Below, piece by piece: positions 1-64,000 of a stretch of 64,000 bases of DNA (the first letter of the stretch is position 1; each line of letters opens with the position of its first letter). This DNA comes from Acrocarpospora macrocephala (GTDB lineage Bacteria; Actinomycetota; Actinomycetes; Streptosporangiales; Streptosporangiaceae), in assembly GCF_009687865.1 (NCBI RefSeq), contig NZ_BLAE01000025.1:49461-113460 (forward strand), read 5' to 3'. A program made the position numbers and the translations under genes. The notes beneath the pieces were generated by a model that was given only the letters and a program-made list of their open reading frames with translations, did not search any database and had not been told where the DNA came from.

Positions 1-75
1 GGGCTGGGTGGGTGGGAGAAACCCGGTAACGAAGGGGTGGGAGTCGTTGAGGGGAGTTGACGGGTGGGTGGGGGT
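1..75. repeat. Fragment of dispersed intergenic repeat at window edge
   Basis: The first 16 bases are the exact reverse complement of a CCCACCCACCCAGCCC run at 14851-14866 inside thiL, and AACCCGGTAACG at about 24-35 resembles the start of the 88-bp repeat units at 971. The element continues off the left edge. The rest of 1-253 is G-rich; I see no convincing gene in it. Confidence 0.5.
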
Positions 76-196
76 CCCCAGTTTCGGGGGTGGGGCGTAC
101 GAAATAATCTGGAAAGTTGGCCTATGGGTCGTCAAGAATTGCCATAGGAGTGGCAAGGGAGGCGGAACATCATCGGAAATGTGGGTGGAAATGACA

Positions 197-221
197 AGGG
201 ACGCCCTTTCGAGGCGCCCCT
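197..221 (-). terminator. Possible terminator after the 64-aa coiled-coil gene
   Basis: AGGG-A-CGCC, a 7-base loop, then GGCG-C-CCCT forms a near-perfect stem about 33 bp downstream of the minus-strand gene that ends at 254. There is no strong U-tract, so this rests on position and stem alone. Confidence 0.35.
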
Positions 222-253
222 GACAATTTTCATTCGTGTTGTGACCCGGCCTC

Positions 254-448
254 TCAGGTGAGAGCCGGCTCGCGATCCTGCAGCCTAACCAGAGCCTCAT
301 CACGAGTTTGCGCGGCAAGCGCATCGTTTTGTGCCTGGAGCCGGGTGAGTTCTGCCTCCAAGTCACGGATGCGCTGCTGGAGGCGACGCATTTCCGAGAC
401 CATACGAGGGTCAGGACCGCCGACGTGGCCGAGTAGAGCCTTCGCCAT
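254..448 (-). CDS. Small coiled-coil protein, conserved in actinomycetes, function unknown
   Basis: A 64-aa protein. After a short N-terminal segment (MAKALLGHVGGPDPR) it is almost entirely one amphipathic helix with heptad-like leucines (residues about 17-57: RRLQQRIRDLEAELTRLQAQ), which should form a coiled-coil dimer. GGAGGACCC lies about 6 bases before the ATG. I recall similar short proteins in the same chromosomal block of Streptomyces, but no function. It is the upstream-most complete gene of the minus-strand mutM/rnc side of the window. It has no signal peptide and is probably cytoplasmic. The coding call is supported by the coiled-coil pattern and by typical codon use; the role is unknown. 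Confidence 0.75.
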   Translation of the reverse strand: MAKALLGHVGGPDPRMVSEMRRLQQRIRDLEAELTRLQAQNDALAAQTRDEALVRLQDREPALT

Positions 449-637
449 GGTTAAGGGTCCTCCACGCTGAGTGACCAGACTGGTTCGCGCACTTCAAGCC
501 GCGGGAGGGGTGCGCGTGGTTCTTCTCAAGAGTCGCACCGGCTGCGGAGGCGGTCAAGTTGAACGCTTCACAATGAGCGGCCGATGGACACTGTCGACAT
601 GTAAATATACCTCATTTGGGTGGTTTAAGGGAAGGGG

Positions 638-907
638 CTATCGCTCCACAAAGCCGACAACCGCCCCTTTCGGATCACTCCACCGCTCTATCACGCCTGT
701 GACCTGGCCGGGCGTGTCACCCCCACTTAACAGGTCAAGTAACGCGGCGCAAGATTCCCGTGGCCCTTCGGCCACAACCTCAACCCGCCCATCCGGTAAG
801 TTGAGCGCCCATCCGCGCAAGCCGAGCTCCAACGCCCTCGCCCGCACCCACCAGCGAAAGCCCACACCCTGCACACGCCCTTTCACCCAGACTGTGAGCC
901 TCACCAC
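638..907 (-). CDS. acyP: Acylphosphatase
   Basis: Acylphosphatases hydrolyse the carboxyl-phosphate bond of acyl phosphates. The signature [16 protein letters not shown] is present near the N-terminus, with the catalytic Arg in GFRWW and the Asn in the following GWALNLPDG strand, which is the family's second catalytic residue. I place the start at a GTG (907 or 904) because GGGGGTGAG sits about 6 bases upstream and the protein then has about 89 residues, the normal length. An upstream ATG at 943 has no ribosome site. The same strand and order (acylphosphatase next to mutM and rnc) occurs in Streptomyces. Three tandem repeats lie between it and mutM, so it is probably not tightly coupled to mutM. 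Confidence 0.9.
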
Positions 908-970
908 ACCAAACTCACCCCCAATCCGATCGCCAGAAGTCATCCCGCGCCGACGCAGCCTACGACAAAG

Positions 971-1238
971 CCCCGGTAACAACAGGATCGGGGGTCCCAA
1001 AGGCCCCATCAGGCTCAACAGCCCCAGCCGTCACCATGGTTTCCTTCGACAACTTCGAACCCGGCAACAACAAGTTCAGGGTCCCATGCCTTCCCTCAGG
1101 CTCCGCCAGCCCCCGCCGTCACCATGGTTTCCCACCACAACCCTCGAACCTGGCAACAACAGGATCGGAGGTCCCCGAGGTCCCATCCCTTCCCCCGGGT
1201 TCCACCATCCTCGCCGTCACCTGGTTTCCCAACGACAG
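971..1238. repeat. Three imperfect tandem repeats of 88-89 bp
   Basis: Units begin at about 971, 1060 and 1149. Each opens with a CCCGGYAACAACA-like motif, passes through a GGCTC-N-GCC-like core and ends with CGTCACCATGGTTTCC or a close variant. The period is 88 then 89 bp, so not a multiple of three. Short open frames through it differ between units, so I do not call genes. It fills most of the acyP-mutM gap (908-1311). The unit belongs to the dispersed family also seen at about 5385, 14850, 23600 and 28500. Confidence 0.8.
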
Positions 1239-1311
1239 CTTCGGCGCGAACGTGCAGACGCACGTACCACGCCAGCCATCGCGATATATACCCTCTTCAC
1301 CCGATATACCC

Positions 1312-2184
1312 TCACCACCTGCCGTTTCTCGGTCTCGGCTGGCATTTCGGGCAGCTGTAGCTGGATCGGTTCATGAACGCGTCCCGCCGGATCGGGGTGC
1401 CACAGCGCGGGCACGGCTCGTCCCGCCGGCCGTACACAGCGAGTGACCGGTCGAAGTAGCCACTCTCGCCGTTCACGTTCACGTAGAGGCGGTCGAAGGA
1501 CGTCCCGCCCTCCCCGAGCGCCTCGGTCATCACCCCACGCGCGGCCGTGAGCAGTTCGGCCACCTTCTTGCCGGTCAGCGTCTCGGTCGGGCGCGCCCAG
1601 TGCAGCTTGGCCCGCCACAACGCCTCATCCGCATAGATGTTGCCCACACCGCTAATAAGCGATTGATCCAAGAGCGCCCGTTTCACCCCGGTCTGGCGGC
1701 GGCGAATCCTGATCGTGAACTCGGCATCGTCGAACGCCTCCTCGAAAGGGTCGGGCGCGATATGCGCGATCGGCTCGGGAACGTCACGCGAAGGCCGTAC
1801 CGCAAGGGGAGAGACCAGCAGATGCCCGAACGTGCGCTGATCGACGAAGCGCAACTCGGGGCCGTCGTCGGTGAAGCCGATCCGGACCCGCAGATGTTTC
1901 TCCGGCGGCTCTTTCGGCTCGACCATCAGAAGCTGGCCGCTCATCCCCAGATGGGCCATGAGCGCGTCCTCAACCGGTGAATCCCCCTCACGAAGCGGGA
2001 GCCACAGGTATTTGCCACGCCGCTCCGCCGACACCACCGTGCGGCCGACCAGCAGGTCCGCGAGCGTGCCGGTGTTGCGGCGCACCGCACGCGGATGGAG
2101 GACCTCGGCGGCGGCGATCTCCCGCCCGGCCACCCAGGTCTCCAGCCCGCGCCGGACAACCTCAACCTCGGGCAATTCCGGCAT
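1312..2184 (-). CDS. mutM: Formamidopyrimidine-DNA glycosylase (Fpg/MutM)
   Basis: Base-excision repair glycosylase and AP lyase that removes 8-oxoguanine and formamidopyrimidines. The mature N-terminus PELPEVE carries catalytic Pro2 and Glu3. Lys58 (RRGKYLWL) corresponds to the conserved DNA-contacting lysine. The helix-two-turn-helix region includes [18 protein letters not shown], and a C-terminal zinc finger (CPRC...CPKC, about residues 258-281) closes the DNA-binding domain. At 290 aa it is full length for the actinobacterial family. It follows rnc by 13 bp on the same strand, the usual rnc-mutM arrangement, so the two are likely co-transcribed. The 3' side holds short direct repeats (GATATAYACCCTC at about 1283-1318). 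Confidence 0.97.
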
Positions 2185-2197
2185 CTATGCTCCTGTG

Positions 2198-2935
2198 TCA
2201 GGTTCTGCCGACCGCCGCTTCACGGGCGTCACGCAGGTCGCGAATCGCCGTCCAGGCGGCTTCTGCGGCCTGCTGCTCGGCTTCCTTCTTGCTGCGCCCG
2301 GCCCCCGTGCCATACTCCTGCCCACCGACCCGTACGGTCGCCACGAACGATTTGGCGTGGTCAGGGCCGCTTTCGTCGACATGGTACTCGGGCACGCCCA
2401 GCATCTCCGAGGCGGTCAGCTCCTGCAGCGACGTCTTCCAGTCGAGCCCGGCCCCGAGCGAGGCGGAACGCTTGATCAGCGGGTCGAACAGCAGGTGCAC
2501 CACCCGGAAGGCCTCTTCCAGCCCCTTGTCCACGTAAACCGTGCCGATCAGGGCCTCCAGCGTGTCGGCCAGGATCGAGGACTTGTCCCGGCCCCCGGTG
2601 CCCTCCTCGCCCCGGCCGAGCCGCAGGAACCGCCCCAGATCGAGGGTCCTGGCCACATCCGCGAGCGCCCGCATGTTGACCACGGCCGCGCGCAACTTCG
2701 CCAGCTGGCCCTCGGGCAGATCCGGATGCCCCCGGAACAGGGTGTCGGTGACGACCAGGCCGAGCACCGAGTCGCCCAGGAACTCCAGCCGCTCGTTGGT
2801 CGGCAGGCCACCGTTCTCGTACGCATACGAGCGGTGCGTCAGCGCCCGCTCCAGGATCTCGGTGCTGAGCCGGACGTCGAGCACCCGCTCCAGCTCATCG
2901 CGGACGGCCTCCACGGCGACGGGCTTGCCAATCAT
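2198..2935 (-). CDS. rnc: Ribonuclease III
   Basis: Double-strand-specific endoribonuclease that processes rRNA precursors and structured mRNAs; in Streptomyces the orthologue (AbsB) affects antibiotic production. The catalytic signature [13 protein letters not shown] is at about residues 47-59, the second metal-binding block [15 protein letters not shown] follows, and a C-terminal double-stranded RNA-binding domain spans about 160-230. I chose the ATG at 2935 because GAGGAGGAAG lies directly upstream; an ATG 24 bases earlier has no ribosome site. This gives 245 aa. It is separated from rpmF by about 270 bp containing a large stem-loop, so it probably has its own promoter there. Confidence 0.96.
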
Positions 2936-3005
2936 GATCTTCCTCCTCGTGCATGGCAACGCCGAAGCACGGTGGCAGGTGGATCATCTTGACGAAGCCC
3001 GAAGG

Positions 3006-3043
3006 CGTGGTGGGCGTCGGGTACGCACCCGGCGTCCACCACG
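3006..3043. other. Large stem-loop between rpmF and rnc
   Basis: A 17-bp stem with two G-U wobbles and an ACGC loop (CGTGGTGGGCGTCGGGT paired with ACCCGGCGTCCACCACG). It could terminate the DUF177-rpmF transcript, or form part of the rnc leader as an RNase III processing or autoregulation site. RNase III autoregulation through a 5' stem is known in other bacteria; here it is inference. Confidence 0.6.
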
Positions 3044-3202
3044 GCCGCGGGCGAGCCGCCACCGCACACGCTTCCCTATGAAGCGCTTGTGAAGCAAGGT
3101 AACGCCGACCGGGCCGGTTTGACGACCCGATCGGCGCCGGAATCCCACAAACTCAGGCGCGCCCGGAACCGCGGCGCGCGCCGGGAATCGCTGAGCGCTT
3201 GC

Positions 3203-3382
3203 TCAGGCCTTCGGCACGATGACCTGACGGCGGTTGTAAGTGCCGCACTCGGGGCACGCGATGTGCGGGCGCTTCGGCGAGCGGCACTGCGGGCAGCTCA
3301 CGAGCACGACCGCGGTCGCCTTCCACTGGGACCTGCGGGCGCGGGTGTTGCTCCGCGACATTTTCCGCTTCGGAACGGCCAC
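3203..3382 (-). CDS. rpmF: 50S ribosomal protein L32 (zinc-binding form)
   Basis: A 59-aa basic protein starting with GTG, reading [20 protein letters not shown], the canonical L32 N-terminus. Four cysteines in two pairs (CPQC and CPEC) make the zinc ribbon, so this is the zinc-containing C+ paralogue rather than the zinc-independent copy that many actinomycetes express under zinc starvation. AGGAGG lies 6 bases before the GTG, inside the end of the DUF177 gene. The DUF177 stop codon and this start are one base apart, indicating translational coupling, as in most bacteria where yceD precedes rpmF. Confidence 0.97.
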
Positions 3383-3383
3383 G

Positions 3384-3941
3384 TCAGGCCTCCTGATCGT
3401 CTTCGTTATCGTCTATTTTCAGGCCCTGCAGTGACGCCCACCGGCTGTCCACCCGGTCGTGCCGGTGGTCAGGGCCGGCGTCCGCCAGCTTGGCCCCGCA
3501 CTCCGGGCAGAGCCCTGGGCAGTCCTCGCGGCACACCGGACTCAACGGCAGTGCGAGCACCACCGCGTCACGGAACGTCGGCTCCAGATCGAGCAGTTCG
3601 CCGTCGAGGAGCGAATCGTCCTCTCTGGCGTCCTCCGCCGAGTAGAAGAAGAGCTCCTGGAACTCGACCTCGATCTCCGAGGTCAGCGGATCCAGACAGC
3701 GCGAGCACTCCCCGCTGAGCGGAGCACCCGCCGTGCCCGTCACGAGCACGCCTTCCATCACCGACTCCAGCCGGAGATCCACCTCGACCTCGGCGTCCTT
3801 GGGAACACCGATCATGCCGACCGCGAGATCCACCGGCGCCGGAAGCGTCGGACTCATCTTGCGCATCGACCCCGGTCGCCGGCCCAGATCATGAGTTGAA
3901 ATCACCCAGGGAGCTCGGGGGTCGAGGCGTGGCAGACTCAT
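3384..3941 (-). CDS. DUF177 (YceD-family) 23S rRNA accumulation protein
   Basis: YceD/DUF177 proteins are found upstream of rpmF and are linked to 23S rRNA accumulation. The protein has an N-terminal domain with HDLGRRPGS, a beta-rich centre, a CSRC pair and a second [13 protein letters not shown] cluster that probably binds a metal. I take the ATG at 3941 ([12 protein letters not shown], 185 aa) because actinobacterial homologues begin at this point; ATGs at 3953 and 3983 are alternatives. The C-terminus is acidic and overlaps the rpmF ribosome-binding site. It lies about 80 bp downstream of coaD on the same strand. Confidence 0.92.
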
Positions 3942-4020
3942 CCTGCTTTCCATAAGGCATGGCGAATCACCGCCGTCGTGCAAGGCCAGAGTCCAACGAT
4001 ACCAGCCCGGATGGGCATCC

Positions 4021-4497
4021 TCAGCCGCGCAGACGTTCCACCAGGAGCCGCAGGACCAGGTCGGGGACGAGGCCGGAGACGTCGCCGCCGTAGCGGGCGA
4101 TTTCCTTGAGGCGGCTGGAGGAGAGGAACGAATATTCCGGGTTGGTGGACATGAAGAGGGTTTCCACGCCGGACATGCGGTAGTTCAGCTGGGCCATCTG
4201 GAGTTCGTAGTCGAAGTCGCTGACCGCGCGCAGGCCCTTCACGATGGTCGGGATACTCTGCTGTTTGGCGAAATCGACGAGCAGGCCGTGGAACTTCTCC
4301 ACGCGGACGTTGCCGTACTCCTTGGTGACCGCCTGGAGCATGTCGATGCGTTCCTCGACGGTGAAGAGGCTCTTCTTCTCGATATTGATCAGAACGGCGA
4401 CGACGACCTCGTCGTAGAGCCGGGACGTCCGGCCGATGATGTCGAGATGACCATTGGTGACAGGGTCGAATGACCCCGGACAAACAACTCGGCGCAC
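4021..4497 (-). CDS. coaD: Phosphopantetheine adenylyltransferase
   Basis: Catalyses the penultimate step of coenzyme A synthesis: ATP plus 4'-phosphopantetheine gives dephospho-CoA and pyrophosphate. The nucleotidyl-transferase motif GSFDPVTNGHLDII (about residues 8-21) holds the T/HxGH-type site, and SFLSSSRLKEIA near the C-terminus matches the ISSTxxR motif. Length is about 158 aa, standard for the hexameric enzyme. Two GTG codons are adjacent at 4500 and 4497; the second has the better spacing (6) from AAGGGG. rsmD ends 21 bp upstream; the rsmD-coaD pairing is widespread. Confidence 0.97.
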   Translation of the reverse strand: MRRVVCPGSFDPVTNGHLDIIGRTSRLYDEVVVAVLINIEKKSLFTVEERIDMLQAVTKEYGNVRVEKFHGLLVDFAKQQSIPTIVKGLRAVSDFDYELQMAQLNYRMSGVETLFMSTNPEYSFLSSSRLKEIARYGGDVSGLVPDLVLRLLVERLRG

Positions 4498-4518
4498 CAC
4501 ACACCCCTTAGATCGGGC

Positions 4519-5073
4519 TCATTCGGCGTGACCGTACCAAACGGTCGCTTCACCGTAGCGACGGGCCCGGGCCTCCTCGAACCCGGGGGGCCATCGAAGA
4601 TCCTTCCCTCTCGTCTCACGCTCGACCGCGACCAACGCGCCGGATGTCAGCCAGCCGTTGTCCCGCAGCGCCAGCAGCACCTCGGCCAGCGTCTCGTCGC
4701 GCACCGCGTAGGGCGGATCCGCGAACACGAAGTCGTACGGCTCGGCGCACGGTTGCGCCACCACCCGCTCCACCCGGTCGGCGCGCAACACGGCTCCGGG
4801 AAGGCCGAGCGCGGCGATGTTCTCCCGGATCGTCCTGGCGGCCTTCGCGTCGGACTCCACCAGCAACGCGTGCGACGCGCCGCGGCTCAAGGATTCCAGC
4901 CCGACGGCGCCCGACCCCGCGTAGAGGTCGAGAGTGCGTTCCGGCACCCCCAGCAGCGACCCCACGGTGGCGAAAAGCCCTTCCCTGGCGCGGTCGCTGG
5001 TCGGCCGGGTGCTCTTTCCCGGTGGTACGGCCAGCCGCCGGCCGCCCGCTCTTCCTGCGATGACCCTGGTCAT
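4519..5073 (-). CDS. rsmD: 16S rRNA (guanine966-N2)-methyltransferase
   Basis: SAM-dependent methyltransferase that modifies G966 of 16S rRNA in the assembled small subunit. The SAM-binding loop DLYAGSGAVGLESLSRGA and the catalytic DPPY motif (FADPPYAV) are intact. The start is the ATG at 5073 (MTRVIAGRAGGRRL, 184 aa), where the family begins; the open frame continues upstream into the repeat region without homology. A weak purine-rich stretch precedes the ATG. It is the first gene of the rsmD-coaD-DUF177-rpmF group and follows recG after about 500 bp of repeat-rich DNA. Confidence 0.95.
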   Translation of the reverse strand: MTRVIAGRAGGRRLAVPPGKSTRPTSDRAREGLFATVGSLLGVPERTLDLYAGSGAVGLESLSRGASHALLVESDAKAARTIRENIAALGLPGAVLRADRVERVVAQPCAEPYDFVFADPPYAVRDETLAEVLLALRDNGWLTSGALVAVERETRGKDLRWPPGFEEARARRYGEATVWYGHAE

Positions 5074-5578
5074 CTGCTCATTATCCCTGGTCAAGAGTGA
5101 GTAAGAGGTGGCGAGAAATAGGTAAGGGTGATTCCCTCCACCCGCACCTGCCTGCAAGATGGGTCTTGCGGCCTTCACGGTGACCCAGGGGAAGGCCGGC
5201 CGGCGTGATCGTGAGCCCTTCCGCACGCCGGCGCCCTCGGCACCTGACCCGAGGGTGGGCCCAGCCGGGGACGGCATTCGGGGGGAGGCCGTCCCAAGGC
5301 TGGGCCCTGGGTCATTTTGACGCCCAGGGCCCCATCCGGCCCCCCACTCAACGCGATTGCTCCCAGACCTACGCCGTTTCGAGACCACACTCCCATCCAA
5401 CCCTCTGGTTCCCGTCGGGCTCAGCCCGACCCCGTGGTCGCTCAAATGAAGCAGGCAGCTTCATCCGCGTGGGCTCTCTCACCCGCCCCAAGGGGCTCCG
5501 CACGAACCCCGCCATCGCCGCGGCTGCCCCCAGAAATGACCCCCCAATCCCTCCAACACGCGGCCCTGCAGGACGAAG
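5074..5578. repeat. Gene-free 500-bp region with nested hairpins and one dispersed-repeat copy
   Basis: I see no gene here. At 5302-5332 a perfect 10-bp hairpin (GGGCCCTGGG / CCCAGGGCCC) encloses an 11-base loop. GGGCCCAGCC near 5257 also pairs with GGCTGGGCCC near 5299. At 5414-5430 GTCGGGCTCAGCCCGAC is a perfect palindrome around one central base; it is flanked by CCCATCCAACCCTCTGGTTCCC and CCCCGT, the same order as in the other dispersed-repeat copies. The hairpins may terminate recG or protect the rsmD 5' end. Confidence 0.7.
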
Positions 5579-7744
5579 TCAGGTTTTTTCCAGGTATTCG
5601 GAGCGTTCGTCCGTGACCAGGGTGTCGAGTTCTGCTTTGAGTCCTGGATGGGATTCGAGCAGGGGGTCTTCGGTCAGCAGGGAGAGGGCCTCTTCGCGGG
5701 CCGATTCGATGACGTCCTCGTCGCGCAGCAGTTGGAGCATGCGGAGTGAGGACTTGCGGCCGGATTGGGCCGCGCCGAGGACGTCGCCTTCGCGGCGCTG
5801 TTCGAGGTCCACGCGGGACAGTTCGAAGCCGTCCAGAGTTCGGGCCACGGCGTCGAGGCGCAGGCGGGCCGGGGTGTCGGGGACGGCTTCGCTGACCAGG
5901 AGGCAGAGGCCGGGGAGGCCGCCTCGGCCGACGCGGCCGCGGAGCTGGTGGAGTTGGGAGACGCCGAAGCGGTCAGCGTCCATGATGACCATGACGGAGG
6001 CGTTGGGCACGTCCACGCCGACCTCGATGACGGTGGTCGCCACCAGCACGTCGACCTCACCCCGGGCGAAGGAGCGCATGATCGCGTCCTTTTCCTCGGG
6101 AGGCAGCTTGCCGTGCAGGACAGCCACGCGGAGACCGTGCAGCGGCCCGTCGGCGAGCATCTCGGCGACCTCGACCACCGCCAGCGGCGGCCGCCGCTCT
6201 TCGGCGTCCTCCTTGGCCAGGTCCCCTTCGTCCCCCTCCTGATCCCCGATACGCGGGCAGACAATGTACGCCTGCCGCCCCAACCCCACCTCCTCCTTGA
6301 TCCGCTCCCACGACCGCTGGAGATAGTGCGGCTTCTCCGCCGCCGGAACCACGTGCGTCGTGATCGGCGCCCGCCCGGACGGCAGCTGGCTGAGCGTGGA
6401 CACCTCAAGATCCCCGAAGACGGTCATCGCGACCGTGCGCGGGATCGGCGTGGCGGTCATCACCAGCACGTGCGGCCGCCCGCCCTGGGACTTCTCCCGC
6501 AACGCGTCCCGCTGCTCGACGCCGAACCGGTGTTGCTCGTCCACGACCACCAGGCCGAGGTCGGCGAACTGCACCTTGTCCTGGAGCAGCGCGTGGGTGC
6601 CCACCACGATCCCGGCCGCCCCGGAGGCCGCGTCCAGCAGATTGGAGCGCCGGGCCGCCGCGCCCATCGAACCGGTCAGCAGCGCCACCCCGGTCCCCCC
6701 GAACATGCCGCCCCCGGCCAGGTCGCCCAGCATCGCGACGATCGAACGGTGATGCTGCTGGGCCAGCACCTCGGTCGGCGCGAGCAGCGCCGCCTGCCCG
6801 CCGGAATCCACCACCTGCAACATCGCCCGCAGCGCGACCACGGTCTTCCCCGCGCCGACCTCGCCTTGCAGCAGCCGGTGCATCGGATGTTCGCTCCCGA
6901 GATCGGCGGAGATCTCCGCACCGACCTCACGCTGCCCGTCGGTCAGCCGGAACGGCAGCCGCGCGTCGAAATCGGCGAGCAGGCCGCTCTCCTTGCCCGG
7001 CCGCGCCGTGGCGGGCCACTGCGCCGCCACGATCCTGCGCCGCACCAGCACCGCCTGCAGCAAGAACGCCTCATCGAACTTGAGCCGCTTCTTGGCCCGC
7101 GCGATATCGCCATGGTCCCGCGGCCGGTGAATGGCCTTCAGCGCGTCCGTCAGCCCCGGCAGGCCCAGCCGCCTGCGCATCGCCGGTGGCAGCGGATCAT
7201 CGAGCTCGAGCACATCCAGCACGGTCCGGACCGCACGCTGGATCTTCCAGGTGGCCAGGTTCTGCGCCGACGGGTAGATCGGCACGGGCGCGGTGCTGAA
7301 CTCCTCAGCGGTCTCCTCATCCTCGGTCACATAGTCCGGATGCGTCAGCGACCGCCGCTTGACCCCATTCGGCGTAGCGAAAACGTTGACTTTTCCGGAA
7401 AAGAAGGCTTCGGTCCCGGGCAGCAGCCGCTGCTCCGCCACGTACGCGCCCTTCCCGAAGAACGCGAGCCGCAGCCGATCCTTCCCGTCGGTCACCTCGA
7501 CATCCAGCCAGGTGCCCTGCCGGTTCTTCATCGGCCGCCGCTGCACGGCCGACACCCGCCCGACCACGGTGACATGATCATCATGCTCCAGCGAGGCGAT
7601 CGGCGTGAGCTCCCCCCGCTCCGCATACCGCCGCGGATAGTGACGCAGCAGCTCACCCACGGTGCTGATCCCCAGCGCACTCTCCAACGGCGCGGCCGTC
7701 TTGTCCCCCACCGCGAGCTTCAACGACTCATCGAACCTGGTCAC
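5579..7744 (-). CDS. recG: ATP-dependent DNA helicase RecG
   Basis: Branch-migrating helicase that remodels stalled forks and Holliday junctions. An N-terminal wedge/OB domain is followed by two helicase domains: Walker A GEVGAGKTVVA, Walker B DEQH (VVVDEQHRFG), MTATPIPRT, the TTVIEVGVDVP block and the QLHQLRGRVGRGG motif typical of RecG. I place the start at GTG 7744 (VTRFDESLKLAVG, 721 aa); the reading frame continues to 7900 but into the end of the upstream gene and without family similarity. No strong ribosome site is visible. The upstream gene ends 34 bp earlier, so co-transcription is likely. Confidence 0.96.
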   Translation of the reverse strand: MTRFDESLKLAVGDKTAAPLESALGISTVGELLRHYPRRYAERGELTPIASLEHDDHVTVVGRVSAVQRRPMKNRQGTWLDVEVTDGKDRLRLAFFGKGAYVAEQRLLPGTEAFFSGKVNVFATPNGVKRRSLTHPDYVTEDEETAEEFSTAPVPIYPSAQNLATWKIQRAVRTVLDVLELDDPLPPAMRRRLGLPGLTDALKAIHRPRDHGDIARAKKRLKFDEAFLLQAVLVRRRIVAAQWPATARPGKESGLLADFDARLPFRLTDGQREVGAEISADLGSEHPMHRLLQGEVGAGKTVVALRAMLQVVDSGGQAALLAPTEVLAQQHHRSIVAMLGDLAGGGMFGGTGVALLTGSMGAAARRSNLLDAASGAAGIVVGTHALLQDKVQFADLGLVVVDEQHRFGVEQRDALREKSQGGRPHVLVMTATPIPRTVAMTVFGDLEVSTLSQLPSGRAPITTHVVPAAEKPHYLQRSWERIKEEVGLGRQAYIVCPRIGDQEGDEGDLAKEDAEERRPPLAVVEVAEMLADGPLHGLRVAVLHGKLPPEEKDAIMRSFARGEVDVLVATTVIEVGVDVPNASVMVIMDADRFGVSQLHQLRGRVGRGGLPGLCLLVSEAVPDTPARLRLDAVARTLDGFELSRVDLEQRREGDVLGAAQSGRKSSLRMLQLLRDEDVIESAREEALSLLTEDPLLESHPGLKAELDTLVTDERSEYLEKT

Positions 7745-7778
7745 GTCAACCAGTTCTACCGCGCATCCCCGACAACAA

Positions 7779-9335
7779 TCACTCCACCCCGATGAGCAGC
7801 GGATACCCGCCCTGCCCACCTTCGTAATGCACAACCTCAATATCCGGACGAACCACCCCAAGATGGTCCTGTACGACTTCCGCCAACGACCCCCCGGCAT
7901 CCGCCCCGGACACCAACGTCACCAACTCGCTACTGGCGGACACCATCCGATCCACGACCTCAACCGCGACCTCCGCGACAGCCGTACCGATCAGGGAAAC
8001 ATCCCCATCCACCACGCCCAGCACATCCCCCGGACGGCACAACCCCGCACTCGTCATCGCCTCCCGGTTGGCCACCCACACATGCCCATGCCGGGTATGC
8101 CCAGCCGCGTCAGTCATAGCGACCACATCATCATCAAACCGCCGCAACGGATCATGTACGGCTAACGCCGCCAACCCCTGCACAGACGCCTTGGTCGGCA
8201 GCACGCTCACCGTCACCCCCTCCTCCCGGGCGATCTCCGCCGCCGCCACGGCCACCGCCCGGACCCCGCTGTCATTGGGCAGCACGACCACTTCGGCCCC
8301 CGCCTCCCTGATCGCCGCCAGCACGGCCGCCAGCGGCGGGCTCGCCCCCGGCTCCCGCCGCACCACCACGGCCCCGGCCTCCCGGAACAGCCCCGCCAGC
8401 CCGTCCCCGGCCGCCACCGCGACCACGCCACGGCTGGGCGTAGGCGTCCGCCCTCCGAGATACGTCACCTTGATCCGGTACGGCCGCCCAGCTCCCAACC
8501 CCGCCTCAATCGCCGACCCGGCATCGTCGACATGCACGTGCACGTTCCACAGCCCGTCCCCGCCAACGATCACCAGCGAGTCCCCGAGCCCGTCCAGCTC
8601 CGCCCGCAGGCGATCGATCGCCTCCTGCTCGGCGTCGAGCAGATACATGACCTCGTATCCAGGCTGCCCCACATCGAGGGCCGGCCTTTGATCGGAGGCG
8701 GGCGCGGGCACGTCATGACGCTCGGCGTATGCGTCGGCGACCACCTCGGCCAGGATCTCCAGGATGATCGTCAGTCCGGCGCCGCCCGCGTCCACGACGC
8801 CGCTGCGGGCCAGGACGTCCAACTGCCCGGTGGTCCGCAGCAGCGCCTGTCGGGCCGCCCGCGCCGCCGCTCCGGCCACGTCGGGCAGATCGCCGTCCCG
8901 CTCGCGTACCGCGTCCGCCACGGCGGCGAGCACGCTCAAAACGGTTCCCTCGACCGGCCGTACCACCGCGGATCTTGCCATTTCGGCGCCGCGCACCAGC
9001 GCGTCCCGGACGTCGTCGCCGCGGCCCTCGGCCTGCCCCAGCACCTCGGCCATGCCCCGGAGCGCCTGGCTGACGATCACCCCCGAGTTCCCGCGCGCGC
9101 CCAATAACGCCCCTTGCGCCAGGGTCCGCCAGGTCAGGTCGGCGTCCGCGTCCGCGCCGAGGCCCGCCAGCGCGTCGGCCGCCGCCAGCATCGTCAGATG
9201 CAGGTTCGTGCCCGTGTCCCCATCCGGCACCGGGAACACGTTCAGCGCGTCGATCTCGGCCCGAGCTCGGGCCAGCGCGTCCGCCGAAAGCCGTACCCAG
9301 CCGCGGACGGCCCCCGGATCGAGCACCTTCAGCAT
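7779..9335 (-). CDS. DAK2-domain protein, FakA/YloV-like fatty acid kinase
   Basis: A 518-aa protein with an N-terminal DhaL (DAK2) nucleotide-binding domain (VFPVPDGDTGTNLHLTM, GARGNSGVIVSQ, DAGGAGLT) fused to a middle and C-terminal DAK1-like region (VHVHVDD, VLPNDSGV, CRPGDVLGVVDGD). This is the FakA/YloV architecture; in Firmicutes FakA phosphorylates fatty acids carried by FakB (DegV) proteins. Whether the actinobacterial protein has the same substrate is inferred. I chose the ATG at 9335 with GAGGG 7 bases upstream. It lies next to recG as in Streptomyces and is divergent from rpmB. Confidence 0.9.
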   Translation of the reverse strand: MLKVLDPGAVRGWVRLSADALARARAEIDALNVFPVPDGDTGTNLHLTMLAAADALAGLGADADADLTWRTLAQGALLGARGNSGVIVSQALRGMAEVLGQAEGRGDDVRDALVRGAEMARSAVVRPVEGTVLSVLAAVADAVRERDGDLPDVAGAAARAARQALLRTTGQLDVLARSGVVDAGGAGLTIILEILAEVVADAYAERHDVPAPASDQRPALDVGQPGYEVMYLLDAEQEAIDRLRAELDGLGDSLVIVGGDGLWNVHVHVDDAGSAIEAGLGAGRPYRIKVTYLGGRTPTPSRGVVAVAAGDGLAGLFREAGAVVVRREPGASPPLAAVLAAIREAGAEVVVLPNDSGVRAVAVAAAEIAREEGVTVSVLPTKASVQGLAALAVHDPLRRFDDDVVAMTDAAGHTRHGHVWVANREAMTSAGLCRPGDVLGVVDGDVSLIGTAVAEVAVEVVDRMVSASSELVTLVSGADAGGSLAEVVQDHLGVVRPDIEVVHYEGGQGGYPLLIGVE

Positions 9336-9544
9336 TGACCGGCCCTCATTTCGCACCGTCGCCCAACCCGCGTCCTGGCGCTCCCCCGATGCGCTACCGT
9401 TGGCAGGTACGAGGTTATCCCGTCTCCGCCGCGCCTTCGTTTCGCGTGTTTGGGCGGACATCGGCTATCCTCGTGTGGCCAGCCGGTTGTCCCGGCATGC
9501 TCGGATGAGCTGATCTAAGACTTGATCCTGAAGGAGCGATGACC

Positions 9545-9730
9545 GTGGCTTCCGTCTGCGACATCTGCGCTAAGAAGCCGATTTTCGGCAACAACGTCTC
9601 CCACTCGCACCGCCGCACCCGGCGCAACTGGAAGCCGAACATCCAGACCGTCCGCGCGACGGTCAACGGAACGCCGAAGCGGCTCAACGTGTGCACTTCC
9701 TGCATCAAGGCAGGCAAGGTCACCCGCTAG
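9545..9730 (+). CDS. rpmB: 50S ribosomal protein L28 (zinc-binding form)
   Basis: A 61-aa basic protein beginning [16 protein letters not shown]. Two cysteine pairs (CDIC near the start and CTSC near the end) form the zinc site of the C+ form of L28. AAGGAG precedes an ATG at 9539 by only 2 bases and the GTG at 9545 by 8, and the GTG gives the family-typical N-terminus, so I prefer it. It is divergent from the FakA-like gene, so both promoters lie between 9336 and 9544. L28 sits next to recG/yloV in many bacteria. Confidence 0.95.
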
Positions 9731-9744
9731 CACCCGCGACTCCG

Positions 9745-9770
9745 AACCCGTCACCCATCGGTGGCGGGTT
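9745..9770. terminator. Convergent terminator between rpmB and thiD
   Basis: AACCCG-T-CACC, loop CATC, GGTG-G-CGGGTT followed by T on the plus strand. It begins 14 bp after the rpmB stop and overlaps the last codons of thiD, so it can serve both converging genes. Confidence 0.75.
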
Positions 9771-10563
9771 TCGCATTGGTACGCCATCGCCAGGCGTGGT
9801 CCACCGGCCCGATCCCAGCCCCCAAAGGGAACCCGTTCGCAATCGCGCCAGTGACATAGACCTTGGCCTTTTCCACCGCGTCCGGAACGTTTTCGCCCAG
9901 GGCGAGATATGACGCGATGGCCGAGGCCAGCGTGCAACCGGTCCCGTGGGTGTGGCGGTTGTCCAGGCGTTCGGCGCGGAACCGATATTCGGTCGTGCCG
10001 TCCGTGAGCAGGTCGACGGGCTCCCCGGGCAGGTGGCCGCCCTTGATGAGCGCCCACCGGGGTCCGAGCGCCAGGACCGCGTCGGCCGCCCGGCGAAGAT
10101 CGTCCTCGCCTTCGACCTTCACGCCGGTGAGCTGCTCGACCTCCCACAGGTTCGGCGTGACCACGGTGGCCGTCGGCAACAACCGGGACTTCACCGTCCC
10201 CACCGCCTCCGGCGCGAGCAGCGAATCCCCGTGCTTGGACACCCCTACCGGATCCACGACCACGGGCGCGTCCAGCCCGGCGAGCACCTCGGCCACCGTC
10301 TCCACCAGAACCGGCGAGGCCAGCATGCCGGTCTTCACGGCCTGAACCCCGATGTCCCCCAGCACGGAGTCCAGCTGCGCGCGGACCGCCTCAGGCGGCA
10401 ACTCCCAGTACCCCTGAACCCCCACCGAGTTCTGCGCGGTCACCGCCGCGATCACGCTCATCCCGTGCGTGCCGAGCGCCAGCATCGTCTTCAGATCGGC
10501 CTGGATGCCCGCACCCCCACCGGAATCCGAGCCCGCGACCGTTAACACACGAGGAGGAGTCAT
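9751..10563 (-). CDS. thiD: Hydroxymethylpyrimidine/phosphomethylpyrimidine kinase
   Basis: Thiamin synthesis: phosphorylates HMP and HMP-phosphate to HMP diphosphate. Ribokinase-fold motifs: the N-terminal [18 protein letters not shown] substrate loop and the C-terminal anion-hole [12 protein letters not shown] with catalytic Cys/Asp-region residues. The start is the ATG at 10563 ([16 protein letters not shown], 270 aa); a longer open frame upstream overlaps the DUF397 gene and has no homology. It pairs functionally with thiL about 4 kb away, the two being separated by an accessory block on the same strand. Confidence 0.96.
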
Positions 10564-10628
10564 ACCCCAATCCAACCAGCTCGCCCAGCCGGCGATGTGC
10601 GTGGAGCGGTGGCTCGAGGCGTCACGCC

Positions 10629-10844
10629 TCAGGAGAAGAAGTCGAACTCGCCATCCTTGACGCCGCCGACGAACGCCTCCCACTCAGCGCGGGTATAAAT
10701 GATCACCTCACCGTCGCGGTGCCGGCTGTGCCGTACCGCTACTCGGCCAGTGCCGTCAGCAAGCGGGCCCGCCTCGACACACTGCCCAACCCCGTTGGAA
10801 CTCCTTGAACTGATGTGCCATGCGACACTTGACAACCCATCCAT
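10629..10844 (-). CDS. DUF397 protein, partner of the adjacent XRE regulator
   Basis: A 71-aa protein with the DUF397 pattern: [18 protein letters not shown] at the N-terminus, then [38 protein letters not shown]397 proteins are almost always encoded next to XRE regulators of the WhiJ/DUF5753 type in actinomycetes and affect development or secondary metabolism. GGGAGGACG is 5-6 bases before the ATG. It lies 20 bp downstream of the XRE gene on the same strand, so the two form a pair. Function beyond partnership is unknown. Confidence 0.93.
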
Positions 10845-10864
10845 GCCGCGTCCTCCCGTATCGC

Positions 10865-11719
10865 CTACCCGAACCGCTTCGCGGCGTTCCGGATGAACTT
10901 CGCCGAAGCGTCCGGAATCAAGGCGATTGTTTGAAGGGAATCATACGTTCGCATGAAACTGTCGGCCCCGTCGGATTCGGCGTAGACAGCGCCTCCACGG
11001 GTTTCGGCATAGGCCACATCGGGATATGGGTCTGGCATATCGAAGATCAGGAAACCACCGTTAGGACTCGCGTGCGCCCCCACGCTGAACGGTATGATTC
11101 GCACCTCCACGTCGGGCCGGTCCGCGGCCAGTGCCAACCGCCTCAGCTGGGCCGACATCACCCGAGGGCCGCCGATGACGCGATGCATCAGGGCCTCGTC
11201 GAGGATCATTTCGATGCGTGGGTGCGGGTCTGATTCGAGCATCTTTTGTCTGGCCATCCGGAACTCCAGCCATTGGTTAATACGTTCGGGGCTGGCGCCC
11301 GCGTCACCTGCTGTAATGACCGCCGAAGCGTACTCGCGTGTCTGAAAGAGGCCCGGAATTACCATCGGCTCATAGATACGGATTCGTTCTGCCCGTGACT
11401 CCAGCCAGGCCCGATCGAGCATGCCGCCGAGAGCCTCCGGCGTATAACCATCCCACCAGCCGGTCTGCCAGACTTCGCGGCTGAGGCGTTCCATTCCCTC
11501 GCGTTTGGCCTTGTTGCTAATGCCGTACAGATTGAGCAGGGCTATCACGTCCGGGGTACGGGCGGGCACGAGGCCGCTCTCGATGCGGCTGATGGTCGCG
11601 GGGTCGCGCTGGATGTAGTCTCCGGCGTCTCGCAGGGTCAGCTTCGCCGCCTCGCGGAGTTCCCGTAGTTGTTTGCCCAGCCACTGCGTTCGTAGCGTCG
11701 GACCTCGTCTGCCGGCCAT
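10865..11719 (-). CDS. XRE-family regulator with DUF5753 effector domain (WhiJ-like)
   Basis: An N-terminal helix-turn-helix spans about residues 14-70 (LGKQLRELREAAKLTLRDAG ... PATISRIESG). The remainder is a DUF5753 domain, recognisable by YEPMVIPGLFQTREYASAV, RMARQKMLE and the LRRLALAADRPDVEVRIIPF stretch. I chose ATG 11719 (AAGGGG 9 bases upstream; 284 aa) over a GTG at 11749. Together with the DUF397 gene it forms the WhiJ-type cassette that is repeated many times in actinomycete genomes. It sits downstream of an ADP-ribosylglycohydrolase, with about 150 bp between them. Confidence 0.93.
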   Translation of the reverse strand: MAGRRGPTLRTQWLGKQLRELREAAKLTLRDAGDYIQRDPATISRIESGLVPARTPDVIALLNLYGISNKAKREGMERLSREVWQTGWWDGYTPEALGGMLDRAWLESRAERIRIYEPMVIPGLFQTREYASAVITAGDAGASPERINQWLEFRMARQKMLESDPHPRIEMILDEALMHRVIGGPRVMSAQLRRLALAADRPDVEVRIIPFSVGAHASPNGGFLIFDMPDPYPDVAYAETRGGAVYAESDGADSFMRTYDSLQTIALIPDASAKFIRNAAKRFG

Positions 11720-11869
11720 CGCGAACCACCCCTTCTCGGACTTAGCCACGCACTGGTCATCGTGCGACCAGCGGACCCAACGTGACTCTCAGCATTCTCC
11801 GCAAAACGGAAAGGAATCGGACCCCTTTTGGCCTGCTCTCTTTCCGTGTCCGCATCGCCAGAAGGGGGA

Positions 11870-12751
11870 CTATCTCCGGAGCTCGATCAGCCGGGTGGCC
11901 AGGTGGTCTACCTCGGTGTCTTCGGGGAACAGGACGCGGGGCCACCAGGGGGGTGCGGGCTGGCCGGGGATGCCGCCGAGGATTCCGCCGACGATGGCGG
12001 CGACGGTGTCGGTGTCGCCGCCTAGGGTCACCGCGTAGGTCAGGGCGGTGGTGAGGTCGGTGGAGTGGTGGATGGTGTGGACGACGGCGGCGATGGTGGG
12101 GGCGGCCAGGATGGAGATGCCGCCGGGGGGTGGGGTCCAGGTGCCGGTGGCCGCCTGGTGGATGGGGGCGAAGGCGGGGAGGGCGAGGTGAGTGGCTTCG
12201 GCGATGGCGGCGGGGAGGATTTGAGCGGGGTCTTCGAGGGCTTGGGTGGCCATGGCGGAGACGATGGAGGCCGCGCCGATGGAGACGGGGTGGGGGTGGG
12301 TGCCTCGGGAGAGTTCGTGGACCAGGGCGCGGCGGCGGGCGGGGTCGGTGGGAGGGATGATCCAGCCGACGGGGGCGATGCGCATGGCTGCGCCGTTGCT
12401 GGCCCGGCTTTGTGGGGATATTTCGGGGAATGTGTGGGTGGCGGTGTAGTGCTTGAGGGCGCGGCGGGTGGTTGAGCCCATGCCGCGGATCTGGTCGGCC
12501 TCGGCGGAAAGGCGGCGCATGAACTCGGCCGCGGTGGGGGTTCCCGCGGTGTCGGCGAGGAGGCGGGCGACGATCAGGGCCTGGCTGGTGTCGTCGGAGG
12601 TGGCGCCGCGGGGCCAGCCTCGGCTGGCGGGCAGGTCGAAGAGGCGGGTGCGGTCGATGCGCTCGGGTGGCATGGTCTCCCACGGCACACCGAGCGCGTC
12701 TCCGGCGGCCAGGCCGCGAATCGCCGCCGCGACTTGGTGCGAGGTGACCAC
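11870..12751 (-). CDS. ADP-ribosylglycohydrolase family protein
   Basis: DraG/ARH family hydrolases remove ADP-ribose from proteins or small molecules using a dinuclear Mg site. Visible motifs: GLAAGDALGVPWE, TSDDTSQAL (metal-binding TDDT-type motif, with Ser replacing the first Thr), SRASNGAAMRIAPVG and GGDTDTVAAIVGGILG (second metal cluster). At 293 aa it is full length. The GTG start lies 2 bases after the stop of the upstream membrane-protein gene, so the two are translationally coupled. Its coding strand uses an unusual run of CCC and CAC codons compared with neighbours. The substrate is not predictable. Confidence 0.93.
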   Translation of the reverse strand: MVTSHQVAAAIRGLAAGDALGVPWETMPPERIDRTRLFDLPASRGWPRGATSDDTSQALIVARLLADTAGTPTAAEFMRRLSAEADQIRGMGSTTRRALKHYTATHTFPEISPQSRASNGAAMRIAPVGWIIPPTDPARRRALVHELSRGTHPHPVSIGAASIVSAMATQALEDPAQILPAAIAEATHLALPAFAPIHQAATGTWTPPPGGISILAAPTIAAVVHTIHHSTDLTTALTYAVTLGGDTDTVAAIVGGILGGIPGQPAPPWWPRVLFPEDTEVDHLATRLIELRR

Positions 12752-12753
12752 GT

Positions 12754-14382
12754 TCAGAGCGTAGGAGGTGCGGCGATGGTGCAGTCGCCGCCGGTCAGGA
12801 CGCAGTCGGACGGGGTGGTGGGAGAGCCGTTGGCGATCATTTCGACGACGAGTTCCTCACCGGCGAGAAGGGGGGCGAAAGAGGTGAGAATGAGTTGCCC
12901 GCGCCGGACCTCCCATTGAGCGCCCTCAACGGTGAGGACCTCACCGGTGACGGGTATGGCGAGGCGAAGGTCGGAAATGTCCTCGTTGCCGCTTAGTACG
13001 ACGATGCGGGCGGCGTAGCCGTCGAAATCCTCTTGGGTCACCTCGAAGGCGACCGTCACGGCGGGAGCCGCCACGCGGAGCGTGTTCCCGTCGGCCGGCG
13101 CGTCATCGTTGCTCGACGGACCGCCGCCCTCTTCGAGGCCGATCCCTACAGGAACCTCGTCGTCTTCGGTCGCTGTGGGCGTGGGCGACTTCTTGGGCTT
13201 CGGGGAGTTTGTACGGCTAGGCGTTGGCTTCGCCTGAACGATTGCGGGGGCCGTGGATTTGGGGGTGGGCTTCGGCTTCGGCTTGTCCGCTGTCGGGGAA
13301 GGTGACTCCTCCGGCGTGGCGAAATCAGTGGCCGACGGCTGGGGAACGGCGGGGGCCGCTCCGCATCCGCCCGGCTCGCAACTGGCCGCAGGCGGTTCCA
13401 AAACCAGGTCAGTACGGTCTCCGACCAGCCTCACCCCGGCGAACGTGACCCCCACTGCCACCAGCACCGACAGACCGGACAACAACGCGGTCCGCCCGAA
13501 ACGGCCTCGAGAGCTGGGTTCGGTGAACAAGTCCGGGCCGCTGTCACGCGACTTCCCGGAAAGCTCCACAGCGACACCGGAAGACTCCGCGGGCGGCCAG
13601 CGATAGTCGACCTGCGCCTGGGGAACAGGCACCAGATCGGCGCGCGTCGCCTCTCCAGGCAAGTCATCTGAACCCCGCAAGGCGTCCGAACCCCGGAAAG
13701 CGTCCGAACCCCGGAAAGCGTCCGGACTCCGCAAGGCGTCCGGACCCGGCGGGTCATCCGAACCCCACAAAGCGTCCTTACCCCGCGAGGCGTCCGAACT
13801 CGGCGAGGCGTCTGAACCGTCTGTGGGACCAAAAGGGGACCCTGGCCCGAATCCCGCTGCCTCGGGAAATCCCGTCTCGGCTGGCGCGTAAGGGTTTCGT
13901 GGCTTGCGCCGGAACGGTGTCACGACTCCCGAGGGCGGCTCTTGATCCGACGGCTCGGCGGGGCGCTTGCGCTTGGGCGGGAGATCCCAGCGGTAGGCCG
14001 GATGGATGGCCGGACGATCCTCTTCGGCGGGCGGAGGCACGACAGGCCCCGCGTACCCAGAGCGCCCGGCGTTATCGACATACCCTCCGGGCCCAGGATG
14101 CCCGGCGGGCCAAGGCTGGCCAGAGCGCCCGGCTTGTCCAGGATGCCCGGAGTGCCCGGCGTTATCGGCATACCCAGGGCGGCCGGCGTGACCGGTGTCC
14201 TCCGGCCAGCGGTAGGTGAGCTCGGGGCCGTCTCCGGTCAGGTGCCCGAGCCACCGGTCGAAGCCATCCCCGGAGTCAGGGGAAGTGTGCTGGTCAGATG
14301 TGGCGTCCGCGGACGTGTTCGAATGGTCGGCATTGGGGTTGTCCCCATCACCGCTATCTCGTCCTGTCCTGTGACGACCCAT
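12754..14382 (-). CDS. Single-pass membrane protein with low-complexity cytoplasmic region and CBM2-like ectodomain
   Basis: A 542-aa protein. Residues about 1-290 are charged and repetitive, rich in Gly/Pro/Ser/Asp, with a GY/HP-type repeat around residues 65-110 and SDALRG-type hexapeptides around 190-240. A single membrane helix follows (TALLSGLSVLVAVGVTFAGV), then a Pro/Thr/Lys linker (about 340-420) and a C-terminal beta-rich domain of about 110 residues. The order of strands, a GAQW segment, LLAGEELVVEMIANG and a final CVLTGGDC resemble carbohydrate-binding module family 2, though most surface tryptophans of CBM2 are missing. AGGAAGG is 6 bases before the ATG. It is coupled to the ADP-ribosylglycohydrolase gene. 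Confidence 0.8.
   Translation of the reverse strand: MGRHRTGRDSGDGDNPNADHSNTSADATSDQHTSPDSGDGFDRWLGHLTGDGPELTYRWPEDTGHAGRPGYADNAGHSGHPGQAGRSGQPWPAGHPGPGGYVDNAGRSGYAGPVVPPPAEEDRPAIHPAYRWDLPPKRKRPAEPSDQEPPSGVVTPFRRKPRNPYAPAETGFPEAAGFGPGSPFGPTDGSDASPSSDASRGKDALWGSDDPPGPDALRSPDAFRGSDAFRGSDALRGSDDLPGEATRADLVPVPQAQVDYRWPPAESSGVAVELSGKSRDSGPDLFTEPSSRGRFGRTALLSGLSVLVAVGVTFAGVRLVGDRTDLVLEPPAASCEPGGCGAAPAVPQPSATDFATPEESPSPTADKPKPKPTPKSTAPAIVQAKPTPSRTNSPKPKKSPTPTATEDDEVPVGIGLEEGGGPSSNDDAPADGNTLRVAAPAVTVAFEVTQEDFDGYAARIVVLSGNEDISDLRLAIPVTGEVLTVEGAQWEVRRGQLILTSFAPLLAGEELVVEMIANGSPTTPSDCVLTGGDCTIAAPPTL
13665..13815 (-). repeat. Coding tandem repeat of 18 bp (hexapeptide SDALRG type)
   Basis: About eight copies of an 18-bp unit (GCGTCCGAACCCCGGAAA on the plus strand, with variation) encode [SP]DA[LF]RG hexapeptides in the cytoplasmic part of the membrane protein. 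Two adjacent copies are nearly identical, so copy number probably varies between strains. Confidence 0.85.
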
Positions 14383-14452
14383 GACGGTCCTTCCTGTTGG
14401 CGACCGTCATACTTCATAACAGATCTAAAACGCCTTTGTCACAAATTTCACA

Positions 14453-15463
14453 TCATCCCCTGAAGTGATCCCATCCCCCGGGGGCCTCCGCGCGCCCTTT
14501 GACCTGCACTCCCTGGCCTTGAACGACTTCTCCGACAACATGCCAGGGAGGCGGAAGGCGTACCTCAGGAGGGAACGTGGCGGCGAGCGCGTGATCCTCA
14601 CCGCCCGTGAGAATCCAGTCCAGCGGATCGACTCCCAGGTAGCGGGCCGCTTCAACAAGGATCGCGGACACCCGGAAAGACGCCGGCTCCACAACCACCC
14701 CGACCCCACTGGCTTCGGCAACATGCCCAAGATCCTGCACAAGCCCATCGCTGACATCCACCATCGCTGTCGCCCCCAACGCCGCAGCCCGGGCCCCTTG
14801 GTCATAGGGCGGCTCGGGACGACGATGCGCCAACAGCAACTCCGGGAAGGACCCACCCACCCAGCCCTTTGTTTCCCCTCGGGCTCCGCCCGCCCCCGTC
14901 GTGGCCGTGCCCGCCTCCATCGTGGCCTTGCCTGCCGAGAGGAGGGCGAGCCCGGCTGCCGCATACCCGAGGCGCCCGGCGATGGCTACCTGGTCTCCCG
15001 GGCGGGCTCCTGAGCGAGTAATCGGGGCGATTCCGGCGAGATCTCCCAAAGCTGTTACCCCGAGGACGATCGTGTCGGAGCGGGCGATGTCGCCGCCTGC
15101 CACGCTTGCCCCTACTAGGGCGCATTCGTCGCGGAAGCCGTCGGTTAGGGCGTCCAGCCAGGCGATTGTGGTGTCGGGGGGCATGCCCAAGCCCACGAAA
15201 AGGGCTGTGGGGGTTGCGCCCATGGCAATAACGTCGGAAAGGTTCTGCGCTGCCGCTTTACGACCGATTTCGTACCCGCTGGACCAATCGAGGCGGAAGT
15301 GTCTACCCTCAAGGAGCAGGTCCGTCGTCACGACCACGCGTTGGTCGGGCGCTGCCAGGACCGCGGCGTCGTCGCCTGGGCCGAGCAAGACCGACGCACC
15401 GTGGGACAGACGCCCCGCAATCCGGCTAACAACACCGAATTCGCCTAGTTCTCCGACTGTGAT
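14453..15463 (-). CDS. thiL: Thiamine-monophosphate kinase, apparent AUC start, internal repeat insertion
   Basis: Phosphorylates thiamine monophosphate to the active diphosphate. Family motifs: TVGELGEFGVVSRIAGRL, GPGDDAAV (Mg-ATP), TTDLLLEGRHF, AAQNLSDVIAMGA, VDVSDGL and TGGEDHAL. The conserved N-terminus has no ATG, GTG or TTG in frame; AGGAGG lies 6 bases before an ATC codon exactly where homologues start, so I extend the gene to 15463 (336 aa). If only a standard codon is accepted, the first is TTG at 15388, which deletes about 25 conserved residues. Between GLALLSAG and PELLLAHRRPEPPY lie about 25 extra residues encoded by a copy of the dispersed repeat. It is divergent from the RAM-domain gene. 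Confidence 0.9.
   Translation of the reverse strand: MTVGELGEFGVVSRIAGRLSHGASVLLGPGDDAAVLAAPDQRVVVTTDLLLEGRHFRLDWSSGYEIGRKAAAQNLSDVIAMGATPTALFVGLGMPPDTTIAWLDALTDGFRDECALVGASVAGGDIARSDTIVLGVTALGDLAGIAPITRSGARPGDQVAIAGRLGYAAAGLALLSAGKATMEAGTATTGAGGARGETKGWVGGSFPELLLAHRRPEPPYDQGARAAALGATAMVDVSDGLVQDLGHVAEASGVGVVVEPASFRVSAILVEAARYLGVDPLDWILTGGEDHALAATFPPEVRLPPPWHVVGEVVQGQGVQVKGRAEAPGGWDHFRG
14850..14910. repeat. Dispersed repeat copy inserted in frame within thiL
   Basis: CCCACCCACCCAGCCC, a pyrimidine-rich stretch, the palindromic core CGGGCTCCGCCCG (14879-14891) and CCCCGTCGT follow in the same order as in the intergenic copies. Here the element is read through as coding sequence (TGAGGARGETKGWVGG and flanks) in thiL. 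Confidence 0.8.
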
Positions 15464-15527
15464 GTCACACCTCCTGGTGTTCGGGGTACGTTGACCTTTC
15501 GGTGGTGATCAATCCCGGGAGGACCTG

Positions 15528-15761
15528 ATGGTGCAGGCCTACATCCTTATCCAGACCGAGGTCGGCAAGGCCGCCGACGTGGCCAGTGCGATCGCGGCGA
15601 TTCCCGGTGTCACGCAGGCCGAGGATGTCACCGGTCCGTACGACGTGATCGTCCGGGCCGAGGCCCGTAACGTCGACGAGCTTGGCAAACTCGTGGTGGC
15701 CCAGATCCAGGCGGTGGAGGGGATCACGCGTACCCTGACGTGTCCGATTGTCCATATTTGA
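15528..15761 (+). CDS. Stand-alone Lrp/AsnC ligand-binding (RAM) domain protein
   Basis: A 77-aa protein consisting only of the RAM effector domain of Lrp/AsnC regulators: AYILIQTEVGKAADVASAIA, GVTQAEDVTGPYDVIVRAEA and a final VEGITRTLTCPIVHI. No helix-turn-helix is present, so it is unlikely to bind DNA alone; such proteins form oligomers that bind amino acids or join full-length Lrp proteins. GGGAGG is 5-8 bases before the ATG. The same small gene lies beside thiL in Streptomyces. It is followed after 8 bp by a lipoprotein gene on the same strand. Confidence 0.92.
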   Translation: MVQAYILIQTEVGKAADVASAIAAIPGVTQAEDVTGPYDVIVRAEARNVDELGKLVVAQIQAVEGITRTLTCPIVHI

Positions 15762-15769
15762 GATCCTTG

Positions 15770-16189
15770 ATGAAGTCACTGATCGCCCTGCTCGCGCTGG
15801 CGGCGGCCGCGTGTTCCGGTGCTGTCCGCGTGGATCCGCCGAGCCCGCCCGCGGAGAGCAAGGTCGCGTGCGAGCGGCTGAGCCAGGCGTTGCCCCGCGA
15901 GCTGGACGGGGAGCGCCGGGTGCCGTCCGAGCCTCCGTCGCCGTATGTGGCGGTCTGGGGGGCCGGGCAGATCACGCTGCGCTGTGGCGTGGAGCGTCCG
16001 GCGGCGATGTCCCCCACGGACATGGTGGACGAGATCAACGGGGTCGCCTGGTATGCCGATCCGTACAAACCCACGCTGTTCACGTCGGTGAACCGGGAGG
16101 CGTACGTCCAGGTGACGATCTCGGTCGCCCACAAGCCGGGCGACGTCCTGGTGGAACTGGCCGATCCGATCAAGGCTTCAATTCCCTAG
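15770..16189 (+). CDS. DUF3515 lipoprotein
   Basis: A 139-aa protein. The start is the ATG at 15770, giving MKSLIALLALAAAACSG, a short signal peptide with a lipobox ending at Cys, so it should be lipid-anchored on the outer face of the membrane. The mature part contains two further cysteines (KVACERL and ITLRCGVERP) and the GxGQITLRCG-type motif that characterises DUF3515, an actinobacterial family of unknown role found beside thiL and ddl. An upstream in-frame ATG at 15740 would remove the signal peptide character. It is probably co-transcribed with the RAM-domain gene. Confidence 0.88.
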   Translation: MKSLIALLALAAAACSGAVRVDPPSPPAESKVACERLSQALPRELDGERRVPSEPPSPYVAVWGAGQITLRCGVERPAAMSPTDMVDEINGVAWYADPYKPTLFTSVNREAYVQVTISVAHKPGDVLVELADPIKASIP

Positions 16190-16258
16190 CCCCATATTTC
16201 GCGCATAGCCTATCCGCAATCGATCGACAAAGACGAACATGATGCGCAAAATACAGGG

Positions 16259-17353
16259 CTAGCGCAGCCCGGTCGGCCTATGCAGAGCGAGTTGAATCAA
16301 CCGGTCCACTAGCTGCCCGTAGGACAGCCCGGTCGCCGCCCACAATTGCGGCGCGACCGACAGCGAGGTGAATCCGGGCATCGTGTTGATCTCGTTCAGG
16401 ATCAGCTCGCCTGACGGCGTGTAGAAGAAGTCCACCCGGGACAGCCCCTCGCAGCCCAGCGCCTCGTACGCGCGGATCGCCATCGCCCGCAGCTCCGCCG
16501 TGGTCCCGGCCGGCAGGTCCGCCGGAACCTCCAGCGCCATCTGATCGGCGTAGTACTTGGCCTCGAAGTCGAAGAACTCCTGACCGCCCTGGACCAGCAC
16601 CTCGCCGGGCAGGCTCGCCTCCGGCGCGGCGTCGCCGAGCGACTCCAGCACCGCGCACTCGATCTCCCGCCCGCCGATGGCGGCCTCCACCAGCACCTTC
16701 GGATCGTGCTCCCGGGCGAACTCGACCGCCGCCTCCAGCTCCTCCTGCGTGCTCGCCTTGCGGATGCCCTGCGATGATCCGGCCCGCGCGGGCTTGACGA
16801 ACACCGGCCAGCCCAGCTCCTCGATCTCCTTGAGCACCCGGGGCCGATCGGTCCGCCAGGCCCGGTCCGGCACCACGACGTAGGGCCCGACCGGCAGCCC
16901 CGCCGACTTCAGCACCAGTTTCATGTACGCCTTGTCCATGCCGACCGCACTGGCCAGCACCCCAGACCCGACATACGGCACACCCGCCATCTCCAGCAAT
17001 CCTTGCAGCGTGCCGTCCTCCCCGAACGGCCCGTGCAGCACCGGGAACACCACGTCCACGTCCCCCAGCGAGCGCGGGATCTCCCCCGGCTCCAGCGCCA
17101 CCACGCTCCTGGAGGCGGACGGCAGCGCCAGCTCCGCGCCCGAGGTGTCCACTTCGGGCAGCCGGGTGCCCTCGATCGCGTAACTCTGGTCCGGCGCGGC
17201 CAGCACCCAGCGCCCATCCTGGGCGATCCCGATCGGCACGACCTCGTACGCGTCCCGGTCGATCACCTCGAGCACGCTGCCCGCCCCCATCAGGGAAACC
17301 GCGTGCTCCGAGTTGCGCCCGCCGAATACCACCGCTACGCGAATCTTGCTCAT
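16259..17353 (-). CDS. ddl: D-alanine--D-alanine ligase
   Basis: ATP-grasp enzyme that makes the D-Ala-D-Ala dipeptide for peptidoglycan. Motifs: VVFGGRNSEHAVSL at the N-terminus, PVLHGPFGEDGTLQGLLE, GSGVLASAVGMDKAYMK, the ATP-grasp lysines (VFVKPARAGSSQGI) and the C-terminal metal site LNEINTMPGFT. Residues that define vancomycin-type D-Ala-D-Lac ligases are not apparent, so an ordinary D-Ala ligase is most likely. It is 364 aa, normal for actinobacteria. It is the last gene of a tight minus-strand run plsC-gpsA-PLP protein-ddl (gaps of 20-40 bp). Confidence 0.97.
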   Translation of the reverse strand: MSKIRVAVVFGGRNSEHAVSLMGAGSVLEVIDRDAYEVVPIGIAQDGRWVLAAPDQSYAIEGTRLPEVDTSGAELALPSASRSVVALEPGEIPRSLGDVDVVFPVLHGPFGEDGTLQGLLEMAGVPYVGSGVLASAVGMDKAYMKLVLKSAGLPVGPYVVVPDRAWRTDRPRVLKEIEELGWPVFVKPARAGSSQGIRKASTQEELEAAVEFAREHDPKVLVEAAIGGREIECAVLESLGDAAPEASLPGEVLVQGGQEFFDFEAKYYADQMALEVPADLPAGTTAELRAMAIRAYEALGCEGLSRVDFFYTPSGELILNEINTMPGFTSLSVAPQLWAATGLSYGQLVDRLIQLALHRPTGLR

Positions 17354-17393
17354 GACGCCCGAATCTACCCTGTGTGGTGGTCAAAACGCCTTG

Positions 17394-18569
17394 TCAGCCA
17401 CGCGTGGGCGACACGGACCGAAGCGCGTCGAGTGCCTGGGTCGTGTCGGCGATCAGGTCCTCCGCGTCCTCAAGCCCGATCGAGAACCGTACGGCCGCCG
17501 CGTCCACGCCCGCCACCTCCTCAACCGAGGCCAGGTGGGCGACCTTGGTGTGGGTGCCGCCCATCGAGGTGGCGATCCTGACCATCCGCAGGGCGTCGGC
17601 GAGGGCGACCCCGGCCTCGTACCCACCGTACGGCGTGACCGTGACGATCGCCCCGAACCGGGGTCCCTCTGGCCCCGAGTCGAACAGCAGCCGGGCCAGC
17701 TGGTGCCCGGGATGGGAGGGCAGGCCCGGATAGTCCACCCGCCGGACCGCCGGATGCTTGGCGATCGCGGCCGCGAACACGAGCGCGGTCGAGCACATCC
17801 GGCGAACCCGCAGCGTCAGCGTCTCCAGGCCGCGCCTGAGCAGGTAGGCGTCGTCGGGGGAAAGTGACGCCCCGGTGTCGACGCGCACCTCGCGGACCTG
17901 GTCGATCAGGTCGGGGCGGCCGACCACGACGCCGCCGGTGCAGTCGTCGTGGCCGCCGATGTACTTGGTGGCCGAGTGCACGACCAGGTCGGCGCCGTGC
18001 TCCAGCGGGCGGCAGACGATCGGGGTGGCGAGGGTGGAGTCGACCACCAGCAGGGCGCCCGCCTCCCGGGCGACCCGGTAGAGGCCGCGGATGTCGGCTA
18101 CGGCCATGGTCGGGTTGGCTAGGGTCTCGGCGTACACGATCTTGGTGTTGGGGCGGACGGCGGCGCGCACGCGCCGTACATCGGCGTAGTCGACGAAGTC
18201 GGCGGTGACGCCGAAGCGGGAGAGCACGTTGGTGAGCAGCGCGTGGGCGCGGCCGTAGAGGGGAGCGACGACGTGCGCGCCGGAGCGCAGGAAGGTCAGC
18301 AGCACGGTGTTGATCGCCGCGATGCCGGAGGAGAACGCCTGGCCGGCCACGTCCTCGGGGGCGGCGGCCCCTTCCAGGGAGGCCACGCCGGCGGCGAACG
18401 CGGCCACGGTGGGGTTGTCGATGTGGCTGACGTGCTCAGACGTGCTGTCGAAGGTCCAGGCCGCGGAGCGCCAGACCGGCGGGCCGATCGGGACCTGCCG
18501 TGGCGTTGTCGCGGCGGGCAGGTGGACCGCCCTGGAGTTCTCGCCGAGTCGTCTCCGGCTGCGCTTCAC
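17394..18569 (-). CDS. Cys/Met-metabolism PLP-dependent protein lacking the usual Tyr-x-Arg phosphate motif
   Basis: Fold-type I PLP protein of the cystathionine gamma-synthase/lyase family, 391 aa. The Schiff-base lysine is in VVHSATKYIGGHDD (about residue 208), preceded by VVDSTLATP with the Asp that pairs with the pyridine nitrogen. In characterised members a YSR motif just before NPT contributes Tyr and Arg from the partner subunit to hold the PLP phosphate and substrate; here the segment reads VSHIDNPT, so both residues are replaced. It also lacks the Arg after NPT. Substrate specificity or even activity is therefore open. GTG start; lies 30 bp after gpsA. Confidence 0.85.
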   Translation of the reverse strand: MKRSRRRLGENSRAVHLPAATTPRQVPIGPPVWRSAAWTFDSTSEHVSHIDNPTVAAFAAGVASLEGAAAPEDVAGQAFSSGIAAINTVLLTFLRSGAHVVAPLYGRAHALLTNVLSRFGVTADFVDYADVRRVRAAVRPNTKIVYAETLANPTMAVADIRGLYRVAREAGALLVVDSTLATPIVCRPLEHGADLVVHSATKYIGGHDDCTGGVVVGRPDLIDQVREVRVDTGASLSPDDAYLLRRGLETLTLRVRRMCSTALVFAAAIAKHPAVRRVDYPGLPSHPGHQLARLLFDSGPEGPRFGAIVTVTPYGGYEAGVALADALRMVRIATSMGGTHTKVAHLASVEEVAGVDAAAVRFSIGLEDAEDLIADTTQALDALRSVSPTRG

Positions 18570-18599
18570 CGGCGGTTCACCAGCTTCTTCAATCGGGAT

Positions 18600-19607
18600 T
18601 TACACGCCATATCGCTCTGGCTTGGGTGTTCGTGACATCAACAGCATCGCGGCCTCGGCCGGGGTCATGCCGTCGTGCACGACCCCCACCACGACCTCGG
18701 TGATCGGCATCTCCACGTCGTGCTTGGCGGCCAGATCCAGCACCGACTCGCAGGATTTCACGCCCTCGGCGGTCTGCTTGGTGGCCGCCACCACCTCGGC
18801 CATCGTCATGCCGCGCCCGAGATTCTCCCCGAACGTGCGGTTGCGGGACAGCGGCGAGGTGCAGGTCGCGATCAGATCGCCCATCCCGGCCAGACCGGCG
18901 AACGTGTGCTGGTCGGCGCCCAGCGCCGCGCCCAGCCGGGAGATCTCCGCAAGACCGCGCGTCATGAGCGTGGCCCGCAGGTTGTCCCCGAGCCCCATCC
19001 CGACCGCCACCCCGACCGCGAGCGCGATCACGTTCTTGACCGCGCCGCCCAGCTCCACCCCGACCACGTCGGGATTGGTGTAGGTCCGGAACCACGGCAG
19101 GTGGCAGGCCTCCTGGAAACGGTCGGCCACCATCGTGTCCGAGCAGGCCACCACGGCGGCGGCGGGCTGCCGCTGGGCCAGCTCGCCCACCAGGTTGGGC
19201 CCCGACACCACGGCCACCCGCCCCGGCGGCACCTCCGCCACCTCCACGATGACCTCGCTCATCCGCTTGGTGGTGCCCAGCTCGATGCCCTTCATCAGGC
19301 TGACCAGGACCGCTTCCGGCGGCAGGAACGGCTTCCACGCGGCCAGGTTCGCGCGCAGCGTCTGGGCCGGCACGGCCAGCACCACGAAATCGGCCCCGGC
19401 CATCGCCTCGGCCGGGTCGGTGGTGGCCCGCAGATTCTCGGGCAGCCGGAGTCCCGGCAGGTAATCGGGGTTCTCATGGTCACGGTCGATGGCGTGGACG
19501 ATCTCCGCGCGCCGCCCCCACAGCGTCGTCCGGGTGCCCGCCTCGGCGAGGATCATCCCGAATGTCGTCCCCCACGAGCCGGTTCCGAGCACGGCAGCCT
19601 TGGTCAT
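18600..19607 (-). CDS. gpsA: Glycerol-3-phosphate dehydrogenase [NAD(P)+]
   Basis: Makes sn-glycerol 3-phosphate from dihydroxyacetone phosphate for phospholipid synthesis. N-terminal Rossmann motif VLGTGSWGTTFGMILA, then SGPNLVGELA (GPN motif) and the catalytic Lys in GGAVKNVIALAVG; the C-terminal helical domain has GMGDLIATCTSPLSRNR. 335 aa, full length. It lies 20 bp downstream of plsC, matching the metabolic order (glycerol 3-phosphate made by GpsA, second acylation by PlsC). The N-terminal Leu in the GPN loop (NLVGE instead of NFAxE) is a small departure from the common sequence. Confidence 0.97.
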   Translation of the reverse strand: MTKAAVLGTGSWGTTFGMILAEAGTRTTLWGRRAEIVHAIDRDHENPDYLPGLRLPENLRATTDPAEAMAGADFVVLAVPAQTLRANLAAWKPFLPPEAVLVSLMKGIELGTTKRMSEVIVEVAEVPPGRVAVVSGPNLVGELAQRQPAAAVVACSDTMVADRFQEACHLPWFRTYTNPDVVGVELGGAVKNVIALAVGVAVGMGLGDNLRATLMTRGLAEISRLGAALGADQHTFAGLAGMGDLIATCTSPLSRNRTFGENLGRGMTMAEVVAATKQTAEGVKSCESVLDLAAKHDVEMPITEVVVGVVHDGMTPAEAAMLLMSRTPKPERYGV

Positions 19608-19627
19608 TCCCTCACCGTACGCCGAAG

Positions 19628-20326
19628 TCAGCCGTTAGCGCGGGCGCCGGGGACCTTCTCGCCCCGCAGCTCCGCCAGCTGCGCGGTTATCGCCGCCATG
19701 ATGTCGGCGGTCGCGTCCCGGAGCACGTCAGGGCTCATGCCGTGATACCGCGACAGATCGACCGGCGGCCCGGCGAGCGCCCGGAACGTCTTGCGGGGAA
19801 ACAGCCGGATCTTCTTCTCGCCGTACGGCAACAGCTCCTGGGCCCCCCAATGAGCGATCGGGACGACCTTGGCCCCGGTGGTCAGCGCCAGCCGGGCGAC
19901 TCCCGTCTTGCCGGTCATCGGCCACAGGTCCGGATCGCGGGTGATCGTGCCCTCCGGGTAGAAGAGCACGCACCCGCCCTCCCGCAGCCGCTGCTCGGCG
20001 AGGGCCAGCGACTCGGTCGCCGCCGCGCTGCCGCGCTCGACCGGGATCGCCCGCAGCGAGCGGACCAGGTAGCCGAGCACCGGCACCCGGAACAGGCCCG
20101 CCTTGGCCAGGATGACCGGCCAGCGGCCGTTGACGTGCAGGTAGTGCGAGAGCAGCACCGGATCGGTCCACGACAGGTGGTTGGCCGCCACGATCACCCC
20201 GCCCTGCCGGGGGATCAGGTCGCCGCGCCGCCAGTCACGCTTGACCAGCAGCAGGGACAGCGGCTTGACGATCACGATGGCGACCGCTTCCCAGAAGCGG
20301 GTGGGTCGTCCGGCGCGGCGGCTCAT
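19628..20326 (-). CDS. plsC: 1-acyl-sn-glycerol-3-phosphate acyltransferase
   Basis: Converts lysophosphatidic acid to phosphatidic acid at the membrane. Acyltransferase block I NHLSWTDPVLL (HxxxxD) is at about residues 50-60, block III FYPEGTITRD holds the EGT motif, and a hydrophobic N-terminal segment (AVAIVIVKPLSLLL) anchors it. 232 aa. It is the first gene of the plsC-gpsA-PLP-ddl run and is divergent from cofC/fbiD, so the promoter lies in 20327-20418. Confidence 0.93.
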   Translation of the reverse strand: MSRRAGRPTRFWEAVAIVIVKPLSLLLVKRDWRRGDLIPRQGGVIVAANHLSWTDPVLLSHYLHVNGRWPVILAKAGLFRVPVLGYLVRSLRAIPVERGSAAATESLALAEQRLREGGCVLFYPEGTITRDPDLWPMTGKTGVARLALTTGAKVVPIAHWGAQELLPYGEKKIRLFPRKTFRALAGPPVDLSRYHGMSPDVLRDATADIMAAITAQLAELRGEKVPGARANG

Positions 20327-20418
20327 CGTATTTCCTCACCTGTCCCCAAATCACCGGGTCTGTGCGGGGCCAGTCTCCCGGTTGCGCCGCGCCGATGTCG
20401 AGGCGGGATGCTGGGGTA

Positions 20419-21054
20419 ATGCAGGAAGCACGCTGGTCGATCGTCATCCCCGTGAAGACCCTCATCAGGGCGAAAACCCGGCTCGCGGGCGCGGCGGGCG
20501 CGCACCGCGAGGATCTCGCGGTGGCCGTCGCCGCCGACACCGCCTCGGCGGCCCTGGCCTGCCCGCTCGTGGCCCGTGTGATCGTGGTCACCGCCGACCC
20601 GATCCCCGCCACCCGCCTGGCCCTGCTGGGCGCCGTCGTGGTCCCCGACCCCGACAAAGGCCTCAACACCGCCCTCCGCGCGGGCTTCACCGAGTCCGTA
20701 CGGCTTGCGCCCCGCGACCCGGTAGCCGCCCTCCAGGCCGACCTGCCCGCGCTCCGCCCCGCCGAGCTCGCCCGCGCCCTCACCGCCGCCGCCGAGTTCG
20801 ACGAGTCCTTCGTCCCCGACGCGCCGGGCGTCGGCACCACGCTCTACGCCACCGGCCCGGGCATCCCGTTCCGCCCCCGCTTCGGCGGCGAGTCCCGGGC
20901 CCGGCATCTGTCCTGCGGGGCGAAGGAGTTGCTCCTGGACGGCATCGACTCGGTCCGGCGCGACGTGGACACGGTCGAGGATCTGCGTGCGGCGGCGGCG
21001 CTCGGCCTTGGCCCGCACACCGCCGCCGTGGCCGCCAGGTTCCTAGTGGGTTGA
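20419..21054 (+). CDS. fbiD: 2-phospho-L-lactate / phosphoenolpyruvate guanylyltransferase (CofC/FbiD)
   Basis: Nucleotidyltransferase that activates phospholactate or phosphoenolpyruvate with GTP for coenzyme F420 synthesis; actinobacterial FbiD uses PEP. The protein has the family N-terminus WSIVIPVKTLIRAKTRLAG, ALQADLPALRPAEL (metal-binding Asp of the nucleotidyltransferase fold) and DAPGVGTTLYA followed by FGGESRARH. Start ATG at 20419 (211 aa) rather than the earlier in-frame ATGs, because homologues start at this point. The C-terminus overlaps the tail of the converging MFS gene by 12 bases. No other F420 genes are in the window. Confidence 0.93.
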   Translation: MQEARWSIVIPVKTLIRAKTRLAGAAGAHREDLAVAVAADTASAALACPLVARVIVVTADPIPATRLALLGAVVVPDPDKGLNTALRAGFTESVRLAPRDPVAALQADLPALRPAELARALTAAAEFDESFVPDAPGVGTTLYATGPGIPFRPRFGGESRARHLSCGAKELLLDGIDSVRRDVDTVEDLRAAAALGLGPHTAAVAARFLVG

Positions 21055-22482
21055 TCCCTCCTCCAGCGCCTTCTCCGGCAGCAGGTACGAGACCACGAAG
21101 GTGAGCGCCAGCATGCCGGCCACCACCCAGAGCGTGACCTCCATCGCGTTCTCGAAGCTCGGGCCGGTCGGGACGTCGCCGAGCAGGTCGAAGAAGACCG
21201 TGCCGAGCAGCGCCACCCCGAACGCGTTGCCGAGCTGCTGGATCGCGGTGAGCGTGCCGGAGGCGGAACCGGTCTCCTCGGGCTCGACCCCGGCCAGGAC
21301 CAGGTTGAAGAAGGGCGACATGAGCAGGCCCATGCCGAGGCCGGTGAGCACCAGGGTGGGGGTGAGCTGCCAGGGGGTGACGCCCATTCCGGCGATGTTC
21401 AGGGTGATCCAGACGCCGATCACGCCAAGGATCATGATCGCCGTACCGAGCTGGAAGCAGCGGCGGCCGTACTTGAGCAGCGGCTGCGCCAGTCCGAATC
21501 CGACGATCATGCCGACCGACCAGGGCACGCCGGCGAGCCCGGCCTTGAGCGGGGAGTAGCCGAGGCCGATCTGGGTGTAGAGGTTGAAGACCAGCATGAA
21601 GCCCGACATGCTCGCGAAAAACACCATCCCGGTGGCCAGGCCGCCGTTGAAGGCCCGCTTGCGGAACAGGCTGGGCACGATCAGCGGGTCGCCGCCGGAG
21701 CGGCTGCGGCGCGACTGGTACCAGCCGAACAGGCCGAACATCGCGACGGATGCGGCGATCATCACGAACGCCCACGCGGGCCAGTCGTTCTCCCGGCCCT
21801 GGACCAGCGGATACACGATCAGCAGTCCGGCCGCCGAGGCCAGCGCGACGCCCAGCAGGTCCAGCCGGAGCGGATGCGGCGAGCGTGACTCGGGCAGGAA
21901 GCGCAGCCCGCCCGCGAAGGCGAGCAGGCCCACCGGCAGGTTGATCAGGAAGATCATGCGCCAGCCGGTGCCGAACAGGTCGGCGTCGATCAGCCATCCG
22001 GCCAGGATCGGCCCGCCCACCGAGGCCAGGCCCATGATCGGCCCGAACATGCCGAAGGCGGTGCCCATCTCCTTCGGCGGGAACATCTCCTTGATCATGC
22101 CAAGCCCTTGCGGGATCATCACGGCCGCGAACAGACCTTGCAGCGCGCGTGAGCCGACCAGCATCTCCGGCGACTGGGCGAGCCCGCACAGCAGCGAACC
22201 GAGCGTGAAGCCCGCCGCGCCGATCAGGAACATCCGGCGCCGCCCGTAGATGTCGCCGAGCCGCCCGCCGGTGAGCAAGCCCATCGCCATGGCCAGCATG
22301 TACGCCGCGCCGAGCCACTGCAGCACGCTCGCGGAGCCGCCCAGATCGGCCTGGATGTGCGGACCGGCGATGTTGGTGACCATGGCGTCGATCAGGTCCA
22401 TGATCTCGGCGCCGAGGATCACGAAGAGGGCGGGCCATCGCCAGCGGTAACCGATTATCTCTTCGGTGACTGTCGTGGTCAT
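21043..22482 (-). CDS. DHA2-type MFS drug efflux transporter (14 TMS)
   Basis: A 479-aa membrane protein with about 14 predicted helices. Family motifs: motif C-like region in TMS 5 (GPIMGLASVGGPILAGWLI), motif A GRLGDIYGRRRMFLIG, and D..MVTNIAGPHIQADL in TMS 1, all typical of the EmrB/QacA (DHA2) drug:proton antiporters. ATG 22482 has GGAGG 9 bases upstream; an upstream ATG at 22545 lies inside the operator region. It is divergent from a TetR gene, and three operator-like palindromes sit just upstream of its start, so TetR repression relieved by substrate is likely. Confidence 0.93.
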   Translation of the reverse strand: MTTTVTEEIIGYRWRWPALFVILGAEIMDLIDAMVTNIAGPHIQADLGGSASVLQWLGAAYMLAMAMGLLTGGRLGDIYGRRRMFLIGAAGFTLGSLLCGLAQSPEMLVGSRALQGLFAAVMIPQGLGMIKEMFPPKEMGTAFGMFGPIMGLASVGGPILAGWLIDADLFGTGWRMIFLINLPVGLLAFAGGLRFLPESRSPHPLRLDLLGVALASAAGLLIVYPLVQGRENDWPAWAFVMIAASVAMFGLFGWYQSRRSRSGGDPLIVPSLFRKRAFNGGLATGMVFFASMSGFMLVFNLYTQIGLGYSPLKAGLAGVPWSVGMIVGFGLAQPLLKYGRRCFQLGTAIMILGVIGVWITLNIAGMGVTPWQLTPTLVLTGLGMGLLMSPFFNLVLAGVEPEETGSASGTLTAIQQLGNAFGVALLGTVFFDLLGDVPTGPSFENAMEVTLWVVAGMLALTFVVSYLLPEKALEEGSTH

Positions 22483-22500
22483 GGGGGGCGACCTCCGGGG

Positions 22501-22551
22501 AGAACAGTGTTCAGAACTCAGTGAACACTGTTCTAGCATGAACACTGTTCA
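22501..22551. promoter_or_regulatory. Three TetR-type operators between efflux MFS and TetR
   Basis: GAACA-N-TGTTC occurs at 22502-22512, 22523-22533 and 22540-22550. The first two sit inside a perfect 13-bp inverted repeat (AGAACAGTGTTCA / TGAACACTGTTCT, 8-bp spacer). Centre-to-centre distances are 21 and 17 bp, so dimers would line up on nearly one DNA face. Placement 20-70 bp upstream of the MFS start suggests direct repression. Confidence 0.8.
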
Positions 22552-22654
22552 GTAGACAAGAGTAGTGTTCGCCTTCACGATCGTTGTTCACTAAAGTGCG
22601 GAGGAGGAGATGATGTAATTCATAGATCACCCGGCTCGGGAGGATGGTGCATCA

Positions 22655-23374
22655 GTGAGCGAGACCGACCTGCCGTCGCCGCCCTGGGACCGCAATCGCC
22701 GGCGGCCTGCCCCCGCGAAGGTGCCCCTCACCCGGGATCGGATCGTCGACGCGGCCTACACCGTGCTCGACCGGGAGGGCTACGACCGCTTCAGCATGCG
22801 GCAGGTCGCGCTTGAGCTCGGGGTCGCCGTGTCGGCGCTCTACGTGCACGTCGCCAACAAGGACGAGCTGTTCGAGCTCATGTACAACCGCACGTTCGTT
22901 GGCGAGGAACTCCCGGATCCCGACCCGGAGAACTGGCAGGAACAGATCAAGGAATTCGCCCGCCGAGGCCGCGCCCGCCTCCGCCAGCACCGAGACCTGG
23001 CCCGCATCTCCATGGCCCACATCCCGTTCACCCCCGAACTCCTCCCCCACGTGGAACGCCTGATGGCCATCTTCCGCTCCAGCGGCATGCCCGACCTGGT
23101 CGCCGCTATGGCCGGAGACCTGCTGTCGACCTACATCGAGGGGTTCTGCCTGGAGGAGAGCATGTGGCTGGAGCGCTACCGGGACATGGACGAGGAAACC
23201 TGGGAAACCAAACGCACCGAAATCATGAACTACTTCGCCGAACTACCACCCGACCGCTTCCCCAACATGGTCGCCATGGCGCCCTACATGGTCGACGAGT
23301 CAAACGACTACCGCTTCGAACTAGGCGTCGACATTCTGGTCCGCGGCCTGGCCTCCTACATTCCGGCCCGCTGA
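22655..23374 (+). CDS. TetR-family repressor, probable regulator of the divergent MFS pump
   Basis: A 239-aa regulator with GTG start (GGGAGG about 12 bases upstream). The helix-turn-helix lies at about residues 29-72: ALTRDRIVDAAYTVL-type first helix, then MRQVALELGVAVSALYVHVANKDEL. The rest is a long helical ligand-binding domain close to the TetR_C group of tetracycline-type repressors (LLSTYIEGFCLEE, GVDILVRGL). It faces the efflux gene across a 170-bp region with three palindromes. The inducing ligand is unknown. Confidence 0.92.
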   Translation: MSETDLPSPPWDRNRRRPAPAKVPLTRDRIVDAAYTVLDREGYDRFSMRQVALELGVAVSALYVHVANKDELFELMYNRTFVGEELPDPDPENWQEQIKEFARRGRARLRQHRDLARISMAHIPFTPELLPHVERLMAIFRSSGMPDLVAAMAGDLLSTYIEGFCLEESMWLERYRDMDEETWETKRTEIMNYFAELPPDRFPNMVAMAPYMVDESNDYRFELGVDILVRGLASYIPAR

Positions 23375-23389
23375 GGTTACGCTGACCAC

Positions 23390-23599
23390 GTGCAGGCCAC
23401 GGTGAAAACCTACGACGCGACGACCCGCTCCGGCTCGGTGTACCTCGACAACGGCACAGAACTCCCCTTCGGCACCGCCGCCTTCGACGCGGGCCCACTG
23501 CGCCTGCTCCGCTCCGGGCAACGCGTCAACATCGTGATGTCCGGGGACCAGATCACGTACGTCACACTGAGCACGTTTCCTGTCCCGAGCTCTGATTGA
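23390..23599 (+). CDS. Cold-shock-like small OB-fold protein
   Basis: A 69-aa protein: MQATVKTYDATTRSGSVYLDNGTELPFGTAAFDAGPLRLLRSGQ region followed by RVNIVMSGDQITYVTLSTF. Spacing of the beta strands and the GTELPFGTAAF loop resemble a shortened cold-shock domain, but the aromatic RNP motifs (GFGFI, VFVHF) are absent, so strong RNA binding is not assured. I recall similar small proteins in the same chromosomal neighbourhood of Streptomyces. GTG start 15 bp after the TetR stop; it may be co-transcribed with it. Confidence 0.75.
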   Translation: MQATVKTYDATTRSGSVYLDNGTELPFGTAAFDAGPLRLLRSGQRVNIVMSGDQITYVTLSTFPVPSSD

Positions 23600-23745
23600 G
23601 CACCGTGGGTCTCCCACCCACCCACCCTTGATTTCATCCCAGGGCTCCGCCCTGCCCCGTCGTTACGCCCTTGGCGGGCAGAACCCGACAAAGGGCTGGT
23701 GGGTGATTCTTCGGGCTCCGCCATCCCTCGTCGTCGTCCGAAGGA
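23600..23745. repeat. Dispersed intergenic repeat, two core copies
   Basis: A CCCACCCACCCACCC run leads to AGGGCTCCGCCCT (core 23642-23652) and CCCCGTCGT, then a second core TCGGGCTCCGCCA at about 23710-23722 followed by CCTCGTCGTCG. Same order of elements as inside thiL. The region down to 23848 holds no gene that I can support. Confidence 0.75.
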
Positions 23746-23848
23746 AGCGGCAGCCCCTGGGTGGTTCCCGGCGACGGCGGATGCTTTGGGCCTGCTGAGT
23801 CAGTTCCTACCGGCACCCCTAAGCCTCCACGAGGGCCGTACATTCGGC

Positions 23849-24463
23849 TCAGGCGTTTCCGGAGGCCACCATGACGCGCAGGACGCTGTCGTGAAAAGCC
23901 GCACCGGCCTCGATGACGCTCATCCTGCCTGCGCTGACCTCCTGGCCCGCGGCGTGGCCCAGGCCGATCGTGGCGGCCACCAGCCACGCCGGCGTCGCGC
24001 CAGGGTCGATCTCGTTGGCCTGCTGGCCGCGCTGGATCAGGCGGTACAGGCTCTCGACGATCGGCAGGTGCCGGTCGTGGTCGTCCTGGGCGTCGTCGGT
24101 GGGAACCGCGGAGGTGAGCAGGATCGGATACCTCTCCAGGACCTGCCAGCTGGCCTGTAGCCACCGCCGCAACGCGGGCACGGCGGGGCCGCTGTCCAGG
24201 TCCGCCGCGTCGAATGCGGCGCGCACCTCGACGATGATCTGGTCGATGGCCGCTTGCAGGAGCGCCTCGCGGTTGGGGTAGTGGGCGTAGATGGTCTGGC
24301 GGGCGACCCCGGCGGCTACCGCGATCTCCTCCATGCTCGCCTCGGGCCGCCGTCCGAGTAGCACGATCGCCGCATCGAGAACCGTCGCCGCACTGCGCTG
24401 GGCATCGGCTCGCCGCGACCGCCGCACACGCCTTGCCTCCGGTATCTCTGACACGCTTGTCAA
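23849..24463 (-). CDS. TetR-family regulator, divergent from the SnoaL-like gene
   Basis: About 204 aa. Helix-turn-helix at residues 25-70 (SAATVLDAAIVLLGRRPEAS, MEEIAVAAGVARQTIYAHYPNREALL). The C-terminal domain is helical with LIQRGQQANEIDPGATPAWL, usual for repressors of small oxidoreductase or NTF2-fold genes. The start is either TTG 24463 or GTG 24454; neither has a ribosome site, and the TTG lies within a palindrome, so the mRNA may be leaderless. Two operator-like sites lie in the 60 bp before the divergent gene. Confidence 0.9.
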   Translation of the reverse strand: MTSVSEIPEARRVRRSRRADAQRSAATVLDAAIVLLGRRPEASMEEIAVAAGVARQTIYAHYPNREALLQAAIDQIIVEVRAAFDAADLDSGPAVPALRRWLQASWQVLERYPILLTSAVPTDDAQDDHDRHLPIVESLYRLIQRGQQANEIDPGATPAWLVAATIGLGHAAGQEVSAGRMSVIEAGAAFHDSVLRVMVASGNA

Positions 24464-24500
24464 CGTTACCAGAAGCCGTTAACTTGGACACATCTGTCAA
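24449..24500. promoter_or_regulatory. Two putative operators shared by TetR and SnoaL-like genes
   Basis: TGACACGCTTGTCA (24449-24462) is a perfect TGACA-N4-TGTCA palindrome. TTGGACACATCTGTCAA (24484-24500) repeats it with one weaker half. Read on the minus strand both follow TTGACA-N3-GTGTC. The first covers the TetR start, implying autoregulation. Confidence 0.7.
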
Positions 24501-24524
24501 AGATAGGAGAAGGTGGGGGTCGCC

Positions 24525-24917
24525 ATGACCAGTGGCTCGGGAGTGGGTCGTGATCTCGTCGGCTACCTGACCGGGTATCCCCAAGAGGTCGCTTTCGGCG
24601 ATGAGGAGGCTGCCGATGTCTTCGACCGCTATCACGTGCCGGCGTTCGAAATGTTCAACGACGGTGTCCGGCTGGACCGGGACCAACTGATCGCCCACAT
24701 GCGGCCCGCGCGCAAGAACGCGACCAGTGTGCACGTCGACGTCCACGAGGCACTGACCACCGGGGATCGGGTCGCCGCCTCCTACACTTTGACCGCGGTC
24801 CTGCGCAAAGGACGTACCGTGACGACCGAGATCTACATGTTCGGTCACCTCGCCGGCGACGGCAGGCTGCGACGCGTCGATCAGATCACCCGCAACGTGC
24901 CCACTGAAAGTCAGTGA
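24525..24917 (+). CDS. SnoaL-like / NTF2-fold protein
   Basis: About 130 aa. Composition and layout (N-terminal helices, DVFDRYHVPAFEMFNDGVRLDRDQLIAHMRP, then long strands ASYTLTAVLRKGRTVTTEIYMFGHLAGDGRLRRVDQITR) match the SnoaL/nuclear transport factor 2 fold, which covers small cyclases, isomerases and ligand-binding proteins. ATG 24525 follows a GGTGGGGG stretch; a GTG at 24513 is an alternative. It is divergent from a TetR gene and likely repressed by it. The substrate cannot be inferred. Confidence 0.8.
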   Translation: MTSGSGVGRDLVGYLTGYPQEVAFGDEEAADVFDRYHVPAFEMFNDGVRLDRDQLIAHMRPARKNATSVHVDVHEALTTGDRVAASYTLTAVLRKGRTVTTEIYMFGHLAGDGRLRRVDQITRNVPTESQ

Positions 24918-24955
24918 CCCGCAGCACCGGGGGAGCACCCGTACCTCGTCCGGAA

Positions 24956-24987
24956 ACGCAAAAGGCGCCTCCGGATTGGGAGGCGCC
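24956..24987. terminator. Bidirectional terminator between SnoaL-like gene and hup
   Basis: GGCGCCTCC, loop GGATTG, GGAGGCGCC: a perfect 9-bp stem at 24964-24987. On the minus strand it is followed by TTTTGCGTTT, a good tail for hup; on the plus strand by GTTTG. Confidence 0.85.
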
Positions 24988-25002
24988 GTTTGCGAGCTTG
25001 AG

Positions 25003-25302
25003 CTACTTCTTTTTGGCCTGCTTCTTGCCGCCGACGTTGACCAGCTCCTTGAAGTCCGCGCCTGGGCGGAATTTGGGCGCCCAGCTCTCGGCTACCTTGA
25101 TCGGCGCGCCGGTCGAAGGGTTCCGAGCCGTGCGGGCCGGCTTGTGCACCATTTCAAAGGCGCCGAAGCCGGTGATGGAGACCTTGTCGCCGCCTGCGAC
25201 CGCGTGCTGGATGGCCTCAAGGACGGCGTTGACCGCCTCGGTGGCCGTCTTCTTGTCCCCGACGCGGTCAGCGATCGCGTCGACGAGTTCCTTCTTGTTC
25301 AT
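25003..25302 (-). CDS. hup: HU-family nucleoid protein
   Basis: A 99-aa DNA-bending histone-like protein: MNKKELVDAIADRVGDKKTA, then GFGAFEMVHKPARTARNPSTG with the Pro-containing DNA-intercalating arm, and a short basic tail GGKKQAKKK. GGGGGAGG lies 6 bases before the ATG at 25302. Near leuDC, Streptomyces carries HupS, a two-domain HU with a long lysine-rich tail; the protein here has only a seven-residue remnant and so looks like the one-domain HupA type. A strong terminator follows. Confidence 0.95.
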   Translation of the reverse strand: MNKKELVDAIADRVGDKKTATEAVNAVLEAIQHAVAGGDKVSITGFGAFEMVHKPARTARNPSTGAPIKVAESWAPKFRPGADFKELVNVGGKKQAKKK

Positions 25303-25361
25303 CTGGTTCCTCCCCCTTACGCGCTTGAAAGTAAGGGAGGAACGCGCGCGACTCAATCACC

Positions 25362-25613
25362 TTACGTGATTTGGTCTTCACTCGGCGTGTCGAATTCGCC
25401 GTCCAGGTAGGCGATGAAGCCATCCAGCCGGGCAGTTGCATGGGGAATGTCACGTTTTGCCGTATTACAGATGGCCAGCAGCCTCTTGGCGAGGCGAGCC
25501 CGCTCCTCGCATGGCACGGCGAGCGTCCTGACGCGGCGCTGCGTCTCCCGCAGTCGCCGCGCCAGCTCGTCTTCTGGTCCGCCCGGATGGGTCAGACGGT
25601 CGTCGGCAGCCAT
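25362..25613 (-). CDS. Small helical protein of unknown function, downstream of leuD
   Basis: An 83-aa protein, mainly helical and charged ([40 protein letters not shown], then [19 protein letters not shown]). Its ATG at 25613 lies inside the last 22 bases of leuD, so translation is coupled to leuD. A gene of similar size occupies the same place between leuD and hup in Streptomyces. Not recognised beyond that; the overlap with leuD suggests co-expression with leucine synthesis rather than a metabolic role. Confidence 0.8.
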
Positions 25614-26179
25614 GGCTGCCGACCATTCTCGTACGCCGTGATGTCATCGGCATGACGCAGGGTCAACCCGATGTCGTCAAGTCCCTCCAGCAGCCGCCAG
25701 CGGGTGTAGTCGTCGATCTCGAACGACCACGCCCCCGCACCCAGCCTGACCTGGCGCTCGACCAGATCGACGGTGATCGTCACGGTCGGGTCGGCCGCGA
25801 CGGCGGCCTGGAGTTCCTCGACCACTCTGGCCTCCAAGATGACCGGAAGCAGGCCCATCTTGGTGGAGTTGTTGCGGAAGATGTCACCGAACCTGGCGGC
25901 GATCACGACGCGGAAGCCGTACTGCTGGAGGGCCCAGACGGCGTGCTCGCGGGACGAGCCCGTGCCGAAGTCCGGCCCGGCCAGCAGGATCGAGGCGCCC
26001 GCGTAGACCGGGTTGTTGAGGACGAAGTTCGGGTCCTCCCGCCAGGCGGCGAACAGGCCCTTCTCGAATCCGGTACGGCTGACCTGCTTCAGCCAGACGG
26101 CCGGGATGATCTGGTCGGTGTCGACGTTGCTGCGGCGCAGCGGGACCGCGGTGCCGGTGTGCGTGGTGAAGGCGTCCAT
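25592..26179 (-). CDS. leuD: 3-isopropylmalate dehydratase small subunit
   Basis: Swivelling domain of isopropylmalate isomerase in leucine synthesis; with CimA in the window it may also process citramalate in the isoleucine branch. Motifs: [33 protein letters not shown] (the GSSREHA substrate-binding loop) and [17 protein letters not shown]. 195 aa, standard. It follows leuC by 13 bp on the same strand and its end overlaps the next small gene. Confidence 0.98.
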
Positions 26180-26192
26180 GATCGTGGTTCTC

Positions 26193-27581
26193 CTAGGCCA
26201 GGTCGGCGGGGGCGGTCAGCTTGCCGGTGACGGCGGTCGCGGCGGCGACCTGCGGGGACACCAGATGGGTCCGGCCGCCCTTGCCCTGCCGGCCCTCGAA
26301 GTTGCGGTTGGAGGTGGAGGCGCTGCGCTCGCCCGGAGCGAGCGTGTCCGGGTTCATCCCGAGACACATGGAACATCCGGCCTCGCGCCACTCCGCCCCC
26401 GCGGCCTTGAACACCTCGTCCAGGCCCTCCTTCTCCGCCTCCAGCTTGACCAGCATCGACCCGGGCACGATCAGCGTCCTGGTCCGGACCGTACGCCCCC
26501 GGAGGATGTCGGCGGCGGCGCGCAGGTCCTCAAGACGCCCGTTGGTGCAGGACCCGACGAAGACCGTGTCCACCTCGACGTCGCGCAGCGGCGTACCGGC
26601 GGTGAGCCCCATGTATTCCAGCGCCCGCTCGGCCGCCGACCGCTCCACCGGATCCGCGAACTCCTCCGGCCTGGGTACGGCAGCCGCCAGCGGAGCCCCC
26701 TGCCCCGGGTTGGTCCCCCAGGTCACGAACGGCGTCAGCGTCGCCGCGTCGATCTCGACGACCTGGTCGAAGACCGCGTCGTCGTCGGTCCTGAGCGTGC
26801 GCCAGTAGGCCACGGCCTCGTCCCAGGCGTCGCCCTGGGGGGCGTGCGGGCGGCCCTGGAGGTAGGCGAAGGTCGTCTCGTCGGGGGCGATCATCCCGGC
26901 CCTGGCGCCCGCCTCGATGGACATGTTGCAGACCGTCATGCGGCCTTCCATCGACAGGCTCCTGATGGCCTCGCCGCGGTACTCCACGATGTAGCCCTGG
27001 CCGCCGCCGGTGCCGATCTTGGCGATGATCGCCAGGATCAGGTCCTTGGCGGTCACCCCGTACGGCAGCGCGCCGTTGACCTCGATGGCCATCGTCTTGG
27101 GGCGGTAGGCGGGCAGGGTCTGGGTGGCCAGCACGTGCTCGACCTCGGAGGTGCCGATGCCGAACGCGATGCCGCCGAACGCGCCGTGGGTGGAGGTGTG
27201 CGAGTCGCCGCAGACGATCGTCATGCCGGGCTGGGTCAGGCCGAACTGCGGGCCGATGATGTGCACCACGCCCTGACCGGCGTCGCCCATCGGGTGCAGC
27301 CGCAGGCCGAACTCGGCGGCGTTCTTGCGGAGCGTCTCGACCTGGGCCCGGGAGACCGGGTCGGAGATCGGGCCCAGCACGGTCGGGACGTTGTGGTCCT
27401 CGGTCGCGATGGTGAGATCGGGGCGCCGCACCTTCCGGTCCGCGAGCCGGAGGCCGTCGAACGCCTGCGGGCTGGTCACCTCGTGAATGAGGTGCAGGTC
27501 GATGAAGAGCAGGTCGGGCTCGCCCTCGGCGCGCCGCACGACATGCTGCTCCCAGACTTTCTCGGCCAGTGTGCGACCCAT
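26193..27581 (-). CDS. leuC: 3-isopropylmalate dehydratase large subunit
   Basis: Aconitase-family [4Fe-4S] subunit converting 2- to 3-isopropylmalate. [26 protein letters not shown] and the three cluster cysteines ([10 protein letters not shown], then [10 protein letters not shown]) are visible. The start is the ATG at 27581 ([15 protein letters not shown], 462 aa), with AAGGAGG about 11 bases upstream; an upstream ATG at 27623 falls within the control region. The 140-bp divergent region to ndgR carries two 36-bp repeats with the TCTC-N7-GAGA palindrome. Confidence 0.98.
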
Positions 27582-27620
27582 GGTTCTCAACGCCTCCTTG
27601 CGTCTTTTCCCCCGAGTGAT

Positions 27621-27656
27621 CATCTCTTATGATGAGACGGAAATATCGGGATATGG
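27621..27656. promoter_or_regulatory. NdgR-type box 1 between leuC and ndgR
   Basis: CATCTCTTATGATGAGACGG starts a 36-bp unit containing TCTC-TTATGAT-GAGA and, further on, TATCGGGATATGG. It is matched at about 27 of 36 positions by box 2. It lies 40-75 bp upstream of the leuC start, suited to control of leuCD. Confidence 0.75.
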
Positions 27657-27689
27657 AACTCTACCGGCTGCTTGTTGGTAACGCGTTTG

Positions 27690-27725
27690 CATCTCGGATA
27701 GCGAGACGGCAGTATCGGGGTATGG
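27690..27725. promoter_or_regulatory. NdgR-type box 2, overlapping the ndgR start codon
   Basis: CATCTCGGATAGCGAGACGG contains TCTC-GGATAGC-GAGA and continues into TATCGGGGTATGG, whose ATG is the ndgR start. Binding here would repress ndgR itself (autoregulation), as reported for IclR-type leucine regulators. Confidence 0.75.
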
Positions 27726-28438
27726 ACAACTCTAGCGGAGTCGGGGTACTCGACAAGGCCGTTCTCGTGCTCAACGCTCTGGAGGCGGGCCCGGCTTCGC
27801 TGGCCCAGCTGGTGCAGGCCACCGGCCTGGCCAGGCCCACCGCCCACCGCCTGGCCGTGGCCCTGGAACACCACCGCATCGTCTCCCGCGACACGCAGGG
27901 CCGCTTCATCCTCGGCCCCCGGCTGTCCGAGCTGTCCACCGCCGCCGGCGAAGACCGCCTGCTCGCCGTCGCCGGACCCGTCCTCACCCAGCTCAGGGAC
28001 CAGACCGGCGAAAGCGCCCAACTCTACCGCCGCCAGGGCGACGAACGCGTCTGCGTCGCCGCCGCGGAACGCGCCAGCGGCCTCCGCGACACCGTCCCCG
28101 TCGGCTCCGCCCTCCCCATGCTCGCCGGCTCCGCCGCCCAGATCCTCCTCGCCTGGGAAGAACCCGACCGCCTCCACCGCGGCCTGCGCGGCGCCAAGTT
28201 CACCGCCGCCACCCTCGCCAGCGTCCGCCGCCGCGGCTGGGCCCACAGCGTCGGCGAACGCGAACAGGGCGTCGCCAGCGTCTCCGCCCCCATCCGCGGC
28301 GCCGGCGGCAAGGTCATCGCCGCCGTCTCCGTCTCCGGCCCCATAGAACGCCTCAGCCGCACCCCCGGCCGCCTCCACGCCATCCCCGTCGTCACCGCCG
28401 CCGAACGCATCACCGAAGCCATGCGCCGAGCCAACTAA
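27722..28438 (+). CDS. ndgR: IclR-family regulator NdgR (LtbR-type) of leucine/branched-chain synthesis
   Basis: A 238-aa IclR protein: winged helix at residues about 8-65 (LDKAVLVLNALEAGPASLAQ, ATGLARPTAHRLAVALEHH) and an effector-binding domain with SGLRDTVPVGSALPMLAGSAAQ and GVASVSAPIRGAGGKVIAAVSVSGP. Its place, divergent from leuCD, is that of NdgR in Streptomyces and LtbR in Corynebacterium, which control leuCD, leuB and other amino-acid genes. ATG 27722 has no ribosome site and overlaps an operator-like box. Matching boxes lie before leuB, cimA and a 43-aa gene near serA. Confidence 0.95.
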   Translation: MDNSSGVGVLDKAVLVLNALEAGPASLAQLVQATGLARPTAHRLAVALEHHRIVSRDTQGRFILGPRLSELSTAAGEDRLLAVAGPVLTQLRDQTGESAQLYRRQGDERVCVAAAERASGLRDTVPVGSALPMLAGSAAQILLAWEEPDRLHRGLRGAKFTAATLASVRRRGWAHSVGEREQGVASVSAPIRGAGGKVIAAVSVSGPIERLSRTPGRLHAIPVVTAAERITEAMRRAN

Positions 28439-28742
28439 CCCAAGGCCTCACCCCGCCGCGGTTACTCGAACAAATCAGCAGCTTGACCCGGCTGGTTCTC
28501 CCACGGTACGAAACGAAAAGATGGTGGAAGAACCACAGCACCGTAGTCGTTTCGGGTGGGGAAACCACGGTGATGGTGGGCGCGGGCGGAGCCCGAGGTG
28601 GAGCAAAAGGGCTAGATGGCTGGGAGTCTCACTAGCCCACGCCTAACCCTGGCGATTCACGTCCGTGTCAAGTTGATCAGAACCCCGGGCCGGACAGGCT
28701 AACCGATTAGAGTGCGTGCCCTGTTAGCCCTAGGCTGGCGGG
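28439..28742. repeat. Gene-free 300-bp region with long inverted repeat and dispersed-repeat core
   Basis: GGTTCTCCCACGGTACGAAACG (about 28494-28515, given here as two halves: GGTTCTCCCAC, CGAAACG) pairs imperfectly with CGTTTCGGGTGGGGAAACC at about 28548-28566. At 28583-28595 CGGGCGGAGCCCG is the dispersed-repeat core in reverse orientation, followed by CCATC-type and GGTTTCC-type flanks that match the 88-bp units at 971. No gene seen. The hairpin may terminate ndgR. Confidence 0.7.
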
Positions 28743-30446
28743 GTGACAGATCGCATCGAGGCGGCCGCGGCGGAACTGCGTCCCCTGCTCCAGGAGTTCA
28801 TCCTCTGGGCGCCGTCCCACGCGCCAGGCAACGACCCCGACCTGGTGGGCCCGGCGGCGCTGTGGCACCGGCTCACCGCGAGCGACGACGTGGGCCGGTG
28901 GCGGCGCGGCGATCTGCGCACCGTCCTGCTGGAACGAATGCCCCAGGTAGTCGAGGATCCCGACGAGGCAGCCGACGGCATGCTGCCCGCAATCCGCGCG
29001 TACCTGACATTCCTCTCCGAGACCGGCCGCCTCACCAAGGGCTCAGACTCGCTGGAGGAGCTCCTCGCCGAGCTCGACGAACTCGAAGAGGAGTTCGTCG
29101 ACAAGATGGAGGACGCCATCGCCGAGCGAGACTGGGACGAGGAGGAGGACGACGAGGTCGAGGAGGACGAGAGCCTCGGCGACTTCGAGCCGTTCGCCGA
29201 CGAGATCGCGGAGCTGCCCACCATCCGGCTCCGCCCCGACGTCGAACTGGCCGCCGCCGCCCGCACCGTCCCGCTGATCGCCCAGGCCCGCGACCTCGCC
29301 GTCTGGGTCGGCGTCAAGCGCAAGGTCGGCGCCGAGACCCTGCTCAGCGAGGGCGAGATCCGCGAGGCCCTCGACGCGCTCGGGCTGACCGAGCCGCAGA
29401 AGCTGTGGAACCTCTGGAACCTCGCCATCGACCTGGAGTTCCTCACCCCCGACGGGGAGGACACGGTCAGCGTCGACTCCGACACCGCCGCCTGGCCGTT
29501 CGAGGACGACGAGGACGTGCTGGACGCCTGGATGCTGGGCCTGCACTCGATCGACTACGGCGACCCCGAACTCGACGACGACGACCTCACCCTGGCCCTC
29601 TCCGGCCTGACCCGCGAACTCCTGGTCCGCGTCCTGGTCAGCGGCCTCCGCAAACCCCTCGCCGAACTCCGCGCCGAACTCGCCGAAGCCGTCGCCGAAT
29701 ACGACGATCTGGGCGCCGACGCCTGGTCCGCCGCCGAGGACCCGCTCGCCTCCCCACTCGGCTGGCTCACCGGGTACGGCATGCTCGAGCTCACCGACAC
29801 CGACGAGGTAGCGTTCACCGCCCTCGGCGTGGAAGGCATCGTCCACCTGGTCGACGACGAGGACATCGAGGTCGACGCCAGAACCGCCATCGACGCGATG
29901 ACCGCGCACGACCTGCTCTCCGCCAGCGCCGACATGTCCGAAGAGGAAGCCGACGCCGAGTTCGCCGCCTGGATGCGCCTGCGCGACCCCGCCACCGCCG
30001 CCCACGAACTCCTCGCTGCGGCCGTCGAGGACGAGTCCGACGCCCTCGTCCGCGTCCAGGCCGCCAGCATGGTCGGCTCCCTCGGCGAGATCGCCGTCCC
30101 CGCCTGGCTGGAGGCCCTCAAGGAACCCTCCCTGCGCCCCTACGCCGCGACCCACCTCACCCAACTCGACGTAGAAGACGCCCCCGAACCCACCCAGGCC
30201 GACACCCACTGGCTGATCCTCGACATGTGGACCATCTCCGCCGGCCTCGGCCGCCCGGAATTCGTCAGCAGCCTCGAAGACATCGGCCCCGCCACCGACC
30301 TCATCGGCCTCCTCGACGTCATCTGGAAGGTCCGCCACCCCCACGTCGAAGAACTCCTCGAAGCCATCGGCGACGCCCACCCCGACAAACAAGTCACCAA
30401 AGCCGCCAAACGCGCCCTCTTCAAGGCCCGCTCCGGCGGCCAGTAG
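28743..30446 (+). CDS. Large acidic protein of unknown function, HEAT-like C-terminus
   Basis: A 567-aa protein with GTG start and strongly acidic character, including an Asp/Glu-rich stretch at about residues 115-150 (DEEEDDEVEEDES). No catalytic motif, signal peptide or membrane segment is visible. The C-terminal third (about 420-560) alternates short helices (AAHELLAAAVEDESDALVRV, VQAASMVGSLGEIAVPAWLE, ALKEPSLRPYAATHL) in a HEAT/armadillo-like way, suggesting a protein-interaction scaffold. I recall similar long acidic hypothetical proteins in actinomycetes but no function. It is transcribed alone and followed by a clear hairpin. Confidence 0.85.
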   Translation: MTDRIEAAAAELRPLLQEFILWAPSHAPGNDPDLVGPAALWHRLTASDDVGRWRRGDLRTVLLERMPQVVEDPDEAADGMLPAIRAYLTFLSETGRLTKGSDSLEELLAELDELEEEFVDKMEDAIAERDWDEEEDDEVEEDESLGDFEPFADEIAELPTIRLRPDVELAAAARTVPLIAQARDLAVWVGVKRKVGAETLLSEGEIREALDALGLTEPQKLWNLWNLAIDLEFLTPDGEDTVSVDSDTAAWPFEDDEDVLDAWMLGLHSIDYGDPELDDDDLTLALSGLTRELLVRVLVSGLRKPLAELRAELAEAVAEYDDLGADAWSAAEDPLASPLGWLTGYGMLELTDTDEVAFTALGVEGIVHLVDDEDIEVDARTAIDAMTAHDLLSASADMSEEEADAEFAAWMRLRDPATAAHELLAAAVEDESDALVRVQAASMVGSLGEIAVPAWLEALKEPSLRPYAATHLTQLDVEDAPEPTQADTHWLILDMWTISAGLGRPEFVSSLEDIGPATDLIGLLDVIWKVRHPHVEELLEAIGDAHPDKQVTKAAKRALFKARSGGQ

Positions 30447-30453
30447 CCACGCG

Positions 30454-30478
30454 ATGGCCGAGCCTCCCGCTCGGCCAT
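30454..30478 (+). terminator. Hairpin after the acidic-protein gene
   Basis: ATGGCCGAGC, loop CTCCC, GCTCGGCCAT: perfect 10-bp stem 8 bp after the stop codon. No U-tract follows, which is common in actinomycete terminators. Confidence 0.7.
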
Positions 30479-30564
30479 CCCCGCGAACACCCGTCACGCG
30501 TAGCCAAAAGTCATCAAATGTGATTCAGGCACACATTTCATGATGCTCTCTTCTCGATCTTGGC

Positions 30565-31226
30565 TTGGGCAGCGGAGGCTGGACCGACAGCGCCGGACAT
30601 CCCACGAGATCGCCTGAAGTACCTAATCATTCAAGAAATGTCTGCCTGAACCTCAAATGTCCTGTTCAGCCAACGGTCGCGACATCGGCGCGGCTGCCCG
30701 TAGCCAACCATGAGGATCGCAGGCCGCTGGGGCCGCCCGAGGCCTATCTGCGGGGGGTGTGGGAAGACCGCGACTGGCGTAACGTGCCAGGCCCCTTCTA
30801 CGGTGCGCAGACAGACTCCTGTTGGATGGGCCGGGACATCGCACCGCGCCACATCGTCTACGAAGACGAGTGCGGCAGCGAGGTCGTCTTCCGGCAGCCG
30901 CAGAGCCCCCAAGAGGTTCATCTTGTGCTGACAGCGGCGTGGAACGACCCATTCTGCGCTTACGCTGGCGACGGCGACAATCATTGGACGCTCGAGCTCA
31001 TCCGCGAGTGGTGGGCCAGCCGCGAACGGCTTGCCGCCTGGATCGACGACGTGCGTCGCCGATGGTCGGTCAGCGAGCGCGAGGACGAGCGGAGAACGCG
31101 CTGGGGCTGGGCGACTACTCAAGCTATCTGGACAATGGGCTCGCAACCTACCTGCGAGAATACGGATTCTGGCTGGACAACCGCCGTTCACCGATGCCGG
31201 ACGAAAAACTGCCGAAACTCGGTTAG
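30565..31226 (+). pseudogene. Frameshifted small actinobacterial protein (WEDRDWRNVPGPFYGAQTD family)
   Basis: From about 30715 the frame reads LGPPEAYLRGVWEDRDWRNV, then PGPFYGAQTDSCWMGRDIAP and DNHWTLELIREWWASRERLA, a pattern I recall from widespread actinomycete proteins of unknown function (sometimes annotated as ferredoxin without iron-sulphur motifs). After SVSEREDER at about 31092 the similarity jumps to another frame (ENALGLGDYSSYLDNGLATY, LREYGFWLDNRR) that ends at TAG 31226. One base is missing between GAGCG and GAGAAC. The N-terminal start is also unclear; the only in-frame start is a TTG at 30565 without ribosome site. A sequencing error would explain the frameshift equally well. 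Confidence 0.7.
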
Positions 31227-31273
31227 CGGCCGCCCAACCAGCGGCCTGCCCGATGCTGCAGGTCAACCCGAAA

Positions 31274-31490
31274 ATGCTCACACGGCTGGCCGAATTGGAA
31301 CAGGATCTTCTCCACGGCGGCAGCGAGTCGAGACGGAGGGGTGGCTCGGCGAGACGATGGCATCAACACGACTCTGACCTTCCTCCGGGCAAAGCCAAGC
31401 CGATGCTGCTCGAACAGCCCGGTGGCCAGCCGAGTTCTCCTACTGGCAGACCTGCTGATGCGTCTGCTCAACAAGATCGAGGAGTCTTGA
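31274..31490 (+). pseudogene. Degenerate remnant with two frameshifts (recombinase-associated helical protein type)
   Basis: Three consecutive pieces in three frames: MLTRLAELEQDLLH (from ATG 31274), then RQRVETEGWLGE, then DGINTTLTFLRAK running to TGA 31490. Joined, they match a helical protein pattern (LxELExDLLxRRxRAExEGWLGExxGIxxTLTFLRxK) that I recall from genes near actinomycete recombinases. Loss of single bases at about 31312 and 31356 would account for the shifts. With the preceding frameshifted gene this marks a decayed patch. The rest of 31227-31576 holds nothing else I can support. Confidence 0.5.
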
Positions 31491-31576
31491 GCTAAGGCCG
31501 TGGGTGACGGTTGCCCACAGGGCGCTGGTGGGGCGCGTTGAGCCGCGGCCCAGTCGAGCGGGAACACATCAGAGAG

Positions 31577-32302
31577 TCACCACGGCACGACTCCATTGTC
31601 GTCGAACAGCTGGCCGGTAGGGCCGTCGTCAGGCAGAGCCGCCAATCGGATGGCGATCACCGCGCCCTGCTCAGGGGTCTGAGTACCGCTGAAACCATTG
31701 AGGTCGGTGGCCACGTAGCCGGGGCAGGCGTTGTTAATCAAGATGTTGGTGTCGCTCAGCTCCTTGGCGTACTGGATGGTGACGGCGTTGAGGTAGGTCT
31801 TCGTCGGCGCGTACGCCCCGCTGATCCCTCCGAGGTCGACACCGGGCGTGGTCTGCAGGGCCAGAGAGCCGACATGGCTGGACTGGTTGACGATCCGCGG
31901 GTGCGCCGAGTGGCGCAGCAGCGGCAGCATCGCATTGGTGACCCGGATGACGCCGATGACGTTGGTCTCCACCAGCCGCCGCACAGTCTCGAGGTCGATA
32001 GTCGTAGGCTCCTCTGGCCAACCGCCTGCAGCGCCGGCGTTATTGACCAGCACGTCAAGGCGTCCCGCTCGCTCCTCGATCAGCTGCGCTGCGGCGGTCA
32101 CGCTCTCGTCGTCGGTCACGTCCAAGGGCACGCCGAACGCGTCGGCACCTGCCGCGCGCAGTTTCGCCACGGCGTCCTTCCTGCGCTGCTCGTCGCGAGC
32201 GCCGACACCGACGCTCCAGCCCAATGCGCCCAGCCCGGCCGCGATCTCGTATCCGATTCCCTTGTTCGCGCCGGTGACCAGCGCGATTGTCTTCTCACTC
32301 AT
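31577..32302 (-). CDS. Short-chain dehydrogenase/reductase
   Basis: Classical SDR, 241 aa: NAD(P)-binding TGANKGIGYEIAAGL, NNAGAAGG, and the active-site YAPTK (Tyr-x3-Lys) with an upstream Ser (NQSSHVGS). The Asn-Lys after TGA and ARD at the second strand favour NADPH. ATG 32302 (MSEKTIALVTGANKG); the longer frame upstream overlaps the LysR gene. It is divergent from a LysR regulator with about 105 bp between starts, the usual arrangement in which the LysR protein controls the enzyme. Substrate unknown. Confidence 0.93.
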   Translation of the reverse strand: MSEKTIALVTGANKGIGYEIAAGLGALGWSVGVGARDEQRRKDAVAKLRAAGADAFGVPLDVTDDESVTAAAQLIEERAGRLDVLVNNAGAAGGWPEEPTTIDLETVRRLVETNVIGVIRVTNAMLPLLRHSAHPRIVNQSSHVGSLALQTTPGVDLGGISGAYAPTKTYLNAVTIQYAKELSDTNILINNACPGYVATDLNGFSGTQTPEQGAVIAIRLAALPDDGPTGQLFDDNGVVPW

Positions 32303-32408
32303 GACAGCGAGCATGGCGGCGCTTTGACCAGGCACCAACACCATCTCGGTAATGCAGCGATACCTGAGCGACATCAATCGACCCGTCCGCCGAACTTACG
32401 GTGAATGC

Positions 32409-33248
32409 ATGGAAATACGCGAATTGCGCTACTTCGTCGCCATCGCCGAGGAGCTGCACTTCGGCAAGGCTGCCCGGCGTCTGGAGATAGCCCAGCCGCC
32501 CCTGTCCCGCGCGATCGCCCGGCTCGAACGACAGCTCGGGGTCACGTTGCTGGAGCGCACCAGCCGCAAGGTCACGCTCACCGAGGCCGGGACCGTGCTG
32601 CTGTCCGAGGGGCGCGCGATCCTCAGCGCGGTAGCCGCAGCTGAGCGGCGTACCCAGCAGGCTGCGCAAAGGCGCCCCCGCCTCGTCCTCGCCGTCAAAT
32701 CCGGCACCGCCAGCGAGTTGTTGGCCAAACTGCTCGATGCCTACCGCGCGGAACCCGGCGCAGCCACCGTCGATCTGTTGCTCTGTGAGACGCATCAGCA
32801 ACAGAAATTGTTGCAGGATGGGCAAGCCGACGTGGCTCTGCTGCACTTGCCATTCGATTCGACGGTCGGACTCGACACCGAAACCCTGTACACCGAGGGA
32901 CAGGTGGCGATCCTGCCCACCTCTCACTCACTTGCCAACCGCTCTCAGATTCGGATGGCCGAGGTCACTGCATTGTCGGAACTCCCGATGGCTCGCTGGC
33001 CCGGTCCTGGCGGCAGCTACCCGGAGGGACCAGGGGCAGAGGTAAGGAATCTGACACAGCTCTTCCAGCTGATCGCGCTCGGCCGTACCACCGTGGTCAT
33101 GCCCGAGTCCGCCGGCACCGACCTGCGCCGGGATCTCGCCGCCGTGCCGGTCCTGGATGCTCCGCCCGTGACAACGGTGATCGCTTGGCCGTCGCAGAGC
33201 CGACTTCGCGCAGTCGCCGACCTGATTCGCGTAGCAACACGTCTTTGA
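32409..33248 (+). CDS. LysR-family regulator, divergent from the SDR gene
   Basis: 279 aa: N-terminal winged helix (MEIRELRYFVAIAEELHFGK, AARRLEIAQPPLSRAIARLE, LGVTLLERTSRKVTLTEAG) and a periplasmic-binding-like effector domain (VDLLLCETHQQQKLL, DVALLHLPFD). ATG 32409 is where LysR proteins normally begin. It most likely activates the adjacent SDR gene and represses itself. The effector domain is short at its end (ATRL), within normal limits. Confidence 0.95.
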   Translation: MEIRELRYFVAIAEELHFGKAARRLEIAQPPLSRAIARLERQLGVTLLERTSRKVTLTEAGTVLLSEGRAILSAVAAAERRTQQAAQRRPRLVLAVKSGTASELLAKLLDAYRAEPGAATVDLLLCETHQQQKLLQDGQADVALLHLPFDSTVGLDTETLYTEGQVAILPTSHSLANRSQIRMAEVTALSELPMARWPGPGGSYPEGPGAEVRNLTQLFQLIALGRTTVVMPESAGTDLRRDLAAVPVLDAPPVTTVIAWPSQSRLRAVADLIRVATRL

Positions 33249-33297
33249 CTGGCTGTTCTCAATCCGCTCGCGTGGAATGCCACCGGCAGATGCTCGC

Positions 33298-33798
33298 CTA
33301 GCGGAGCGGGAAGATTGCGCAGGTGGTTGTGCCGTGGGCGTACAGTTTGCCGTCGGTTGAGCCGGTGATCTTGGCTTCGGCGGTGGCTATGGTGCGGCCG
33401 ACCTGGAGGGTTTTGCCTTCGCAGCGGAGGGGGCCCGTGTGGGCGAAGGCTGGTCTGGTCATGTTCACGTTCAACTGGATCGTGGTGTACGCCTGGCCTG
33501 GGGGGAGGGTGGTCATGACGGCGCAGCCGAGGGCGGAGTCCAGGAGGGTGGCCAGGTAGCCGCCGTGGATGGTGCCCAGGGGGTTGTACTGGTGTTCGCC
33601 GGTCTGGCCTTCGAAGACGGCGATGCCGGGCTCGACGCTGATCAGGGTGAAGTCCAGGGTGCCGGCGATGGGTGGGGGCGGGATCTTGCCGTCCAGCATC
33701 GCCTGGAGGAACTCCAGGCCGGTGAGGTCGGCGAAGTGGGCCGGGAGGACGGTGGGCGGCGCCCACGAGTGGGTGCGCGAGTTCATCGTCGTCGTCAT
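33298..33798 (-). CDS. PaaI-type hotdog-fold thioesterase
   Basis: 166 aa. The hotdog signature NPLGTIHGGYLATLLDSALGCAV contains the HGG and the catalytic Asp position (LLDSA) of the PaaI group; the second half has YTTIQLNVNMTRPAFAHTGPL and ends in CAIFPLR. These enzymes hydrolyse acyl- or aryl-CoA thioesters. Start ATG at 33798. It stands alone on the minus strand between the LysR gene and a thioredoxin-fold gene; nothing in the context fixes the substrate. Confidence 0.9.
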   Translation of the reverse strand: MTTTMNSRTHSWAPPTVLPAHFADLTGLEFLQAMLDGKIPPPPIAGTLDFTLISVEPGIAVFEGQTGEHQYNPLGTIHGGYLATLLDSALGCAVMTTLPPGQAYTTIQLNVNMTRPAFAHTGPLRCEGKTLQVGRTIATAEAKITGSTDGKLYAHGTTTCAIFPLR

Positions 33799-33843
33799 GA
33801 GTCTAATTTTCGAACCCAGCTGCCGTTGAGCGCAAATCGGACT

Positions 33844-34821
33844 TCACGACCAGTCCGGGAGGGGGCGGTAGATAGGGGTTCCGGAGGTTTCCAGTTCGGT
33901 GCGGAGCTTGAAGTAGGCGTCGCCGAAGGGGTCGACTCCGTCGAGGGGCATCAGGCCGCGGCGGATGGCGAGGTCGTGGGGGGCGAGGAGGGCGGCGGTG
34001 GCCAGGTGGTCGCGGGCGGAGGCCGTACGGGAGTGGCGGAAGAGCCAGGTGGCGAGGCGGGCGTGCAGGCGGGCGCGGCGTTCGTCAGGGGTGGGGACGC
34101 GGAGGTGGGCGCGGACGGAGTCGCGGGTGAGGCCGGGGTCGCCGGTGCGTACCCAGGAGCGCAGGGCGGCGGTGGCGGCTTCGGCGGAGAGGCCGTTGAG
34201 TTCGCGGAAGGTGTCGGTGGCGGTCATGGTGTCCTGGGGGCGGGCGATCCGGCCGGATTCGTCGATCCAGACGACGGTGGGGACGTTGATCACGTTGTAG
34301 CGTTCGGCGATCGTGCCGTCGGCGTCGATCAGCGCGGGGTGGGTGAGGTCGGCGATCCAGGGCGCGGCGTCGGCGCGATCGCGGTCCAGCGAAACGCTGA
34401 TCACGGTGAACCCGTTGGGAGACAGCTCCCTGTGGAGGTCGTCCCAGGCGGTCAGGTCGTAGCGACAGCCGCACCAGGACGCCCAGAAGACCAGGGCCAC
34501 CTTGGTGCCGCGCAGGTCGCGCAGGGTCAGCCCGTCGAGGGTGAAGTCGGGAGCTTCGTCGGGAGTGAGATCCTGGGTTTCCCCGACGGCGATGACGCGG
34601 TTGTCAGGGTCGACGACCGCCATCCGGCCGAGGAGCTCGGCGAAGGCGGCGACGTCCACCCCTGAGGGGTTCTCGGCGGCGGCCGCGCGGAAGGCGGGCA
34701 CGCACGCGTCGCCCCGGCACCAGCCGTGCGGCTTGCGCTCCCACCCGAGCACGGGAACACCGTGCGGGACCACGGCTCCCGGGATGGTCTCTTCTCGTCC
34801 GTCTGCCAGCAGCGTGTACAT
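33844..34821 (-). CDS. Thioredoxin-fold (TlpA/ResA-like) protein with CGC active site
   Basis: 325 aa. After an N-terminal region with CRGDACVPAFRAAA, the centre is a TlpA-like thioredoxin domain: VALVFWASWCGCRYDLTAWD, then VISVSLDRDRADAAPWI and YNVINVPTVVWIDESG with the cis-Pro. The usual CxxC is replaced by C-G-C, which alters redox chemistry or removes it. A C-terminal helical region of about 120 residues follows. There is no signal peptide, so it acts in the cytoplasm. ATG 34821 has AATGGAGGGC upstream. Two direct repeats sit in its promoter region. Confidence 0.85.
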   Translation of the reverse strand: MYTLLADGREETIPGAVVPHGVPVLGWERKPHGWCRGDACVPAFRAAAAENPSGVDVAAFAELLGRMAVVDPDNRVIAVGETQDLTPDEAPDFTLDGLTLRDLRGTKVALVFWASWCGCRYDLTAWDDLHRELSPNGFTVISVSLDRDRADAAPWIADLTHPALIDADGTIAERYNVINVPTVVWIDESGRIARPQDTMTATDTFRELNGLSAEAATAALRSWVRTGDPGLTRDSVRAHLRVPTPDERRARLHARLATWLFRHSRTASARDHLATAALLAPHDLAIRRGLMPLDGVDPFGDAYFKLRTELETSGTPIYRPLPDWS

Positions 34822-34834
34822 CAGCCCTCCATTA

Positions 34835-34863
34835 GATAGTGACACTTTCGATAGTAACACTGT
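34835..34863 (-). promoter_or_regulatory. Direct repeats upstream of the thioredoxin-fold gene
   Basis: GATAGTGACACTTT and GATAGTAACACTGT lie 15 bp apart, 14-42 bp before the start codon. AGTGACACT is palindromic around one base. Spacing of about one and a half helical turns suggests a regulator site or overlapping promoter; no regulator gene is adjacent. Confidence 0.5.
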
Positions 34864-34880
34864 CCAACCAGAAGGCAAAC

Positions 34881-34908
34881 AAAAAGACCCCTCAGCGGGT
34901 GAGGGGTC
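34881..34908 (-). terminator. Rho-independent terminator of the tRNA cluster
   Basis: GACCCCTCA / TGAGGGGTC, a perfect 9-bp stem with a short loop followed on the minus strand by TTTTTGTTT. It lies 5 bp after the CCA end of the first tRNA-Glu. Confidence 0.95.
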
Positions 34909-34913
34909 CTGCT

Positions 34914-34989
34914 TGGTAGTCCCGAGCGGATTCGAACCGCCGCTACCGCCTTGAGAGGGCGGCGTCCTGGGCCACTAGACGACGGGACC
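34914..34989 (-). tRNA. tRNA-Glu (CUC)
   Basis: 76 nt including an encoded CCA. Acceptor stem GGTCCCG pairs with CGGGACT with a G1-U72 wobble, as in other actinomycete tRNA-Glu genes. The anticodon loop CCCTCTCAA gives CUC, and the T arm is GGCGGTTCGAATCCGCT. It is identical to the copy at 35058. Confidence 0.96.
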
Positions 34990-35038
34990 AAGCTTTTCGT
35001 TCTGACAAGAAACTTTGCAAGCTTTCAAGTCCTTGCGC

Positions 35039-35058
35039 AAACCTCTCTAGAGAGGTTT
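35039..35058. other. Perfect 20-bp palindrome between the two tRNA-Glu genes
   Basis: AAACCTCTCTAGAGAGGTTT, whose last base touches the CCA end of the second tRNA-Glu. It lacks a U-tract and could guide 3' processing of the tandem tRNA precursor or act as a weak terminator. Confidence 0.8.
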
Positions 35059-35133
35059 GGTAGTCCCGAGCGGATTCGAACCGCCGCTACCGCCTTGAGA
35101 GGGCGGCGTCCTGGGCCACTAGACGACGGGACC
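35058..35133 (-). tRNA. tRNA-Glu (CUC), second copy
   Basis: Same 76-nt sequence as the copy at 34914, including the CCA, with anticodon CUC. The genes are 68 bp apart and on the same strand as tRNA-Gln, so the three probably form one transcript. gltX, which charges them, is about 2.3 kb away. Confidence 0.96.
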
Positions 35134-35159
35134 ATGCACCGTGTGTTGCTGAGATGCAG

Positions 35160-35231
35160 CTGGGGTACCAGGACTCGAACCTAGACTAACTGAACCAGAA
35201 TCAGTCGTGCTGCCAATTACACCATACCCCA
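35160..35231 (-). tRNA. tRNA-Gln (CUG)
   Basis: About 72 nt; acceptor TGGGGTA pairs with TACCCCA, anticodon loop TTCTGGT gives CUG, T loop is GGTTCGAGTCC. CCA is not encoded. It is first in the tRNA transcript. Actinomycetes usually load this tRNA with Glu by GltX-type enzyme and amidate it with GatCAB. Confidence 0.95.
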
Positions 35232-35392
35232 TCAACTCGCTCACCCCTCACAGAGGTTCGCGTGCGGACTCCGAAAGAATAGCCCAGTCAGAGACCCACT
35301 ACCAAAACGATTCCCGCGAGCATGGCGATCGCGTCGTTTTCACGGCTTGTGCGAACCTGTACGAATCCGACCACCGTGAGGAGCCGCCACCG

Positions 35393-37372
35393 ATGACCCC
35401 GGCTGACCACCCGTTCCTGTTCCCCAGCGCCCTGCCCTACCAGCTGCCCCCCTTCCGCGAGATCCGGGAGGAGCATTACGCGCCCGCGTTCGAGCAGGGC
35501 ATGGCCGAACACCTCGCGGAAGTCGAAGCGATCGCGGCCGATCCCGAGCCGCCGACCTTCGAGAACACCGTGGAGGCGCTCGAACTGTCGGGGCGGCTGC
35601 TCGAACGGGTGGCGACCGTGTTCTTCAACCAGGCCTCCTCGGACACCACTCCGGGCATCCAGGCCATCCAGCAAGAGATCACCCCCAAACTGGCCAAGCA
35701 CAGCGACTCCATCAACCTCAACCCCCGCCTGTACGCCCGGCTGAAGGCCATCACCACCGACGATCCCACCCAGCAGTGGCTGCTGGATCGTTACCTGACC
35801 GATTTCATCCGGTCCGGAGCCGAGCTGGACGAGACCCAGCAGGCGCGGTTGCGGACGATCAACGAGGAGCTGTCCTCGCTGGCGACCACCTTCCAGCAGA
35901 CCCTGCTCAACGACACCAACGAGCGGGCCGTCGTGGTCGAGGACGCGGCCGAGCTGGACGGGCTCACCCTGGACGCGATCGAGGGCCTCCGCGAGACGGC
36001 CACGGCGCGCGGCCTGGACGGCAAGTACCTGATCACGCTCGTGCTCCCCACCGGACAGCCCGCCCTCAGCTCGCTCACCGACCGAGCGCTGCGCGAGCGC
36101 GTCCACCTGGCCTCCGTCGGCCGCGGCGCGGCCAACGCCGAGCTGATCACCCGGATCGCCACGCTCCGGCGCGAACGCGCGGGCCTGCTCGGGTACCGCA
36201 ACCACGCCGAGTACGTCCTGGCCGACCAGACCGCGGGAACGACCGGCGCGGTCACCGAGATGCTGGACAAACTCGTCACCCCCGCCGTCGCCAACGCCCG
36301 CCGCGAGCAGGAGGCCCTGGAGGCGGAAGCCGGATTCCCGGTCGAGGCCTGGGACTGGTCCTTCTACGCCGAACGGGTGCGCAAAGCACGCTACTCCATC
36401 GACAGCGCCCAGATGCGCCCGTACTTCGAACTCGACCGCGTCCTGCACGACGGCGTCTTCTACGCCGCCTCCCGCCTGTACGGCCTGCGTTTCGAAGCCC
36501 GCCCCGACCTCCACGGCTACCACCCCGACGTACGCGTCTGGGAGGTCTTCAACGAGGACGGCTCCCCGCTGGGCCTGTTCCTGGGCGACTACCACGCCCG
36601 CGCCTCCAAGCGGGGCGGAGCCTGGATGAACAGCCTGGTCCAGCAGTCCGGCCTGGAAGGCTCGCGCCCGGTCGTGGTGAACAACCTCAACATCGTCAAG
36701 GGCGAACCCACCCTGATGACCTTCGACGAGGTCAACACGATGTTCCACGAGTTCGGCCACGCCCTGCACGGCCTGTTCTCCGACGTCCGCCACCCTCGTT
36801 TCTCCGGCACGTCGGTGCCCCGCGACTTCGTCGAGTATCCGTCCCAGGTCAACGAGATGTGGGCCACCCACCCGGAGATCCTGGCCAACTACGCCAAACA
36901 CCACGAGACCGGCGAGCCGATGCCTCGCGACCTGGTCGACCGCATGCTCGAAGCCCAGAAGTTCAACCAGGGCTTCGCCACGGTCGAATACCTGGCCGCC
37001 ACCCTGCTCGACTGGGCCTGGCACACCGACTACGAGTCCGGCGACGCCGAAACCTTCGAAACCGAGGCCCTGCAGCGCGCGGGCGTCGACCTCGCCGCCG
37101 TCCCGCCGCGTTACCGCAGCACCTACTTCGCCCACATCTGGGCGAGCGGCTACAGCGCCGGCTACTACTCCTACATCTGGAGCGAGGTCCTCGACGCCGA
37201 CACCGTCGAATGGTTCACCGAGAACGGCGGCCTGCTCCGCGAGAACGGCGACCGCTTCCGCACCCACCTCCTCTCCAAGGGCGGCAGCGTCGACCCCATG
37301 ACCGCCTTCCGCACCTTCCGCGGCCGCGACCCCCGAATCGAGCCCCTACTGGAACGCCGCGGCCTCCTCTGA
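35393..37372 (+). CDS. dcp: M3-family peptidyl-dipeptidase Dcp
   Basis: Zinc metallopeptidase of family M3 that removes C-terminal dipeptides from oligopeptides, 659 aa. The zinc site HEFGH (TMFHEFGHALHGLFS) is at about residues 449-463, with the third ligand Glu in DFVEYPSQVNEMW about 28 residues later. The C-terminal SAGYYSYIWSEVLDAD segment is typical. No signal peptide, so it is cytoplasmic. ATG 35393 has GAGGAG 9 bases upstream; the frame extends further back through the tRNA region without homology. It converges on gltX, and a 14-bp hairpin separates them. Confidence 0.97.
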   Translation: MTPADHPFLFPSALPYQLPPFREIREEHYAPAFEQGMAEHLAEVEAIAADPEPPTFENTVEALELSGRLLERVATVFFNQASSDTTPGIQAIQQEITPKLAKHSDSINLNPRLYARLKAITTDDPTQQWLLDRYLTDFIRSGAELDETQQARLRTINEELSSLATTFQQTLLNDTNERAVVVEDAAELDGLTLDAIEGLRETATARGLDGKYLITLVLPTGQPALSSLTDRALRERVHLASVGRGAANAELITRIATLRRERAGLLGYRNHAEYVLADQTAGTTGAVTEMLDKLVTPAVANARREQEALEAEAGFPVEAWDWSFYAERVRKARYSIDSAQMRPYFELDRVLHDGVFYAASRLYGLRFEARPDLHGYHPDVRVWEVFNEDGSPLGLFLGDYHARASKRGGAWMNSLVQQSGLEGSRPVVVNNLNIVKGEPTLMTFDEVNTMFHEFGHALHGLFSDVRHPRFSGTSVPRDFVEYPSQVNEMWATHPEILANYAKHHETGEPMPRDLVDRMLEAQKFNQGFATVEYLAATLLDWAWHTDYESGDAETFETEALQRAGVDLAAVPPRYRSTYFAHIWASGYSAGYYSYIWSEVLDADTVEWFTENGGLLRENGDRFRTHLLSKGGSVDPMTAFRTFRGRDPRIEPLLERRGLL

Positions 37373-37380
37373 AACCACCC

Positions 37381-37410
37381 ACCAGCGTGAACGGCACCGT
37401 TCACGCTGGT
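37381..37410. terminator. Bidirectional hairpin between dcp and gltX
   Basis: ACCAGCGTGAACGG, loop CA, CCGTTCACGCTGGT: a perfect 14-bp stem centred between the two converging genes, 8 bp from the dcp stop and 6 bp from the gltX stop. No U-tract on either side. Confidence 0.85.
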
Positions 37411-37416
37411 GACAGG

Positions 37417-38787
37417 TCACGACAGCTTGGCCAAGGCGGTGTGGAGGCGGTCGAGGGTGCGTTCGCGGCCGAGGACCTCGATGGACTCGAACAAGGGGAG
37501 GCCGACGGTGCGGCCGGTGATGGCGACGCGGATGGGGGCCTGGGCCTTGCCGAGTTTGAGGCCGTGGTGGGCGCCTACCTCTTCCAGGGCCGTCTTCAGG
37601 GAGTCGGGGTCCCAGTTGATGGTTTCCAGGCGGGAGGCGTACCCCGAGAGGATTTCGGCGGCGCCCGGTTTCATGGCCTTGTCCCAGGAGGGCTGGTCGT
37701 GGATGGGCTCGGGGAGGAAGAGGAAGTCGACGTTGGCCGTGATTTCGGAGAGGACGGCCACGCGGGTCTGGGCTAGTTCGGCGACTCGGGTGAAGGTTTC
37801 GCGGTCCCAGGCGGGGTCGAGCCAGGGGGCGCAGCGGTCGATGAAGACGTCCAGCGGGAGGCCGCGGATGTATTCGCCGTTGAAGGCGCGGAGTTTCTTC
37901 TCGTCGAAGAACGCGGGCGAGAGGTTGACGTTCTTGAGCGAGAACAGCGGGACCATGTCGGACCAGGGCATGATCTCGCGGTCGTCGCCGGGGCCCCAGC
38001 CGAGCAACATCAGGTAGTTGACCATCGCCTCGGCGAGGTAGCCCTCGTCGCGGTAGGACTCCAGGGCGACCTTGTCGCGGCGCTTGGAGAGCTTCTGCCG
38101 CTTCTCGTTGACGATGACGGGCAGGTGCGCCCAGATGGGCGGGGTGTGGCCGAGGGCGCGCCAGAGCAGCTGCTGCTTGGGGGTGTTGGAGAAGTGCTCC
38201 TCGCCGCGGACCACGTGGGTGATCCGCATCTCCACATCGTCCACCACGTTGGCCAGCACGAACAGCGGGGAGCCGTCGCCGCGGGCGATGACGAAGTCCT
38301 CCATCGCGTCGTTGGGGAACTCGACGGTGCCGCGAAGCGCGTCCTCGACCACGGTGACGCCCTCGTCAGGGGTGCGGAAGCGCAGCGCGCCCTCGGTCAG
38401 GCCGAGGTCGCGGCAGTGCCCGTCGTAGCCCTGGTGCTCGGAGCCGGTGCGCGCCTTCACGTCCTCGCGAGTGCAGGTGCAGTGGTAGGCGCGGCCGTCC
38501 TTGCGCAGCAGCGCGGCGGCCTCCCGGTGCTGCGCCTCGTACGCCGACTGGAAGTAAGGCCCCTCGAAGTACGGCGAATCGCCGCTGATCCCGATCCACG
38601 CCAGCGCCGAGATGATGCCCGCCGTCCACTCCGGACGGTTGCGCGCGGCGTCGGTGTCCTCGATGCGCAGGACGAACCGGCCGCCGGACTGCTCGGCCAG
38701 CGCCCAGTTGAACAGCGCGGAGCGGGCGCCGCCGACATGGAACATGCCGGTCGGCGACGGCGCGAAGCGGACCCGTACGTCAGTCAC
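37417..38787 (-). CDS. gltX: Glutamyl-tRNA synthetase
   Basis: Class I aminoacyl-tRNA synthetase, 456 aa. HIGH-type motif [19 protein letters not shown] at the N-terminus and KMSKS-type motif [17 protein letters not shown]...CRD segment in the zinc-binding region is present. It charges tRNA-Glu and, as a non-discriminating form in actinomycetes, tRNA-Gln; both tRNAs are encoded about 2-4 kb away. The GTG start overlaps the stop of the upstream FAH gene by 8 bases, giving translational coupling. Confidence 0.97.
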
Positions 38788-39550
38788 GTGTGATCACCCT
38801 GTTGGTGAGAGTTCCGATGCCTTCGATGCCCACGCTGACCTCGTCCCCCGGGAACACCGGCCCGACACCGGCGGGCGTGCCGGTGAGCAGGATGTCGCCA
38901 GGGAGCAGGGTCATCACGGCGGTGACGTGGGCGATGAGCGCGGGAATGTCGAACACCAGCTGCGAGGTTCGCCCGCTCTGCCGCAGTTCCCCGTTGACCG
39001 AGGTGGTCAGCGCCAGGTCGGTCGCGTCCAGGTCGGTCTCGATCCACGGCCCGAGCGGGCAGAAGGTGTCGAAGCCCTTGGCCCGGGTGAACTGCACGTC
39101 TCGTTTCTGCAGGTCGCGCGCGGTGACGTCGTTGGCGCAGGTGTAGCCGAAGATGACGTCCTTGGCCCGCTCGACCGGCACCTCCCGGCACAGCCGCCCG
39201 ATGACGACGGCCAGCTCGCCCTCGTAGTCGACGCGCTCGGAGAGTCCCTGCGGATACATGATGGCCTCGCCGTGCCCGATCACCGAGGTGGACGGCTTGA
39301 TGAACATGATCGGCTCAGTCGGGACGTCGTTGCCCATCTCGGCGGCATGATCGGCGTAGTTGCGCCCGATCGCGACCACCTTGCTGGGCAACATCGGCGC
39401 CACCATTCTGACCTCGGCCAGCGGAAACCGCTCGCCGGTCAGCTGGATCCCGCCGAACGGGTGACCGTCGATCTTGGCGAGCATCTGCCCGCCCTCTTCC
39501 ACCACTCCGAACGCGACGCCGCCGCCCGTGGAGAACCTTGCGATACGCAC
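38780..39550 (-). CDS. Fumarylacetoacetate hydrolase family protein
   Basis: 256 aa. FAH-fold metal site: [13 protein letters not shown] with two Glu ligands, [14 protein letters not shown] with the Asp, and [13 protein letters not shown] near the C-terminus. Members cleave acylpyruvates, decarboxylate oxaloacetate or hydrate oxo-acids; the short length and [11 protein letters not shown] motif fit the acylpyruvase/oxaloacetate decarboxylase group. It is directly coupled to gltX downstream, an arrangement also seen in Streptomyces. No regulator is adjacent. Confidence 0.92.
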
Positions 39551-39671
39551 CTCACCAGGCTAGTGGTCCCGCTCACCGGGTGATGCCTGAGAAATTTGTG
39601 TGGTTACTTGACCGGATCGCCGGGTTCGGCCAGCATGATCCGCGCCCCCCAGCGTTATGGAAGGAACAGGT

Positions 39672-41327
39672 GTGCCCGGCCGTACCAGAGTTGTTGGCGT
39701 GTTCATCCTGTTCCTGGCGGGGAGCCTGCTGACCGCGCGGCCCGCGTACGCGGCCAGAACGGCGGAGTGCCAGGGTGATTGGCTGCCCGCGACGCCCACC
39801 TCCGAGGACGTGATGGCGGGCAAGCTGTCGTTCCTCGATCTGCCCGCGGTTCAGGTGGGCGAGAAGGTGAACTGGAAGCTCAATCCGTACAAGAACCGGT
39901 CCTGGCAGATGGTGTTCCATTCGCTGCGCTGGATGGGGCGGCTGGTCGCCGACTTCGAGACCACCGGCAAGGCCGCGTACCTGGCCAGGGCGACCGAGGT
40001 GGCGAAGGACTGGGTGGCCAAGAACCCGCCCGGGGGCGGCGCCGACTACGCGTGGGCGGAGCATCCGGTGGCATTGCGGGCGCCCGCGCTGGTGTGCCTG
40101 AGCAGGCATGTGCCGGACAAGTGGCTGCGCGACAGCCTGTCGCAGCATGCCCGGATCCTGGCCAACGACAAGCACTACGAGTGGGGTCACAACCACGGGC
40201 TCGACCAGGACATCGGCCTGCTCGGCATCGCCTGCCGCTACGACAACAAGGCCTGGCGTTCGCAGGCCATTCGCCGGATGGTGAAGACCACCACGCTGGA
40301 CGTGGACTCGCAGGGCGCGCTGCGCGAGCAGGCTCCCCGCTACGCGGTCTACTTTCACGACCGGCTCCGCGTGGCCATGGACAAGATCAAGGACTGTGGC
40401 CTGAAGGTCCCCGCCGACCTGGCCAAACGCTGGGATCTGCTGCCCGAGCACATCAGCGCGGCCACCCAGCCGGACGGCTACCTGGTCCCCATCGGCGACG
40501 GCCCCGCCGACGTGCAACCGGCCGCGTTCGACCGCCCGGACTCGCTGGTGCAGGTCTACCGCGCCGGCTACGTCTTCGGCCGGACGAAGTGGGACTTCAA
40601 GGAGTCGGCCTACTACTCGATCCGGTACGGCCCCGGCCTCAAGTTCCACGGCCACGAGGACCATCTCGGCGTCACGTACTACGCGCAGGGCCGCAACCTG
40701 CTCACCGAGGCGGGCTTCCACTCCTACGAGAACACGCCCTACCGCCGCTGGACGATCACCCCGGAGGCGCACAACGTGCCGATCGTGTCCGGGAAACGGT
40801 TCCGCGGCGGCGTGGCGTCCACGCTGACCAAGAAGTCGATCGGCAAGGACCGCCAGTCGTTCACGGTCACCGACACCGCGTACGGCACCCGCCGGACCCG
40901 GGCGGTGCTGGTCAACCACGACGAGGACGTCATGGCCGTGTACGACACGGTCAGCTCGGGCAAGGTACGCAACCTGTGGCACCTCTCGCCATCGCTGAAG
41001 GTGGCCTCCAACGCGGGCGGCAAGGTCGTGGTGAGCGACGGCGCCTGGCGCGCGTCGATCGTGCAGCTGGCGCTGCCGGGGTGCAAGCCGGTCGGCGGGC
41101 AGAAGATCGTGCGTGGCCAGACCTCGCCTTACCAGGGCTGGATCTCCGGGTCGTACATGAAGAAGGAGGCGGCCTCGGTGGTGCAGTCGCCGTCGGCGAA
41201 GGCGCTGCTCACGCTGGTGGTGCCGGGCACCGACCAGCCGGACGTGTCGTGTTCGGGCCGGACCGTCATCGTGCGCACTTCCAACGGCCCGGCCACGTTC
41301 AAGATGTCCGGTAAGGACCTCGTCTAG
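39672..41327 (+). CDS. Secreted heparinase II/III-family polysaccharide lyase-like protein
   Basis: 551 aa. A signal peptide (VVGVFILFLAGSLLTARPAYA) precedes an (alpha/alpha) helical domain with RSWQMVFHSLRWMGRLV and EWGHNHGLDQDIGLLGIA, and a C-terminal beta-sandwich with the family hallmark HGHEDHLGVTYYAQGRNLLTEAG. This is the heparinase II/III layout; these enzymes cleave uronic-acid polysaccharides by beta-elimination. The GTG at 39672 has GGAAGGA 6 bases upstream and is preferred to the ATG at 39657. It runs against its neighbours, and its stop codon overlaps that of cimA within one CTAG. The substrate could be a host or cell-surface glycan. Confidence 0.9.
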   Translation: MPGRTRVVGVFILFLAGSLLTARPAYAARTAECQGDWLPATPTSEDVMAGKLSFLDLPAVQVGEKVNWKLNPYKNRSWQMVFHSLRWMGRLVADFETTGKAAYLARATEVAKDWVAKNPPGGGADYAWAEHPVALRAPALVCLSRHVPDKWLRDSLSQHARILANDKHYEWGHNHGLDQDIGLLGIACRYDNKAWRSQAIRRMVKTTTLDVDSQGALREQAPRYAVYFHDRLRVAMDKIKDCGLKVPADLAKRWDLLPEHISAATQPDGYLVPIGDGPADVQPAAFDRPDSLVQVYRAGYVFGRTKWDFKESAYYSIRYGPGLKFHGHEDHLGVTYYAQGRNLLTEAGFHSYENTPYRRWTITPEAHNVPIVSGKRFRGGVASTLTKKSIGKDRQSFTVTDTAYGTRRTRAVLVNHDEDVMAVYDTVSSGKVRNLWHLSPSLKVASNAGGKVVVSDGAWRASIVQLALPGCKPVGGQKIVRGQTSPYQGWISGSYMKKEAASVVQSPSAKALLTLVVPGTDQPDVSCSGRTVIVRTSNGPATFKMSGKDLV

Positions 41328-42898
41328 GGCGTGTAACCCGCGCGGAGTAGGCCGAAGGTGACGGCCTGCTCCAGGGCCTGCCAGGAGGCCTCGATGATGT
41401 TCTCGTCCACGCCCACGGTGGCCCACTCGGCGGTCTCGTCGCTGGAGGTGATCAGCACGCGGGTGATCGCGTCGGTGCCGTGGGTGCCCTCCAGGATGCG
41501 GACCTTGAAGTCGATCAGTTCGACCGCGGTCAGCTCGGGGTAGATGCCCTCGAGCGCCGTCCTGACCGCCCGGTCCAGGGCGTTGACCGGGCCGTTGCCC
41601 TCGCCGGTGGCGACGATGCGCTCGCCCTTGGCGTGCAGCTTGACGGTGGCCTCGGAGGCGACCTCGCCGGACGGGCGGCGTTCCACGATGACGCGCCACG
41701 ACTCGACCGCGAAGTGGCGGCGGCGCTCGCCGTGCACGCTGTCGCGCAGCAGCAGCTCGAAGGAGGCGTCGGCGGCCTCGAAGGTGTAGCCCCGGGACTC
41801 CATCTCCTTGACCCGGTCGACCAGCTCGCGCGACTGGTCGCCGGTCAGCTGGTAGCCCAGCTCGCGGCCCTTGAGCTCGACCGAGGCGCGCCCGGCCATG
41901 TCGGAGACGAGCATGCGCATGTCGTTGCCGACCTCGGCGGGGTCGATGTGCTGGTAGAGGTTGGGGTCCACCTTGATGGCGGAGGCGTGCAGCCCGGCCT
42001 TGTGGGCGAACGCCGACACGCCGACATACGGCTGGTGGGAGTTGGGGGTGACGTTGGTCACCTCGGTGATGGCGTGCGCGATCCTGGTCATGTCCCGCAG
42101 CGACTGCGGCGGCACCAGGTCGTAGCCGCGCTTGAGCTGGAGGTTGGCGACCACGGTGAACAGGTTGGCGTTGCCGGAGCGCTCGCCGTAGCCGTTGGCG
42201 CAGCCCTGCACGTGGGTGGCGCCGGCGCGGACGGCGGCGAGGGTGTTGGCGACCGCGCAGCCGGTGTCGTCGTGGCAGTGGATGCCGATCCTGGCCGAGG
42301 TCTGGGCCGCGTGGTGCACCACGTCGGCGAGCTCGTCGGGGAGCATGCCGCCGTTGGTGTCGCACAGCGCGATCACCGAGGCGCCCGCCTCGGCGGCGAC
42401 CCGGATGACCTCCAGCGCGTACGCCGGGTTGGACTTGTAGCCGTCGAAGAAGTGCTCAGCGTCCAGGAAAACCCGCTGGCCCTCCGCATGCAGGTGGGAG
42501 ACCGTGTCGCGGATCATCGCGAGGTTCTCCTCCAGGGTCGTGCGGAGGGCCAGTTCCACGTGCCGGTCGTGACTCTTGGCGACAAGAGTCACGATCGGCG
42601 CGCCGGATTCGCGCAGAGCGGCGACCAAGGGGTCGTCGGCCGCCTTCACCCCGGCCCGGCGGGTCGCGCCGAACGCGGTGAGCTGCGCGTGCTTCAGGTC
42701 GAGCTCGGTCTGAGCCCGCCGGAAGAATTCGGTGTCCTTGGGGTTGGCGCCCGGCCAGCCACCCTCGATGAAACCCACGCCGAGGCCGTCCAGGTGCCGC
42801 GCGATGACCAGCTTGTCGGCGACCGAGAGGTTCAGGCCTTCCTGCTGCGCGCCGTCGCGCAGGGTCGTGTCGTACACGTGGAAAGCGTCGTCAGCCAT
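41324..42898 (-). CDS. cimA: Citramalate synthase
   Basis: Condenses pyruvate and acetyl-CoA to (R)-citramalate, the threonine-independent entry to isoleucine; LeuCD and LeuB in this window complete the path to 2-oxobutyrate. 524 aa: N-terminal DRE-TIM barrel (VYDTTLRDGAQQEGLNLS, HCHDDTGCAVAN, CANGYGERSGNANL) and a C-terminal LeuA-type allosteric domain. ATG 42898 with AAAGGAG upstream. The 5' region contains a leader peptide, competing hairpins and a terminator, so it is likely controlled by attenuation as well as by an NdgR-type box. Confidence 0.95.
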   Translation of the reverse strand: MADDAFHVYDTTLRDGAQQEGLNLSVADKLVIARHLDGLGVGFIEGGWPGANPKDTEFFRRAQTELDLKHAQLTAFGATRRAGVKAADDPLVAALRESGAPIVTLVAKSHDRHVELALRTTLEENLAMIRDTVSHLHAEGQRVFLDAEHFFDGYKSNPAYALEVIRVAAEAGASVIALCDTNGGMLPDELADVVHHAAQTSARIGIHCHDDTGCAVANTLAAVRAGATHVQGCANGYGERSGNANLFTVVANLQLKRGYDLVPPQSLRDMTRIAHAITEVTNVTPNSHQPYVGVSAFAHKAGLHASAIKVDPNLYQHIDPAEVGNDMRMLVSDMAGRASVELKGRELGYQLTGDQSRELVDRVKEMESRGYTFEAADASFELLLRDSVHGERRRHFAVESWRVIVERRPSGEVASEATVKLHAKGERIVATGEGNGPVNALDRAVRTALEGIYPELTAVELIDFKVRILEGTHGTDAITRVLITSSDETAEWATVGVDENIIEASWQALEQAVTFGLLRAGYTP

Positions 42899-42945
42899 TG
42901 GGATCCGTCTCCTTTGGGAGGTCCTGCCAGCATGCCCCGTCAAAC

Positions 42946-42985
42946 AAAAAGACCCCTCACGGGCGTGAGAGGTCTGCGCGCTGGC
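42946..42985 (-). terminator. Attenuator terminator in the cimA leader
   Basis: GACC-C-CTCAC / GTGAG-A-GGTC stem (42951-42974) followed on the minus strand by TTTTTGTTTG, lying between the leader peptide and cimA. GCGCGCTGGC (42976-42985) next to it pairs perfectly with GCCAGCGCGC (43000-43009) over the last codons and stop of the leader peptide. Together they form the usual attenuator pair. Confidence 0.88.
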
Positions 42986-42996
42986 GGTGTCCTGAG

Positions 42997-43038
42997 TCAG
43001 CCAGCGCGCCTGCCGATAATGAGCAGACGGTAAGTCAT
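42997..43038 (-). CDS. cimA leader peptide MTYRLLIIGRRAG
   Basis: A 13-residue open frame with CCGGAG 4 bases before the ATG. Its control codons are Leu-Leu-Ile-Ile, matching the end products of the cimA route. The stop codon lies at the edge of a perfect 10-bp hairpin. Ribosome stalling on scarce Leu-tRNA or Ile-tRNA would open the alternative fold and let transcription pass the downstream terminator. Inferred from structure, as in known branched-chain attenuators. Confidence 0.85.
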   Translation of the reverse strand: MTYRLLIIGRRAG

Positions 43039-43082
43039 GGTGCTCCGGAGTCTGCCATACGACTCGCGATATGGCACATTGA

Positions 43083-43097
43083 TCTCAGGATGCGAGA
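43083..43097. promoter_or_regulatory. NdgR-type box upstream of cimA
   Basis: TCTCAGGATGCGAGA, the TCTC-N7-GAGA palindrome also seen at leuC/ndgR, leuB and the 43-aa gene. It lies about 45 bp upstream of the cimA leader peptide and 26 bp from the divergent O-methyltransferase start, so either gene may respond. Confidence 0.7.
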
Positions 43098-43122
43098 CGC
43101 GCACATGATCTAGGGTGGGCGT

Positions 43123-43773
43123 ATGAAGGCGTCTTACCAGGATCCGTCGGTGCCCGCCTACGTGGCCGCGCACGCCACCCAGCCCGATCAGACGCTGCGC
43201 GAGCTGGCCGTGGAGACGGCCGCGCTGACCGGCGGGAACGCGGAGATGCAGATCAGCCCGGAGCAGGGCACGCTGCTGACCATGCTGGTGCAGCTGACCG
43301 GGGCGAAGCTGGCGGTCGAGGTGGGGACGTTCACCGGGTACTCGTCGATCTGCATCGCGCGGGGTCTGGTGCCGGGCGGCAAGCTGATCGCCTGTGACGT
43401 GAGCGAGGAGTGGACGGCGGTGGCCCGGCGCTACTGGGAGAAGGCCGGGCTCACCGATCGCATCGAGCTGCGGCTCGGCCCGGCGCAGCAGACGCTGGAG
43501 GCGATGCCGGAGGACGAGCCGATCGACTTCGCCTTTATCGATGCCGACAAACCCGGATATGCCGGGTATTACCACGAGCTGGTGGACCGGCTCGCGCCCG
43601 GTGGGCTGATCTGCGCGGACAACACCCTGCAGGGCGGGCGGATCGCTCACGCGCGGGCGGGCGGGAACGTGCCCGCCATGCGCGCCTTCAACGACCTGGT
43701 CACCGCCGACCCGCAGGTCGACTCCGTGCTGCTCCCGATCGCGGACGGGCTGACGCTGATCCGCAAGCATTGA
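43123..43773 (+). CDS. Class I SAM-dependent O-methyltransferase (CCoAOMT-like)
   Basis: 216 aa. SAM-binding motif VEVGTFTGYSSICIARGL, then CDVSEEWTAVARRYWEKAGL, FAFIDADKPGYAGYYHELV with the metal-binding Asp, and ADNTLQGGRIA with the Asp-Asn pair of cation-dependent catechol/caffeoyl-CoA methyltransferases. It therefore probably methylates a catechol or hydroxylated natural product with a divalent metal. Divergent from cimA with an NdgR-type box in between, but no metabolic link is obvious. Confidence 0.93.
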   Translation: MKASYQDPSVPAYVAAHATQPDQTLRELAVETAALTGGNAEMQISPEQGTLLTMLVQLTGAKLAVEVGTFTGYSSICIARGLVPGGKLIACDVSEEWTAVARRYWEKAGLTDRIELRLGPAQQTLEAMPEDEPIDFAFIDADKPGYAGYYHELVDRLAPGGLICADNTLQGGRIAHARAGGNVPAMRAFNDLVTADPQVDSVLLPIADGLTLIRKH

Positions 43774-43791
43774 GGGTTATTTACTGAAATA

Positions 43792-44883
43792 TCAGCAGAT
43801 CTTGTGGACCCAGCCGTGGTTGTCGGGGCGGGTGCCGTACTGGATGCCCATCAGTTCCTCGCGGATCTTCAGCGTGACCGGGCCGGGATTGCCATCGCCG
43901 ACCGTCCACTCGCGGTCGGCACCCTTCACCGAGCCGACCGGGGTGACCACGGCGGCGGTGCCGCAGGCGAAGACCTCGGTGAGCTCGCCGGAGGCGCAGC
44001 CCTGCTGCCACTCCTCGATCGAGATCTTGCCCTCCGCGACGGTGAGCCCGAGCTCGGCGGCGAAGGTGAGGATCGAGTCGCGGGTGATGCCCGGCAGCAG
44101 GGTGCCGGTCAGCTCGGGGGTGAGCAGGCGGTCGCCGTAGACGAAGAACAGGTTCATCCCGCCCATCTCCTCCACGAACCTGTGCTCGTACGCGTCCAGC
44201 CAGACCACCTGGTCACAGCCCTGCTCGACGGCCTGCCGCTGCGCCACGAACGCCGCCGCGTAGTTGCCGCCGCACTTGGCGAACCCGGTCCCGCCGGGCG
44301 CGGCCCGGGTGTATTCGGTGGACAGCCACACCTTGACCGGCTTGACCCCACCCGCGAAGTACGACGCCGCCGGCGAGGCGATCGCCATGTACCGGTAGGT
44401 CTTGGACGGGTAGTTCACGCCAAGCCCGACCTGCGTGGCGACCATGAACGGCCGCAGGTAGAGGCTGTGCCCCTCGGTGGTCGGCACCCAGTCCCGATCG
44501 GTCTGCACGAGGAGTTCGAGCGACTCCACGAACGTGTCCTCGGGCAGCTCCGGCATGGCCATGCGCGCGGCCGACCGGTTGAACCGGGCCGCGTTGGCGA
44601 ACGGCCGGAACGCGACGATCGCCCCGTTCGCCTGCCGATACGCCTTGAGCCCCTCGAACAGCTCCTGGGCATAGTGGAACACCGAGGTCGCCGGGTCGAG
44701 CACCAGCGGCCCGTACGGCTCGACGCGGGCGTCGTGCCAGCCCTGGCCCTCGGTGAAGTCGATCGACACCATGTGGTCGGTGAAGATCTGCCCGAAGCCC
44801 GGGTTCGCCAGAATCCGCTCGCGCTCGTCCCGCCCACGGGCGTTCGGATTGCGCTGCAGGTCGAAGCTGAGCTGGGTGATCAT
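43792..44883 (-). CDS. ilvE: Branched-chain amino acid aminotransferase
   Basis: Last step of Leu, Ile and Val synthesis. Fold-type IV PLP enzyme, 363 aa: [18 protein letters not shown], the PLP lysine in [17 protein letters not shown], and [16 protein letters not shown], then the phosphate-binding [18 protein letters not shown] 44883 with AAGGAACCTCGCC upstream (AGAGAGAAGGAA). It lies downstream of leuB on the same strand, but a strong terminator separates the two, so it has at least partly independent transcription. Confidence 0.97.
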
Positions 44884-44940
44884 GGCGAGGTTCCTTCTCT
44901 CTACTCTGCTAATGGAAACTTAGGGCATTTCGCGGGGAAC

Positions 44941-44980
44941 AAAAAAGCGCACGGCGGCCCTTTGCGGGCCACCATGCGCT
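44941..44980 (-). terminator. Terminator after leuB
   Basis: AGCGCAcGGcGGCCC, loop TTTGC, GGGCCaCCaTGCGCT: a 15-position stem with three mismatches (lower case), followed on the minus strand by TTTTTT. It lies 20 bp after the leuB stop and 57 bp before ilvE. Confidence 0.92.
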
Positions 44981-44999
44981 CAGGTGTGTGTGGCCGGCG

Positions 45000-46046
45000 T
45001 CAGCCGGCTACTCGGGCGGCGATGTCGTCGCCGATCTCGCGGGTCCGGCGGGCCACCCACGCGCCCTGCCGTTCGACCAGGTCGTCGGCGACGGCCTGCT
45101 CGACCCGGGCCGAAGCCTCGGCGAAACCGAGGTGATCCAGCAGCATCGCGACGGACAGGATCGTGGCCGTCGGGTCGGCCTTGTGCTGGCCCGCGATGTC
45201 GGGGGCGGAGCCGTGCACCGGCTCGAACATGCTGGGCGCGGTCCGGTCCGGGTTGACGTTGCCGCTCGCGGCTAGGCCGATGCCGCCCGCGATGGCGGCG
45301 CCGATGTCGGTGATGATGTCGCCGAACAGGTTGTCGGTGACGATCACGTCGAACCGCTGCGGCTGCGAGACGAAGAACATCGAGGCCGCGTCGACGTGGC
45401 AGTAGTCGGTGGCGACCTGGGGGAACTCCTCGGCAACGCGGTTGACCGTGCGCTGCCAGAGGTCACCGGCGAAGGTGAGCACGTTGGTCTTGTGGACCAG
45501 GGTGAGCTTGCGCCGCTCCCGGCTCGCGGCCTTGGCGAAGGCATACCGCACGACGCGCTCGACGCCATACGCGGTGTTCACGGAGTCCTGGGTGGCGATC
45601 TCCTGCGGGGTGCCCTTGCGGAGCACGCCGCCCGCGCCCGCGTAGGGGCCCTCGGTGCCCTCACGGACGACGATCATGTCGATGTCGCCGGGCAGCACCT
45701 TGCCGAGCGGGGTCTCCACGCCGGGGAACAGCTTGACCGGGCGCAGGTTGACGTAGTGGTCGAGCTGGAACCGCAGCTTCAGCAGCAGGTCGCGCTCCAG
45801 CACGCCGGGCGGCACGCTCGGATCGCCGACCGCGCCGAGCAGGATCGCGTCGAAGCCGCGCAGCTCGTCGAGGACCGGGTCGGGCAGCGTCTCGCCGGTC
45901 GCGTGGTAGCGCTTGGCGCCGAGATCATACTGCGTCGGCTCGACCTTCACCCCGGCCGCGTCCAGGACCTTCAGTCCCTCGGTCACGACCTCGATGCCGA
46001 TCCCGTCGCCGGGGATCACCGCCAGCCGGATGTTGCTCGAATCCAT
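45000..46046 (-). CDS. leuB: 3-isopropylmalate dehydrogenase
   Basis: NAD-dependent oxidative decarboxylation in leucine synthesis (and of methylmalate in the citramalate route). 348 aa: [28 protein letters not shown], the VHKTNVL segment with the catalytic Lys region, and [53 protein letters not shown] at 46046. A TCTC-N7-GAGA box lies 21 bp upstream of the start, consistent with NdgR/LtbR control known for leuB in other actinobacteria. Confidence 0.97.
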
Positions 46047-46066
46047 GCGCGTACCCTACTAGTCCA

Positions 46067-46081
46067 TCTCGTAGATCGAGA
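46067..46081. promoter_or_regulatory. NdgR-type box upstream of leuB
   Basis: TCTCGTAGATCGAGA, an exact TCTC-N7-GAGA match flanked by CA and AC as at leuC. A further TCTCATCATC half-site follows at 46087. Located between the end of the ROK gene and leuB. Confidence 0.75.
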
Positions 46082-46091
46082 ACCTATCTCA

Positions 46092-47282
46092 TCATCCGGG
46101 CGTGACCGTGCGCTCGAACACATAGTCCCTGGCCGCGGCCAGGCCGACGGCGAGCGCGCCGAGCAGCACGGCGTCCTGGCCGATCGAGGAGACCTCGATC
46201 CGCGGTGGCCGTAAGGCCACCAGCGCCTCCAGGCGTTCGGCCACCCGGCCGGCCAGCAGGTCGCCCGCCTGGGCGCCGATGCCGCCGCCGAGCACGACCA
46301 GTTCGGGGTCGAGCACGGCGGTCACCCCGGCCAGCGCGTGCGCGATGTGGTCGATCTCGGCGTCCAGCACCCGGGCCGCCAGCGGATCCCCGGCTCTGGC
46401 CGCGTCGAACACATCCTTGGCGGTGGCGCTGTCCAGGCCGAGCCGCCGGGCCAGCGCCACCACGCCGTCGGCGGAGGCCACCGACTCGAACATGCCGCGC
46501 CCCGGGTTGACGCGCGGGTCGCCCTCCCCCACCGGCAGGTACGAGATCTCCCCCGCCGCGCCCCGGGAGCCGCGATAGAGCTTGCCGTCGATGACGACGC
46601 CCATGCCGATCCCGGTGCCGATGGAGACGAAGACGAAATGCGAGACGCCCTGCCCCAGGCCGTACGCCCCCTCGCCGACGGCGGCCAGGTCCACGTCGTT
46701 CTCCAGCACGTACGGCGCGGCGACCACCTCGGCGAGCCGGTCTACCACGCCGGGCAGCTCCCAGCCGGGCAGGTTGGGGGCCAGCAGCAGCGCGCCGGTC
46801 TCCTTGTCGTGGATGCCGGGCGTGCCGAACACCGACAGCGTGATGTCCTCGGCGGCCAGCCCGGCGTCGGCCAGCAGCGCGGCAGCGATCTCGGTGAGCT
46901 GTGCGAGCAGCGCGTGCGGGGTCTCGGCCCTGGACGGTTCATCCCGCCGGGCCACGATGTCGCCGATCAGGTCGGCCAGGGCCAGCCGGACGTAGTTGCG
47001 CCCGACGTCGATCGCGAGCACCCATCCGGCCTGCGGGCGGATCTCGTACAGCAGGGCGGCGCGGCCCGCGTTGCCGGTGCGCAAACCCACCGCGCGGACC
47101 AGTTTGGCGCGCTCCAAATCTGCGAGAGCCACCGAGATCGTCGGTTTGGACAGGCCGGTGGCCTGGGCAAGCTCAGGCCGGGAGACCCGCCCCATCCGGA
47201 AGATCTCGCCGAAGACCGCCCGCTCGTTCATCACCCGGAGCAGGCTCGTCGTGTTCGCGGTCACGCCGCCGATGCTCACCAC
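46092..47282 (-). CDS. ROK-family transcriptional regulator
   Basis: 396 aa. N-terminal winged helix (AVFGEIFRMGRVSRPELAQA, TGLSKPTISVALADLERAKL) followed by an ROK sugar-kinase fold (AIDVGRNYVRLALAD, TPGIHDKETGALLLAPNLPG, VSIGTGIGMGVVIDGKLYRG). The zinc-binding CxCGxxGCxE motif of ROK kinases is missing; the segment reads GDPRVNPGRGMFESVAS, with no cysteines. So it is a repressor of the NagC/XylR type rather than a kinase, but one that has lost the structural zinc. GTG start. It precedes leuB on the same strand by 45 bp. Confidence 0.93.
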   Translation of the reverse strand: MVSIGGVTANTTSLLRVMNERAVFGEIFRMGRVSRPELAQATGLSKPTISVALADLERAKLVRAVGLRTGNAGRAALLYEIRPQAGWVLAIDVGRNYVRLALADLIGDIVARRDEPSRAETPHALLAQLTEIAAALLADAGLAAEDITLSVFGTPGIHDKETGALLLAPNLPGWELPGVVDRLAEVVAAPYVLENDVDLAAVGEGAYGLGQGVSHFVFVSIGTGIGMGVVIDGKLYRGSRGAAGEISYLPVGEGDPRVNPGRGMFESVASADGVVALARRLGLDSATAKDVFDAARAGDPLAARVLDAEIDHIAHALAGVTAVLDPELVVLGGGIGAQAGDLLAGRVAERLEALVALRPPRIEVSSIGQDAVLLGALAVGLAAARDYVFERTVTPG

Positions 47283-47347
47283 ATCCCAAGGTTGGCATAT
47301 TCCCCCAACAACGCGAGGGTGCAGTTGATCACGGCGGGGCAGCGGTT

Positions 47348-47479
47348 CTAGCGCTGCGGGGAGCCGCCGTTGTCGCGGCGGTCGAGAGCCGTCTGGAGCG
47401 CGTCCGCGGCTTCGTCCTGGCGCTCGTCGATCGGGTGGTTGTGCCCTGGACGGTTGTTCCAGGGATACATGTCATACAT
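47348..47479 (-). CDS. Undescribed 43-aa protein between ROK and serA genes
   Basis: The protein reads MYDMYPWNNRPGHNHPIDER followed by QDEAADALQTALDRRDNGGS and PQR. The first half is aromatic and His/Pro/Asn-rich (MYPWNNRPGHNHP), the second a short charged helix. AGGAGG lies 6 bases before the ATG, an ideal ribosome site, but it is enclosed in an 11-bp hairpin that ends one base from the ATG. A perfect TCTC-N7-GAGA palindrome sits about 65 bp upstream, in the gap after serA. No membrane segment or cysteine. I do not recognise it; the expression signals argue that it is real and tied to amino-acid control. Confidence 0.75.
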   Translation of the reverse strand: MYDMYPWNNRPGHNHPIDERQDEAADALQTALDRRDNGGSPQR

Positions 47480-47509
47480 GGCAGACCTCCTATCTTGCGG
47501 AGGTCTGCC
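47480..47509 (-). promoter_or_regulatory. Hairpin enclosing the ribosome-binding site of the 43-aa gene
   Basis: GGCAGACCTCC, loop of 8, GGAGGTCTGCC: a perfect 11-bp stem. On the transcript the 3' arm contains AGGAGG and ends at the base before AUG, so the folded form would block ribosome entry. This is the layout of translational switches and RNA thermometers. Confidence 0.8.
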
Positions 47510-47541
47510 AGAATACCGCAGCCATCTCAGTGGACGACCGT

Positions 47542-47562
47542 GCATCTCACCATATGAGATGC
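47542..47562. promoter_or_regulatory. NdgR-type box upstream of the 43-aa gene
   Basis: GCATCTCA-CCATA-TGAGATGC, the most symmetric copy in the window of the TCTC-N7-GAGA palindrome (TCTC at 47545, GAGA ending 47559). It lies 3 bp from the serA stop and about 63 bp from the start of the 43-aa gene. Confidence 0.75.
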
Positions 47563-47564
47563 GG

Positions 47565-49154
47565 TCAGTCCTCCAGATCCACCGTGCGCCCGCTGTCGGC
47601 GCCGATCTCGGCGCCGATCTGGTCCACCACGTCGGCCGGGATGGCCGAGTCCACGGTCAGCGCGATCAGCGCCTTGCCGCCCTTCTCGCCCCGGGCCACC
47701 TGCATGGAGGCGATGTTGACCCGGTGCTCGCCGAGCAGCCGCCCGACGATCCCGACGATCCCCGGCCGGTCGGTGTAGGTGAAGAAGGCCAGGTGGTCGG
47801 TGGGCTCGATCTCCATGGTGAAGCCGTTGACCTCGACCAGCTTCATGATCTGCCGCGGGCCGGACAGCGTGCCGGACACCGAGACGGTCCGCCCGTCGGC
47901 CAGCACGCCGCGCACGGTGATCAGGTTCCGCCAGTCCGGGCTGTCCGCGCTGGTCACCAGCTCGACCACGACGCCCCGGTCCTTGGCCAGCAGCGGCGCG
48001 TTCACGTAGGTCACCGCGTCGGTGACCACGTCGGTGAAGACGCCCTTGAGCGCGGCCAGCTCCAGCACCCGCACGTCCTGGGAGGCGATCTCGCCGCGCA
48101 CCTCGACGTCCAGGCGGGTGGCGACCTCCCCGGCCAGCGCGGTGAAGATCCGGCCGAGCCGCTCGGTCAGCGGCAGGCCCGGCTTGACGTCCTCGGCCAC
48201 CGCGCCGCCCTGCACGTTCACCGCGTCCGGCACGAACTCCCCGGCCAGGGCCAGCTTGACGCTGCGGGCCACCTGGGTGCCCGCCTTCTCCTGGGCCTCG
48301 TGGGTGGAGGCGCCCAGGTGCGGGGTGACGACGACCTGGTCCAGCTCGAACAGCGGGCTGTCGGTGACCGGCTCCTTCGGGAACACGTCGATGCCGGCCC
48401 CGGCGACCCGGCCCTCCTTGATCGCGGAGTAGAGCGCGTTCTCGTCGATGATGCCGCCGCGGGCCACGTTGATCAGCCGCACGTTCGGCTTGACCTGGTG
48501 CATCTCGCGGTCGCCGATGAGACCGATGGTCTCCTTGGACTTGGGCAGGTGCACGGTGATGAAGTCGGCCTGCTGCAGCACCTCCTCCAGCGAGACCAGG
48601 CGCACCCCCATCGCCGCCGCCCTGGCGGGCTGCAGATACGGGTCGTACGCGATGATCTCCACCCCGAACGGCTGCAGGCGCTGCGCGACCAGCTGGCCGA
48701 TCTTGCCGAGGCCGAGGATGCCGACGACTTTCTCGTCCAGCTCCACGCCGGTGTATTTGGAACGTTTCCATTCGCCGTTCTTGAGCGCGCCGTGCGCCTG
48801 GGCGACGTTCCGCGCCGAGGCCAGGATCAGCGCGATCGTGTGCTCGGCGGCGCTGGTGATGTTGGAGGTCGGCGCGTTCACGACCATGACGCCGGCCTTG
48901 GTGGCGGCCTCGACGTCCACGTTGTCGAGACCGACGCCGGCCCGCGCGACCACGCGCAGCTTGGGCGCGTTCGCGATGGCCTCCGCGTCCACCTGGGTGG
49001 CACTGCGGACGATCAGAGCGTCCACGTCGGCGAGCGCGGGGAGGAACTGGGACCGGTCGGCTCCGTCGGTGTGGCGGACCTCGAAGTCCGCGCCGAGCAC
49101 GGCCAGACCGGCGTCGGACAGCTCCTCTGCGACCAGGACGACTGGCTTGTTCAC
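47565..49154 (-). CDS. serA: D-3-phosphoglycerate dehydrogenase
   Basis: First committed step of serine synthesis. 529 aa, the long actinobacterial form: substrate domain, NAD domain (VGILGLGKIGQLVAQRL), LINVARGGIIDE, VVVTPHLGASTHEAQ with the catalytic His, an intervening ASB domain, and a C-terminal ACT domain (FFTYTDRPGIVGIVGRLLGE) for serine feedback. GTG start at 49154. The stop is followed closely by the box and hairpin of the 43-aa gene. An inverted repeat GACTCGG/CCGAGTC lies in its leader (49205-49224). Confidence 0.97.
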   Translation of the reverse strand: MNKPVVLVAEELSDAGLAVLGADFEVRHTDGADRSQFLPALADVDALIVRSATQVDAEAIANAPKLRVVARAGVGLDNVDVEAATKAGVMVVNAPTSNITSAAEHTIALILASARNVAQAHGALKNGEWKRSKYTGVELDEKVVGILGLGKIGQLVAQRLQPFGVEIIAYDPYLQPARAAAMGVRLVSLEEVLQQADFITVHLPKSKETIGLIGDREMHQVKPNVRLINVARGGIIDENALYSAIKEGRVAGAGIDVFPKEPVTDSPLFELDQVVVTPHLGASTHEAQEKAGTQVARSVKLALAGEFVPDAVNVQGGAVAEDVKPGLPLTERLGRIFTALAGEVATRLDVEVRGEIASQDVRVLELAALKGVFTDVVTDAVTYVNAPLLAKDRGVVVELVTSADSPDWRNLITVRGVLADGRTVSVSGTLSGPRQIMKLVEVNGFTMEIEPTDHLAFFTYTDRPGIVGIVGRLLGEHRVNIASMQVARGEKGGKALIALTVDSAIPADVVDQIGAEIGADSGRTVDLED

Positions 49155-49204
49155 TGATTTTGTCCTTCGAGATTTATGGGCGCGATCAGCGCGGGTTTTG
49201 CCGG

Positions 49205-49224
49205 GACTCGGACGGCCCCGAGTC
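49205..49224 (-). other. Small hairpin in the serA upstream region
   Basis: GACTCGG, loop ACGGCC, CCGAGTC, about 50 bp upstream of serA. Further on, CCATACGAG (about 49259) and CTCGCGTATGG (about 49302) form a spaced inverted repeat. No leader peptide of amino-acid-control type is visible. The 280-bp region 49155-49435 holds no gene that I see. Confidence 0.55.
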
Positions 49225-49435
49225 TATCCGCGCGGGTGAAAGGCCCTGTGGAGGATCCGCCATACGAGACAACTGTTACGCAGGGGATTCGTGAGACTCC
49301 CTCGCGTATGGGGCAAACGACCGGCATACCCAGATTGGACCGTGCCCATCCACACAGCCTCCAGCTTGGTATTGATCGCACCCTTTCTTGGCGATTAGCC
49401 TGCTAAACCGTGGTTCGGTACCTATGGTTTTGTAT

Positions 49436-50290
49436 ATGAGCATCGGGAACCCCGCTCTCGGCGAAGTGCTCGCCCAGCACGGCAGCCCGCACCGTCTACT
49501 GGCGGCGCTGGCCGAATGGGGAATCCTGGTGGCGGTCAGACCCGATCGTTCGGTCGTGCTCGGTACGACGCAGGGCGGGGAACGTGTCCTGCTCGGCTAC
49601 ACCGGCCCGGCGACGTACGCGCGCCATCGCGGCAGCCACGCGCTGTCGGCGTGTGACGCGGACACGATCCTGGACATCCAGCGGGTGACCGGGGTCCGGG
49701 AGATCGTCATCGACGCGGCGGGGCCGGCTGCTGCTGCCGTCCCCATCGAGGATCTCCAGCGGTATCTCCAGTCCAACCGGAGCGGTCCGGCCCCGGTGCT
49801 GGCGGCGTCCGCGCCCAACGCGTACGCCACCGGAAGCATGGCGATGATCACCAAGCCGCCGGTCAGGACCATGCCCGCGCCCGCCCCGACGCCGGTCTCC
49901 TCGTCGTCCTGGGTTCCGCAGCCGCGCCAGCACCTGTCGGGGGCGATGACCGTCGTCGATCCCGGGTACCAGCGCACCAACCATCCGATCCTGCCCGCGC
50001 TGCGGGTGGCCATCGCCGAGTTGCTCCGCGATTTCGCGGTCATCCACCATGTGTGGATCTCCGAGGCCAGGACCGTGTCCGGGTCGTCGGGGATCATGCT
50101 GCACGTCAAGGTGCACACCCCGGCCGCCGAGGAGATCGTCCGCGATCTGCATCGCGGGGTGCGGTCCCGGCTGCCGCAGCTGGCGGCGAGCGAGGCGCCG
50201 GTGCTGATGGCCCGGGTGGCGGACGCGCACACCGAACGCCGGATGATCGAATTAGGCGCGCACGTGGTGTGCGCGGACGTGCGGGAGTAA
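49436..50290 (+). CDS. SseB-domain protein of unknown function
   Basis: About 284 aa. The N-terminal region (RVLLGYTGPATYARHRGSHA, then TGVREIVIDAAGP) resembles the SseB N-terminal domain common in actinomycete hypothetical proteins. A Pro/Ala/Ser-rich linker (about residues 120-170) separates it from a C-terminal domain (HPILPALRVAIAELLRDFAV, HVWISEARTVSGSSGIMLHV). No signal peptide. The start is uncertain: ATG 49436 or ATG 49424, neither with a ribosome site. The last 20 bases of the gene recur twice just downstream. Confidence 0.75.
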   Translation: MSIGNPALGEVLAQHGSPHRLLAALAEWGILVAVRPDRSVVLGTTQGGERVLLGYTGPATYARHRGSHALSACDADTILDIQRVTGVREIVIDAAGPAAAAVPIEDLQRYLQSNRSGPAPVLAASAPNAYATGSMAMITKPPVRTMPAPAPTPVSSSSWVPQPRQHLSGAMTVVDPGYQRTNHPILPALRVAIAELLRDFAVIHHVWISEARTVSGSSGIMLHVKVHTPAAEEIVRDLHRGVRSRLPQLAASEAPVLMARVADAHTERRMIELGAHVVCADVRE

Positions 50291-50401
50291 TTCAGCGAAC
50301 TCCAGCTCGGACACGGCATGTGATGGGCGCGGACGCGCGGGAGTAACAGGATCAGCACGCGCGGCCCGGCCAGCAACCATGCGGTGCGCGCGGACGCGGG
50401 A
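50271..50401. repeat. Degenerate tandem copies of the end of the SseB-like gene
   Basis: GCGCGGACGTGCGGGAGTAA (the last codons and stop, 50271-50290) recurs as GCGCGGACGCGCGGGAGTAA at 50327-50346 and, shortened, as GCGCGCGGACGCGGGA at 50386-50401. Spacing is about 56-59 bp. Duplication of the 3' end with later decay is the simplest reading. Confidence 0.7.
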
Positions 50402-50524
50402 CCAAATCCTCGGTTAAGCGGCTTTAGGCCGAAAAATCGGGATCTGCGGGTGTCTATAACACCTTGCTGGGCAATCGGGATCTCGGCCTAGGCGGTCGGG
50501 CGCTTGGTGGGCTTCAATGACGCC

Positions 50525-51856
50525 ATGATTCCCGCGACCCCCGGGCGGGTCCCCACCGGTGTGCGCATCGGCTATGCCGTCGGCTCGTTCTGCACGGCCA
50601 ACTTCGCGGCCATTCCCGGGCTGCTCCTGCTGATCTACATGACCAACGTGCTGGCGGTGGATCCGCTGCTGGCCGGGGTCGTGGTGTTCCTGCCCAAGGC
50701 CTGGGACCTGATCGCGAACACGCTGATCGGCCAGTGGTCGGACCGCACGGTCTCCCGCTGGGGCCCGCGCCGGCCGTGGATGCTGGCCGGGACCGCCGTG
50801 CTGCCCATCTCGTTCGCGCTCATGTTCATCGGGCCGCCGCTGAAGGGCGTGCCCGCGGCCATCTTCGTGGGCCTGGTCTTCCTGGTCGCCGCCACCGGGT
50901 ACGCGCTGTACGAGGTGCCGTACAAGGCGATGCCGGCCGAGATGACGCACGACTACCACGAGCGCACCGCGCTCCTGCAGTGGCGGATGGTGTTCATCGC
51001 GATCGCCATCGCGATGAGCGGGGTGCTGGCGCCGATGCTGGCCGGGGACACCATCGAGGGCTACCGGCTGATGGGCATCGTGTTCGCGGTGATCCTGCTG
51101 GTTGCCATGATCGGCTCGTTCTTCGGGACCGCGAACGCGCCGTACACCGGGCAGCAGGACTCGGAGGGATCGCTGCGGGTGCAGCTGGCGGCGGCCCGGG
51201 AGTCCAAGCCGTTCCTCTGGCTGCTCGGGCTGTGCAGCGCGCAGACGCTGGCGGCGGGGGTGATGCTGGCGGGCGCGCCCTACTTCGCGGCCTACACGGT
51301 GGGCGACCCGAAGGCGACGACCACGCTCTTCGCCGCGCTCGTCGGCCCGATGCTGATCACCATGCCGCTGTGGGTGTGGCTGGCCCGGGTGCTCGACAAG
51401 CGCGGCGCGATGATCCTGTCCGGCCTGCTGTTCATGTCCGGCGCGATCCTGGCCCTCGCCAGCCCGCTGCTCGGCCCGATCTACGCGCACCTGTGCATCG
51501 TGGTGGTCGGCGTCGGGTACGCCGGGCTGCAACTCCTGCAGTTCTCCATGCTGGCCGACGTCATCGCCTACGACGGCCAGGTCAGCGGCAAGCGCAGGGG
51601 CGGCGTCTTCACCGGCCTGTGGACGGCGGTGGAGAGCGCGGTCGCCGCCTTCGGCGCCACCATCTACGGCGCCGTCCTGTCCATCGGCGGCTTCCTCGAA
51701 TCCGACCCGGCCAACCCGGTGGTGCAGCCGGACAGCGCGGTGACGGCGGTCCTGATCGGCCTGACCGTCATCCCCGCGCTGATCATCCTCTCCGGCGTCC
51801 TGATGACCCTCAAGTACGACCTCAGCGCCGACAAACTGGCCCCAGCGGTCACGTGA
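50525..51856 (+). CDS. GPH-family (MelB-like) sugar:cation symporter
   Basis: 443 aa with 12 predicted helices. Typical MFS_2 features: GYAVGSFCTANFAAIPGLLL in TMS 1, the D..WDLIANTLIGQWSDRT loop with Asp residues that bind cation and sugar in MelB, RWGPRRPWMLAG after TMS 2-3, and YEVPYKAMPAEMT. The substrate is probably a glycoside. ATG at 50525; the TTG at 50504 is an alternative. No adjacent glycosidase. Its 3' end overlaps the converging FtsX-type gene by 8 bases. Confidence 0.88.
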   Translation: MIPATPGRVPTGVRIGYAVGSFCTANFAAIPGLLLLIYMTNVLAVDPLLAGVVVFLPKAWDLIANTLIGQWSDRTVSRWGPRRPWMLAGTAVLPISFALMFIGPPLKGVPAAIFVGLVFLVAATGYALYEVPYKAMPAEMTHDYHERTALLQWRMVFIAIAIAMSGVLAPMLAGDTIEGYRLMGIVFAVILLVAMIGSFFGTANAPYTGQQDSEGSLRVQLAAARESKPFLWLLGLCSAQTLAAGVMLAGAPYFAAYTVGDPKATTTLFAALVGPMLITMPLWVWLARVLDKRGAMILSGLLFMSGAILALASPLLGPIYAHLCIVVVGVGYAGLQLLQFSMLADVIAYDGQVSGKRRGGVFTGLWTAVESAVAAFGATIYGAVLSIGGFLESDPANPVVQPDSAVTAVLIGLTVIPALIILSGVLMTLKYDLSADKLAPAVT

Positions 51857-54536
51857 GCCGCCGCGGCGGCCGGACCCTGGCCCGCGTGAACACCCCGGTG
51901 ATCAAAGCCGCCAGCAGCGGCAGCACGAGCGCCGTGCCCACCAGCAACATCCAGGGCACGGCCACGATCGGCGTGGCCGCGAACTCGGGGTTGGTGGCGG
52001 TGTCCGCGCCATAGCGAATGCCGCCGTCGGGGGCGCCGGTGACGGCCCAAGCCGCCAGGCTGCCCGGCACCAGACCGGCGGCCAGGCCGACCAGCGTGCC
52101 GAGCCCGGCGATGAACGCGCCCTGACCGGCGACGGTGAGGCGGCGGGTCCAGGGCGAGGCCCCGATGGCGGCCATCGTGTCCAGATCCGGCCGGGCGTCA
52201 GCGGCGGCCAGCGCGGTCGCGACCACGGCCGCGACCAGGACCAGCAGCCCGGCCACCAGGGTGATCACGGCCAGCGTCAGATCCCCCTCCCGCGCCTGCG
52301 GGCCGCGAGTCACCTTCAGGTTCACCTGACCGCTCAATTCGGACACGCGGGCGCCGACCCGCCGCTCCTGCTCGGCGGTCAGCCGCAGGTCGGCCGGATC
52401 GATCAGCAGCGCGGTGGTCCGCGCGGTCAGCCGGGAGGCGCTCGCCAGCCCGTCCGGGAGGATCGCGCCGACCGGCGGCGGGCGGTCGGCGCGCACCGCG
52501 ACGGCGGACACGGTGACCCGCGTGGGCTTGTCCGCCGTCCCCGGCACGGAGATCCGCGCCTTCCCGCCGTGCACGCCGTTGGCGTCGAAGACCACGGCCT
52601 TTCCCGCCGCCAGCGCGGCGGCCGCGACCGGATCGTCCTTCCCGAGCACATAGCGAAGCAGGTCACGACCGCCCACGACCACGTCGCCCAGCAGGCTGCT
52701 CGCATAGCCGCACCCCTGGCAGGATCGAACCAGCTGGGCATGGCTCGACAGCGGGGGCAGGTCGTCCCCGGCGGACACCACGGTCTTGACCTCGATGAGC
52801 GGGACGCCGGGCAGCTCGTCCGCCACTGCCGAGCGCACGCCCGCCCACCGGTCGGCGGCAAGATCCTCGGCGAAGACCATGGCTGTGCCCGGCGCCTGGA
52901 CGGAGACGTAGTTCACGCGCCGGTCGGCGTCCTGGCTGGACAGCAGCACCGCGATGGTGGTCAGCCCGGCCATCGCGGCCATCACGGCGGCGACCGCGGG
53001 TGCGGTGCGGCCCCGGTTACGCGCGGCGTCCCTGGCGGCGAGCCGGAGCGGCAGCGGCAGCCAGGCGCGGGTCCGCCCGGCCACGCGGACCAGGAGCGGG
53101 GTCAGCGCGACCAGCCCGAGCAGCAGCACCAGCACGCCGAAGACGATCGCCAGCAACGCGAGCGACGGAGCCCCCATCAGCCGCGCTCCCAGCGCGCAGC
53201 AGGCGGTTCCCGCCACCACCAGAACCAGGCCGAGCACGGGCAGGCCCGCACGGTCGCGGACCCGGTCCCGGCGCCCGGCCAGCACGGCGGCCACGTCGGC
53301 GCGGCCGGCCTGGATCGCCGGGGTCAGCGCGGCCAGCAGCCCGCTGGCCAAGGCCAGCGCCGCCACCCCGGCCAGCAGCCAGCCGGGCACCTCGAACGGC
53401 CCGTAGACCGGAACCGGCAGGTTGGCGCGCCACACGGTCAGCGCGGCGATCCCGATGCCGAGCGGCACCCCCGCCAGCCCCGCCAGGCTGCCGAGCACCA
53501 GCCCGTCGGCCAGCATGAGGCGGCGCAGCTGCCCGGGCTCAGCGCCCTGTGCCGCCAGCAGGCCGAGGTCGCGCCTGCGGCGGCGCAGGCCCACCGCGAA
53601 CGCGGGCCCGGCCAGCAGCACCACCTCCAGAACGATCAGGAGGATGCCGAGCAGCACGCCCGTCGCGTCGGCGCCGGACGTCACGTCCCGGCGGAACAGG
53701 GTGGGCAGCTCCGGCGGGTCGGCGGCAACGGCGCGGGACCGCACCACCAGCCCTTCCTTGTTCAGCCGCCGGACCTCGGCCCAGCCGACCGGAGCGGGCG
53801 TGTCGACGAGCCAGTGCACCTCCCGGGCCGGCCGCACGGTCGTGGCATCAGGCACGGCCCCCTCCGCTGGTTGCAGGACCAGCGTGGATTCCGGGGCCGG
53901 GTCGGCGACGCCGGGAAGCATGATCATCGCGTCCGAAGGGGACATGTTCCCGGCCGACTCGGCCACGCCGACCACCCGGACCCGCGTGTCCGTCCGGGGC
54001 AGCCGGAGGGTCGAGCCGATCGGCGCGAGCTCGGCCAGCGTGCGGGAGACGGCCGCCTCTCCCGCGTTGGCGGGCATGCGCCCGGACACCTGGACGTAGG
54101 TGCCCTGGGTGAGCGGGTCGCGGGAGTCGATCTCGTACGCGTAGATCCACTGCCTGTCTCCGGCGAGCTCCACGACCTGCTCGCCTTCGGTGATCCGGCT
54201 GACCCGGCCGCCGGTCGCCGCCGCGATCTGGGCGGTGGTCCAGGACCGCTTCGCCGAATCCGGGGCGGTCTCCCCGGCTATCTTCCACAGCTCGCCGAAG
54301 GCGTCCTGCTCGACGGGCAGGCCGTATCCGACGGACCGCACCTGGGCGTCGGCGCGCGATCCGAGTTCGGCCGGGATCGCCTCCTCCGCGTTGACGGCGG
54401 CCGTCGTGTAGAGCACGAGCAGGTGGCTCACCAGGGCGACCGGCACCGCGATCATCAGGAAGATCAGCAGGCTGCGTCCCTTGGCCCGCCGCAGGTCGTG
54501 GCGGGACAGGCGCAGGATCGTGCGCAAGGCGCTCAT
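51849..54536 (-). CDS. FtsX-type ABC transporter permease
   Basis: 895 aa. An N-terminal membrane helix (SLLIFLMIAVPVALVSHLLV), a large extracytoplasmic domain (about 40-300), a block of FtsX-type helices (about 315-510), a second extracytoplasmic domain and a final FtsX block (LDTMAAIGASPWTRRLTVAG and following helices). This is the MacB/BceB-like layout used for peptide or lipoprotein export and antimicrobial-peptide resistance. The ATG overlaps the stop of the ATPase gene (ATGA), so the pair is coupled and PadR-controlled. Confidence 0.93.
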   Translation of the reverse strand: MSALRTILRLSRHDLRRAKGRSLLIFLMIAVPVALVSHLLVLYTTAAVNAEEAIPAELGSRADAQVRSVGYGLPVEQDAFGELWKIAGETAPDSAKRSWTTAQIAAATGGRVSRITEGEQVVELAGDRQWIYAYEIDSRDPLTQGTYVQVSGRMPANAGEAAVSRTLAELAPIGSTLRLPRTDTRVRVVGVAESAGNMSPSDAMIMLPGVADPAPESTLVLQPAEGAVPDATTVRPAREVHWLVDTPAPVGWAEVRRLNKEGLVVRSRAVAADPPELPTLFRRDVTSGADATGVLLGILLIVLEVVLLAGPAFAVGLRRRRRDLGLLAAQGAEPGQLRRLMLADGLVLGSLAGLAGVPLGIGIAALTVWRANLPVPVYGPFEVPGWLLAGVAALALASGLLAALTPAIQAGRADVAAVLAGRRDRVRDRAGLPVLGLVLVVAGTACCALGARLMGAPSLALLAIVFGVLVLLLGLVALTPLLVRVAGRTRAWLPLPLRLAARDAARNRGRTAPAVAAVMAAMAGLTTIAVLLSSQDADRRVNYVSVQAPGTAMVFAEDLAADRWAGVRSAVADELPGVPLIEVKTVVSAGDDLPPLSSHAQLVRSCQGCGYASSLLGDVVVGGRDLLRYVLGKDDPVAAAALAAGKAVVFDANGVHGGKARISVPGTADKPTRVTVSAVAVRADRPPPVGAILPDGLASASRLTARTTALLIDPADLRLTAEQERRVGARVSELSGQVNLKVTRGPQAREGDLTLAVITLVAGLLVLVAAVVATALAAADARPDLDTMAAIGASPWTRRLTVAGQGAFIAGLGTLVGLAAGLVPGSLAAWAVTGAPDGGIRYGADTATNPEFAATPIVAVPWMLLVGTALVLPLLAALITGVFTRARVRPPRRLT

Positions 54537-55237
54537 CGGCTGCTCACCAGTGGCTCGGCGGTGTCGGTGACCTGGCCGTCGCGCAGGTAGACGACCCGGT
54601 CGGCCCAGGCCGCATACCGGGACTCGTGGGTGACCAGCAGCACGGCCGCGCCGGCCTCGCAGCGCTCGCGGAGCAGTTGGAGGACCGCGTCGCCGGTCGG
54701 GGTGTCGAGCGCGCCGGTGGGCTCGTCGGCCAGCAGCAGCGAACGGCCGCCGACCAGGGCGCGGGCGATGGCCACCCGTTGTCGCTGGCCGCCGGACAGC
54801 TCTTCGGGGAATCGATCCCCGGCGTCCGCCAGACCGACCTCGCCGAGCACCGTCCCGGCTTCGGCCCGCGCCTGCCTGGTCCGGACTCCGTCCAGTTCCC
54901 GGGGCAGCATCACGTTCTCGATCGCGGTCAGCGAGGGAATCAGGTTGAGGTCCTGGAACACGTATCCCGCGTGTGTGCGGCGCAGGGAGGCGAGCGAGCG
55001 CGCGGACAGCCCGGCCAGCGGGACGCCCGCGAGCTCGACCGTGCCGGACGTGGCCCGCTCGAGGCCGCCCGCCAGGTTCAGCAGGGTGGACTTGCCGGAC
55101 CCGGACGGGCCCATGACCGCGACCAGCTCGCCGGCCGCGACCCGCAGGCTCACCCCTCGCAGGGCGGGCACGGCCTGCTCGCCCGACCCGTAAACCTTGG
55201 TGACCTCGGTCAGGCGGGACACCGGATCTGTGCTCAT
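54533..55237 (-). CDS. ABC transporter ATPase (MacB/LolD type)
   Basis: 234 aa. Walker A GPSGSGKSTLLNLAGGLE, Q-loop FQDLNLIPSLTAIEN, signature LSGGQRQRVAIARAL, Walker B LLLADEPTGALDT and His switch THESRY. The TGALD sequence and small size match the ATPases of FtsX-type exporters. Its ATG overlaps the PadR stop (ATGA) and its stop overlaps the permease start, forming a three-gene operon padR-ATPase-permease. Confidence 0.96.
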   Translation of the reverse strand: MSTDPVSRLTEVTKVYGSGEQAVPALRGVSLRVAAGELVAVMGPSGSGKSTLLNLAGGLERATSGTVELAGVPLAGLSARSLASLRRTHAGYVFQDLNLIPSLTAIENVMLPRELDGVRTRQARAEAGTVLGEVGLADAGDRFPEELSGGQRQRVAIARALVGGRSLLLADEPTGALDTPTGDAVLQLLRERCEAGAAVLLVTHESRYAAWADRVVYLRDGQVTDTAEPLVSSR

Positions 55238-55749
55238 TGAGACTCCTGGGGGGACGCGCCGAGAACGGCTTCGCAGTGGTCGAGCCAGCGCTGCTCGGCC
55301 TCGGCCTGAAAGATCATCGAGTCGTAGACCAGGCGTTGCGGCAGGTCGGCGCCGCGTTTGGCCCTGGTCAGGGTCTGCAGGGCGCGCATGGTGGCCGAAC
55401 GCTGGGCCTGCACGACGCCGCGCACGTCCACGCCGGGGGCGGTCACGGCCATCGCGAGTTTGATCACCAGTTCGTCCCTGGGCCGGTCGGACTGGGCGAT
55501 GGGGGTGCTGAACCAGCGCTCCAGCTCCGACCGGCCGCGCTCGGTGATCGCGTAGACCACCCGGCCCTGCTCGTCCTGCTCGCCGGGGGCCACCAGGCCG
55601 TCGCGCTCCATCCGGGACAGCGTCGTGTAGACCTGGCCGATGTTGAGCGGCCAGGTCGCCCCCGTGGACGCCTCGAACTCGGCGCGGAGCTGATAGCCGT
55701 AGCGCGCCCCCTGGCTGAGCAGGGCGAGCAGGCCGTGGCGGATCGACAT
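55234..55749 (-). CDS. PadR-family repressor of the ABC exporter operon
   Basis: 171 aa. N-terminal winged helix typical of PadR: MSIRHGLLALLSQGARYGYQ, TWPLNIGQVYTTLSRMERDG, GRVVYAITERGRSELERW, and a C-terminal helical domain (Vir_act_alpha_C, EQRWLDHCEAVLG). The ATG at 55749 lacks a ribosome site and lies 10 bp from a perfect palindrome, so the operon is probably autorepressed and induced by a drug or peptide substrate of the exporter. The longer open frame upstream is not supported. Confidence 0.93.
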   Translation of the reverse strand: MSIRHGLLALLSQGARYGYQLRAEFEASTGATWPLNIGQVYTTLSRMERDGLVAPGEQDEQGRVVYAITERGRSELERWFSTPIAQSDRPRDELVIKLAMAVTAPGVDVRGVVQAQRSATMRALQTLTRAKRGADLPQRLVYDSMIFQAEAEQRWLDHCEAVLGASPQESQ

Positions 55750-55759
55750 ATACCCAGTA

Positions 55760-55776
55760 TGCATACGCGGTATGCA
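55760..55776. promoter_or_regulatory. PadR operator candidate
   Basis: TGCATAC-GCG-GTATGCA, a perfect 7-bp inverted repeat with a 3-bp spacer; an overlapping GTATGCATAC palindrome lies at 55757-55766. It sits 11 bp before the padR start, in the promoter position for a leaderless transcript. Confidence 0.75.
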
Positions 55777-55962
55777 GTCGGCAAATCGGGGGGTGTGACG
55801 AGGATCACACTTGCGCGAATGGAACGAATCCATCAGGGCTGACGGCCCTGCCGATCTTCCGATCAAACGACAAAACGGCCGATTTGTCGGACTTCACGGG
55901 TGAAGGGGGACCATAATGCTGATTTCCATCCAGCGTCTAACCCCCTTCACCTGGAAGGATTC

Positions 55963-56874
55963 ATGAACAAACCTCTGCGAGCGCTCCTCTGCGCGACCGC
56001 GATCTTCGCCGTCGGCTGCGGCACGACCCCCCTTCCGGCCGCCTCCCCCGTCGCCGCTTCGGCCGGACTCGCGGCCAAGTCGACCGGATCCTCGGGCGGC
56101 TCCTCCTCGGGGGCATCCGCCGCGTCCGTAGCTGAGTCGTCAGCCGCGGCGCGGTGTCGCGTGGCCGCGGGGAAGCCGTCCCTGACCGCCGGACGCCTGC
56201 GCGCGAGCGTGTCCCGAGCCGGATGCACGCGGGAGGCCCGCCTGCGCATCCGGATCAAGAAGTCCGTCGCCGGTCCGGACCGCGTCGTCAAGAGCGGCTC
56301 GCGGATCGTCCGCAACGCGCGCCTCACCGCTGCGGTGAAGTGCGCCTCCGGTGTCTTCTACACCACCGCCACCGACTCCGCCGGGCACGTCGCGACCTCC
56401 AGGAAGGTCCGGGTGAAGTGCCCCACCGTACCCAAGCCGACCCCCACCCCCACCCCGACGGAGAACCCGAGCGGCGGGACCGGCTCCGGTGTCGGCACCG
56501 CGATCGAGAACGAGATCGTGCGGCTGACCAACGTCGAACGCGCCAAGGCCGGCTGCGGCCCGCTCACCCACGAGGCGCGCCTGCACACCGCCGCCCGCGG
56601 CCACTCCGCCGACATGTCCGCGAAGGGCTACTTCTCCCACGACTCCCAGGACGGCCGCTCCTTCGCGGACCGGATCAAGGCCACCGGCTACTCCTTCTCC
56701 TCCATCGGCGAGAACATCGCCAAGGGCCAGCAGACGGCCGCGTCCGTAATGAAGGACTGGATGGGCAGCCAGGGGCACCGCGAAAACATCCTTAACTGCT
56801 CCTACACCCAGATCGGCGTCGGATATGTCGCCGCCGGCGGCCCTTACTGGACTCAGGACTTCGGTAGGCCGTAG
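55963..56874 (+). CDS. CAP/SCP-domain lipoprotein
   Basis: 303 aa. The signal peptide MNKPLRALLCATAIFAVGCG ends in a lipobox, so the protein is lipid-anchored. A Ser/Gly/Ala stretch and a beta-rich region (CRVAAGKPSLTAGRLRASVS) precede a Pro-Thr linker (PKPTPTPTPTE), then a CAP domain (about 180-303): LTNVERAKAGCGPLTHEARL, HSADMSAKGYFSHDS, GYSFSSIGENIAKG, WMGSQGHRENILN. CAP His and Glu residues are intact. Function in bacteria is poorly known (adhesion, lipid binding or hydrolysis). Start ATG 55963 with GGAAGGA upstream. A 14-bp hairpin follows. Confidence 0.92.
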   Translation: MNKPLRALLCATAIFAVGCGTTPLPAASPVAASAGLAAKSTGSSGGSSSGASAASVAESSAAARCRVAAGKPSLTAGRLRASVSRAGCTREARLRIRIKKSVAGPDRVVKSGSRIVRNARLTAAVKCASGVFYTTATDSAGHVATSRKVRVKCPTVPKPTPTPTPTENPSGGTGSGVGTAIENEIVRLTNVERAKAGCGPLTHEARLHTAARGHSADMSAKGYFSHDSQDGRSFADRIKATGYSFSSIGENIAKGQQTAASVMKDWMGSQGHRENILNCSYTQIGVGYVAAGGPYWTQDFGRP

Positions 56875-56984
56875 AACACCCGGCAGAAAGAGCAGGTCGC
56901 TCGCCGTTATCCGGCGCCGGTGACGTTCTCCCCACACCGGCGCCAAGAGCGGCAGGGGCATTCTGTCCGGCGTTCTCATCCACT

Positions 56985-57018
56985 TCTACCGGCCCGCGTG
57001 GCAGCGCGGGCCGGTAGA
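56985..57018 (+). terminator. Hairpin downstream of the CAP lipoprotein gene
   Basis: TCTACCGGCCCGCG, loop TGGCAG, CGCGGGCCGGTAGA: perfect 14-bp stem, 110 bp after the CAP stop and 86 bp before the next gene. Very stable but without a U-tract. Confidence 0.75.
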
Positions 57019-57104
57019 GTCCTGTTCGACACGCCGTGCCGGGGGACCACGGCAATGTCACAACAATCTGGACACCAGAGTTCTGGAAAGCGGATACTCC
57101 AGGC

Positions 57105-57641
57105 ATGAGCTCGCAGCAACCCGTACGCGCCTCCGACGGAGATCGCGATCGTGCGCTCAACGAGCTTCGCGACAGGGCGGCCGAAGGGCGCCTGTCGATG
57201 GAGACGTTCGTAGGGCGGGTGGATCAGGCACTGCGCGCCCGCAGCCGCGACGAGCTGGACGAACTCATCGCGGATTTGCCGCATCGGGGCCGCTGGCGTC
57301 GTCGCATCACCGAAGTCGTGTCCTCCGCGTCCGACTTCACGTCACGGCTGCAGCACGCCTGGCGCCGGCCGCGGCTCCCCCGGCTGGCACTTCCGCCGGA
57401 CAGCCGCATCCGTTATGTGGTCGGCCGAGGATCCTCGTGCGACCTCGTCCTTTCGGATTTGACGGTTTCTCGCGTCCATGCGGAACTCCGGCGCGAAGAG
57501 GACTACTGGCTTCTCGTGGATCTGGGCTCGCTCAACGGAACCCGCCTGAACGGCTGGCGGCTCGTTGGTCCGGCACGGGTTCGCACCGGGGACGAGATCT
57601 CCTTTGGGGACTGCGCTTTCCTGGTGTCCGCACCCGCGTAG
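57105..57641 (+). CDS. DUF1707 and FHA-domain protein
   Basis: 178 aa. Residues about 8-60 form a DUF1707 (SHOCT-like) domain: RASDGDRDRALNELRDRAAE, GRLSMETFVGRVDQALRARS. A basic linker precedes a C-terminal FHA domain, with GRGSSCDLVLSDLTVSRVHA, then LGSLNGTRLNG and DEISFGDCAF; the phosphothreonine-binding Arg, Ser and Asn are in place. It probably reads Ser/Thr kinase signals. ATG 57105; no kinase gene is adjacent. It converges on ilvC. Confidence 0.92.
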   Translation: MSSQQPVRASDGDRDRALNELRDRAAEGRLSMETFVGRVDQALRARSRDELDELIADLPHRGRWRRRITEVVSSASDFTSRLQHAWRRPRLPRLALPPDSRIRYVVGRGSSCDLVLSDLTVSRVHAELRREEDYWLLVDLGSLNGTRLNGWRLVGPARVRTGDEISFGDCAFLVSAPA

Positions 57642-57649
57642 AAAACGCC

Positions 57650-57691
57650 CGCCAAAAGAAAAGCGGCGCCACCCGCGTGGGGTAGCGCCGC
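57650..57691 (-). terminator. Terminator after ilvC
   Basis: GCGGCGCCACCC, a 5-base loop, GGGTAGCGCCGC (57663-57691) followed on the minus strand by TTTTCTTTT. It lies 11 bp after the ilvC stop and ends the ilvBNC transcript; it may also stop the FHA gene. Confidence 0.92.
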
Positions 57692-57701
57692 CGTTTCCGC
57701 G

Positions 57702-59249
<1,548 letters not shown>

Positions 59250-59250
<1 letters not shown>

Positions 59251-60986
59251 CAGTCCTCGTGCTCCCATTTCGGCGCCATGTCACGGGCATACTTGATCTC
59301 GTCGTTGCTGGTTCCGGCCGCGACCATCGGCCACACCATCGCGTCCTCGTGGACGACGAAGTCGACCACCACCGGCGCGTCGTTGATCTCCATCGCCTTG
59401 CGGATGACGGCGTCCACGTCCTCGGGCCGCTCGCAGCGCAGACCGACGCAACCATACGCCTCGGCGAGCTTCACGAAGTCCGGGATCCGGCGTGTCGACT
59501 GCAGGTTGGTGTTGGAGTAACGCTCCTCGTAGAAGAGCGTCTGCCACTGGCGGACCATGCCGAGGTTGCCGTTGTTGATGACCGCGACCTTGATCGGCAC
59601 GCCCTCCAGGGCGCAGGTGGCCAGCTCCTGGTTGGTCATCTGGAAGCAGCCGTCGCCGTCGATGGCCCAGACCGTGGTCTCCGGGCTGCCCATCTTGACG
59701 CCCATCGCGGCCGGCACGGCGAAGCCCATCGTGCCCAGGCCGCCGGAGTTGATGAAGGTGCCCGGCCGCTCGTAGCCGATGAACTGGGCGGCCCACATCT
59801 GGTGCTGGCCGACCCCGGCCACGTAGAACGCGTCCGGCCCCACGATGGCGCTGAGCCGCTCCATCACGTACTGCGGGGCCAGCGTGCCGTCCTCGAACTC
59901 CTCGTAGCCGAGCGCGTAGGTTCCCTTGAGCGCGTTGAGCGCCTGCCACCAGTCGGCGTAGTCGCCCTTGCGCCCGTCGGCCTTGACCGCCGCGATCAGG
60001 TCGGTGAGGACCTCACGGCAGTCGCCCACGATGGGCACGTCCGCGTGCCGGTTCTTGGAGATCTCGGCCGGGTCGATGTCCGCGTGCACGATCTTCGCGT
60101 GCGGCGCGAACGTGTCCAGGCGGCCGGTGACCCGGTCGTCGAAGCGGGCGCCCAGCGCGATGATCAGGTCGCTGCGCTGGAGCGAGCCGACCGCGGCGAC
60201 CGTGCCGTGCATGCCGGGCATGCCCAGGTGCTGCGGGTGGCTGTCGGGGAAGCTGCCCCGGGCCATCAGGGTGGTGATGACCGGGATGCCGGTCAGCTCG
60301 GCCAGTTCCAGCAGTTGGGCGGAGGCGCGGGCCTTGTGCACGCCGCCGCCGGCGTACAGCACCGGGCGGCGGGACTCGGCGATCAGCCGGGCCGCCTCGC
60401 GGATCTGCTTGGAGTGCGGGCGGGTGACCGGGCGGTAGCCCGGCAGCTGCATGGTGACCGGCCAGGTGAAGGTGGTCATGGCCTGGAGGGCGTCCTTGGA
60501 GATGTCCACCAGCACCGGGCCTGGACGTCCGGTCGAGGCGATGTGGAAGGCCTCCACGATCGTCCTGGGGATGTCGGCCGCGTTGGTCACCAGGAAGTTG
60601 TGCTTGGTGATCGGCATGGTGATGCCGGAGATGTCCGCCTCCTGGAAGGCGTCCGTTCCGATCGCCGCCGACGCCACCTGGCCGGTGATGGCGACGATCG
60701 GCACCGAGTCCATGTACGCGTCGGCGATCGGGGTGACCAGGTTGGTGGCGCCCGGGCCGCTGGTGGCCATGCAGACGCCGACCTTGCCGGTCGCCTGGGC
60801 GTACCCCTCGGCGGCGTGGCCGGCGCCCTGCTCGTGCCGTACGAGCACGTGCCGGACCTTGGTCGAGTCGTAGAGGGGATCGTAGGCGGGCAGGATGGCG
60901 CCGCCCGGGATCCCGAACACCGTGTCGACCCCGACGTGCTCCAGCGCCCGCACTAGGGCCTGGGCACCTGTCATCTGTTCGGTCAT
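59250..60986 (-). CDS. ilvB: Acetolactate synthase catalytic subunit
   Basis: TPP-dependent acetohydroxyacid synthase, 578 aa, the first common step of branched-chain synthesis. The activating Glu is in [34 protein letters not shown] and the TPP-Mg motif [20 protein letters not shown]...VINN are visible, as is [14 protein letters not shown] 60986 with AGGAACGAGCC upstream; ATG 61001 is an alternative. An attenuator leader precedes it. Confidence 0.98.
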
Positions 60987-61033
60987 CGGCTCGTTCCTCA
61001 TGTGGCTGAGCAGGTCTGGTGTGATGGCTGGGC

Positions 61034-61078
61034 ATAAAAAATGCCCCGTCCGCTGGGCGGAGCTGGGGCGGCGCGCAG
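61034..61078 (-). terminator. Attenuator terminator in the ilvB leader
   Basis: GCCCC (61043-61047) pairs with GGGGC (61065-61069) around an inner CCGC/GCGG stem; the minus strand continues ATTTTTTAT. GGCGCGCAG (61070-61078) pairs perfectly with CTGCGCGCC (61098-61106), which overlaps the end of the leader peptide. This is the arrangement also found before cimA. Confidence 0.88.
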
Positions 61079-61092
61079 GACTCAGGACCTCG

Positions 61093-61140
61093 TCAGGCTG
61101 CGCGCCTGCGAAGTACTACGAGAATCCCACTGCGATGCAT
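61093..61140 (-). CDS. ilvB leader peptide [15 protein letters not shown]
   Basis: A 15-residue open frame with AAGGTGGAG just upstream. Control codons Ile-Leu-Val-Val-Leu cover all three branched-chain amino acids, matching ilvBNC. It is followed by competing hairpins and a U-tract terminator. Leader peptides of this kind are described upstream of ilvB in Streptomyces and Corynebacterium. Confidence 0.9.
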
Positions 61141-61197
61141 GGCTCCACCTTGTCCGAAAGACCGCCGCCACGTCAAATCATCTGGGACGGCGATCTC

Positions 61198-61203
61198 ATC
61201 ATA
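61198..61203 (-). promoter_or_regulatory. Possible -10 element of the ilvB transcript
   Basis: TATGAT on the minus strand, about 58 bp before the leader-peptide start, within the 74-bp gap to the GGDEF-EAL gene. The surrounding TATGATGAGA also occurs in NdgR-type box 1 at leuC/ndgR. No clear -35 element is seen. Confidence 0.4.
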
Positions 61204-61214
61204 CGGACAAACTG

Positions 61215-63857
61215 TTATGCGGTGTTCTGGAGGCTGGTGAGGTTGGTACGCATGAGCGAGTCCACACCCTGGGCGCCCATCGGGCGTGCGACCAGGTAAC
61301 CCTGACCCCTGCTGCAGCCCATCTCGCGCAGGAGTTCCAGCTGTTCGGGGCGCTCGATGCCCTCGGCGACCACGGTCAGGCCGAGGTCGTGGCCGAGCCG
61401 CACGATGGTCCGGGTGAGCAGGGTGAGCGTCTCGTCCAGGCCAAGGCCGGACACGAACGACGGATCGATCTTGATCATGTCGACCGGGAGTTGCCGGAGG
61501 AAGGCCAGCGAGGCGTAGCCGGTGCCGAAGTCGTCGATGGCCAGCCGCACCCCGAGCTCGCGCAGCTCCGACAGCTTCTCGACGGTGTCACCCGCGTCCT
61601 CGACCAGCATCTCCTCGATCACCTCGAGGGTGAGCGCGCTCGGCGGCAGGCCGCTGTCGGCCAGCGCCGCCGAGATGGTCTCCACGAAGCCGGGCGCGGT
61701 GATCTGCCGCTTGGACAGGTTGAGCGCCAGCCCGATGTCCCACGAGGAGGCCCGCCAGGTGGCCACCTCGCCGCACGCCTCGGTCAGGATCCACTCGCTC
61801 AGCGGCACGATCAGGCCGGTCTCCTCGGCCGCGTCCAGGAACTGCTCCGGCGGGACGAACGTGCCGCCGCGGCACCAGCGCACCAGCGCCTCCACCGCGG
61901 TCACCCGGTTGGTGGCCAGGTCCACGATCGGCTGGTACTCGATGACGAACTGCTTCTCCAGCAGGGCCCGCTGCAGGTCGGCGGCGATCTCCAGGCGCCG
62001 TACGGCATCCGCGTGCATGTGCGCCGCGAACACCTCCACCCGCCGCCCGCCGAGCCCCTTGGCCCGCGCCATCGCCACGTCGGCGTTGCGCAGCAAATCG
62101 CCCGGCGAGGTCTCGTCCTCGGCGAACGCCACGCCCACGCTGGCGGTCAGCGCGATATCGCGGTCGGCCACCCGGAACGGCTCGGCGGAGACCGCGCGGA
62201 CCAGCCGCTCGGCCAGGTCCACCGCGAGCTGCGCGTCGCCGCCGGACTCCAGCAGCACCGCGAACTCGTCGCCGCCCCACCTGGCGAGCGTGTCATCGGC
62301 CCGCACCGCGGCTCGCAACCGCCGGGCGGCCTGCCCGAGCAGGTAGTCGCCGCTGGCATGACCCACCGAGTCGTTCACCCCGGTGAACCCATCCAGGTCG
62401 AGAAATATCACGGCGGGGCGGCTGGCCCGGGGCAGCACCTCGCGGGTGCGCTCCTCGAAGTAGGCCCGGTTCGGCAGGCCGGTCACGCCGTCGTGGAAGG
62501 TCAGGTGGGTGACCTGGTTGCGCAGCGCCACCTGGTCGCTGACGTCCCTGGTGGTGACCAGGACCAGGTCCTCGTGGCGGACGTGCCGGGTGGCCACCGA
62601 CTCGGTGGGCCGCCAGGTGCCGTCGGCGGCGCGGACGCGGCACTCGATCCGGCAGGTGCCGTACCGCTGCGGGCTCTCGTCCTCGATCATGCGGCGGAGC
62701 TGGACCTGGATGCCGGGCACGTCCTCCGGGTGCAGGTAGTCGAAGATCGACTTGCCGGTCAGCTCGACCGGGTCGTAGCCGTAGGTCTCCTCGACGCCCG
62801 CGCTGATCTCCTGGACCGTGCCCTCGTTGTCGCACATCAGCACCACGTCGCCGGTGTCGGCGGCCAGCTGGTTCAGCTGGCGCTCGCTGATGGCCAGCTG
62901 GTTGCGCAGCCCGTCCGCCGACAACATCAGCACCATCAGCCGGACCAGCAGCACGGCCAGCACGGAGGCCACCACGATGGTCAGCGCGGGCCCGCGGGCG
63001 AACACGTCGGCCCCGACCACCACGGTCGCGGCGGCCACCAGCGCGTATGGCGTCGCCGCCACCACCGGCATCGGCGTCGCGGCCGCGCGCAGCCGGGCCG
63101 GGACCCGGCCCCGGGAACCCTCCACGATCCACGGCGCGACCGCCAGCAGCAGGAACGCGGCCGGCGCCACCAGACCGGCCACCAGGGTCGGCGACTGCTC
63201 GCCGTTCAGCCGGGTGACGGCGGTGGCCAGCTCGGCCATCGTGATCGCGGCCAGCACCAGCAGCCCGGCCAGGCCGACCGCCCGGTTGGCCGCCCGGGAC
63301 ACCGCCACCTTGGGCGCGACCGCGCAGGCGGCGAGCAGGCAGAGCACCGGCAGGGCGAGGGTGAAGTAGAAGGCGCCCGCGTCCTCGGCCCGCTCGGCCA
63401 TCGGCCCGAGCAGCAGCGCCCAGGTGATCGCGAAGATCGAGGCCGCGCCCAGGTAGGCCTCGGTGGCCTGCCGGAACACGCCCCGGCGCTGCGGCGGCGG
63501 CACCGCGGTCAGCCAGCAGCCGATCATCAGCAGCAGCGAGCCGACCAGGAGCAGCAGGTCGGCGAAGGTGAGCACGAACGCCGTCCCGGCCGCCACCGGG
63601 CGCACCCCGATGCCGAACAGCCAGGTCAGCGCGCCCCCGGCGAGCCAGCGCCAGGCGACCGCCTCGCGCCGGTGCGCGCTGGCGTTCCTGGTCGAGGCCA
63701 CCAGCAGGGAGACAGCGGCGAGCAAGCCGCTCACCAGGCCCGCCACCGCGGTCACCGCGGTGTCGGAGCCACCCGCGATGAGGGCAGCGGCGATCACCGC
63801 CGCGCCGAGCCCGGCCGCGGCGATCAGCGAGACCCTCGGGTCCCTCCTGCCGTTCAC
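61215..63857 (-). CDS. Membrane-bound GGDEF-EAL protein with PAS domain
   Basis: 880 aa. About ten membrane helices (residues 10-320), a PAS domain (about 330-440: YGYDPVELTGKSIFDYLHPE), a GGDEF domain (LDLDGFTGVNDSVGHASGDY; RWGGDEFAVLL near residue 526, with an inhibitory RxxD site, RADD, five residues before it) and an EAL domain (AVEALVRW near 654, LALNLSKRQI, AIDDFGTGYASLAFLRQLPV, VVAEGIER). Both signature motifs are intact, so it could make and degrade c-di-GMP. In actinomycetes such proteins (CdgB, RmdA type) affect development. GTG start. The gene ends 74 bp before the ilvB leader. Confidence 0.95.
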   Translation of the reverse strand: MNGRRDPRVSLIAAAGLGAAVIAAALIAGGSDTAVTAVAGLVSGLLAAVSLLVASTRNASAHRREAVAWRWLAGGALTWLFGIGVRPVAAGTAFVLTFADLLLLVGSLLLMIGCWLTAVPPPQRRGVFRQATEAYLGAASIFAITWALLLGPMAERAEDAGAFYFTLALPVLCLLAACAVAPKVAVSRAANRAVGLAGLLVLAAITMAELATAVTRLNGEQSPTLVAGLVAPAAFLLLAVAPWIVEGSRGRVPARLRAAATPMPVVAATPYALVAAATVVVGADVFARGPALTIVVASVLAVLLVRLMVLMLSADGLRNQLAISERQLNQLAADTGDVVLMCDNEGTVQEISAGVEETYGYDPVELTGKSIFDYLHPEDVPGIQVQLRRMIEDESPQRYGTCRIECRVRAADGTWRPTESVATRHVRHEDLVLVTTRDVSDQVALRNQVTHLTFHDGVTGLPNRAYFEERTREVLPRASRPAVIFLDLDGFTGVNDSVGHASGDYLLGQAARRLRAAVRADDTLARWGGDEFAVLLESGGDAQLAVDLAERLVRAVSAEPFRVADRDIALTASVGVAFAEDETSPGDLLRNADVAMARAKGLGGRRVEVFAAHMHADAVRRLEIAADLQRALLEKQFVIEYQPIVDLATNRVTAVEALVRWCRGGTFVPPEQFLDAAEETGLIVPLSEWILTEACGEVATWRASSWDIGLALNLSKRQITAPGFVETISAALADSGLPPSALTLEVIEEMLVEDAGDTVEKLSELRELGVRLAIDDFGTGYASLAFLRQLPVDMIKIDPSFVSGLGLDETLTLLTRTIVRLGHDLGLTVVAEGIERPEQLELLREMGCSRGQGYLVARPMGAQGVDSLMRTNLTSLQNTA

Positions 63858-64000
63858 GCTCGTCGCCCTTTACATCCGGTCACATCGTCAGTTTGCGCGG
63901 CGGCGAAGCTTGACATGGTGCCAACGGCCCAGTCGTCACCGATCTGATAACAGCGATCCGCGCGAGCAACAACGCTACGGACCCGAGGTCACGGGGCAGG
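63858..64000. other. Upstream region of the GGDEF-EAL gene, right window edge
   Basis: 143 bp without a recognisable gene. It should hold the promoter of the GGDEF-EAL gene; I see no clear -10/-35 pair or repeat. Confidence 0.5.

Follow-up and report, generated by a model that had tools for sequence, protein, structure and literature searches.

The LtbR gene of Corynebacterium glutamicum neighbours leuCD, and its product is reportedly, in work attributed to Brune et al. in 2007, an IclR-type repressor of leucine genes. In Streptomyces coelicolor, the targets of NdgR include the ndgR-leuC, leuB(-ilvE), ilvBNC and ilvD regions as well as cysteine and sulfur genes, and the ChIP-seq consensus is [GT]T[CT]CAC[CA][CTA][TC][GC][TC]GGAC, of the GTCC-N7-GGAC type, according to the passages on the regulon in PMC4340878. 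A consensus for NdgR/LtbR published in 2021, KTYCRSMWYSYGRRM, is given in the passages on this motif in PMC8222616. Leader peptides at ilvB and a LEU element at leuA are likewise known in Actinobacteria from the sections on leaders of a 2005 survey (PMC1262725) and, in S. lividans, of a 2021 one (PMC8079986). The window described here (the whole 64-kb stretch of DNA that was analysed) carries genes of the same pathway, with a repeated palindrome in front of them.

Intergenic palindromes in the window

Five exact TCTC-N7-GAGA sites occur in the window:

27623-27637, unstranded: second box, on the leuC side of ndgR, exact motif, within a segment duplicated from the ndgR promoter
27692-27706, forward strand: putative NdgR box of ndgR, exact motif at a conserved offset (-30 to -16 from the ATG)
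43083-43097, reverse strand: putative NdgR box of cimA, exact motif, its 5' edge lying 59 nt ahead of the ATG of the leader peptide
46067-46081, reverse strand: leuB box B, exact motif spanning -35 to -21 relative to the leuB ATG, kept in relatives
47545-47559, reverse strand: box A of a small gene, exact motif directly after the serA stop

An earlier note on this DNA had reported the five matches at these coordinates, had placed them in non-coding DNA and had expected about one chance match per 64 kb. All three statements hold: none of the sites lies inside genes as called in this analysis, and dinucleotide shuffling predicts 0.98 sites against the 5 observed, with five or more in 0 of 100 shuffles. 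By themselves, the eight fixed bases have no genome-wide specificity, as a scan of the 12.1-Mb genome returned 240 forward and 240 reverse matches that, because the motif is palindromic, represent 240 sites, or about one per 50 kb; the weight therefore rests on clustering and conservation. This abundance, together with the CTCC/GGAG cores of many of the 240 sites, is what one would expect if the matches were chance or coding-driven TCTC/GAGA repeats in a GC-rich genome. The probability of such an origin is nonetheless negligible, given the excess over the shuffled expectation, the intergenic position of all five sites and a conservation at fixed positions across species that contradicts it at the ndgR, leuB, ilvB and cimA sites, and we discarded it on these grounds and on shuffles scored with the matrix described below. 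The repeated palindrome is thus a real, deeply conserved set of putative switch sites.

Definition of the box

Of the motif proposed in the earlier note, the GAGA half-site stood and the strict TCTC half-site did not. The left halves vary among relatives, being mostly GTTC, GTCC or TTTC in their recurrent leuB boxes and likewise one of these in several of their ilvB boxes, so that TCTC-N7-GAGA was abandoned as a full definition. The general form is [GT][CT][CT]C-N7-GAGA[CT], or [GT][CT][CT]C-R-N5-Y-GAGA[CT] in its 15-bp version. Our scoring matrix was trained on boxes of relatives only, and its half-site columns are partly built in because the leuB training sites were chosen by half-site letters. 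It recovers all five exact sites plus two boxes overlooked before:

46087-46101, reverse strand: box A of leuB (GCCCGGATGATGAGA), lying upstream of box B at a distance of 20 bp, matrix score 15.1
61194-61208, reverse strand: putative NdgR box of ilvBNC (GTCCGTATGATGAGA), matrix score 19.8

The 7 top distinct matrix positions in the window all precede branched-chain amino acid (BCAA) operons, ndgR or the small gene. Scores of at least 14.5 occur at 7 positions, against a mean of 1.17 and a maximum of 5 in 100 shuffles, and of 159 box-free 400-bp chunks 1 reaches 12 and 0 reach 14.5. Family searches took the best 30 loci each, and the spacing test left out promoters lacking a gene-sense box of at least 12 (5/17 for cimA, 6/18 for the small gene, 2/21 for leuB and 5/80 for ndgR).

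The seven window boxes differ from KTYCRSMWYSYGRRM, as printed in the passages on the motif in PMC8222616, by 1-5 mismatches (at most three in 5/7 and at most two in 4/7), the poor fits being the 27623 box with 4 and the 46067 box with 5; random GC-rich 15-mers fit with at most three mismatches in 1.2% of cases and with at most two in 0.2%. Likewise, 22 of 29 Streptomyces-like ndgR boxes are within two mismatches of KTYCRSMWYSYGRRM. The window boxes do not fit the S. coelicolor ChIP-seq consensus given in the motif section of PMC4340878 (3-8 mismatches), nor is the conserved -30 box of the 29 Streptomyces-like loci close to it (3-7 mismatches). Within 300 bp in these loci, the best match to that consensus lies elsewhere than the -30 box, with 1 mismatch in 3 and 2-4 in 26; the one-mismatch matches are found at -125 or -126 in three loci named Kitasatospora or Streptomyces.

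ndgR and a duplicated promoter facing leuCD

27722-28438, forward strand: ndgR, IclR-family regulator (Pfam IclR_C and HTH_IclR), start corrected from relatives
26193-27581, reverse strand: leuC, 3-isopropylmalate dehydratase large subunit, over cut-off, corrected start 27581 (MGRTLAEK)
25592-26179, reverse strand: leuD (TIGR00171, 196.3 bits, cut-off 116)
27621-27657, forward strand: second copy of the promoter and start of ndgR, its 37 nt sharing 78% identity with 27690-27726

The ndgR product belongs to the IclR family by its HTH_IclR and IclR_C domains, and its gene adjoins leuCD in divergent orientation, with 56-180 bp between ndgR and leuC in 28 of 30 family loci having a detected leuC start. 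An N-terminus conserved in relatives, MD(N)SSGVGVLDK, fixes the ndgR start at the ATG at 27722 and discards the one at 27629. The two sites formerly assigned to ndgR are thus both present, but neither lies over its start codon as had been claimed for one of them, because ndgR starts at 27722 and leuC at 27581.

The ndgR box is exact and at the same offset in 30/30 family loci (own genome included; the top 30 among the 56 genomes that carry ndgR). In 80/80 named actinomycete loci it lies 30-31 bp ahead of the start codon, 53 of them having the exact motif and 27 one or two changes. The ndgR mRNA is probably leaderless. As the box fills the gap between the putative -35 (TTGCAT) and -10 (CAGTAT) elements, the geometry of this promoter suggests that NdgR very probably represses its own gene.

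The leuC-side box is exact in 9/30 family loci and degenerate in 1, and in the window the 37-nt duplicated segment is followed by 11 nt 91% identical to 27728-27738. Judging by sequence and distribution, this box stems from a duplication of the ndgR promoter confined to this clade, which would have provided the divergent leuCD with a box of its own.

Paired boxes at leuB-ilvE

45000-46046, reverse strand: leuB, 3-isopropylmalate dehydrogenase
43792-44883, reverse strand: ilvE, branched-chain aminotransferase, 3' of leuB (TIGR01123, 418.4 bits, cut-off 250; synteny)

A TAGGGT at -12 indicates that the leuB mRNA is probably also leaderless. Boxes scoring at least 12 were found in 19/21 family leuB promoters (own included), with a partner 20-22 bp away in 18/19. 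This distance equals two helical turns and might allow two dimers to sit on one face of the DNA.

ilvBNC, ilvD, serC and other sites in the genome

59250-61001, reverse strand: ilvB, acetolactate synthase large subunit
58726-59268, reverse strand: ilvN, acetolactate synthase small subunit (TIGR00119, 212.1 bits, cut-off 57)
57702-58700, reverse strand: ilvC, ketol-acid reductoisomerase
61093-61140, reverse strand: ilvB leader peptide of 15 aa, of known type

Among family loci (own included), a gene-sense box of at least 12 precedes ilvB in 26/30 (best 30), and the ilvD promoter has a box in 11/15. In the serC promoter, 17/30 loci reach at least 12 and the best match lies at -55 to -58 in 22/30 (own included; best 30). 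We rejected leuA as a regulon member in this genus, where it has no box and only a leader (MLRGLLLSCRGEGL); leuA boxes were found in 3/15 loci scored, all outside the genus.

The pattern KYYCRNATNNYGAGAY, chosen after the boxes were seen, has 23 matches in the own genome against 1 for the reversed control, and 5 of the 23 are in the window. The 7 copies of TCTCAGATCGTGAGAC form the end of a repeated sequence, probably a mobile element, and were set aside. Beyond the window and this element there are 11 matches, of which 7 fall inside predicted reading frames. The remaining 4 lie before serC, a methyltransferase gene and a solute-binding lipoprotein gene, and one in a gap.

Putative operator and leader upstream of cimA

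41324-42898, reverse strand: cimA, citramalate synthase (TIGR00977, 640.6 bits, cut-off 450)
42997-43038, reverse strand: cimA leader peptide (MTYRLLIIGRRAG*) with LLII; relatives have an LLII, LVII or III run
42976-43009, reverse strand: hairpin with a 10-bp stem, overlapping the end of the leader ORF, with compensatory changes
42950-42975, reverse strand: terminator hairpin and U run before cimA, predicted fold with compensatory changes

The proposed extension of the regulon to cimA agrees with the presence of the exact box in 12/18 relatives examined (L226 and L234, with the gene absent or partial in the stretch, were excluded); the other 6/18 have no exact match, five of them without any box-like match in place, and the promoter scores below 12 in 15/22 edge or outside genomes. 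Downstream of the box, the leader has the features of an attenuator, namely codons for pathway amino acids, a hairpin and a U-tailed terminator, conserved with compensatory changes: 5/21 predicted pairs are changed on both sides with pairing kept in at least one of 13 sequences. RNAfold and RNAalifold predict two hairpins side by side, with no clear antiterminator form that would compete with them, and an Rfam scan of 26000-56000 returned three tRNAs and nothing else. Both cimA and ilvB have a single strong box, placed further upstream, whose partner, if any, is degenerate, and the transcripts would next pass a leader peptide and a terminator, which would place operator and RNA leader in series.

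A small gene between serA and leuB

47348-47479, reverse strand: small gene of 43 aa (MYDMYPWNNRPGHNHPIDERQDEAADALQTALDRRDNGGSPQR), found in relatives, with profile matches
47525-47539, reverse strand: second, weak box (box B, GGTCGTCCACTGAGA) of the small gene, separated from box A by 20 bp, matrix score 10.1
47479-47510, reverse strand: perfect 12-bp hairpin with the Shine-Dalgarno of the small gene (-26.2 kcal/mol, z -4.0)

The 43-aa gene postulated in the earlier note exists, at the corrected position given above. Its profile matches in 64/196 genomes of the class, and the protein, which has no match in Pfam and NCBIfam, has the core ALQxALDRRDNGG. The inclusion of this gene in the regulon is supported by a box-like match at most 400 nt upstream in 17/17 relatives with the gene, against 9/159 such chunks by chance (L218, L219 and L229, where the gene was not found, are excluded from these counts). 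Box A scores 17.1-23.3 in 18/18 promoters (23.2 in the window), and the best second position is +20 in 12/12 promoters scored (own included), with scores from -7.1 to 12.8, a strong and a weaker box that would fit two dimers on one face. In most relatives examined, a Val/Leu/Ile leader peptide also precedes the gene.

The palindrome at 47545 can also be read as an inverted repeat with 8-bp arms and a 5-nt loop, and its perfect pairing a few bases past the serA stop would also suit a terminator ending serA transcription, in place of an operator for the small gene. This is unlikely, since no T run follows it, the box precedes the small gene in all 17 relatives at varied distances from the serA stop, and neither the chance rate of box-like matches nor the matrix scores and constant +20 partner position favour a terminator. 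We tentatively propose, as a possibility that falls short of an even chance, that the 43-aa product is an actinobacterial micro-protein not described so far that belongs to the branched-chain pathway, and that its gene is switched by NdgR via two boxes spaced by 20 bp and, in most of the relatives examined, by a leader peptide of its own as well. The product may be a small regulator or a subunit of a branched-chain enzyme.

The probable binder of the boxes

The boxes are, with high probability, operators of a BCAA regulon for the IclR-family NdgR encoded at 27722-28438. This NdgR reading, already advanced in the earlier note, is strengthened by the conservation of the ndgR box in both locus sets and by the boxes that relatives likewise carry before leuB, ilvB, cimA and the small gene. 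At the sequence level, boxes stand before leuCD, leuB, ilvB and ilvD. In five family genomes without ndgR, 8/10 leuB and ilvB regions score below 12, the exceptions being ilvB of G019 (17.2) and leuB of G036 (12.4), a weak test as these genomes are diverged and 74-98% complete.

Another regulator, such as the ROK-family protein encoded at 46092-47282 or another IclR paralogue, might bind the boxes instead; the ROK gene lies among them, between leuB and the small gene, and its product has a winged-helix domain. We consider this very unlikely and rejected the ROK regulator on synteny: 14/20 stretches of relatives have no ROK match and yet the leuB or small-gene boxes persist there, the most widely conserved box is that of ndgR itself, and 5/7 boxes fit the NdgR/LtbR consensus in the motif passages of PMC8222616. 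NdgR would accordingly be the protein that recognizes the 15-bp pattern observed here.

Comparison with known systems

Like LtbR of C. glutamicum, reportedly an IclR-type repressor of leucine genes, NdgR would act on leucine genes. The KTYCRSMWYSYGRRM motif shares length and geometry with the window boxes and differs in its left half, which here reads TCTC or GTTC/GTCC. The passages of PMC8222616 on the motif mention neither paired boxes nor cimA, serC or the small gene as targets. The leaders resemble the ilvB leaders and LEU element in combining hairpins with a short ORF that contains Leu/Ile/Val codons and is often leaderless, with a U-rich terminator at ilvB, as described in the leader sections of PMC1262725 and PMC8079986. 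The terms cimA and citramalate occur in neither text, and those sections describe neither the cimA leader nor the one preceding the small gene.

Compared with S. coelicolor, where passages of PMC4340878 describe NdgR (SCO5552), the similarities are an IclR-family regulator, an ndgR gene adjoining and divergent from leuCD, a common set of putative targets (ndgR-leuC, leuB(-ilvE), ilvBNC and ilvD), and boxes of 15 bp in which 7 bp separate half-sites of four bases. By contrast, the right half of the ChIP-seq motif is GGAC, while the window boxes have GAGA, and the 34-gene table does not list cimA, serC or a small gene as such; citramalate, serC and phosphoserine are not mentioned in the text of PMC4340878. 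This is therefore a known kind of system, for which evolutionary conservation predicts an NdgR operator at odds with the half-site of the published ChIP-seq motif and suggests how a divergent target may gain an operator, by duplication of the regulator's autoregulated promoter. The predicted regulon would extend beyond the published list to the citramalate entry into isoleucine through cimA, to serC and to a micro-protein.

Palindromes in the window and in the genome

The window holds exactly five copies of TCTC-N7-GAGA, the predicted operator of the IclR-family regulator NdgR, against an expectation of 0.98, and all occur where the earlier note had placed them: 27623-27637 and 27692-27706 (leuC/ndgR), 43083-43097 (cimA), 46067-46081 (leuB) and 47545-47559 (a gene of 43 codons between serA and leuB, hereafter the small gene). 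At least five copies were reached in none of 100 shuffles of the window. The palindrome occurs 240 times in the full assembly of 12.1 Mb in 166 contigs, about once per 50 kb, which makes its eight fixed letters weak evidence by themselves; many listed sites contain CTCC or GGAG cores of the kind met in coding DNA. The pattern KYYCRNATNNYGAGAY, picked after the boxes had been seen, matches the genome 23 times versus once for the reversed control, with five matches in the window, seven in a repeated element and 11 elsewhere. Since seven of these 11 lie inside predicted reading frames and seven others in the repeated element, most matches beyond the window are probably not operators. The repeated sequence, GGGCTGAAGGAGTTCTCAGATCGTGAGACCGAGAGCGATCAGCGGGTTGTG with small variations, carries TCTCAGATCGTGAGAC at seven places (L238, L241, L250, L252, L253, L257 and L258) and probably represents a mobile-element end that mimics the NdgR box.

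A matrix was built on a training set of 61 distinct sites, taken from ndgR in 28 named loci and from leuB in 28 loci of the family Streptosporangiaceae (the latter excluding the genome itself and a genus-mate). It has the form [GT][CT][CT]C-R-N5-Y-GAGA-[CT], into which the letters KYYC and GAGA, used to select the leuB training sites, are partly built. On the window, its seven best distinct positions comprise the five palindromes and two further boxes, at 61194-61208 (ilvB) and 46087-46101 (a second one at leuB). Seven positions score at least 14.5; in shuffles the mean number is 1.17 and the highest 5, and the top single score in any shuffle is 21.7. When the DNA outside the seven boxes is cut into 400-bp chunks, one out of 159 scores 12 or more, at 25627 within leuD. 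Three consecutive tRNA genes occupy 34917-35231 (-).

The ndgR promoter and its duplication

The earlier note had one site overlapping the ndgR start codon, which is wrong: ndgR starts at 27722 and leuC at 27581, placing both sites in the 140-bp intergenic stretch. The sequence ATGGACAA(C/G)TCTAGCGG is present in 30 of 30 family loci, and across ten aligned NdgR N-termini one residue of one row deviates. NdgR was found in 56 of 61 family genomes (E 1e-60, own included), and in the best 30 of these 56 an exact box always precedes the ndgR ATG by 30 bp. In a different collection of 80 named loci, whose species are partly shared with the family set, the box is exact in 53, has one change in 23 and two in four (Kribbella, counted from printed sequences), and lies 30 or 31 bp from the ATG in all 80. 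Microtetraspora, Planotetraspora, Nonomuraea and Actinomadura are among the genera of the closest named relatives. TCTC, GAGA and an ARTATC element are conserved in the column profile, with a variable spacer. If TTGCAT and CAGTAT are, as we presume from the consensus, the -35 and -10 elements, the box would lie between them and the transcript would start at the ATG. Autorepression by NdgR is the safest mechanistic reading here.

Sequence comparison identifies the leuC-side box as duplicated ndgR promoter that retains a trace of the ndgR start: 27621-27657 repeats 27690-27726 (78% identity), followed by an 11-nt piece (91%) at a spacing grown from 69 to 71. Both boxes are exact in nine of the best 30 family loci, which group together as a single clade in a quick tree (support 85). 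A degenerate second box is seen in another locus that falls outside this clade, and with it counted at least two changes are needed.

Other predicted target promoters

At leuB, a box scoring at least 12 occurs in 19 of 21 promoters, 18 of them with a partner 20-22 bp away; the exact palindrome lies within 350 nt in 6/30, four of these within 60 nt of the ATG. The ilvB promoters reach 12 in the sense of the gene in 26/30 cases (lowest best score 8.9). In the window, a long open frame lacking a Pfam match (61041-63947 (+)) overlaps the ilvB leader region and is probably not a gene in that frame. For ilvD, 11/15 score at least 12, all five genus members among them, and leuA has a box in 3/15 loci, none of them in the genus. 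The cimA box is exact in the window and 12/18 relatives; of 22 cimA-bearing genomes at the family edge or outside, seven reach 12, including three of the four with family code f16, which we take to be Streptomyces. The small gene is present in 17 of 20 relatives' stretches, all 17 with [GT][CT][CT]C-N7-GAGA at most 400 nt upstream (exact in ten; chance, 9/159 chunks). Elsewhere in the genome, a box (C63:26786-26801, locus L254) precedes serC (TIGR01366, 643.8 bits, cut-off 402) by about 42 bp; serC loci reach 12 in 17/30 cases, with the best match at -55 to -58 in 22/30.

In five family genomes without ndgR (E 1e-60), eight of ten leuB and ilvB regions score below 12, the exceptions being ilvB of G019 (17.2) and leuB of G036 (12.4). 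Given the divergence of these genomes and their completeness of 74 to 98%, this lends mild support to NdgR as the predicted binder.

A spacing scan detected no second box within 40 bp of the first at ndgR. The best second position at the small gene is +20 in all 12 promoters scored, with scores of -7.1 to 12.8; the second box is thus poor in some of them. At cimA it is +21 in 6/12, the mean profile peaking at +13, ahead of +21; ilvB has a weak mean peak at +21, there merging with the -35 element in the window. By the usual -10 rules, the two boxes of leuB and the small gene would span roughly -55 to -41 and -35 to -21, the cimA box roughly -55 to -41 and the ilvB box roughly -68 to -54. LtbR is called a repressor in the title of Brune et al. 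2007. An S. coelicolor paper describes NdgR as activating these genes (PMC10331944), and the sequence does not decide between the two signs. IclR proteins act on DNA as dimers or dimers of dimers, according to PMC4340878.

RNA leaders

42946-43038 (-), leader peptide of cimA, MTYRLLIIGRRAG*, plus hairpin and terminator; also conserved among relatives
47348-47510 (-), small gene with Shine-Dalgarno hairpin; matched by its profile in 64 of 196 genomes of the class, core ALQxALDRRDNGG

A leader of 12 to 15 residues containing LLII precedes cimA in all 18 sequences parsed by script (of 23); in the five remaining sequences, inspected by eye, the run is LVII (one) or III (four). Downstream come a hairpin and a U-tailed terminator, and an alignment of 13 sequences shows compensatory changes at 5 of the 21 pairs. 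The words cimA and citramalate are absent from two actinobacterial leader papers (PMC1262725, PMC8079986), and a search of open-licence literature for citramalate synthase with leader peptide and attenuation found one paper, on a methanogen. Before the small gene, a second kind of Val/Leu/Ile leader (MRQVLVI..TCRGGA, for example MRQVLVIITCRGGA) is present, by the script's rule, in 11 of 17 relatives (L217, L220, L222-L227, L230, L232 and L233); it is accompanied by a GC-rich hairpin and resembles the S. lividans leuA leader (PMC8079986). The small-gene leader is absent from the five genus genomes, four of which have the Shine-Dalgarno inside a perfect hairpin, the fifth having no hairpin and an almost leaderless start.

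Comparison with published NdgR and LtbR regulons

The 2015 S. coelicolor regulon table (PMC4340878) contains ndgR, leuCD, leuB-ilvE, ilvBNC and ilvD; cimA, serC and the small gene are missing from it, and citramalate, serC and phosphoserine from the text of that paper. No paper linking NdgR with citramalate was found in open-licence literature. The ChIP-seq consensus of that study fits poorly, with 3-8 mismatches to the window boxes and 3-7 to the conserved -30 box of 29 Streptomyces-like loci (S. coelicolor not among them), in which its best match has one mismatch at -125 or -126 in three loci and 2-4 in the others. The 2021 NdgR/LtbR consensus, a comparative one (PMC8222616), matches five of the seven window boxes with at most three mismatches. 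On the sequence evidence, the regulon is real and conserved and its regulator belongs to a known class; the anatomy is corrected here and several new targets are predicted.
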